Shown: positions 1 through 28,023 of the stretch, in pieces
Numbering within the stretch: the stretch's first letter is position 1
How the letters are laid out: every line of letters begins with the position of its first letter
DNA from: a virus
Reading direction: 5' to 3' (one strand)
Length of the DNA: 28,023 bases
IMG/VR virus record: IMGVR_UViG_3300010370_002556
Location: 1 to 28,023 of that record
The notes under the pieces: model-generated
The model's input: only the letters and a program-made list of their open reading frames with translations
What the model was told of the DNA's origin: nothing
The model's database searches: none
Made by a program: the position numbers and the translations under genes

Positions 1-1
1 C

Positions 2-478
2 AAGCTTGCAGTAGAATCTGGAATCAGAACCGAAGTAGCTGAAAGTTTTATGAATGGTTTGAAGAGTCTATTCGAAAGCCATTACGTTGAAGTTCCCGAA
101 GCCAAACACGATATGGTCGAAGATCTGTTTGTTGAAAATCAAAAACTAGAAGAAACACTAAACGAACAAATTAAAAATAATATGGAATTAAACAACAAGT
201 TAACACTTGTTGCTGCTCGTGGTGTATTCCTAGAGTCAATTTCAGATCTAACTCAAGTAGATGCTGAAAGATTAGCCACACTATCTGAAAATATTGAGTT
301 TAACTCTGCTGAAGAATTCAAGAGCAAACTTGATATTATCAAAGAAAATTATCTTAAAGCTGCTCCTGTAGCTGCTAAAGAACCAGATACACTTACAGAA
401 CAAAAAGAGCCCGTTAACGTTGACGGACCCATGTCTGTATATGTTAACACACTAGCTCGTCAAGTTAAAAATCTATAA
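2..478 (+). CDS. 22: Prohead core scaffold protein gp22, 3' part (5' end outside window)
   Basis: The reading frame is open from base 2, so the first visible ATG (50) is internal and the gene begins before the window. The product is the internal scaffold around which the T4-type prohead assembles; in T4 it is later degraded by the gp21 protease. The visible part reads KLAVESGIRTEVAESF, then a segment (FMNGLKSLFESHYVEVPE) that closely resembles the T4 gp22 'GLK-LFEEHYVE-PE' block. A charged, Glu/Lys-rich, coiled-coil-like helical region follows, then an Ala/Pro/Glu linker and a C-terminal helix. Immediate adjacency to gp23 supports the call, since gp20-gp21-gp22-gp23 is the conserved head cluster. 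The exact start and total length cannot be seen. Confidence 0.9.
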   Translation, partial: KLAVESGIRTEVAESFMNGLKSLFESHYVEVPEAKHDMVEDLFVENQKLEETLNEQIKNNMELNNKLTLVAARGVFLESISDLTQVDAERLATLSENIEFNSAEEFKSKLDIIKENYLKAAPVAAKEPDTLTEQKEPVNVDGPMSVYVNTLARQVKNL

Positions 479-480
479 TT

Positions 481-488
481 TATAAATA
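481..488 (+). promoter_or_regulatory. T4-type late promoter (TATAAATA) for gp23
   Basis: An exact TATAAATA octamer, the T4 late-promoter consensus recognised by gp55-programmed RNA polymerase, lies 25 bases before the gp23 ATG. A good Shine-Dalgarno (AAGGAG) lies between them at about 500-505. This spacing allows a normal leader, unlike several other promoters in this window. Known: T4 late promoters need gp55, and are enhanced by gp33 and the gp45 clamp; gp55 and gp45 are both encoded here. Start-site use is inferred. Confidence 0.8.
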
Positions 489-513
489 AATTTAAACCAA
501 GGAGAAACTTAAA

Positions 514-1986
514 ATGTCAATGGATTTTGCAAATACTACACCTCTCGACGTATTAACCGAGAAATGGGAACCACTACTTAATCACGGTGCTCTCCCAGAA
601 ATTAAAGATAGCTACAAAAAGCGCGTTACTGCACAACTTTTAGAAAATCAAGAAAAAGCTCTTCGTGAGCAAATGCTAATAGAAACTCCAGCCAATGCAA
701 TGGGCGGAGCTTTCCTCAGCACCCAAAGCCAAGTTTCTGGTGTTGGTGGTGCTAACAGCAATATGGCAGGTTACGATCCTATTCTAATCAGCTTAGTTCG
801 TCGTAGCATGCCTAACCTAATGGCTTACGATATTGCTGGTGTGCAACCCATGAGTGCACCAACCGGTCTTATCTTTGCTATGCGTAGCCGTTACGGCAAG
901 CAAGACAGCGGTGGTGGTGCTAGAACAGTCGGTAACGGTCAAGAAGCTCTATTCCAAGAAGCTTTTGCTAAGTTTGGTGGTAGCGGTGGTACTGCTGCTG
1001 GTGCTGCATTCTCAGCAACCGGTGGTGTAAACCCTGTAGGTGTTTCAGCCGCTAATGGTATGCACGGATTTAGCGGTGGCACTTTTGGTGCTTCAACCGG
1101 TCTAGTTGGTCTTCGTGATAGCAATGCTAACTTTGATCTTAACGATTTCCGTGGTATGATTACCAGCAGAGCAGAACAACTAGGTGAAGGTGGAGCAGGA
1201 AAAACTTTTGGTGAGATGGCATTTAGCATTGAACGTCTTGCTGTAGAAGCTAAGACCCGTGCTCTAAAGGCCGAATACACCACTGAACTAGCTCAAGATC
1301 TCCGTGCTGTACACGGTCTTGACGCTGAGAGTGAACTTGCTAATATTCTTAGCACTGAAATTCTCAACGAAATTAATCGTGAGCTAATTTACACTCTATA
1401 TCGTACCGCTAAACAAGGTGCTTCACAAAGCGATCTAACCACTGCTGGTGTATACGATCTAAATGCTGACTCAGACGGTCGTTGGAGTGCAGAACGCTTC
1501 CGTGGCTTAATGTATCAAATTGAACGCGAAGCCAACGTAATTGCCAAGGAAACTCGTCGTGGTAAAGGTAACTTTGTTATCTGCAGCAGCGACGTAGCTT
1601 CAGCTCTAGTTATGGGTGGATTCTTAAACCTCACTCCTGCTGTTCAAACTCAACTAGAAGTTGATGATACTGGCAACACCTTTGCTGGTATTCTAAACGG
1701 CAAGTTCAAGGTTTACATTGATCCATATGCCGCTCTAGGTGTAGACTTTGCTCTAGTTGGTTATCGTGGAGCTAGCCCATACGACGCTGGTGTATTCTAC
1801 TGCCCATACGTTCCGCTACAAATGGTACGTGCAGTTGATCAAAACACTTTCCAACCCAAGATTGGATTCAAGACTCGTTACGGCATGGTTAGCAATCCAT
1901 TCGCTGAGAACACTGACATCAATGCTCTCGGTGGAAACCAATACTACCGTATCATGAGAATTACCAATATTCACGGTAACACTTGA
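514..1986 (+). CDS. 23: Major capsid protein gp23
   Basis: 490 aa, close to T4 gp23 (521 aa). It forms the hexameric shell of the head. The N-terminus (PLDVLTEKWEPLLNH...) has the usual gp23 delta-peptide character. In T4 the gp21 prohead protease removes about 65 residues; here a plausible protease site (LIE followed by T) falls after Glu57, shortly before the start of conserved mature sequence (GGAFLSTQ...). Conserved HK97-fold blocks follow, including 'YDPILISLVRRSMPNLMAYD', 'GVQPMSAPTGLIFAMRSRY' and the C-terminal 'VGYRGASPYDAGVFYCPYVPLQ', 'IGFKTRYGMVSNPF'. Residues about 130-200 form a Gly/Ala/Ser-rich insertion. Codon use is richer in GC than in the sugar island downstream, typical of a highly expressed gene. 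It is preceded by a consensus late promoter and AAGGAG, and followed by a strong terminator. Confidence 0.97.
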   Translation: MSMDFANTTPLDVLTEKWEPLLNHGALPEIKDSYKKRVTAQLLENQEKALREQMLIETPANAMGGAFLSTQSQVSGVGGANSNMAGYDPILISLVRRSMPNLMAYDIAGVQPMSAPTGLIFAMRSRYGKQDSGGGARTVGNGQEALFQEAFAKFGGSGGTAAGAAFSATGGVNPVGVSAANGMHGFSGGTFGASTGLVGLRDSNANFDLNDFRGMITSRAEQLGEGGAGKTFGEMAFSIERLAVEAKTRALKAEYTTELAQDLRAVHGLDAESELANILSTEILNEINRELIYTLYRTAKQGASQSDLTTAGVYDLNADSDGRWSAERFRGLMYQIEREANVIAKETRRGKGNFVICSSDVASALVMGGFLNLTPAVQTQLEVDDTGNTFAGILNGKFKVYIDPYAALGVDFALVGYRGASPYDAGVFYCPYVPLQMVRAVDQNTFQPKIGFKTRYGMVSNPFAENTDINALGGNQYYRIMRITNIHGNT

Positions 1987-2008
1987 TAAGTGAGTAAAAC
2001 TAACGATG

Positions 2009-2040
2009 AAGGGGGGTCCCGTAAAAAGGACCCCCCTTTT
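2009..2040 (+). terminator. Rho-independent terminator after gp23
   Basis: A perfect inverted repeat: GGGGGGTCC (2011-2019) pairs with GGACCCCCC (2028-2036). Flanking A/T pairs extend it to 11 bp, the loop is 8 bases (2020-2027), and a T tract (2037-2040) follows. It lies 22 bases after the gp23 stop and before the next late promoter-like octamer (2047). It should insulate the abundant gp23 transcript from the downstream tail gene. Confidence 0.95.
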
Positions 2041-2046
2041 CGTTTA

Positions 2047-2054
2047 CATAAATA
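2047..2054 (+). promoter_or_regulatory. Late-promoter-like octamer CATAAATA, 5 bases before ATG
   Basis: CATAAATA matches 7 of 8 positions of the T4 late consensus. It sits just after the terminator and only 5 bases before the ATG at 2060, with no Shine-Dalgarno. If the octamer occupies -13 to -6 as in T4, the +1 base is the A of the ATG, predicting a leaderless mRNA. Confidence 0.6.
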
Positions 2055-2059
2055 TTAAT

Positions 2060-2548
2060 ATGCCTACTCCAGAAACAAACAATCCATTATTAATAAATTA
2101 TTTTGAATTTAGTTTAAATAGGATTCCAAATATAGTTTATTTTTGTCAGGCAGCAAATCTTCCAGGAATGAAATTTGGAGAAGTAGAACAACCAACAATT
2201 TTTAGTCATCCTATAAAAGTTCCTGTTGGTGCTGTTAGATTTGATCCTCTTGTTATAGGATTTAAAGTTGATGAAAATTTAAAAAATTGGTTAGAAATTC
2301 ATAATTGGATGAAAGATAATAGTAATTATTTTGAAACCGATATGAAAAATTCATACGAAAATCAAGCATCTGATGCAAATCTTTTAATAACAAACAGTTC
2401 ATATAAACCAAAAATAAAAGTGTCTTTTAGACGATTATTCCCTATAGAGCTTTCTCAGATTCAATTCAATACAATAACATCAGATGCTATGGAAGCTATA
2501 GCCACAGCTACTTTTACATTTACGGATTACAAAATAGAATACTTATAA
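2060..2548 (+). CDS. Tail-tube-fold protein, probably gp3-like tail completion / sheath stabiliser
   Basis: 162 aa. The ATG at 2060 (MPTPETNNPLL...) was chosen because an earlier in-frame ATG at 2006 would read through the terminator stem. The sequence resembles the T4 gp19/gp54 tail-tube superfamily: an N-terminal 'NYFEFSLNRIPN--YFCQAANLPGM' strand pair, a central 'PLVIGFKVDENLKNWLEIHNWM' block, and a C-terminal 'FRRLFPIELSQIQFNT---EAIATATFTFTDYKIEYL' block. Proteins of this family form hexameric rings in the tail tube or its end. In cyanophage-like T4 relatives the gene between gp23 and uvsY is annotated, as I recall, as gp3. I could not separate gp3 from a gp19-like tube paralogue by eye. 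Codon use is much more AT-rich than gp23. Confidence 0.72.
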   Translation: MPTPETNNPLLINYFEFSLNRIPNIVYFCQAANLPGMKFGEVEQPTIFSHPIKVPVGAVRFDPLVIGFKVDENLKNWLEIHNWMKDNSNYFETDMKNSYENQASDANLLITNSSYKPKIKVSFRRLFPIELSQIQFNTITSDAMEAIATATFTFTDYKIEYL

Positions 2549-2549
2549 C

Positions 2550-2577
2550 TTGAATATTTTAAATTTTGTTGTATAAT
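2550..2577 (+). promoter_or_regulatory. Sigma70-type promoter for uvsY, 6 bases before ATG
   Basis: TTGAAT (2550-2555), a 16-base spacer, then TATAAT (2572-2577), 6 bases before the uvsY ATG (2584). The -10 element is a perfect match and the -35 has 5 of 6 (TTGACA consensus). No Shine-Dalgarno lies between -10 and ATG. A start site 6-7 bases after the -10 falls on or beside the ATG. The promoter upstream of RNase H (9639-9666) has the same layout. The -35 overlaps the end of the upstream gene (stop ends 2548) by none of its bases. Confidence 0.75.
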
Positions 2578-2583
2578 ATAATT

Positions 2584-3018
2584 ATGACTTTTGACGAACT
2601 TAAAACAATGATTAAAGAAGATCTAAAGATTGACGAAACTGCTTTAGATCGTGAATCTGCAAATACACCACAGCTTCATAATAAATATCTTACATTTTTT
2701 ATGGACGAAAAACTTCGTTTAAAGAAATTAGAAAACGAACAAGCAGTTCTTCGTCGTAATAAATGGCTGTATTATACTGGTCGTATGAGTCAAGAAGAAC
2801 TGACTAATTTAGGTTGGGAACCTTTTGAGCTTAATGTACTCAAAACAGAAGCAGACGATTTAATTACATCTGATTCTGATTGGATTAAACTGGACGAACG
2901 AGTTGCGTTTCAGTCTGAAAAAGTTAATTATCTAGAAAATATAGTAAAAATTATCAATAATCGACAATGGCAAATTCGTGCTATGATAGATTGGTATAAA
3001 TTTACCCAAGGAGTTTAA
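2584..3018 (+). CDS. uvsY: UvsY recombination mediator
   Basis: 144 aa versus 137 in T4. UvsY helps load the UvsX recombinase onto gp32-coated single-stranded DNA during recombination-dependent replication. The N-terminus MTFDELKTMIKEDLKID aligns position for position with T4 MRLEDLQEELKKDVFID, and the 'KWLYYTGR' segment matches T4 'ARLDYYSGR'. The protein is helical and charged, and ends in a helix (IINNRQWQIRAMIDWYKFTQG). This alignment fixes the start at ATG 2584; an in-frame TTG at 2566 lies inside the promoter spacer and was rejected. The stop overlaps the uvsW start (TAATG, 1 base), as expected for coupled translation of partner genes. Confidence 0.9.
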   Translation: MTFDELKTMIKEDLKIDETALDRESANTPQLHNKYLTFFMDEKLRLKKLENEQAVLRRNKWLYYTGRMSQEELTNLGWEPFELNVLKTEADDLITSDSDWIKLDERVAFQSEKVNYLENIVKIINNRQWQIRAMIDWYKFTQGV

Positions 3019-4529
3019 TGGCCGACCTGACGATCACACAACCAGATTCTGTAATGATTAAAGTTGATTGTGATCGTTCCTTGGCCAAGGAACTCAACAG
3101 TTATTTTACGTTTAGTGTTCCCAACTTTCAATATACTCCTGCATTTAAAAAGAAACTTTGGGACGGCAAAATTCGTCTGTTTAATTTGTATACACAGACT
3201 ATATTTGCCGGTTTAACCGATCAAGTAATAAAATTTGCAAAAGATCGTGGATACACTTGGGAGTTATCTACTATTTCATACGATAAACCGGATCCTAAAG
3301 ATGTTAAAACATTTATAGACGGTTTAAGTATATCTGCTGGAGGTAAAGAGATTCGACCATACGATTACCAGATACAGGCCGTGCAACATGCCTTGGAGCA
3401 TTCTAGAGCCCTTCTAGTGTCTCCTACAGGTTCTGGTAAGTCTTTGATGATATATCTATTATGTCGTTGGATGTTAGATCAGAATCCAACAGGAAAATTA
3501 TTAATAATAGTTCCAACCACCAGTTTGGTAGCACAGATGTTAGCAGATTTTCGTGAATATTCTAAACACGATTCGTGGAGAGCAGATCGAAATATTCATA
3601 CAGTAATGTCTGGTAAAGATAAAACTTCTACCAAACGTATAATTATTTCTACTTGGCAGAGCATTTACAATCAGCCATACGATTATTTTGAAGATTTTAT
3701 TGGTGTATTTGGTGATGAATGTCATTTGTTTAAAGCTAAATCCCTTTCATCTATCATGAGTAAAGCCAAAAAAACCAAATATCGTATAGGTACAACAGGA
3801 ACACTTGATGGCACACAAACTCATAAACTAGTTATTGAAGGTTTATTTGGTCCTACGTATCATACCACTACCACTAAAAAACTTATAGATCAAGATCTAT
3901 TGTCTAATATTAACATTGACTGTCTACAGCTACAATACAGTCCAGAAGATATTGAAACAACTAAAAAAATGTTGTATGTGGACGAAATTCGTTGGGTTGT
4001 GAGTAATACCAGACGAAACACATTTATAAAAAATTTATGTAACAAATTAAATGGAAATACTCTAGTTCTTTTTAATTTTGTTGAATTGCAAGGAAAACCG
4101 CTTTATGAATTAATTAAATCAAGTTCTTCAAAACCTGTTTATTTTATTCATGGAGCTACAGAAGTAGATGAAAGAGAACAAATACGAAAAATTATGGATT
4201 CTGGATCAAATGCAACTCTTATTGCTTCGTATGGTACATGTTCTACAGGTATAAATATAAGAAACATTCATAATATTGTTTTTGCCTCACCTTCTAAATC
4301 GGTTATACGAATATTACAATCTATAGGGAGAGGATTACGAAAGAGTGAAACAAAAATTCAGATGAAATTGATTGATATAGCAGACGATCTGCGATACAAG
4401 AAACAAATCAATCACGGAATGAATCATCTGTATGAACGATTAAAAATATATACTAATGAAGGGTTTCCGTTTAAATTAGTGTCGGTGCAACTACCAAAGG
4501 AGTCCAATGAAACATTACAAAATAATTAA
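3018..4529 (+). CDS. uvsW: UvsW superfamily 2 DNA helicase
   Basis: 503 aa, matching T4 UvsW in size. UvsW unwinds branched DNA and R-loops and shuts off origin-dependent initiation in favour of recombination-dependent replication. The N-terminal ~110 residues are the UvsW DNA-binding domain ('FQYTPAFKKKLWDGKIRLFN'). Helicase motifs follow in order: Q-like 'PYDYQIQAVQHAL', Walker A SPTGSGKS (135-142), motif II DECH (233-236), motif III-like 'GTTGTLDG', and motif VI QSIGRGLRKS (from 434). All catalytic positions are present. Base composition changes within the gene: the first two thirds are richer in GC, the last third (after about 4020) is AT-rich. The 3' end overlaps the next gene by 23 bases, which contain that gene's start. 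Confidence 0.96.
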   Translation: MADLTITQPDSVMIKVDCDRSLAKELNSYFTFSVPNFQYTPAFKKKLWDGKIRLFNLYTQTIFAGLTDQVIKFAKDRGYTWELSTISYDKPDPKDVKTFIDGLSISAGGKEIRPYDYQIQAVQHALEHSRALLVSPTGSGKSLMIYLLCRWMLDQNPTGKLLIIVPTTSLVAQMLADFREYSKHDSWRADRNIHTVMSGKDKTSTKRIIISTWQSIYNQPYDYFEDFIGVFGDECHLFKAKSLSSIMSKAKKTKYRIGTTGTLDGTQTHKLVIEGLFGPTYHTTTTKKLIDQDLLSNINIDCLQLQYSPEDIETTKKMLYVDEIRWVVSNTRRNTFIKNLCNKLNGNTLVLFNFVELQGKPLYELIKSSSSKPVYFIHGATEVDEREQIRKIMDSGSNATLIASYGTCSTGINIRNIHNIVFASPSKSVIRILQSIGRGLRKSETKIQMKLIDIADDLRYKKQINHGMNHLYERLKIYTNEGFPFKLVSVQLPKESNETLQNN

Positions 4530-5205
4530 ATTAAAGTCTGGTGAAGATTTAATAGGTGCTGTTCGTTTATCAAAAGATGGTTCAATTAAAATTCACAGAC
4601 CTATGGTGTTTAAATCTATGGTAACTCAAGATTTGTTTGGTGGTATGCGTGAAGTGTTTATGCTTAAAGATTGGTTAATGTTGTCAGACACTAAAATAGC
4701 TGCGTTATCAAAAGAATCAATTAATACTATAATTCCAGCATCTAGTAATGCATCAAAATTATACGAGGCAGAAAAAAGAAAATTAGATACAAAACCAGAA
4801 AAACCAAAAAAACAATCTGGATTTCCTTTTGGATTTCCTCCGTTATCAGAAGGTATGTCGGATGAAGATCTAATCAACGATTTTAAGAAACATGTTGAGG
4901 ATATGATCGATTCGTCTATGAAAAACGATGAAATGGATTCTAACTTAAAAGATCTTGCAAAACCTCAAAAAGGTGATAAAATGGTGTTTATGAACCTTGT
5001 ATTCTCACCTGAAGTAATCGTACAACTTCTAAAGTCTGGCCTACTTGACCGAAAAGAATTAGGTGAGATGATCAATGAAATTACTAATGAAAATGGCGAA
5101 GGCATGAGCCCCGACAAGTACACTGGTAATGATAAAGATAAAAAGGATCTTGGAAACAGTTGGACTGATTGGCCATCAGATCCTAACTCAGAAGATTACA
5201 AATAA
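4507..5205 (+). CDS. Sm-like (LSm-fold) phage protein with C-terminal extension
   Basis: 232 aa. The first ~80 residues (KIIKLKSGEDLIGAVRLSKDG, then 'IKIHRPMVF' and 'DWLMLSDTKIAALSKESINTIIP') have the alternating-strand pattern of an Sm-like barrel: a 'LKSGEDLIG' Sm1-type strand pair followed by short strands. From memory, an Sm-like protein of putative cyanophage origin with this type of sequence has been crystallised. The rest is a Pro/Lys linker (about 97-110), an acidic helix ('EDLINDFKKHVEDMIDSS'), a hydrophobic strand-helix ('KMVFMNLVFSPEVIVQLLKSGLLD') and an acidic, Gly/Asp-rich tail. The start (AAGGAG then ATG) is inside the uvsW 3' end. Function is unknown; RNA binding or chaperoning is a family-based guess. 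It sits between uvsW and the late sigma factor. Confidence 0.7.
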   Translation: MKHYKIIKLKSGEDLIGAVRLSKDGSIKIHRPMVFKSMVTQDLFGGMREVFMLKDWLMLSDTKIAALSKESINTIIPASSNASKLYEAEKRKLDTKPEKPKKQSGFPFGFPPLSEGMSDEDLINDFKKHVEDMIDSSMKNDEMDSNLKDLAKPQKGDKMVFMNLVFSPEVIVQLLKSGLLDRKELGEMINEITNENGEGMSPDKYTGNDKDKKDLGNSWTDWPSDPNSEDYK

Positions 5206-5255
5206 CTTAATTCTTCTTTATTCCAGACAATATATTATAGCAGGAATTTTACATC

Positions 5256-5837
5256 ATGTCAAGTGGAAAGTCTAAAAAATCTAAAAAGATAAAAAGTGAA
5301 GACAATTTAAAACCAATATTACAAGAAGATCATTATATTAATAATAAAGAATTTCTTGCAGAAATGATCAAATGGAAAAAAGCAATACGTGAAGCCGAAG
5401 ATAGTGGAGATGATCCACCACCAGTTTCAGATTATATAGGAACATGTTTTCTTAAAATAGCAGAACGTCTTTCTTCTAAATCTAACTTTGTTAATTATCC
5501 GTATAAAGAAGAAATGATTGGTGATGGTATAGAAAATTGTTTGATGTATGCTCACAATTTTAATCCACGAAAATCTAAAAATCCTTTTTCTTATTTTACA
5601 CAGATAATATACTATGCATTCTTACGCCGAATAGAACGAGAAAAGAAACAGGCGTTTGTAAAATTAAAGATGACTGAAAACATGGATGATGGAACAATAC
5701 ATAAATGGTTTAGAGAAAATTATTTTGAAAAAGACACACCACGACAAGCACTTAGCGAATTGTTTCAAATTTCTGAACGTGATATTGAAAAATATGAACC
5801 AAAGAAACGTAAAAAGCGTACTAAAAAGAAATCATGA
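5256..5837 (+). CDS. 55: Late transcription sigma factor gp55
   Basis: 193 aa, similar to T4 gp55 (185 aa). It is a divergent sigma70-family subunit that directs host RNA polymerase to TATAAATA late promoters. The region-2-like core is clear: 'FVNYPYKEEMIGDGIENCLMYAHNFNP' followed by 'SKNPFSYFTQIIYYAFLRRIEREKKQ', which resembles T4 'KSKNPFAYITQFIYYAFIRRI'. There is no full region 4. The N-terminus is Lys/Ser-rich. The C-terminus contains 'ALSELFQIS', which might be a clamp-contact segment, and ends in a strongly basic tail (KKRKKRTKKKS). AGGA lies upstream of the ATG. The stop overlaps the gp47 start (ATGA). Its presence supports the late-promoter octamers called in this window. Confidence 0.93.
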   Translation: MSSGKSKKSKKIKSEDNLKPILQEDHYINNKEFLAEMIKWKKAIREAEDSGDDPPPVSDYIGTCFLKIAERLSSKSNFVNYPYKEEMIGDGIENCLMYAHNFNPRKSKNPFSYFTQIIYYAFLRRIEREKKQAFVKLKMTENMDDGTIHKWFRENYFEKDTPRQALSELFQISERDIEKYEPKKRKKRTKKKS

Positions 5838-6871
5838 AAATTGCAATTATTGGTGATACCCACTTTGGGGCACGAGGCGACTCTCCCCTATTCTTAAATC
5901 ATTTTCTTAAGTTTTTTGAAGAACAGTTTTTTCCGTATCTTAAAGAACACGGAATTACTAAAGTTCTTCATCTGGGCGATCTGTTTGATCGTCGTAAGTT
6001 TATTAATTTTAATACACTTCACCACACTAAAAAACGATTTATTGATTGGTTTGATGCTAATGGTGTAGAGCTACACTGTATTCTAGGAAACCACGATGTG
6101 TTCTATAAGAATACAAACAGACTAAACTCTCCCAAAGAAGTTCTAGCAGAATGCCACCAGTCATTTCATCTATACGAAGATGTACAAGAAGTATGTTTTA
6201 ATGGTGCAACTATTCTGATGGTTCCGTGGATCAACGAAGAAAACAAACAACAGTTTATGCAAAAGATCCAAGACACCAAAGCAACCATACTAGCAGGACA
6301 TTTAGAACTGTCGGGATACGAAGTTATGCCCGGGGTTAAATTTGCCGAAGGTATGGACGATAAGTTCTTAGAAAAATTTGATCTGGTTCTTTCCGGCCAT
6401 TTCCATAAGAAAAGTTCTAAAGGAAATGTACACTATCTGGGCACACAGTATCAGATGACTAGTATTGATACCCATGAAATAAAAGGATTTCATGTATTAG
6501 ATACCGAAACACGAGAACTACAGTTTATTCCCAACCATAATAAAATGTTTTATAATGTGGAATGGAGAAACGGTACTCTTATACAAGACTTTGATCCGTC
6601 AAAATATAAAGGAACTTACGTAAAGGTAATAGTTTACGAAAAAAATAGTGAAATAAAATTTGACCAATTCATAGATTCACTGTATGCTGTAGAACCAGCA
6701 AGTGTAAGTATCATTGAAGATCTTAGTGATAAAACTAAAGAAGAAACAGATATAGACGTATCTGAAGACACTCTTAGTATTATTAATAAAGAAATAGATG
6801 GTATGGAAGCGGACAATGCAGAAGAGTTAAAAAATATTGTTCGTGAAATCTATATGGAGAGTTTAGATTGA
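5834..6871 (+). CDS. 47: Recombination exonuclease subunit gp47 (Mre11/SbcD family)
   Basis: 345 aa, close to T4 gp47 (339 aa). It is the nuclease half of the gp46/gp47 complex that resects DNA ends for recombination and host DNA degradation. Calcineurin-type phosphoesterase motifs are all present: motif I GDTHFG (Asp8, His10), motif II GDLFDRR (Asp49), motif III GNHD (Asn86-His87-Asp88), motif IV GHLE (His156), and motif V GHFHK (His189, His191). The C-terminal ~120 residues form the capping/gp46-binding part. It overlaps gp55 by 4 bases (ATGA) and gp46 by 4 bases, so the three genes are probably translated as a coupled set. Confidence 0.96.
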   Translation: MKIAIIGDTHFGARGDSPLFLNHFLKFFEEQFFPYLKEHGITKVLHLGDLFDRRKFINFNTLHHTKKRFIDWFDANGVELHCILGNHDVFYKNTNRLNSPKEVLAECHQSFHLYEDVQEVCFNGATILMVPWINEENKQQFMQKIQDTKATILAGHLELSGYEVMPGVKFAEGMDDKFLEKFDLVLSGHFHKKSSKGNVHYLGTQYQMTSIDTHEIKGFHVLDTETRELQFIPNHNKMFYNVEWRNGTLIQDFDPSKYKGTYVKVIVYEKNSEIKFDQFIDSLYAVEPASVSIIEDLSDKTKEETDIDVSEDTLSIINKEIDGMEADNAEELKNIVREIYMESLD

Positions 6872-8592
6872 TAACATTTAAAGTTGTACGATTTAAAAAC
6901 TTTGGATCTTTTGGTAATACATTTACCGAAATCCAACTAGGAAAGAATGCAACCACATTAGTTTGTGGTTCTAATGGAAACGGTAAATCGTTTGCGTTTC
7001 TTGATTCTATTAGCTTTGCGTTATTTGGAAAGCCGTTTCGGAATATGAATATTCCACAACTAGTAAATAGCATCAATAAAAAGAACTGCGTAGTAGAACT
7101 AGAATTTACTATAGGAAAAACCGAATATAAAGTTGTTCGTGGTTTAGCTCCCAAAGTATTTAAGATATACAAAGATGGCGAACTTTTAAATGAAGACGCT
7201 AAAAGCAAAGACTACCAAAATATTTTAGAAGAGCAGATTGTGGGAATGAATCATAAAACATTTTCACAGGTTGTCGTACTAGGTTCATCTTCTTTTATTC
7301 CGTTCATGCAGCTAACACCAGCAGATCGTCGTACTGTAATTGAAAATATCTTAGATATTGGTATTTTTTCTGAGATGAATAGCATATTAAAAACTAAGAT
7401 TGGTGCTAGTAAAGGCAATCTACAAGCAGTAGATTCTGATCTAATTTTAGTAAATGAAAAGATTAGTGCAACCAAAGAGGTATTAGAATCGTACCAGCAA
7501 AATACGTCGGATCGTATGGCAGATCGTAAACGTACTCTAGAAGAAAATACAGACACAATCAAAAATATTTCCAAAGAAATTAAAACACTCCAGAAAGCAA
7601 TGAAAGAACTGGAAATAGAAATAGAACCAGGAGACCAGATTAATGCGGAACTTAAGAAACAGCAAATTGTCCTTTTCAAGCTCGAAAGCACCATTGAAAG
7701 CGTACAAGAAGATATCCAGTTCTTCCAAAAAAACCACAGTTGTCCAACTTGTAAGCAAACCATCAGTAAAGAACACAAAGAGACAGTCATTACCGAGAAG
7801 TCTGAGAAGGCCAAAGAACACAATCGCTCGTTGGAGCGCATAAAAGAAGCAATAAATATGTCTAAAAATAATCTGAACAAAATTACGTCTGTTCAGAATA
7901 AACTTAACGATTTGATTATCAAAGTTTCTGCTAAACAACAAACGGTAGAATCTCTGGTTAAACTAAACGAAAAACTAGACAAAGAAGTATTAGCAGTAGT
8001 TGAAACCACAGACTCACAATCAAAAATTCAAGAAGCACAAGACCGGCTTTCAGACCTATTGAGCAAACAAGGAAAACTCTTAGAAAAGAAACAAAAGATC
8101 TTAGACACACTTCGTTCATATGATAAACTGGTATTCTTGTTTAAAGACAATGGTATTAAAGCCAAGATTATAAAATATTATATTCCACTTATTAACAAGT
8201 ACGTAAACAAGTATCTTAATAGTATGGACTTCTATGCAAATTTTCATCTAGATGAGGAGTTTAATGAAGTAATTAAAAGTCGTCATCGTGATGAGTTCTG
8301 CTACGAATCATTTAGCGAAGGCGAAAAGATGAGAATCGATCTGGCACTGCTTCTGACATGGCGAGAAATCGCAAAGTTGAAGAACAGTGTCAATACTAAT
8401 CTGCTTATTCTGGACGAAGTATTTGACTCCAGTTTGGACAGTGGTGGAGTGGATGAGCTGATGAAGCTTCTATCTAGTTTTGGCACCCGAGCCAATGTGT
8501 TTGTGATCAGCCACAAAACTGATCAATTACTAGATAGATTTAATCACGTTATACAACTAGATAAGAAAAAGAACTTTAGTAGGATTGTATGA
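6868..8592 (+). CDS. 46: Recombination exonuclease subunit gp46 (Rad50/SbcC family), TTG start
   Basis: 574 aa, close to T4 gp46 (560 aa). It is the ATPase partner of gp47. Walker A GSNGNGKS (34-41), a long coiled coil split by a zinc hook CPTC (Cys292, Cys295), ABC signature FSEGEK (482-487), Walker B LLILDE (Asp516, Glu517) and an H-loop His549 (VISHKTD) are all intact. The start is TTG overlapping the gp47 stop (TTGA), with GGAGAG 7 bases upstream. The next in-frame ATG (about 7047) would remove Walker A, so the TTG start is required. The last ~100 codons are visibly richer in GC than the coiled-coil part. Confidence 0.96.
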   Translation: MITFKVVRFKNFGSFGNTFTEIQLGKNATTLVCGSNGNGKSFAFLDSISFALFGKPFRNMNIPQLVNSINKKNCVVELEFTIGKTEYKVVRGLAPKVFKIYKDGELLNEDAKSKDYQNILEEQIVGMNHKTFSQVVVLGSSSFIPFMQLTPADRRTVIENILDIGIFSEMNSILKTKIGASKGNLQAVDSDLILVNEKISATKEVLESYQQNTSDRMADRKRTLEENTDTIKNISKEIKTLQKAMKELEIEIEPGDQINAELKKQQIVLFKLESTIESVQEDIQFFQKNHSCPTCKQTISKEHKETVITEKSEKAKEHNRSLERIKEAINMSKNNLNKITSVQNKLNDLIIKVSAKQQTVESLVKLNEKLDKEVLAVVETTDSQSKIQEAQDRLSDLLSKQGKLLEKKQKILDTLRSYDKLVFLFKDNGIKAKIIKYYIPLINKYVNKYLNSMDFYANFHLDEEFNEVIKSRHRDEFCYESFSEGEKMRIDLALLLTWREIAKLKNSVNTNLLILDEVFDSSLDSGGVDELMKLLSSFGTRANVFVISHKTDQLLDRFNHVIQLDKKKNFSRIV

Positions 8593-9329
8593 AAAAGAAA
8601 AAGAAAAAAGTATCACGACGAATTGGAAGAGGAGATTCTGTAGATTCTTTAATTATGGGCAGCGAGCCTGTATGGAAAGATACAGACGTACTAACTCCAG
8701 AAGAATACGATACTAAGATTTTAAAGGCGATTAATTGGTACAGTTATTCGTGTGATAATAATATGTGTAAGCCTTGGGTTATTGACTGGATGATGAAAAA
8801 TGAATATTCCAAGAAAGATATTAAAGCTGCTGCAGCATGTGATATTAATTGTATGGAGTTTATGTATATTGGTAGTCGCTGCAGAATTATGAATCTTGGA
8901 GGAAAACTTCGCCCAGAAACTTTGGATATGATCAAGAAAAATATAGATCAGATTATTCATCAGGGTTTGGTTCGTCCGGCTAAAGTTGAAGATCCTAACA
9001 AAGAAAAAGTTAATGTCCAAGAACGCATTCTAAAGAAAAGTATAGAATATATGGCAGTAATTGAAGGTCGTGTTGACCATTTTTACCATCTTGCTATTCG
9101 TGATGGATTAAAAAATGTAGATCACACAGAGTGGCTTCGTGGTGAAGGTATTAAACCTGTTCACTACAAACGTCTAGCAAAAGTGTTAGATCCCCATATT
9201 AAAGAACTAAAAACTGCATATAAAGGACAAGACGTAGACCTTAAAGAAGGATTTTCTTTTCTTGGAAAACGCAAGATTAAACAAATGATAACTACTTTAG
9301 AAGAATTTAAGGATATTTTAAATGGCTAA
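8589..9329 (+). CDS. Conserved hypothetical protein between gp46 and RNase H
   Basis: 246 aa, not recognised by function. It starts with a poly-basic segment (MKKKKKKVSRRIGRG) followed by an acidic/Pro linker and a helical domain ('YDTKILKAINWYSYSCDNNMCKPWVIDWM', 'SKKDIKAAAACDINCMEFMYIGSRCRIMNLGG'). It has six Cys residues within about 50 residues of each other but no clear zinc-finger spacing. The C-terminal half is helical and Lys-rich and ends 'GKRKIKQMITTLEEFKDIL'. The start overlaps the gp46 stop (ATGA). As I recall, cyanophage-like T4 genomes keep an unknown gene here. Position among replication genes and the basic N-terminus fit a DNA-associated role, which is inference only. Confidence 0.8.
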   Translation: MKKKKKKVSRRIGRGDSVDSLIMGSEPVWKDTDVLTPEEYDTKILKAINWYSYSCDNNMCKPWVIDWMMKNEYSKKDIKAAAACDINCMEFMYIGSRCRIMNLGGKLRPETLDMIKKNIDQIIHQGLVRPAKVEDPNKEKVNVQERILKKSIEYMAVIEGRVDHFYHLAIRDGLKNVDHTEWLRGEGIKPVHYKRLAKVLDPHIKELKTAYKGQDVDLKEGFSFLGKRKIKQMITTLEEFKDILNG

Positions 9330-9642
9330 TGGTCCGAGAATATTTAAAGTAACCGATGAAACAGGAAAATGTATTCAATATCTTAAAGGAGATATTGTTT
9401 ATAAAAACGGAGAAGCATATTACGCTGATAGAGATCCAGCACTGTGTTTGTCTCCAGAACATACAAATTCTGGTTGGAAACCACTTATAGGTGACAGAAC
9501 CTCTTCTACTGTGTCATTTTTTAGTTCTACTGTTCCACCATCTCGTGTATTACAGGGCGACGAATGGTTTAATCCTAATACTGGAAAATTATACAAATAC
9601 ATTAAAGATACAAATTCTGAACAATGGGTAGAATTATTTTGA
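9322..9642 (+). CDS. Small protein with fibre-type C-terminal module
   Basis: 106 aa, function unknown. AAGGA lies upstream of the ATG, which overlaps the previous stop by 8 bases. The N-terminal half (FKVTDETGKCIQYLKGDIVYKNGEAYYA) looks like a small beta-rich repeat ('GD-VYKNG--YYA'). The C-terminus, GDEWFNPNTGKLYKYIKD followed by 'QWVELF', is the same type of module that ends the collagen-like fibre at 26513 ([17 protein letters not shown] then 'AWVEF'). This module is common at the ends of phage tail fibre and virion surface proteins. Finding it among replication genes is unexpected; the protein may be a small virion component, or the module may be a generic carbohydrate- or surface-binding fold. 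Confidence 0.75.
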   Translation: MANGPRIFKVTDETGKCIQYLKGDIVYKNGEAYYADRDPALCLSPEHTNSGWKPLIGDRTSSTVSFFSSTVPPSRVLQGDEWFNPNTGKLYKYIKDTNSEQWVELF

Positions 9643-9666
9643 CTTTTCTTCTTTGTATGATATAAT
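9639..9666 (+). promoter_or_regulatory. Sigma70-type promoter for RNase H, 6 bases before ATG
   Basis: TTGACT (9639-9644), 16-base spacer, TATAAT (9661-9666), then 6 bases to the RNase H ATG (9673). Both hexamers match the consensus well (5/6 and 6/6). No Shine-Dalgarno fits between. The element layout and the 6-base gap are identical to those of the uvsY promoter, which makes a chance match unlikely. Confidence 0.78.
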
Positions 9667-9672
9667 TAACAT

Positions 9673-10509
9673 ATGTTACTTATTGACAACAACCAGATTA
9701 TTCTGGCAAACATATTTCAAGCAGCAAATGATGGCGAACCTCTAAACGAGGATTATATTCGCCATACGGTTTTAAACACATATCGTAAATACCGCACAAA
9801 GTTTAGACAGTATGGAGATATGATTCTTTGTAATGATGGCAATAATTATTGGCGTAAACAATATTTTCCATATTATAAAGCTAATCGTAAAAAGCAACAA
9901 GAAGCAAAAAAAGACGAGTGGAGAGCTGTATTTGAAGTTTTAGATCTAATAAGAGAAGAAATTAAGACAGTATTTCCATATCCCAGTATTCGCTTACAGG
10001 GCGCAGAGGCTGATGATGTTATTTACACACTCTGTAAAACATATCATCAAAATGAAAAAATTCTTATTGTTTCTAACGATAAGGATTTTCAACAACTTCA
10101 AATTTTTTCAAATGTAGAACAATACAGTCCTACTACAGATAAATACCTTGTGTGTTCTAATCCTCGTGAAGTTCTTTTTGAACACATTATAGGTGGTGAT
10201 TCTAGTGACGGAATTCCTAATATTCTTAGTGATGATGACACTTTTGTACAAGATGGTAAGCGACAAACGCCAATGACACAAAAACGTATTGCTCAAATTA
10301 AAACTGATGCAGAATCGTCTTTGTTTTATCAAAATCCTAAATATATTAGAAATAGCACACTGATTGATATGAGTAATGTACCACAAGATTTACAAGATCA
10401 TATTTTAGAAATCTACGAATCGCAGAAAGGAAAGGGCAGAGATAAGCTGCTTCAATATTTTATTGATCATAAATTGAAGAGCCTTATGCCACATTTAGAG
10501 GAATTTTGA
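9673..10509 (+). CDS. rnh: RNase H / 5'-3' exonuclease (FEN family)
   Basis: 278 aa versus 305 in T4. T4 RNase H removes RNA primers and adjacent DNA from lagging-strand fragments. Family landmarks: N-terminal 'LLIDNNQI' (Asp5, metal ligand, equivalent to T4 'CLIDFSQI'), 'MILCNDGNNYWRKQYFPYYKANR' (matching T4 'IVLCIDNAKSGYWRRDFAYYYKKNR'), 'GAEADDVIY', 'ILIVSNDKDFQQL' and 'GGDSSDGIPNI', which together give the Asp/Glu metal site. The C-terminus 'LLQYFIDHKLKSLMPHLEEF' resembles T4 'IYSYFVKAGLSKLTNSINEF'. The N-terminus begins four residues before the first catalytic Asp, so no later start is possible and the promoter-adjacent ATG must be used. Confidence 0.95.
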   Translation: MLLIDNNQIILANIFQAANDGEPLNEDYIRHTVLNTYRKYRTKFRQYGDMILCNDGNNYWRKQYFPYYKANRKKQQEAKKDEWRAVFEVLDLIREEIKTVFPYPSIRLQGAEADDVIYTLCKTYHQNEKILIVSNDKDFQQLQIFSNVEQYSPTTDKYLVCSNPREVLFEHIIGGDSSDGIPNILSDDDTFVQDGKRQTPMTQKRIAQIKTDAESSLFYQNPKYIRNSTLIDMSNVPQDLQDHILEIYESQKGKGRDKLLQYFIDHKLKSLMPHLEEF

Positions 10510-10691
10510 TGTATACTCCAGAACCTGAATCGGAATACGAGCGTTGGAAAAGAGAACAAAAAGAAGCCGCTGCACGACGAAAGAAAAAGCGTGGCCGAAA
10601 ACCAAATCAACAAGGTTGGCTGAATGATTTACGGCATGGTTATACATCTGATGGCGAAGACTTTGAAAACTTTGAACGATTTAACAAATAA
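10509..10691 (+). CDS. Small basic hypothetical protein (60 aa)
   Basis: 60 aa from the ATG that overlaps the RNase H stop by one base (TGATG). The N-terminus is acidic/Pro-Glu rich (YTPEPESEYERWKREQKEAA), the middle a strong basic patch (ARRKKKRGRKPN, AT-hook-like 'KRGRKP'), and the C-terminus acidic/aromatic (DGEDFENFERFNK). The basic motif could bind DNA or RNA. It is not recognised as gp33. It lies between RNase H and the clamp gene in a tightly packed operon, and its 3' end supplies the Shine-Dalgarno (AAAGGA) of gp45. Confidence 0.72.
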   Translation: MYTPEPESEYERWKREQKEAAARRKKKRGRKPNQQGWLNDLRHGYTSDGEDFENFERFNK

Positions 10692-10705
10692 AGGATTTTT
10701 ATATT

Positions 10706-11392
10706 ATGACTAAAGCGACAACAACAATTTCTAAGGACACCCTGAATATTCTTAAGAACTTCAGTGGTATTAACTCTAATCTGTACGTAAAGCCCGGATC
10801 TAAGCTGGTAACCATGTCTCCCACTAAGAACATTATGGCAGAGGTGGAAGTAGACGAGACGTTTGATACTGAATTTGGTATCTGGGATCTTAACAAGCTG
10901 CTGGGTGTAATTTCGCTGTTCCAAGATCCAGAAATGGCATTTGGAGACAAGCACATGACCATTACCGGTGCTCGTGGATCCACAGTAAAGTATTACTACT
11001 CTGATCCTAAGCTTCTATCGTATCCCACAAAGAGCATCAAGAAGGTTGATGCTGTGGTAGAGTTTGATCTCACCGCAGACGACTTCAAAGAACTACAGCG
11101 AGCAGCCGCAGTCCTTGGCAATCCAGATCTTTCGTTTGTTTCCATGAACGATACCGTTCTGGCTATTGTTCGTGATCTCAAGGATCCTACGTGTAACGTG
11201 TTTTCTTTAGAGGTTGGTGAAAATCCCGAAGGTGCAGACTTTTCATTTAACTTCAAGATGGAAAACATGAAAATGCTGGACGGTGACTACCATGTAGCCC
11301 TGTCCAAGAGTGTTATTGGACAGTTTACCCATGCTAGTCGTCCTCTTACCTATTGGGTAGCTATGGATGCTAGCAGCACCTATAAGGCATAA
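10706..11392 (+). CDS. 45: Sliding clamp gp45
   Basis: 228 aa, exactly the T4 gp45 length. The trimeric clamp tethers DNA polymerase to DNA and, in T4, also activates late transcription through gp55/gp33. Features of the family: N-terminal 'LSKDTLNILKNFSGINSNLYVKPGSKLVTMSP'-type segment (here starting ISKDTL), 'FGIWDLNKLLGVISLF', 'YYYSDPKLLSYPTKSIK', and the C-terminal 'YHVALSKSVIGQFTH---LTYWVAMDASSTYKA'. AAAGGA lies upstream of the ATG. One base separates its stop from the gp44 ATG. GC-richer codons (AAG, CTG, ACC) suggest high expression or a different codon history from its AT-rich neighbours. Confidence 0.96.
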   Translation: MTKATTTISKDTLNILKNFSGINSNLYVKPGSKLVTMSPTKNIMAEVEVDETFDTEFGIWDLNKLLGVISLFQDPEMAFGDKHMTITGARGSTVKYYYSDPKLLSYPTKSIKKVDAVVEFDLTADDFKELQRAAAVLGNPDLSFVSMNDTVLAIVRDLKDPTCNVFSLEVGENPEGADFSFNFKMENMKMLDGDYHVALSKSVIGQFTHASRPLTYWVAMDASSTYKA

Positions 11393-11393
11393 T

Positions 11394-12353
11394 ATGTTAA
11401 CAGCAAACGACAGTATCGGACTTCTTGTAGAGAAGTATCGACCAGCTATCATTCAGAACTGTGTGCTTCCCAAGGATCTTAAAGCCACCTTTGAAGCCAT
11501 TGTTGAGTCTGGAGAGTGCCCTAATTTGCTTCTAGCAGGTAAGCCGGGTATGGGCAAAACCACAGTGGCCAAGGCTCTGTGTACTCAACTGGGTGCAGAC
11601 TACATTCTGATCAACTGTTCTGAAGACGGTAATATTGATACTCTACGAACCAAGATCCGGCAGTTTGCCAGCACAGTGTCTCTGTCAGAAGGAGCCAAGC
11701 AGAAAATTGTTATTTTGGACGAGTTTGACTACTCTAACGCCCAAAGCATTCAGCCAGCCCTTCGTGGAGCTATTGAAGAGTTTGCTCAGACGTGCAGGTT
11801 TATCCTGACGTGCAACTATAAGAACCGTATTATTGAACCTATCCATTCTCGCTGTACGGTTATTGACTTCAACTTTCCGTCCAAGGAACGCCCAGAACTA
11901 GCCAAGGAATTCTTGGCTCGTTGTCAGGCCATTCTAGAAATGGAAGGTATCGAATACGATCTCAAGGTACTGTCCAAGGTTGTGGTTAAGTTTTTTCCGG
12001 ATTTTCGTCGTACTCTGAATGAACTCCAGCGGTACTCTGCGGCTGGTGTTATTGATATTGGAATTTTGAGCACGGCTGGAGAACTTAATATCAAGGAACT
12101 AATGGGATTTCTTAAGACTAAGAACTTTACAGAGATTCGTAAGTGGGTAGCTAATAACCTAGACAACAGCCCTCAGGACGTGTTTAGGAAGGTCTACGAT
12201 GGCTTATACGAGCATCTAGACCCTAAGAGTATCCCTCAGGCGGTTGTCATTGTAGGCGAATATCAATACAAGACAGCATTTGTGGCCGATCAAGAGATCA
12301 ATCTGTGTGCGTTTATGGTGGAACTAATGATGAATTGTGAGTTTAAAGAATGA
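11394..12353 (+). CDS. 44: Clamp loader large subunit gp44 (AAA+ ATPase)
   Basis: 319 aa from ATG 11394, identical in length to T4 gp44. Four gp44 and one gp62 load the gp45 clamp. AAA+ motifs: Walker A GKPGMGKT (49-56), Walker B with DEFD (109-112), sensor 1 'ILTCNYKNRI', and the SRC arginine-finger motif (152-154) typical of clamp loaders. An in-frame upstream ATG (11367) lies inside gp45; it was rejected because the 319-aa form begins at the conserved 'LLVEKYRP' region with a proper short N-terminus and sits one base after the gp45 stop. The 3' end overlaps gp62 by 4 bases (ATGA). Confidence 0.96.
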   Translation: MLTANDSIGLLVEKYRPAIIQNCVLPKDLKATFEAIVESGECPNLLLAGKPGMGKTTVAKALCTQLGADYILINCSEDGNIDTLRTKIRQFASTVSLSEGAKQKIVILDEFDYSNAQSIQPALRGAIEEFAQTCRFILTCNYKNRIIEPIHSRCTVIDFNFPSKERPELAKEFLARCQAILEMEGIEYDLKVLSKVVVKFFPDFRRTLNELQRYSAAGVIDIGILSTAGELNIKELMGFLKTKNFTEIRKWVANNLDNSPQDVFRKVYDGLYEHLDPKSIPQAVVIVGEYQYKTAFVADQEINLCAFMVELMMNCEFKE

Positions 12354-12736
12354 GTCCCTTTGATTTCCTAAATTCCATAAATCAGACAAAAATTTCACTT
12401 ATGGACGAAGATCCGGGGTGTGAACGAGAGTATAATCCGTTTCTGGCCAATCGCGGTCTTTCTTACTTTTCTGATACCATCTTTCTGGCCAACGAGATGA
12501 ACCGATTACCAGGATTGGGCAAAAAACTTCAGTATGACTTTCTTCGTGTATCTGTTCGAGCCCGTAAAAGGTATAGTAAATGGATTAAAGACGAATCCAA
12601 TGAACGCATAGAAGCCCTAAAGACCGTATACGGTTATTCACATACCAAGGCTAAACAAGCCATCCACCTTATTACAGAAGATAATTGGAAATTATTATTA
12701 GAATTAGCAAATCCGGATAAAAATAGATTTCCATAA
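12350..12736 (+). CDS. 62: Clamp loader small subunit gp62
   Basis: 128 aa, shorter than T4 gp62 (187 aa) but like the short form I recall from cyanophage-type T4 relatives. The region 'REYNPFLANRGLSYFSDTIFLANEMNRLPGLGKKLQYDFLRVSVRARKRYSKW' corresponds to the conserved gp62 segment (T4 'AVPRGKRYGKW'). It is the non-ATPase subunit of the clamp loader. It overlaps gp44 by 4 bases, which in T4 is also a translationally coupled pair. The first two thirds have gp44-like codon use and the last ~30 codons are AT-rich. Its stop codon lies inside the late-type octamer before regA. Confidence 0.88.
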   Translation: MSPFDFLNSINQTKISLMDEDPGCEREYNPFLANRGLSYFSDTIFLANEMNRLPGLGKKLQYDFLRVSVRARKRYSKWIKDESNERIEALKTVYGYSHTKAKQAIHLITEDNWKLLLELANPDKNRFP

Positions 12737-12739
12737 ATA
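12732..12739 (+). promoter_or_regulatory. Late-promoter-like octamer CATAAATA before regA
   Basis: CATAAATA overlaps the gp62 stop codon and lies 28 bases upstream of the regA ATG (12768). A TATAAT hexamer at 12744-12749 could be an alternative -10, but no matching -35 is seen 16-18 bases upstream. With this spacing a short untranslated leader would exist. Because a TAA stop followed by AT-rich sequence can create the octamer by chance, confidence is limited. Confidence 0.4.
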
Positions 12740-12767
12740 TTTTTATAATATATGAAAGTAAAATATT

Positions 12768-13175
12768 ATGGAAGAAATAGAAGACATTTTTGAAGGATTG
12801 GGTGTAGAAGTAAAATTAAAATCTAAAGACGACTTTTTAAAAGTTCGTGAAACTCTAACAAGAATGGGAGTTTCATCGAAAAAAGAAAAAAAATTGTATC
12901 AAAGTTGTCATATACTTCATAAACGTGGACGATATGCAATAATGCACTTTAAAGAACTATTAGATCTTGATGGTCTTGAAACCGATATAAGTGATAGCGA
13001 TATTGGTCGTAGAAATATAATAGTTAAACTTTTAGTAGATTGGGGATTAGTAGAAGCAGTAGATCCAGAAGAATATGCAGAACCTCAATTAACATTAGCA
13101 CAACTAAAAATTATACCACACAAAGAAAAGAAAGATTGGCAATTAGTGCCTAAATATCATATAGGAAACTCTTAA
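12768..13175 (+). CDS. regA: RegA translational repressor
   Basis: 135 aa versus 122 in T4. RegA binds the start regions of early mRNAs and blocks their translation, including those of gp44, gp45 and itself in T4. Identity to T4 is easy to see: 'KSKDDFLKVRETLTRMGVSS' (T4 'KKPEDFLKVKETLTRMGIAN'), 'LYQSCHILHKRGRYAIMHFKELLDLDG' (T4 'LYQSCHILQKKGLYYIVHFKEMLRMDG') and C-terminal 'WQLVPKYHIGNS' (T4 'WKLVPKYTIGN'). About ten extra residues precede the T4 start (MEEIEDIFEGLG). No Shine-Dalgarno is obvious. In T4 the polymerase gene 43 follows; here the glycan island begins three bases after the stop. Confidence 0.96.
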   Translation: MEEIEDIFEGLGVEVKLKSKDDFLKVRETLTRMGVSSKKEKKLYQSCHILHKRGRYAIMHFKELLDLDGLETDISDSDIGRRNIIVKLLVDWGLVEAVDPEEYAEPQLTLAQLKIIPHKEKKDWQLVPKYHIGNS

Positions 13176-13177
13176 TT

Positions 13178-13819
13178 ATGCAAACACAGGTGATTTCTTT
13201 TTATAGTGATGTAGATGAAACAACATATTATAGTGATCATGCCGTTCGTTTAAAAAAACAATTAGACGAATTAAATGTTCCATATGATATACGAGAGAAA
13301 CAATCATTAGGCTCATATCAAAAAAATTGTTTAAGCAAACCTAATTTTATCTATAAACTTTTAATTGAAAAACAAAAACCAGTGATATGGCTAGATATCG
13401 ATTCTAGCGTTTTAAAACCATTACATGTTTTTGATTCTTTTAATAATAATACAGATATGGTTTTTGCAGCTGGATGTCCACAAATAACCTGTGCTAAAGC
13501 CTCTCCGGTTTATTTTTCTTTTAATACTAAAGTATTAGAATTTTTACAAGAATGGATTAATTTAGCAAAAATTTCAACACAACAGGAAAAATGGTTTGAT
13601 CATGAAAGTTTAATGGATTTATTAATTTATTATTACAGTAATAAAAATTTAAATATTAAATTTTTAGGACCAGAATTTTGTGCTTGGCCGGGAAAATCTA
13701 ATAATAACACAGTTATTGAGATGGGTTTAGCAGATACAAAATCTAAAAAAGAATCTTTACGTAAAATGGGAATGCAAGAACACGTTATAGATTGGCAATC
13801 TCCAGGAAATATAAAATAA
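13178..13819 (+). CDS. Putative GT-A glycosyltransferase with DxD motif
   Basis: 213 aa. The N-terminus 'QVISFYSDVDETTYYSDHAVRLKKQLDELNVPYDI' and the central 'PVIWLDIDSSVLKP' (Asp73-x-Asp75) match the pattern of nucleotide-diphospho-sugar transferases, where the DxD binds Mn and the sugar nucleotide. 'FAAGCPQ' and 'YFSFNTKVLEFLQEWI' follow as in related GT-A enzymes, and a His-Glu (HESLMDLL) segment precedes the C-terminus. First gene of the AT-rich island; only two bases separate it from the regA stop. AGGA lies about 13 bases before the ATG. Donor and acceptor are unknown; a family assignment (GT77/DUF-type) would need a profile search. Confidence 0.68.
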   Translation: MQTQVISFYSDVDETTYYSDHAVRLKKQLDELNVPYDIREKQSLGSYQKNCLSKPNFIYKLLIEKQKPVIWLDIDSSVLKPLHVFDSFNNNTDMVFAAGCPQITCAKASPVYFSFNTKVLEFLQEWINLAKISTQQEKWFDHESLMDLLIYYYSNKNLNIKFLGPEFCAWPGKSNNNTVIEMGLADTKSKKESLRKMGMQEHVIDWQSPGNIK

Positions 13820-13822
13820 TAT

Positions 13823-14692
13823 ATGAATTCTATACAATGTTTAGGGGCTCCTTTTGACCCCATTAATCACTTTTCGTCTAACTCTAACCGTAAACCAAAA
13901 ACATTCAGTTGGTGTACTTCTTATACTCCAACACGAATATTTTTAGACAACACAATAGTTCAAGTTGTTTACAATAATATTCCCCTAAAACAAGGAGAAA
14001 AACGATACGGTTGGGTTTGCGAGTCTAGAAGTATTGTTCCAGAATTAAATGCTGCTTTGTATACTGAGCATAAATTTATTTTTGAAGCAGGAAAATTTGA
14101 AACTATCTTTACATCAGATAAAGAATTGTGTAAATTAAATTCAAAATTTAAATTTTGTTTAGCCGGTAGCAATCTACCATGGACAACAGAGACAAATTAT
14201 AAAATACACAATAAAACAAAATTGGTCTCAATGATTGCATCAGCTAAAGTTATAACATCTGGACATGCATTTAGGCATAGTCTTGCAGCTAAATTTAAAG
14301 ATAATTTAGATCTATATGGCGGAGCATTTGGTACCAAAAAGATAGGCATGTCTAAAGATCTCAATACTCAATGGCACAACAAAGATGAGGCATTAGTTGA
14401 TTACATGTTCTCTATAGTAACAGAGAATGACAAATATGATACGTATTATACAGAAAAAATAACAGATTGTTTTGCAAACGGAGTTATCCCTGTTTATTGG
14501 GGCCCGTCTGATATTGGTAACTACTTTAATATGGATGGTGTAATTATTTTAGATGATCAATTTGATATTAAAAATTTAACACCAGATCTATATTATTCTA
14601 AGATGAATGCAATAAAGGATAATATGCAACGCCTATACACCCTTGAGGGAGCTGACGATATGGTGTACAGATTAATACAGGAGAATATATGA
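13823..14692 (+). CDS. GT10-type (alpha-1,3-fucosyltransferase-like) glycosyltransferase
   Basis: 289 aa. The C-terminal half carries the GT10 signature: 'DYMFSIVTEN' (about 193-202), 'YYTEKITDCFANGVIPVYWG' (208-227) and 'DIGNYFN' correspond to the family pattern FxIxxEN...YVTEK...P-V-WG, which binds the GDP-sugar donor. The N-terminal half (1-130) is the variable acceptor domain, containing an odd 'CTSYTPTRIFLDN' segment. Known GT10 enzymes use GDP-L-fucose; some also accept GDP-L-galactose, which is what the epimerase at 22598-23608 would make. No membrane anchor is visible. It overlaps the next gene by 4 bases (ATGA). Confidence 0.78.
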   Translation: MNSIQCLGAPFDPINHFSSNSNRKPKTFSWCTSYTPTRIFLDNTIVQVVYNNIPLKQGEKRYGWVCESRSIVPELNAALYTEHKFIFEAGKFETIFTSDKELCKLNSKFKFCLAGSNLPWTTETNYKIHNKTKLVSMIASAKVITSGHAFRHSLAAKFKDNLDLYGGAFGTKKIGMSKDLNTQWHNKDEALVDYMFSIVTENDKYDTYYTEKITDCFANGVIPVYWGPSDIGNYFNMDGVIILDDQFDIKNLTPDLYYSKMNAIKDNMQRLYTLEGADDMVYRLIQENI

Positions 14693-15444
14693 AAACTGCA
14701 TTAATAAGACAGCCTGCTGGATTGGGAGATATATTTTATCTTCAAAAGGCCGCTAAAGTATTAGTAAAAAATAATTATAAAGTAATATGGCCACTAGCTA
14801 AAGGTTATGTGTATATTAAAGATTATATTGCAAGCGAAAATATAGAATACTGGGACGAAACAGAAGATTTTCCGTATAAAGAAATGTATGGGCATAACAA
14901 TATACTAAAACTTCATCCCAAAAATCAAGAAGAAACGATTTTTATACCATTTCAAGATGCTGACAGAATAATGGGAAATGTTCCCATGAAATCAAAATAT
15001 CCTTTGGTAGGAGTTAGCGACAACGATTGGCAACAGCATTTTGTGTTTACAAGAAATGTCGATAGAGAAGCACGTTTAAAAGAATATTATGGTTTAAAAG
15101 ATGGAGACGAATTTATATTCATAAACAATAGTTTTGGTTCTCCTCCTGATATCTTTACACGTGAAGTAAATATAACAGATTCTACAACCAAACAAATAAA
15201 AATAGATCCAACAAAATTAAATTATGATAATGGAGATCCGATACATCTTTTTGATTATTGTTGGATATTAGAACACGCAAAAGAAATTCATACAGTAGAA
15301 ACATCATTTTGCTATTTAATAGAAAAATTAAATACAACAGATAAATTATACATGTACTCACGAAAAATAAACGGTAGATCTAGATTTAATGATTTTAGTT
15401 ACATAGATCACATATATAAAAGAAAGTGGTCAACTATATTATGA
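14689..15444 (+). CDS. GT-B fold glycosyltransferase-like protein (heptosyltransferase-like)
   Basis: 251 aa. The N-terminus 'TALIRQPAGLGDIFYLQKAAKVLVKNNYKVIW' resembles the GLGDxxxxxP start of GT9/ADP-heptose transferases and related GT-B proteins. The C-terminal 'LFDYCWILEHAKEIHTVETSFCYLIEKL' resembles their 'A-xxxxxTSxxHL' donor-site helix. The middle is not recognised. It is shorter than true heptosyltransferases (about 320-350 aa), so it may be a reduced relative. AGGAG lies 6 bases before ATG; the start overlaps the previous gene and the stop overlaps the next (ATGA both times). Confidence 0.6.
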   Translation: MKTALIRQPAGLGDIFYLQKAAKVLVKNNYKVIWPLAKGYVYIKDYIASENIEYWDETEDFPYKEMYGHNNILKLHPKNQEETIFIPFQDADRIMGNVPMKSKYPLVGVSDNDWQQHFVFTRNVDREARLKEYYGLKDGDEFIFINNSFGSPPDIFTREVNITDSTTKQIKIDPTKLNYDNGDPIHLFDYCWILEHAKEIHTVETSFCYLIEKLNTTDKLYMYSRKINGRSRFNDFSYIDHIYKRKWSTIL

Positions 15445-16154
15445 TTAATTTAGAAAATGTAACTCTTCTAACAATAGATGGTTCTGGAAATGATCTTAAT
15501 GCTATAAAAGCATTAAAGTATAGTGCTAATAAAATAAAATTTGGAGCTATTAAATATATTACAAGTGGAGATTATATTCCAAATTTTTGTGAAACATTTA
15601 AAATATCTAAATTAACTTGGAATGAATATAACAAATTTTGTATTAAAAATTTAAATGAATATGTAAATACTGACTTTGTGTTATTAATACAATCTGATGG
15701 ATTTGTAATAAATCCAGATAAATGGGATTCTGAATTTTTAAATTATGATTATTTGGGAGCCCCGTGGGGAATGAATAATTTATCTTATAATATACCAAAA
15801 TTTCCAATAATACTAGAAGAATGTTTAAAAAATAAAAAAGTAAATCAAATAGGAAATGGTGGATTTACTTTACGTTCAAAATTATTATTAGAACACATAT
15901 CTACGATGTATAAACCAGAACATAATGGTTTACCAGAAGATGCATTGATATGCAATCTTTATAGAACGGTACTCCAAAATGCTGGATTAAAATTTACAAA
16001 TAATATAGATTTTGCTGCTACTTTTTCATGTGAGGCAACTGTTGTGGATGGAAAAATTTATTCTTCAGATAATAGTTTTGGATTTCATTGCGATGAAACT
16101 CATCCAGATAAAGTAAAACTATTAGATACAATTGAAGAAAAGGAAATATTATGA
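15441..16154 (+). CDS. DUF5672-type glycosyltransferase-like protein
   Basis: 237 aa from ATG 15441, which overlaps the previous stop (ATGA); an in-frame GTG at 15426 would also be possible but lies inside the upstream gene. Conserved pattern: 'VLLIQSDGFVINPDKW' (SDG 85-87), 'YDYLGAPWG' (102-110) and 'GNGGFTLRSK' (138-147), the set I recognise from DUF5672 proteins found in glycan clusters, plus 'PEDALICNLYR' and 'GFHC'. The pattern is GT-A-like, with SDG in the place of DxD. One of the most AT-rich genes here: bases 15601-15660 contain only 8 G/C by my count. Start of a run with the epimerase at 16151 (4-base overlap). Confidence 0.75.
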   Translation: MINLENVTLLTIDGSGNDLNAIKALKYSANKIKFGAIKYITSGDYIPNFCETFKISKLTWNEYNKFCIKNLNEYVNTDFVLLIQSDGFVINPDKWDSEFLNYDYLGAPWGMNNLSYNIPKFPIILEECLKNKKVNQIGNGGFTLRSKLLLEHISTMYKPEHNGLPEDALICNLYRTVLQNAGLKFTNNIDFAATFSCEATVVDGKIYSSDNSFGFHCDETHPDKVKLLDTIEEKEIL

Positions 16155-17191
16155 ATATTTTGATAACAGGTGTTGCTGGTCTTTTAGGTTCTAGATTAGC
16201 AGATTATTTAATAGAAAATGATATTGGTCAAGTTATTGGGATAGATGATTTATCTGGTGGTTATACTGAAAACGTAAATCCAAAAGTTAAATTTTATAAA
16301 CTAAATTTAGCAGATGATAATTATTTAGATAATATCTTTAAAAGATATAAACCAGATTATGTTTTTCATTTTGCAGCATATGCTGCAGAAGGATTGAGTC
16401 CATTTATTCGTTCGTTTAATTATCAAAATAACTTAATAGCTACTGCAAAAATTATCAATAATTGTATAACAAATGATGTAAAACGTTTAATATTTACCAG
16501 CAGTATGGCAGTATATGGAGAAGCTACTCCTCCATTCATTGAAACTTTTTCTCCAAATCCTATAGACCCGTATGGTGTGGCAAAATATGCATGTGAAATG
16601 GACATACAGATTGCTGGTCAACAACACGGATTAGATTGGTGTATAATTAGACCACATAACGTATACGGAGAAAAACAAAATATATGGGATAAATATAGAA
16701 ACGTTCTTGGTATTTGGATGTATCAAGCATTAAATAATAAACCATTAACAATTTATGGCGATGGCGAGCAAACCCGAGCCTTTAGTTATGTTGGAGATTG
16801 TGTTGAATATTTTTGGAAATGTGCTATAGATCCGGTTGCTTCTAAACAAATATTTAATATCGGTGGATTAAAAGAATATAAAATAAAAGATTCTGCCAAT
16901 ATTTTAGCAAATATTATTGGTAATGTAGAGATACAGCATTTACCAGCAAGACATGAAGTTAAGCATGCCTGGGTATCCCATGACAAAGCAAAATTTATTT
17001 TAGGTTTTGATGATTCTAAAACATCATTGGAAACAGGACTTATTAAAATGTGGAATTGGGCAAAGCAACAACCAAAAAGAGAACAATTTATCTGGGATGA
17101 ATATGAAGTAGATAAAGGAATATACGATTTTTGGAAAGTAAATAAAAAAAATAAAACATACATAAGTATGTTACCAGAATTAAAAATATAA
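16151..17191 (+). CDS. NAD-dependent sugar epimerase/dehydratase (GalE-like, extended SDR)
   Basis: 346 aa. Rossmann motif GVAGLLG (Gly7, Gly10, Gly13), acidic ribose-binding 'GIDDLSGG' (Asp32), 'FHFAAYAAEG', catalytic Ser in 'TSSMAVYGE' (117-124) and the YxxxK pair (Tyr141, Lys145) are intact. 'IRPHNVYG' and 'YGDGEQTRAFSYVGDCVEYFWK' are the usual substrate-domain blocks of UDP-glucose 4-epimerase-like enzymes. It probably interconverts or modifies a nucleotide sugar for the adjacent transferases. The C-terminal ~40 residues (EQFIWDEYEVDKGIYDFWKV...) extend beyond a usual GalE. AAGGA precedes the ATG. The substrate cannot be fixed from sequence alone. Confidence 0.85.
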   Translation: MNILITGVAGLLGSRLADYLIENDIGQVIGIDDLSGGYTENVNPKVKFYKLNLADDNYLDNIFKRYKPDYVFHFAAYAAEGLSPFIRSFNYQNNLIATAKIINNCITNDVKRLIFTSSMAVYGEATPPFIETFSPNPIDPYGVAKYACEMDIQIAGQQHGLDWCIIRPHNVYGEKQNIWDKYRNVLGIWMYQALNNKPLTIYGDGEQTRAFSYVGDCVEYFWKCAIDPVASKQIFNIGGLKEYKIKDSANILANIIGNVEIQHLPARHEVKHAWVSHDKAKFILGFDDSKTSLETGLIKMWNWAKQQPKREQFIWDEYEVDKGIYDFWKVNKKNKTYISMLPELKI

Positions 17192-17203
17192 GAAAATAAT
17201 ACA

Positions 17204-17830
17204 ATGAACATAAATGATAAAATTTTTAATTTTTTTTTAGAGTTAGTAAAAACAAAATCTGATATAAATGAACATCTAGCTACTCTTTTAGAGTATGCAT
17301 CAAAATGCGAACACATAACAGAATTGGGTTCAAGATGGATGGTATCAACCTATTCTTTTGTGTTAGGAAAACCTAAAACTATGATATCGGTGGATCTACA
17401 CCATCCATCAAAATGGGATAATCAATATAATACTCAAACTAGATTTGAAGATATAAAAGAATTTTGTGCAAACAATGATATCAATTATAAATTTATTCAA
17501 GGAAATACTTTAAATTTAAATATAGATACAACTGATCTATTATTTATTGATACTTTTCATATTTATAAACAACTCAAAAAAGAACTAGAATTGCACGGAA
17601 ATAAAGCAAAAAAATATATTATTTTTCACGACACAACTACATACGGAAGTACCGATGAAGATTCTGGAGATGAACAAATTGGAATCAATAATGAAGATAT
17701 TTTTATTGGATTAGAAAATAAAACAGGATTAAATCCAGCAATTAATGAATTCTTAGATGCAAATCCTCAATGGTCTATAGAAAAAATTTTTGAAAATTGT
17801 AATGGTTTGACTATCTTAAAAAGAAAATAA
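17204..17830 (+). CDS. Class I methyltransferase-like / cephalosporin-hydroxylase-like protein
   Basis: 208 aa. 'HITELGSRWMVSTYSFV' (ELGSR 40-44) is a SAM-binding motif I; 'ISVDLHHP' would be motif II; 'DLLFIDTFHIYKQLKKELEL' (about 111-130) and 'YIIFHDTTTYG' (139-148) match the 'FIDGxHxYxxxxxDL---G-IIxHD' pattern of methyltransferase_24/cephalosporin hydroxylase-like families, whose members often O-methylate sugars in glycan clusters. His-Asp (142-143) may bind metal. Weakly resembles the protein at 21374-22009. No Shine-Dalgarno is evident. Function in glycan methylation is inference from context. Confidence 0.68.
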   Translation: MNINDKIFNFFLELVKTKSDINEHLATLLEYASKCEHITELGSRWMVSTYSFVLGKPKTMISVDLHHPSKWDNQYNTQTRFEDIKEFCANNDINYKFIQGNTLNLNIDTTDLLFIDTFHIYKQLKKELELHGNKAKKYIIFHDTTTYGSTDEDSGDEQIGINNEDIFIGLENKTGLNPAINEFLDANPQWSIEKIFENCNGLTILKRK

Positions 17831-17835
17831 TTATT

Positions 17836-18741
17836 ATGAAAATTTTTAAACAAGACACAGATATAATACTTCAAGGACCCATATATAAAAATATTATTAA
17901 TGGTGTGGAAATTGATACATTAGATATTGCTAATGAATTTTCAAAAGCATGGTTTGTTAATAAGGTTATTGTATCTACTTGGATAGGAGAAACAATACCT
18001 AAAAAATATGAAAATAATAAAAAAATAGTAATAATACAGAGCGAAAAAATAACACCACATTATAATAATATGAATCTTCAATTAAAAAGTACCAAAGAGG
18101 GACTAAAATTATGTTCTTCTAAATACACTGTTAAGATGAGAAGTGATCAATATATATTTCCTAATTCATTAAATATGATGAAAGCATTTGTTGATTTTTA
18201 TATTAATGATAATATAATGTCTTATATAAACGGAAAAACACCAAAAGGGCATATTTTTGTCCATGGTATAGACGCAAATAATCCATATCTTGTTCAAGAC
18301 CATATTTTTTGGGGTTATACTGAAGATATGAACGAAGTATTTTCTTGTGATTATTTGGAACAATATATTTTAGATCTACCTCCAGCTGGAGACGATGGTT
18401 CTTATTATAAAGATAAATTAAATATGCCTTCTTGGATAGGTTTAAATTATATGAAAAAATTTGATACTAGAACCGAACATCACTTTAATAATCAATCTGA
18501 ATATTTGCATACAATTTCTTCTAAAAGAAATGATGCTATGACAGTTTATGCAGAAATACGTGATAAAATATTTAAAACATTTCCAAAAATTGATATGTTA
18601 TGGATAAAACGATATCCCATTGATGCTGGTCAATTTCCATATGCGATGTATATGATACAAAATCAATACTATTATGAAGAACAAGTAGAAAAAACAGAAT
18701 GCAAATTTAATCCACAAAAAGGATTTTCTAAATTTTTTTAA
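17836..18741 (+). CDS. WavE-family lipopolysaccharide-type glycosyltransferase
   Basis: 301 aa. 'DIILQGPIYKN' (QGP 13-15), 'NKVIVSTWIGE' (STW 47-49), 'NNMNLQLKSTKEGLKLCSSKYTVKMRSD' (up to 104) form the WavE pattern: QGP, then S-W, then N-QxxST--GL--A-xxYxxKxRSD. The family takes part in LPS core and O-antigen synthesis in bacteria, e.g. Vibrio. The C-terminal half (RTEHHFNNQSEYLHTISSKRN and 'MLWIKRYPIDAGQFPYAMY') is less familiar. It is not membrane-anchored. The stop codon TAA is part of the late-type octamer preceding the next gene. Confidence 0.78.
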   Translation: MKIFKQDTDIILQGPIYKNIINGVEIDTLDIANEFSKAWFVNKVIVSTWIGETIPKKYENNKKIVIIQSEKITPHYNNMNLQLKSTKEGLKLCSSKYTVKMRSDQYIFPNSLNMMKAFVDFYINDNIMSYINGKTPKGHIFVHGIDANNPYLVQDHIFWGYTEDMNEVFSCDYLEQYILDLPPAGDDGSYYKDKLNMPSWIGLNYMKKFDTRTEHHFNNQSEYLHTISSKRNDAMTVYAEIRDKIFKTFPKIDMLWIKRYPIDAGQFPYAMYMIQNQYYYEEQVEKTECKFNPQKGFSKFF

Positions 18742-18748
18742 ATAAATA
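18741..18748 (+). promoter_or_regulatory. Late-promoter-like octamer AATAAATA, 5 bases before ATG
   Basis: AATAAATA (7 of 8 to TATAAATA) starts at the last base of the upstream stop codon and ends 5 bases before the ATG at 18754. No Shine-Dalgarno is present; the region upstream is a T run. Same octamer-to-ATG gap as at 2047 and 24870. A chance match in AT-rich sequence is possible. Confidence 0.42.
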
Positions 18749-18753
18749 ATACC

Positions 18754-19458
18754 ATGAACAATCTACAATTATTTGCTGACGGAATAAAGCCCGATAAACA
18801 ATATATGGATACTATAATGGATTCCTACGGAATAGTAGGATATACTTGCAATCCAACATTAGTAAAACAATTTGTTCCGATGTCATATAAAGACTATTGC
18901 ACAAGTATAATAAAAAATTCTAGAAATTATTCTGTTTCTATACAAACATTATCTAGTAATTTAGAAGAAATATACCAACAGGCAAAAACAATAAGTTTGT
19001 GGGGAAATAATGTATATGTTAAAATTCCAGTAATAACAGAAAATAAACAAGACACTTCTGAGATTATAATAAAATTATTAGAAGAAGGAATAAAGATCAA
19101 CGTAACGTCTATTTTTACACCAGAACAAGTTGAAAGATTAATAAAAACTGGATTAAATAAGACTCATGATTGTATTTTATCTATTTTTTGTGGAAGAATT
19201 GCAGATACGGGATTAGTGCCAAATGACGTAATCTCTAAAATTAATGATAAATTACAAGAACGAGGAAATATTAAATTATTATGGGCAGGTAGTAGAAGTT
19301 CTTTAGATATACATTTTGCTGCACAATACTGTGATATAATAACTTTACCCCAAAGTATTATTGATAAATTAAAATTAAAAAGCAAATCTCTAGAAGAATA
19401 TACTCTAGAAACAGTAAAAATGTTTGCTAACGATAGTAAAATATTTACTTTAGATTAA
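18754..19458 (+). CDS. Transaldolase / fructose-6-phosphate aldolase family protein
   Basis: 234 aa, the size of the short TalC/FSA-type enzymes (about 220). 'LQLFADGIKPD' (Asp9), 'GYTCNPTLVKQF' (transaldolase TTNPxL block), 'YVKIPVI' with the Schiff-base lysine Lys90, 'INVTSIFTPEQV' and 'KLLWAGSRS' follow the family's order. Cyanophages carry talC to redirect host carbon flow, but here the gene is embedded in a glycan island and directly precedes a nucleotidyltransferase-phosphatase-kinase fusion. It may therefore make or cleave a keto-sugar phosphate that feeds nucleotide-sugar synthesis. That role is inference; an auxiliary metabolic role is the alternative. Confidence 0.82.
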   Translation: MNNLQLFADGIKPDKQYMDTIMDSYGIVGYTCNPTLVKQFVPMSYKDYCTSIIKNSRNYSVSIQTLSSNLEEIYQQAKTISLWGNNVYVKIPVITENKQDTSEIIIKLLEEGIKINVTSIFTPEQVERLIKTGLNKTHDCILSIFCGRIADTGLVPNDVISKINDKLQERGNIKLLWAGSRSSLDIHFAAQYCDIITLPQSIIDKLKLKSKSLEEYTLETVKMFANDSKIFTLD

Positions 19459-19473
19459 ATTAAAGAGGAATAA

Positions 19474-21342
19474 ATGAGCACAATAACTGTAGTATTTCCT
19501 ATGGGTGGAGAAGGACAACGATTTGGCAATAAGTTTAAACCATTTTTAAAAATATTTGATAAAACATTTATAGAATTAGCAATAAATCCTTTTTTAAAAC
19601 ATAAGGAATTGATTAAAGAATTTGTGTTTATTGTGAGAGAGGATCATTACAATCAATTTAATATAGAAAATAAATTCAAAGAATTTAATCTTCCAATACC
19701 ATATTCTATAAAAACAATAACAAAAACAAACAGCCCGATAGAAACAATCAATGAGTGGTTAAAAACTAATATACAAAATGTTATTTTTTGTGATTGTGAT
19801 CATTCTGTAGATGTAACACCAATATTTTCTAATTTAGAACACAAACACGATTGCATAATCATGGGGTATAATATTTTGATCGATGAAGTAGCAAGTTGGA
19901 GTATAGCTGCATCTTACAACGGAAAGGTAAATGCAATAGCAGAAAAACAAGTCCCAACAACTTCAGATCAAGATAAAATAAATGGAGTAATTGGTTGTTA
20001 TTATTTTAAAGAATACAGTGTACAAACGACAAATAACAAATACATTTCTGATGTTATATCAAATTTAATAAATCAAAATAAAGACGTACGAATAGTAGAG
20101 TGCAAAAAAGCAGATTTCTTTGGTGATCCAAAAAGATTAAATAATCTATACAAAGAAAAAAATGCAAACACTATTTTTTGTGACATTGATGGAACTATAA
20201 TAAAACACGAAAATATTCCAAATTATAAATCTGGATTTCAATTATTAGATGGAGCAAAAGAAAAAATAAAAGAGTGGAGAAAAGATAATAATTGTTTTAT
20301 AGTATTAACAACGAGTAGAGACGAGCAATTTAGACCAGAATTAGAATTACTATTAAAGAATAATGATATAATTTATGAGAATTTAGTAATGGGATTGCCT
20401 CCGGGCCCTCGTCATTTAATCAATGATAAAAAACCATACTCAAATAAAACCATGGCTTTGGCACACGAAGTTGAACGAGATGTTGGTATAAAAAATTTAA
20501 ATCTCGGTCATAGTATGGCTATTTTGCACGAACAAAATAATTTTATAGTTAAAACACTACCTGATAATTTTTCAGAATATCAAAAAAATAAATTTAAATC
20601 ACAATACGAATCAATGAAAAATATATCGGAATCTAATTATTCTTACTGTGTTCCTAAAATAGGCGAATTCAATAATAATCAATATTCAATGGAAAATTTA
20701 ATAGGTTATTGTGGTTTACATTTAGTAACAAATGATGAGAGATATACTATTTTACAAAAAGTATTTAATACAATCAAAGATTTGTATGATTTTACAACAC
20801 CTACTTCTGGATGGTTAGCTCAATATTTGGAAGAAAAAATATATTCAAAACAAAAAACTATAAATGATTTAGGATTAGAGTACGAATGTAAAGAAATATT
20901 TGATTTGATTAATAAATTAGATAAGAATAAATTACAACTATTAGAACCAAAAATGTTAACTAATTTTTATTTTGGTGATTTGACTTATGAAAACATATTA
21001 ACAAACGGAAAAGATTTTAAATTTATAGATTTTGATAATGACAATAGACCCGGAGTGGCAGAACAAGATTTGGGAAAATTATTACAATCATATTTAACAA
21101 AATATGAATGGTGGGATGAAGAAGAATCACCAGAATATGCATCAAAAGAATACGATCTTATAATAAGATTTTATGCAGATCTTTTAAATGAACCATATAT
21201 TCGCGTTGTTAATAAAGGAAATTTTTATTGTGCTATGCATCTATTTAGAATGATACCATATCAGGCAAATAAAAATATAAAAAGAGCTAAACGAGCTATA
21301 AATATGTGTAGAGTATTCCTTGAAAGCGTTAAAACTATTTAA
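19474..21342 (+). CDS. Three-domain fusion: nucleotidyltransferase - HAD phosphatase - APH-type kinase
   Basis: 622 aa. Domain 1 (1 to ~230): NTP_transferase, 'TVVFPMGGEGQRFGNKFKPFLKIFDK' (GxGxRFxxxxPK-like) and 'VIFCDCDHSVD' (metal-binding Asp residues). Domain 2 (~232-350): HAD phosphatase, DxD of CDIDGT (Asp237, Asp239), 'VLTTSRDEQ' and 'GPRHLINDKKP', the form found in capsule-synthesis phosphatases. Domain 3 (~350-622): aminoglycoside/choline kinase-like, 'FGDLTYENIL' (catalytic-loop Asp502, Asn507) and 'KFIDFDND' (Asp519, metal ligand). Kinase, phosphatase and nucleotidyltransferase in one chain could turn a sugar or polyol phosphate into an NDP-activated form. A good Shine-Dalgarno (AAAGAGGA) precedes the ATG. 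The substrate is unknown; heptose, glycerol-type or choline-type molecules are all possible. Confidence 0.85.
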   Translation: MSTITVVFPMGGEGQRFGNKFKPFLKIFDKTFIELAINPFLKHKELIKEFVFIVREDHYNQFNIENKFKEFNLPIPYSIKTITKTNSPIETINEWLKTNIQNVIFCDCDHSVDVTPIFSNLEHKHDCIIMGYNILIDEVASWSIAASYNGKVNAIAEKQVPTTSDQDKINGVIGCYYFKEYSVQTTNNKYISDVISNLINQNKDVRIVECKKADFFGDPKRLNNLYKEKNANTIFCDIDGTIIKHENIPNYKSGFQLLDGAKEKIKEWRKDNNCFIVLTTSRDEQFRPELELLLKNNDIIYENLVMGLPPGPRHLINDKKPYSNKTMALAHEVERDVGIKNLNLGHSMAILHEQNNFIVKTLPDNFSEYQKNKFKSQYESMKNISESNYSYCVPKIGEFNNNQYSMENLIGYCGLHLVTNDERYTILQKVFNTIKDLYDFTTPTSGWLAQYLEEKIYSKQKTINDLGLEYECKEIFDLINKLDKNKLQLLEPKMLTNFYFGDLTYENILTNGKDFKFIDFDNDNRPGVAEQDLGKLLQSYLTKYEWWDEEESPEYASKEYDLIIRFYADLLNEPYIRVVNKGNFYCAMHLFRMIPYQANKNIKRAKRAINMCRVFLESVKTI

Positions 21343-21373
21343 ATGATTGCTTCTAAAATAGAAAGTACTAATG

Positions 21374-22009
21374 ATGTTAAATTTTAATAAATTACACGGA
21401 AATGCATTTTCAGAAAATCATTTTAACTTTGATGTTGATTGTGATGCCCTTATGTCTGTTAATACAAGAATATTAGCAGGAGGAGCATCTCAAGCATTTT
21501 CTGCATTTAAATTACTAGAAAATCTTATAGTAACAGAAAAACCAGAATATGTGGTTGAAATAGGCTCCCAAAAAGGAGGCTTATCGGTATATCTTGCAAC
21601 CACGGCGTGTGTTAGTGAACAGTTTTTATTTCATACATTTGAAATAAATAAAACTGCTTGGTATGATAGAGCAAATGAAGGTGCAGGTCATTGGTTTGAA
21701 AAGATGGAAACGATATGCCCATATTGTAAATCGTTTGAGATGAATATTTTTTCTGAAATTGCTCGTGATATTATCATAGAAAATATTAAAAAATATAAAA
21801 CATTAATAATATCTGATGGTGGAAATAAACCTTTAGAAATACAAATATATTCACAATTTTTAAAACCGGGAGATTTGATAATGGGCCATGATTTTGGTAT
21901 AGAAATTCATGACTTTATGATAGATAAAACGGTTTTAGAAGAATTTCAACCATGGTCTGATAGATTTATGAACAGTGGAACAACTTTTAAAGTATTTAAG
22001 AAAAAATAA
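21374..22009 (+). CDS. Class I methyltransferase-like / cephalosporin-hydroxylase-like protein
   Basis: 211 aa from the second of two tandem ATGs (21371 and 21374; either may be used). 'EYVVEIGSQKGGLSVYLATTA' is a SAM-binding motif I (EIGSxxGG), 'HTFEINKTAWYD' motif II, and 'TLIISDGGNKPLEIQIYSQFLKPGDLIMGHDFG' matches the 'ISDG-NK---E---Y---LKPGDIIMVHDF' block of cephalosporin-hydroxylase-like proteins. A CPYC pair lies in the middle. The family includes sugar O-methyltransferases of polysaccharide clusters. No Shine-Dalgarno is clear in the 31-base gap upstream. The substrate is unknown. Confidence 0.7.
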   Translation: MLNFNKLHGNAFSENHFNFDVDCDALMSVNTRILAGGASQAFSAFKLLENLIVTEKPEYVVEIGSQKGGLSVYLATTACVSEQFLFHTFEINKTAWYDRANEGAGHWFEKMETICPYCKSFEMNIFSEIARDIIIENIKKYKTLIISDGGNKPLEIQIYSQFLKPGDLIMGHDFGIEIHDFMIDKTVLEEFQPWSDRFMNSGTTFKVFKKK

Positions 22010-22010
22010 A

Positions 22011-22577
22011 ATGAATTCAAATATTAATAACAACCATGATGCATTTTCTAAAATTTTAAACGAAAATTTAGAAAAAATTAGTAGATTAAAAGATATAACT
22101 TCTGCAATTGAAGCAGGTACCTATCGTGGGGATAATGCTGTTAGATTAGCAACTATGTTTGAAGTTGTAGAAACAATAGAATTATATCCAGACTATAATC
22201 CATATGATGGCAAATCATTAAGAGAAGTTCACGAAAATATAAAAAAACAACATCCAAATATCAATTTTATATACGATAATAGTGTAAATGCTCTAAAAAC
22301 ATTACTAACTGATAATCCCGATACTTGTTATTTTATATTATTAGATGCACATACAGCAAATTATTCTCCTATGATTGACGAATTAAATGCTATAAAAACT
22401 TACAGCAAAAGAAATGATCATATAATAATGATTGATGATTGTAGATTTTTATCCAAAAATGGATTTTATACCGGTTATCCTACGTTTGAAGAAATGCAAA
22501 CAGCAATTTTAAATATCAATCCTAATTATGTGATAGAAAATACTAAAAAAGGAAATGATATTCATTTAATTTACTGA
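22011..22577 (+). CDS. Class I methyltransferase-like protein
   Basis: 188 aa from ATG 22011, one base after the previous stop; an earlier in-frame ATG (21975) lies inside the upstream gene and was rejected. 'TSAIEAGTYRGDNAVRLATMF' (EAGTYRG 34-40) is a SAM motif I, 'VVETIELYPDY' the acidic motif II, and 'YFILLDAHTANYSPMIDEL' (LDAH 111-114) with 'DHIIMIDDCR' gives the metal/acceptor pattern of small-molecule methyltransferases. With the genes at 17204 and 21374 it makes three Rossmann methyltransferase-like proteins in one island. Its stop codon lies in the GATAAATA octamer upstream of the epimerase. Confidence 0.66.
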   Translation: MNSNINNNHDAFSKILNENLEKISRLKDITSAIEAGTYRGDNAVRLATMFEVVETIELYPDYNPYDGKSLREVHENIKKQHPNINFIYDNSVNALKTLLTDNPDTCYFILLDAHTANYSPMIDELNAIKTYSKRNDHIIMIDDCRFLSKNGFYTGYPTFEEMQTAILNINPNYVIENTKKGNDIHLIY

Positions 22578-22583
22578 TAAATA
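22576..22583 (+). promoter_or_regulatory. Late-promoter-like octamer GATAAATA before the epimerase
   Basis: GATAAATA (7 of 8 to the late consensus) overlaps the upstream stop and lies 14 bases before the ATG at 22598. A Shine-Dalgarno (GAGGTGAT, from 22587) lies between the octamer and the ATG, so this gene has a conventional ribosome binding site, unlike the genes with 5-6-base spacing. Confidence 0.45.
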
Positions 22584-22597
22584 CTTGAGGTGATATT

Positions 22598-23608
22598 ATG
22601 AAAAATGCATTAGTATTAGGTGGCGGTGGATTTATTGGTTCTCATCTTGTAAAACGTTTAAAACAAGAGGGCTATTGGGTTCGTGTTGTTGATTTAAAAA
22701 TGCCAGAGTTTGCTCCAACGCAAGCAGATCATTTTATCGTTGGTGATTTAAGAAGCCAAAAAACATGTGATGATGCGTTTGCTCACCGTCAGTTTGACGA
22801 AGTGTATCAGCTTGCGGCAGATATGGGTGGAGCTGGGTACATTTTTACAGGAGAAAACGATGCAAATATCATGCACAATTCTGCCCTTATTAACCTCAAT
22901 ATAGTAGAACGGTGTCTAGCAAATAAAGTTGGAAAGGTGTTTTATTCTTCGTCGGCATGTATGTATCCTGCATACAATCAAGAAGATCCAGATAATCCTA
23001 AATGTTCAGAAGATTCTGCGTATCCTGCAGCACCAGACAGCGAATACGGTTGGGAGAAACTGTTTAGTGAAAGACTGTACCTAGCATTTGCTAGAAATTA
23101 TGGTATGAATGTTCGAGTTGCTCGTTACCATAATATTTTTGGCCCAGAAGGAACGTGGGATGGTGGAAAAGAAAAAGCACCAGCAGCTCTTTGTCGTAAA
23201 GTAGCTCAAGCAAAAAACGGAACACATATTGATGTGTGGGGAGACGGAAAACAAACCCGATCATTCTTGTACATAGATGAATGTATAGAAGCAACTCGTC
23301 GTTTAATGAATTCTGATTTTACTGGACCCGTAAATATCGGATCTGAAGAAATGATTACAATCAATGATCTAGCAAAAATGGTTATTAATATTTCCAAGAA
23401 AGATCTGTCTGTGAATAATATTGCTGGACCTGTGGGAGTTCGTGGTCGTAATTCAGATAATAAATTATATGCAGAGAAAATAGGATGGCAACCTTCACAA
23501 ACTTTATATGATGGTATACAAAAAACATACGCTTGGATAAAATCTAAAGTAGATCGAAAAAGCACATCTACTGCTGACCTAGATATGATAGATCGATTTG
23601 CTAATTAA
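22598..23608 (+). CDS. GDP-mannose 3,5-epimerase (extended SDR)
   Basis: 336 aa. The closest family I can recall is plant GDP-D-mannose 3,5-epimerase, which converts GDP-mannose to GDP-L-galactose (and GDP-L-gulose). Shared blocks: 'LAADMGGAGYI', 'YSSSACMYP', 'SEYGWEKLFSE', 'RYHNIFGPEGTWDGGKEKAPAALCRK', 'WGDGKQTRSFLYIDECIEATRRL', 'PVNIGSEEM' and 'GVRGRNSDN'. Counting from the start, the Arabidopsis catalytic residues Cys145, Tyr174, Lys178 and Lys217 correspond to Cys121, Tyr150, Lys154 and Lys193: a constant offset of 24. NAD-binding glycines are Gly8, Gly11 and Gly14. A Shine-Dalgarno (GAGGTGAT) fixes the start. Codon use is less AT-rich than in the rest of the island, hinting at a separate origin. 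The GT10-type enzyme at 13823 is a candidate user of the product. Confidence 0.88.
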   Translation: MKNALVLGGGGFIGSHLVKRLKQEGYWVRVVDLKMPEFAPTQADHFIVGDLRSQKTCDDAFAHRQFDEVYQLAADMGGAGYIFTGENDANIMHNSALINLNIVERCLANKVGKVFYSSSACMYPAYNQEDPDNPKCSEDSAYPAAPDSEYGWEKLFSERLYLAFARNYGMNVRVARYHNIFGPEGTWDGGKEKAPAALCRKVAQAKNGTHIDVWGDGKQTRSFLYIDECIEATRRLMNSDFTGPVNIGSEEMITINDLAKMVINISKKDLSVNNIAGPVGVRGRNSDNKLYAEKIGWQPSQTLYDGIQKTYAWIKSKVDRKSTSTADLDMIDRFAN

Positions 23609-23624
23609 CTCAGGAGCTATATTA

Positions 23625-24866
23625 ATGCCTAAATTATGTTTGTCTATGATCGTAAAAAATGAAACTCACATTATTAAAGAGTGCTTTGACTCCATATATA
23701 AACATATTGACTATTGGGTTATTGTAGATACGGGATCTACGGATGGAACTCAAGAATTAATTAAAAATTATTTTGCTGAAAAAGGAATACCCGGCGAACT
23801 TCACGAACGTCCTTGGGTTAGCTTTGGTCACAATAGAAGCGAAGCTTTGGCTTTGTGTGATGGTAAAGCCGACTGGGCATGGATGATTGATGCAGATGAT
23901 TACATTGAAGGTTCTTTTAGTTTTCCTCCAGAAATACCACAAGAAGTTGACGGTTGGGCATTGAAGTTTGGTAGAGCAGAATTCAGTTGGTGGAGAACTC
24001 AAATTTTTCGTACTGGACGGGGATGGAAATATATTGGAGTTCTGCACGAATACCCCACAATAGAACCCGGTCCTCCTAAAATTGGAAAAATAGAGGGAGA
24101 ATATAGGATTGTGGCTCGTACTATGGGAGCTAGAAATGTAAACATAACTCCTGTAGAAAAATATAAAAAAGATGCTGAAGTTTTAGAAAATGCTTTAAAA
24201 GAAGAACCGAATAATATTCGTTATCAGTTTTATCTTGCACAAAGTTATTTCGATTCTCAACAATGGGAAAAGGCAGAAGAAGCGTATAAAAAGCGCATAG
24301 AAATGGGTGGTTGGGAAGAAGAGCAGTTCTATTCTGCTTTTCGTATAGGAATGTGCAGAGGTCTATTGAATAGACCTTGGGAAACAATTCAGCAGGGGTT
24401 CTTAGAAGCATGGGAACTAAGACCTACCCGAGCAGAGCCTCTATACCAGATAGCAAGAGTTTATCGTTTAATGGGCCATCCAAAATTGGGTTTCCTTTTT
24501 GCTAGAATGGCTTCAGAAATTCCATATCCACAAGACGATATTCTTTTCGTTCAGGACGACGTTTATAAGTATGGAATTTTAGACGAAATAGGTTCTACCG
24601 CATTTTATGCAGGTAAACCTCATATGGGTTACGCTGCTTGTAAAAAATTATTAGCAGAAAATCGTATGCCTCAAGAGCATGTGGAAAGAGTTCAAACAAA
24701 TTTAAATCAATATATAAAATTCTTTGAACACACCAACCAAATGGAAGCTGTACGCCAAATGGATGAACAAGTAAAACAACAAATGCAAAGAATACCACAA
24801 CCCCCTCCTCAGGTACTGCAAAAATCAAAAAAGTTTAAACAAAGACCAAAAGGCGTAAGTCGTTAA
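23625..24866 (+). CDS. GT2 glycosyltransferase with C-terminal TPR-like helical repeats
   Basis: 413 aa from ATG 23625, preceded by CAGGAG; an in-frame TTG at 23598 lies inside the upstream gene. The N-terminal GT-A domain has 'LCLSMIVKNETHIIKECFDSI', 'DYWVIVDTGSTDGTQELI' (TGSTDGT 36-42) and the DxD-type 'WMIDADDYI' (89-92), the GT2 nucleotide- and metal-binding set. Residues about 180-330 are helix pairs such as 'ALKEEPNNIRYQFYLAQSYFDSQQWEKAEEAYKKRIEM', typical of TPR repeats. The tail is Gln/Pro/Lys-rich. GT2-TPR proteins in T4-like marine phages commonly sit next to tail fibre genes, as here, so glycosylation of a virion protein is a reasonable guess. LPS modification is the alternative. 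Confidence 0.82.
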   Translation: MPKLCLSMIVKNETHIIKECFDSIYKHIDYWVIVDTGSTDGTQELIKNYFAEKGIPGELHERPWVSFGHNRSEALALCDGKADWAWMIDADDYIEGSFSFPPEIPQEVDGWALKFGRAEFSWWRTQIFRTGRGWKYIGVLHEYPTIEPGPPKIGKIEGEYRIVARTMGARNVNITPVEKYKKDAEVLENALKEEPNNIRYQFYLAQSYFDSQQWEKAEEAYKKRIEMGGWEEEQFYSAFRIGMCRGLLNRPWETIQQGFLEAWELRPTRAEPLYQIARVYRLMGHPKLGFLFARMASEIPYPQDDILFVQDDVYKYGILDEIGSTAFYAGKPHMGYAACKKLLAENRMPQEHVERVQTNLNQYIKFFEHTNQMEAVRQMDEQVKQQMQRIPQPPPQVLQKSKKFKQRPKGVSR

Positions 24867-24869
24867 GTC

Positions 24870-24877
24870 CATAAATA
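24870..24877 (+). promoter_or_regulatory. Late-promoter-like octamer CATAAATA, 5 bases before ATG
   Basis: CATAAATA ends 5 bases before the ATG at 24883, the same gap as at 2047 and 18741, and no Shine-Dalgarno is present. The octamer is part of an imperfect palindrome (CCATAAAT / ATTTATGG, 24869-24886) that includes the start codon, which could also form a small hairpin. It lies in the 16-base gap between genes, outside any coding sequence. Confidence 0.55.
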
Positions 24878-24882
24878 CATTT

Positions 24883-25302
24883 ATGGCAGCAAAATACGAC
24901 CTTACAATAAATAAAGGCACTAATTTTAATCTTTTTTTACAGTATCTCGGAACTGCAGATAACGCAATAACTCTAGCTGGGTTTTGTGCTTCAATGCAAA
25001 TTCGAAGATATAAAGATGATGATTATCCTATAGTTTTTCTTACCGGTAGAGGAGTTACTTCTGGTTATACTGCAGGATATACTTCAGGATACACCGGAAT
25101 TGGTGGAATAAGTTTAGATAAAAATATAGATGGAACTGCATTAACTGGTGGTATTCATATAAAAATGGGTTGGGAAACCACATCCAGAATACCAGTAGGC
25201 CGTCATTTATATGATTTAGAATTATCCATAGGAAATACTTACGTTAATAGAATCCTTGAAGGAAGAGTAGACGTAAATGGAGAGGTGAATCGTGAAAATT
25301 AA
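24883..25302 (+). CDS. Virion structural hypothetical protein (fibre/baseplate-associated)
   Basis: 139 aa. The N-terminus 'AAKYDLTINKGTNFNLFLQYLGTADNAITLAGFCASMQIR' resembles small proteins that precede tail fibre genes in T4-like marine phages and the N-terminal domain of phage baseplate upper proteins ('G-T----i----d-tGyt-r-qiR'). It contains a short perfect-like peptide repeat 'GYTAGYTSGYTG' (residues about 64-75). The remainder alternates strands: 'GIHIKMGWETTSRIPVGRHLYDLELS' and 'VNRILEGRVDVNGEV'. The start is fixed by the lack of a later Met and by homology to the 'AxKYDLTI' start. It is the first gene of the fibre region. Confidence 0.7.
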   Translation: MAAKYDLTINKGTNFNLFLQYLGTADNAITLAGFCASMQIRRYKDDDYPIVFLTGRGVTSGYTAGYTSGYTGIGGISLDKNIDGTALTGGIHIKMGWETTSRIPVGRHLYDLELSIGNTYVNRILEGRVDVNGEVNREN

Positions 25303-25414
25303 AATTCTAGAAACATCACAAATAACAACACCATCTATCGTGTATAGTGGACAACACCCTATTTTAAAATTAGTAATTAAAGAAATTATTAAATACGTAA
25401 CAGTATACGTGTAA
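25292..25414 (+). CDS. Very small protein (40 aa), GTG start
   Basis: Fills the gap between two structural genes. GTG at 25292 is preceded by GGAGAGG (about 25279-25285) and overlaps the end of the upstream gene by 11 bases. The frame is open for 40 codons to TAA at 25412-25414, one base before the ATG of the collagen-like fibre. The sequence starts [14 protein letters not shown] and continues with a hydrophobic/basic segment '[18 protein letters not shown]', possibly a single beta or amphipathic segment. There is no homology that I can recognise. The Shine-Dalgarno, overlap and exact fit to the gap support a real gene; it could be a capping or assembly peptide for the fibre. Confidence 0.55.
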
Positions 25415-25415
25415 A

Positions 25416-26513
25416 ATGAAAAAGTTTAGTGGTTATTTTAAATCTGAAGAACCTAAAACTGAAATTAAAGAAGAAATCAGTTTTCAAGCTATAGCAGGGC
25501 CACAAGGACCAGAAGGTCCACAAGGACCCCCTGGACCTCCTGGCCCACAGGGACCTCCTGGAGAGGATGGATGGGCAGGACCACAGGGACTACAAGGACC
25601 AAAAGGTCCTCAGGGGGAAATGGGTCCTCAAGGCCCTCAGGGGGAAATGGGGCCTCAAGGTCTCCAAGGAGAAATGGGTCCTCAAGGAGAAATTGGTTCT
25701 CAAGGAGAAATGGGTCCTCAAGGCCCTCAGGGGGAAATCGGTCCTAAAGGAGAAATGGGGCCTCAAGGTCCTCAAGGAGAAATGGGGCCTCAAGGTCCTC
25801 AAGGAGAAATGGGTCCTCAAGGCCCTCAGGGGGAAATGGGTCCTCAAGGTCCTCGGGGAGAAATGGGTCCTCAAGGTCCTCGGGGAGAAATGGGCCCCCA
25901 AGGAATAAAGGGTGTTCAGGGAGTAAAAGGAGAACGTGGTATACAGGGGCCTTTAGGGCCCAAAGGGGACAGAGGACTACAGGGACCAATAGGTCCAAGA
26001 GGAGAAAAGGGACCACAAGGTCCCAAAGGAGATAAGGGAGATCCTGGTCAATCTGGAGTAGCTTCTGTTAAATATCCTTTGGTTTTAGAGGAAGGAGAGT
26101 TGTCTTTTGATGTTGATAAAATACAATCAATACTTTCTAAACTAGTAAAATCTAAAGGAGATGCAGAACAACTAGCAAAAAATTATGGTTGGCTTAGAGA
26201 GTTCCCTACCGGTGGTTTGGTTGCTGGAGGAGGAGGTGCTGTTGGTATTTACAATGATGGTGCTCGTGTTATAAAATCCGTAAATGATATTAACTTTAAA
26301 GGCAATGGTGTTACAGTTACACGAAAAGGAAAACAGGTAGATGTAGAAATAAATACAACAAACACTCCAGAATCTCCACGTACTATAACTGCATTTTTTG
26401 TGTATACAACAACACCTCAAGATAATGGAGAAACTGTAATAAATGGAGACCGTTGGTACAACGAAGATATTGGAAAAGTATTTACTTGGGTCGGAGCATG
26501 GGTAGAATTTTAA
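25416..26513 (+). CDS. Collagen-like tail fibre / virion fibre protein
   Basis: 365 aa. A short N-terminal segment (1-27, [13 protein letters not shown]...) is followed by 62 uninterrupted Gly-X-Y triplets (residues 28-213), rich in GPQ, GPR and GEM, which should form a collagen triple helix. Then comes a trimer-domain-like region ('[28 protein letters not shown]', a Gly-rich '[17 protein letters not shown]', and a beta stretch '[24 protein letters not shown]'). The terminal module is [17 protein letters not shown], ending AWVEF. Such proteins are found as side or tail fibres in T4-like phages. The product probably forms a long, thin, flexible fibre for host contact. No Shine-Dalgarno is obvious just before the ATG. 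Confidence 0.85.
25497..26054 (+). repeat. Tandem Gly-X-Y coding repeat (62 triplets; nested 27-base units)
   Basis: The collagen-like part of the fibre gene. Within it, bases 25606-25892 are nearly perfect 27-base units coding GPQGPQGEM, with variants ([24 protein letters not shown]). The last third (after 25893) is more diverged. The high similarity of neighbouring units suggests recent slippage or unequal recombination and a fibre length that can vary. Open frames on the other strand here are by-products of the repeat. Confidence 0.9.
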
Positions 26514-26514
26514 A

Positions 26515-26522
26515 GATAAATA
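26515..26522 (+). promoter_or_regulatory. Late-promoter-like octamer GATAAATA, 6 bases before ATG
   Basis: GATAAATA lies in the 15-base gap after the collagen-like fibre gene, 6 bases before the ATG at 26529, with no Shine-Dalgarno. This is the fourth octamer at the 5-6-base spacing. Confidence 0.52.
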
Positions 26523-26528
26523 TCATAT

Positions 26529-28023
26529 ATGCCAATAGATTTTCCTAGTAGTCCTACTTCTGGTCAAACGTACACCTTTAACAATATTCTGTGGTCTTGG
26601 AATAACAGTGTAGGTGCATGGGAACGTGTTTTTAGTGGTGGTGCTACAGGTGCTACAGGACTGGGTTATACTGGAGCAACTGGTCCTACAGGAGCAACCG
26701 GTGCTACGGGACCACAAGGAAACACAGGAGCAACTGGTCCAGTTGGCGATTACGTTATATCATTCAACGGATACACTGGTGCAGTCACAGGCTGGGCATC
26801 GTATAATGATGGTGCAGAATCTGGACTAGACACTGACCTTATACGTGGAATCTCGGGGCAACGTTTTGTAGAAAATCTACAGAGTGGTCTGCTATACGGA
26901 GGTCTACTCACAGTAAATGTGGGTAATACTGCAACTTTTGATGTGACCGCTGGCCGTGGTATTATTGTTACGCCCGGTGGTTCCACTAGTGGTTATCCTA
27001 ATGCAGTGATCACCTACATTAACTGGGAGGCTCAAACCGGGCTAACCGTTGCTAATCTTGCAGCATACGAAAACACGTGGGTCAAGATAAATTCGTCAGG
27101 AAATATAGTTCAATCAACCACCAAATGGACAGACAGCGAATACGACAACTCTATTCCGTTGGGTGTATTGGTCCATCCCAATAACACTTCTATAAATTTT
27201 GCTGTAGCTGTACCACACATGGCATACGGTCAACCGTCACAGCTAGATCCGTTTGTTCGGGCGTTTGGTCCTATAAAGATTTCAGGACACGAAATCAGTG
27301 CTAACGGAGCCAATCTCCAAGTAAATAAAAGCACTGGTGCAGCGTACATGATTGGTCGAAACTACACCACCAATCCAGACAGTCCAAACGTGGTGGAAGA
27401 CACCAACGCAACTCCCATATCAACCGTATACCGTTATTACCGTGACGGAACCGGTAAATTTGCAGTCGTCACTAACTCATCTATAGATCCTACCAAATGG
27501 GATGACGGAACTGGAACACTAAATTCTGTAGCCGGTGGTCAGTACACCATACAACGTTTGTTCTTCTTGCCCGGTGTTCCTAACGTGATTGCTGCATACT
27601 ACGGGCGACAAACGTACAACTCTATTGAAACTGCACAAGCAAACATTCCGTTTGAAACGTTTAGCGAAGACGATTCCACTGCTAATTTGGGAGTGTTTGG
27701 TGGATACCTTATTGTTAAGAGTGGAACCACACAATTAAACAACACAAGCGACGCTAAATTTATTAACAGTGGTATATTTAGAAATCTGTCTAATATTGGT
27801 GGTGGTGGTGTGGCAGCAACCAGTATAGACGATCTAACAGACGTAACAATTACATCTGCCACAAACGGTCAAGTATTAAAGTATAACGGTAGTGCTTGGG
27901 TAAACGGTACTGCTGTAACTTCATTTAATGGACTAGTTGGAGCTGTGCAAGGAGTATCCGCTGCTGTGGCAGGTACAGGAATTTCCGTGAGTGGAGCCAC
28001 AGGATCTGTAACTATTACAAATA
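26529..28023 (+). CDS. Large tail fibre / adhesin protein, 5' part (runs off the window)
   Basis: At least 498 codons, open to the last base, with no stop. The N-terminus 'MPIDFPSSPTSGQTYTFNNILWSWNNSVGAWERV' is the 'FPxxPxxGQxYxxNxxxWxW---W' start seen in phage fibre proteins. Residues 38-73 are a short Gly-Ala-Thr-rich collagen-like stretch (GATGATG, GPTGATGATGPQG). Then come beta-rich domains and, near the end, 'TSIDDLTDVTITSATNGQVLKYNGSAWVN', a module typical of tail fibres, and two copies of an SFNGxxGAVxG motif (about residues 78-88 and 462-472). The amino acid composition (Gly, Ser, Thr, Asn) fits an extended trimer. Codon use is less AT-rich than in the island. It lies directly after the collagen-like fibre, and probably works with it. 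Confidence 0.85.
   Translation, partial: MPIDFPSSPTSGQTYTFNNILWSWNNSVGAWERVFSGGATGATGLGYTGATGPTGATGATGPQGNTGATGPVGDYVISFNGYTGAVTGWASYNDGAESGLDTDLIRGISGQRFVENLQSGLLYGGLLTVNVGNTATFDVTAGRGIIVTPGGSTSGYPNAVITYINWEAQTGLTVANLAAYENTWVKINSSGNIVQSTTKWTDSEYDNSIPLGVLVHPNNTSINFAVAVPHMAYGQPSQLDPFVRAFGPIKISGHEISANGANLQVNKSTGAAYMIGRNYTTNPDSPNVVEDTNATPISTVYRYYRDGTGKFAVVTNSSIDPTKWDDGTGTLNSVAGGQYTIQRLFFLPGVPNVIAAYYGRQTYNSIETAQANIPFETFSEDDSTANLGVFGGYLIVKSGTTQLNNTSDAKFINSGIFRNLSNIGGGGVAATSIDDLTDVTITSATNGQVLKYNGSAWVNGTAVTSFNGLVGAVQGVSAAVAGTGISVSGATGSVTITN

Follow-up and report, generated by a model that had tools for sequence, protein, structure and literature searches.

Late transcription in bacteriophage T4 is a textbook system, in which the gp45 sliding clamp acts as the activator of late transcription. 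Leaderless phage mRNAs, which begin with a 5'-terminal AUG and lack a Shine-Dalgarno sequence (SD), are known from lambda cI and from the late transcripts of phiKZ; these are not known to be made by gp55-type late promoters. The 5' ends of transcripts in Syn9 were reportedly mapped by Doron in 2016. The T4 late promoter, which depends on gp55, gp33 and gp45, is the octamer TATAAATA at -13 to -6 (available portions of PMC1524935 and PMC2988020), and the cyanomyoviruses S-PM2 and Syn9 have the late promoter motif NATAAATA (excerpts of PMC2984593). For pelagimyophage genomes, late promoter prediction is stated to have been unsuccessful in the accessible part of PMC7029224, and that of PMC9004378 reports 15 late promoters in the methylophage Melnitz, with the word 'leaderless' occurring only in a cited title. 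In the portions of the literature available to us, including PMC5312081, PMC3037559 and PMC2704228, no description of leaderless late mRNA in T4-like phages, cyanophages or pelagiphages was found.

The stretch of DNA analysed here (the window) comprises positions 1 to 28,023 of IMG/VR virus record IMGVR_UViG_3300010370_002556 and is a fragment of a T4-like phage. It carries NATAAATA-type octamers upstream of the late genes gp23, gp3 and tail fibre, as well as its own genes for a late sigma factor and a sliding clamp:

5256..5837, plus strand, gp55 late sigma factor (phrog_234, 1.1e-55)
10706..11392, plus strand, gp45-like sliding clamp (phrog_223, 1.7e-69)

No gp33 was seen among the 20 window proteins scanned from this 28-kb fragment; the annotations of Melnitz and of the Pelagibacter phage HTVC008M include a late coactivator or late promoter factor. 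A search of genome_contigs with gp55 returned no relative, and no tRNA was found in the window.

The octamers of the window would fall into two position classes. Those of the ordinary class lie at least 13 nt before the start codon and would provide the mRNA with a leader, usually with an SD:

481-488, plus strand, leadered late octamer TATAAATA of gp23, 25 nt before the ATG, with the SD AAGGAG at 499-504
514..1986, plus strand, gp23 major capsid protein, the leadered control (phrog_138, 4.7e-151)
12732..12739, plus strand, octamer CATAAATA of the leadered class, 28 nt before the ATG at 12768 of regA (phrog_242, 6.7e-53), with no SD by the pattern used
22576-22583, plus strand, leadered octamer GATAAATA of the epimerase gene (22598), 14 nt before the start, with GAGG at 22587-22590

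An earlier note on this DNA had contrasted the gp23 and epimerase arrangements with four genes in which the octamer lies just 5 or 6 nt before the ATG (close-set octamers). On re-reading the sequence, both leadered controls and all positions of the close-set octamers and their start codons proved to be as it had given them:

2047-2054, plus strand, late octamer CATAAATA, 5 nt before the ATG at 2060, a spacing kept in relatives
2060..2548, plus strand, gp3-like tail completion protein (PHROG 'tail tube'; phrog_45, 1.3e-30), predicted leaderless mRNA
18741-18748, plus strand, octamer AATAAATA, 5 nt before the ATG at 18754, the weakest site
18754..19458, plus strand, transaldolase-like gene (phrog_440, 1.8e-17), possibly leaderless
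24870-24877, plus strand, late octamer CATAAATA, 5 nt before the ATG at 24883
24883..25302, plus strand, gene with a weak match to tail-fibre assembly (phrog_1084, 2.4e-14; phrog_3304, 1.2e-8), predicted leaderless mRNA
26515-26522, plus strand, late octamer GATAAATA, 6 nt before the ATG at 26529
26529..28022, plus strand, tail fibre gene running off the record (phrog_16641, 9.6e-16), predicted leaderless mRNA or 1-nt leader

As close-set sites, those of the 2060 and 24883 genes are strong, that of 26529 is moderate and that of 18754 is weak. The gap of 6 nt at 26529 would yield a 1-nt leader, or initiation one base later. The product of the 2060 gene has tblastn matches annotated as tail completion proteins; its mechanically called reading frame begins at an ATG at 2006, but because the stretch from 2006 to 2060 holds the predicted terminator hairpin of gp23, we take 2060 as the real start. 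By number, the heptamer ATAAATA shows no excess in the window (18 occurrences on the two strands versus 20.1 expected), and the claim therefore rests on position: 4 of the 31 called genes have the octamer 4-6 nt before the start, whereas 20 permuted heptamers average 0.35. The window alone provides thin evidence.

The window and its relatives were pooled with three isolates, the Pelagibacter phages HTVC008M and Mosig and the methylophage Melnitz. In this set, 78 genes belonging to 32 families have ATAAATA at a gap of exactly 5 nt from an in-frame ATG, whereas none of 20 permuted heptamers, which do not match every dinucleotide, exceeded 12 genes or 5 families at this gap. An excess at 5-6 nt over controls, on which the earlier note had staked its claim, is present in the window and pooled comparisons, and the claim was not refuted. 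Among in-frame start-like triplets at gap 5, ATG occurs 89 times, GTG twice, ATT and ATC once each and TTG never, in line with an AUG start. Gaps of 7, 8, 9 and 10 nt were also seen (15, 5, 8 and 6 genes after de-duplication) and would give leaders of 2-5 nt. When records of the window lineage are taken one by one, ATAAATA often fails to exceed its permutations significantly, as in G002, G006, G011, G015, G021 and G022. An SD-like sequence precedes 5 of the 109 close-set genes versus 151 of 214 leadered genes, a contrast that is not independent evidence because the position of the octamer largely forces the absence of an SD.

Could such octamers be chance matches or by-products of A+T-rich spacers, of overlap with TAA stop codons and of the shared descent of a single gp3 region? 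The lack of an overall excess in the window speaks for this, as does the over-sampling of gp3 by the manner in which loci were fetched. Sharing of stop-codon bases, which the earlier note had ascribed to two of the octamers, holds among the close-set ones only for that at 18741, which overlaps the upstream TAA (18739-18741) by one base; the other overlap belongs to the leadered octamer at 22576. However, the excess survives both collapse to families and removal of gp3, which leaves 74 genes in 39 families at gaps 4-6, 52 of these genes at gap 5 (both motif forms, de-duplicated at 90%). Moreover, the spacing between octamer and ATG is conserved while the letters of the spacer vary, and the same method found no called gene with an octamer at gap 4-6 in T4, RB49, Syn9, S-PM2 or S-CRM01. 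We therefore consider chance very improbable, and disfavoured, for the class as a whole, and a possible explanation for the 18754 site by itself; the close-set pattern belongs to the lineage.

The number of called genes at gap 5 is 11 in HTVC008M, 6 in Mosig and 3 in Melnitz, and HTVC008M has none at gap 4 or 6. The 11 gap-5 genes of HTVC008M are those at 6280, 7562, 11972, 16007 (minus strand), 18916 (minus strand), 18943, 19456, 31132, 49760, 75830 and 142360, and examples with a distant octamer in this phage lie at 36520, 46310 and 72211. P-SSM2 and P-HM2 have two each at gap 4-6, versus 43 and 20, respectively, at gap 13-40. The contrast between phages is weaker for the raw pattern ATAAATAN5ATG, which occurs in the whole records of HTVC008M, Mosig, Melnitz, P-HM2 and P-SSM2 9, 8, 4, 4 and 3 times, and twice each in T4, RB49, S-PM2 and S-CRM01; only gene context sets them apart. 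The window resembles T4 in its octamer, its encoded gp55 and sliding clamp, the structural genes served and a predicted +1 six bases past the octamer, and differs from T4 and RB49 in having one octamer class that abuts the start codon. Likewise, the cyanomyoviruses share the motif and are related phages, but S-PM2, Syn9 and S-CRM01 lack octamers at gap 4-6, whereas the pelagimyophages and methylophages (HTVC008M, Mosig and Melnitz) have predicted close-set late promoters in common with the window lineage. Mixed leadered and putatively leaderless late genes, proposed for the window in the earlier note, are a pattern seen across the lineage.

A further concern is that start codons were taken from a simple ORF caller, except for those checked against GenBank, and some starts of gp3 homologues were misassigned by it; the true starts might then lie downstream, behind an SD. 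An alternative in-frame start with an SD was found within 50 codons downstream in 3 of the 109 close-set genes, and upstream in none. The 11 gap-5 starts of HTVC008M, as well as all 9 of its whole-record ATAAATAN5ATG matches, coincide with independently annotated GenBank starts, as do the gap-5 sites of Melnitz-3 (3 of 3), and alignable N-termini begin at these ATGs. Misassignment is thus a highly unlikely account of the class.

Conservation of octamer and gap in relatives, suggested earlier as a check, was seen for gp3 and the 24883 gene and is thinner for the other two. At gp3, the layout is terminator, octamer, 5 nt and ATG, and the first element is the following:

2011..2040, plus strand, intrinsic terminator predicted for the gp23 transcript (GGGGGGTCC stem and T run), directly upstream of the putative gp3 late promoter

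The region 2000-2075 folds at -29.3 kcal/mol (z -5.08). The hairpin precedes the gp3 octamer in all 19 homologous regions chosen, and a perfect-stem terminator lies upstream of 34 of 35 close-set gp3 genes. Among 74 gp3 homologues, 33 have the standard octamer at gap 4-6, none of them with an SD, and 25 have no standard octamer within 60 nt; some of the octamer-less homologues carry a CTACATA or ATACATA variant at 4-5 nt, and others have a misassigned start. In gp23, the octamer lies within 60 nt upstream in 26 of 55 homologues, at 13-60 nt and never closer, with an SD in 25 of the 26. The product of the 24883 gene is 42% identical to its homologue in G018; direct searches found no homologue in viral_contigs or phages, and reading of whole records brought the number to 9, window included, 6 with the standard octamer at gap 5 and 3 with one-letter heptamer variants at 4-6 nt. 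The gap of 6 nt at 26529 is common to one close relative, G002. Two other N-terminal homologues of this gene have no octamer (G006) or a leadered one at gap 20 (P-SSM2), and a looser fibre family has members with gaps of 4-6 nt. The sole relative of the 18754 gene found by direct search (37-38% identity) has its octamer at gap 7.

The position of the transcription start can be approached through the leadered promoters. The sixth base after the octamer is a purine in 169 of 214 leadered promoters of the window lineage, pelagiphages and methylophages, and in 198 of 239 from T4, RB49, cyanophages and two single-cell marine viruses; in both sets it is the highest-purine position of 12, and C is lowest there (3% and 1%). 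We infer that this base is +1. In gap-5 genes the sixth base is the A of the ATG, and the idea that +1 falls on this A, put forward earlier from the T4 spacing, agrees with the independent purine signal in leadered promoters of the same phages. The preceding base is mostly a pyrimidine: of the 33 representatives of close-set families, 3 have a purine at -1. At the corresponding position, a purine is found in 113 of 214 leadered promoters (p=1e-6) and in 903 of 1893 genes (p=3.8e-6).

Taken from sequence, these features make it very probable that the octamers are gp55 late promoters and that they form two classes by position, of which one gives leaderless or near-leaderless mRNA. In the close-set class, where the gap to the ATG is typically exactly 5 nt and more rarely 4, 6 or 7 nt, RNA polymerase would start about six bases past the octamer, on the A of the AUG. 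The product would be a late mRNA with no leader or one of 1-2 nt, translated from its 5'-terminal AUG without an SD. The earlier proposal of leaderless late mRNA is thus supported, as a prediction, by the gap-5 excess, the conserved sites and the start-site signal.

Alternatively, the close-set elements could be -10 boxes of host sigma-70, with mRNAs that are leaderless but not late; TATAAA resembles a -10 box, and several close-set genes are non-structural. However, their heptamer is identical to that of the gp23 leadered promoters, and structural, packaging or DNA-end proteins account for 13 of the 40 representatives of close-set families. Of the 109 octamers, 6 have an upstream -35 match (at least 5 of the 6 bases of TTGACA, at a spacing of 16-18 nt) versus 1-5 in six shifted controls, so there is no clear -35 element, and among the best 60 of 90 sigma-70-like sites in positions 1-20000 none overlaps the octamer at 2047 or 18741. 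We regard this origin as quite unlikely. Similarly small is the likelihood that the octamer acts not as a promoter but at the RNA level, as a translation signal (an S1-type enhancer or unstructured start region) within longer read-through mRNAs. A+T-rich start regions do favour initiation in many bacteria, 34 of the 109 close-set genes lie 0-15 nt behind a same-strand gene, and a terminator-like hairpin stands just upstream of 37 close-set octamers, nearly all of gp3, leaving 72 without one. Against this, the gap-5 enrichment is limited to this heptamer among its 20 permutations, the offset equals the start-site offset deduced from leadered promoters, and the gp3 copies do have the hairpin. 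In HTVC008M, moreover, the divergent start codons of gp2 and gp4 are 26 bp apart, each with its own gap-5 octamer in the shared gap, and a translation signal gives no obvious reason for the avoidance of purines at -1.

In a gp23 tree of 37 sequences, the trait occurs in the window lineage (22 taxa, support 0.887) and in a second clade, made up of HTVC008M, Mosig and Melnitz (0.987). The second clade groups (0.958) with cyanophages in which close-set octamers are few or absent, and the tree does not separate one gain with losses from two gains. The two classes might constitute a regulatory code, in which a promoter shift of a few bases assigns a late gene to SD-dependent or leaderless translation and, in HTVC008M, Mosig and Melnitz, the phage's own ribosomal protein S21 may tilt the ribosome from host messages to leaderless late ones. 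This is a tentative suggestion that we consider improbable. An S21 gene is present in 3 of 30 records tested (those same three phages) and in none of 10 window-lineage records, which are not known to be complete, so on this evidence S21 is not needed in general; as a general cause of the close-set class it was rejected as unsupported.

A branch of T4-like viruses of water bacteria, some of them isolated on Pelagibacter, which is abundant in the ocean, appears to position its late promoter so that transcription begins on the start codon, and this placement may explain the failed late promoter prediction in pelagimyophages noted in the accessible part of PMC7029224. The pairs of leadered and putatively leaderless late genes, presumably transcribed with one sigma factor within a single cell, offer a natural means of testing the purpose of leaderless translation. 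The octamer followed by 5 nt and ATG also provides a simple rule by which start codons can be assigned in genomes of this kind.

The window has no excess of ATAAATA, the core of the T4-type late octamer (18 occurrences versus 20.1 expected); its unusual feature is its placement, not its number. It lies 4-6 nt before the ATG in four of the 31 called genes, whereas 20 same-letter permutations average 0.35. The earlier note had listed four octamers set 5 or 6 nt before the genes at 2060, 18754, 24883 and 26529, together with gp23 and an epimerase as leadered controls, and direct reading of the sequence bore out both the gaps and the controls. The record, 28,023 bases long and classed as a virus, was covered by a scan of 20 proteins, every one on the + strand, including:

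514-1986, + strand, gp23
2060-2548, + strand, gp3-like tail completion protein
5256-5837, + strand, gp55
start 12768, + strand, RegA

Also encoded are UvsY, UvsW, SbcD/SbcC-like subunits (gp47/gp46 type), an exonuclease, a sliding clamp and clamp loader subunits, together with a sugar-metabolism block identified in part, with a transaldolase and a nucleotide-sugar epimerase among its genes. Tail fibre genes fill the far end. Among the matches listed, ranked by coverage x identity, Synechococcus phage S-BM3 comes first in GenBank for gp23 (54.9%) and Melnitz-3 for gp55 (57.1%); outside them, four records for gp23 and six for gp55 reach 60-80% identity over some stretch. IMG/VR contigs are nearer kin than these GenBank matches.

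In a first survey, ORFs were called in the window and in 118 related loci fetched via gp3 and gp55, and gap 5 stood out as a sharp spike, with 44 of the 152 placements of ATAAATA inside 40 nt (permutation mean 2.0). Since gp3 was over-sampled in these loci, supplying 36 of the 65 close-set genes (gap 4-7), a second survey counted families in complete or almost complete records of 17 relatives and 12 named phages. The window was pooled with its relatives and with three isolates (the Pelagibacter phages HTVC008M and Mosig and the methylophage Melnitz), 2484 genes in all. In this set ATAAATA stood at gap 5 before 78 genes of 32 families, and none of 20 permuted heptamers went beyond 12 genes or 5 families; the short-gap excess over controls that the earlier note called for is present. 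With gp3 removed, gap 4-6 still accounted for 74 genes of 39 families, and gap 5 for 52 of those genes. In a motif-free test of the 7-mers that stand at gap 5 from the first ATG, with expectation taken from other offsets, ATAAATA was counted 61 times versus 5.1 expected and shared the top list with Shine-Dalgarno words and GAATTTT; it was absent from the top list of the second set (T4, RB49, cyanophages and two single-cell marine viruses). GAATTTT, found 20 times among related genes versus 0.97 expected, also stands at 5244-5250, at the same offset before the window gp55 gene, and its enrichment may reflect one conserved gp55 start region.

Called genes with an octamer at gap 4-6 / octamers at 13-40 nt, both motif forms counted (G numbers, related IMG/VR records)
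HTVC008M: 11/6
Mosig: 6/20
Melnitz-3: 3/20
Window: 4/4
G003: 10/19
G009: 7/14
G018: 8/15
G020: 5/9
G023: 4/4
G002: 3/6
G007: 3/7
G017: 3/4
G006: 2/3
G012: 2/11
G014: 2/8
G001: 1/3
G010: 1/5
G011: 1/5
G015: 1/6
G022: 1/4
G021: 0/7
T4: 0/24
RB49: 0/20
Syn9: 0/22
S-PM2: 0/27
S-CRM01: 0/42
P-SSM2: 2/43
P-HM2: 2/20
AG-345-F15: 1/29
AG-345-O18: 2/18

Pooled and de-duplicated, close-set versus leadered genes number 109 versus 214 in the window lineage and isolates, against 7 versus 239 in the T4/cyanophage set (Fisher p 8e-23, the genes not being independent). All seven in the latter are at gap exactly 5, and therefore a few leaderless late genes may occur there too. The lineage contrast shrinks when gene context is ignored, with raw ATAAATAN5ATG matches numbering 9 in HTVC008M, 8 in Mosig, 4 each in Melnitz-3 and P-HM2, 3 in P-SSM2, and 2 each in T4, RB49, S-PM2 and S-CRM01. 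All 11 called sites and all nine raw matches of HTVC008M coincide with start codons annotated by others.

As the T4 late octamer is placed at -13 to -6 (PMC1524935), +1 would be the A of the ATG when the gap is 5, and the close-set genes are predicted to yield leaderless mRNA. The sixth base after the octamer is the most purine-rich of 12 in leadered promoters (169 of 214); it is a purine in 198 of the 239 T4/cyanophage-set promoters and, when the isolates are set aside, in 77% of the 170 from the window lineage, and C is lowest there (3% and 1% in the 214 and 239 sets). This peak supports the view that the T4 start offset would apply in these phages. Just before the A of the ATG, 30 of 33 close-set family representatives have a pyrimidine (T or C). 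Of the 214 leadered promoters, 113 have a purine at the equivalent place, as do 903 of 1893 genes at -1. We infer that the pyrimidine would avoid an earlier start, letting the RNA begin with AUG. The triplet at gap 5 is ATG in 89 cases, GTG in 2, ATT and ATC in 1 each, and TTG in none. The missing Shine-Dalgarno carries no independent weight, since the octamer fills its place.

Upstream of gp3 the order is gp23, a strong hairpin with a T run, a few bases, the octamer, 5 nt and ATG; the hairpin folds at -29.3 kcal/mol (z -5.08). Nineteen sequences chosen from 36 keep the order hairpin-octamer-ATG while the stem letters vary, with gap 5 in 14, 4 in four and 6 in one. A perfect-stem terminator precedes 34 of 35 close-set gp3 genes and 37 of 109 close-set genes overall. 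Two related loci (L021 and L023) have leadered gp3 genes, with GATAAATA at 14-15 nt and AGAGGT or AGGAG. In Melnitz-3 (129067-129096, locus L161), ATAAATAGTAGTATG is retained upstream of gp3 and the annotated start lies 17 nt downstream in another frame, after AAAGGG, which looks like a leaderless start converted to a leader. One sub-lineage (loci L013, L014, L016, L096, L097, L098, L103, L107, L149, L154, L157 and L158) carries CTACATA or ATACATA at an unchanged gap of 4-5, which suggests that gp55 and its promoter co-diverged. The divergent gp2 and gp4 of HTVC008M have start codons 26 bp apart and a gap-5 octamer for each within that space; there would be no room for a leader unless the promoter lay inside the other gene. 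By comparison, 26 of 55 gp23 homologues have an octamer within 60 nt, every one at least 13 nt away and 25 with a Shine-Dalgarno.

Judged by sequence comparison, the window sites at 2060 and 24883 are strong candidates. Direct searches with the 24883 gene found no relative; homologues came later, and in six of nine (window included) the standard octamer sits at gap 5, the spacer letters differing, while the other three carry a one-letter variant at 4-6 nt. The 26529 site is a moderate candidate: gap 6 recurs in G002 (N-terminus 78% identical), G006 has no octamer, P-SSM2 has a leadered one, and the 11 close-set fibre genes of a looser family show gaps of 6 (eight genes), 5 (two) and 4 (one). 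The candidate at 18754 is weak, its octamer overlapping the last base of a stop codon and its sole relative found having gap 7. A tail fibre protein with collagen-like Gly-x-y repeats occupies 25416-26513, and the long block at 13178-23608, from regA to the tail fibre genes, seems to consist of sugar, methyltransferase and epimerase genes, the transaldolase and epimerase alone being identified.

Cyanophages carry known NATAAATA late promoters (PMC2984593). Sullivan 2010 retained late promoters if they were intergenic or ran at most 10 bp into the upstream gene (PMC3037559). Late promoter prediction was unsuccessful in a pelagimyophage survey (PMC7029224), 15 late promoters are reported for Melnitz in a paper whose accessible text has 'leaderless' in a cited title alone (PMC9004378), and the AR9 paper describes phage transcripts as often leaderless (PMC5312081). 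No description of leaderless gp55-type late mRNAs was found in the literature searched, whose scope took in few subscription journals.

The 40 close-set families were each represented by the longest member and matched to PHROGs at E 1e-6: 13 match structural, packaging or DNA-end-protector families, 9 fall in named families of other kinds (metabolic, helicase, nuclease, regulator or other) and 3 in families without a known function, leaving 15 unmatched. UvsW is close-set in 15 of 75 homologues, the window copy instead having an ordinary Shine-Dalgarno. Ribosomal protein S21 is encoded in none of 27 other records tested (window-lineage contigs being of uncertain completeness) and in all three isolates with close-set late promoters, at 91237-91392 in HTVC008M, 35461-35619 in Melnitz-3 and 9983-10132 in Mosig.
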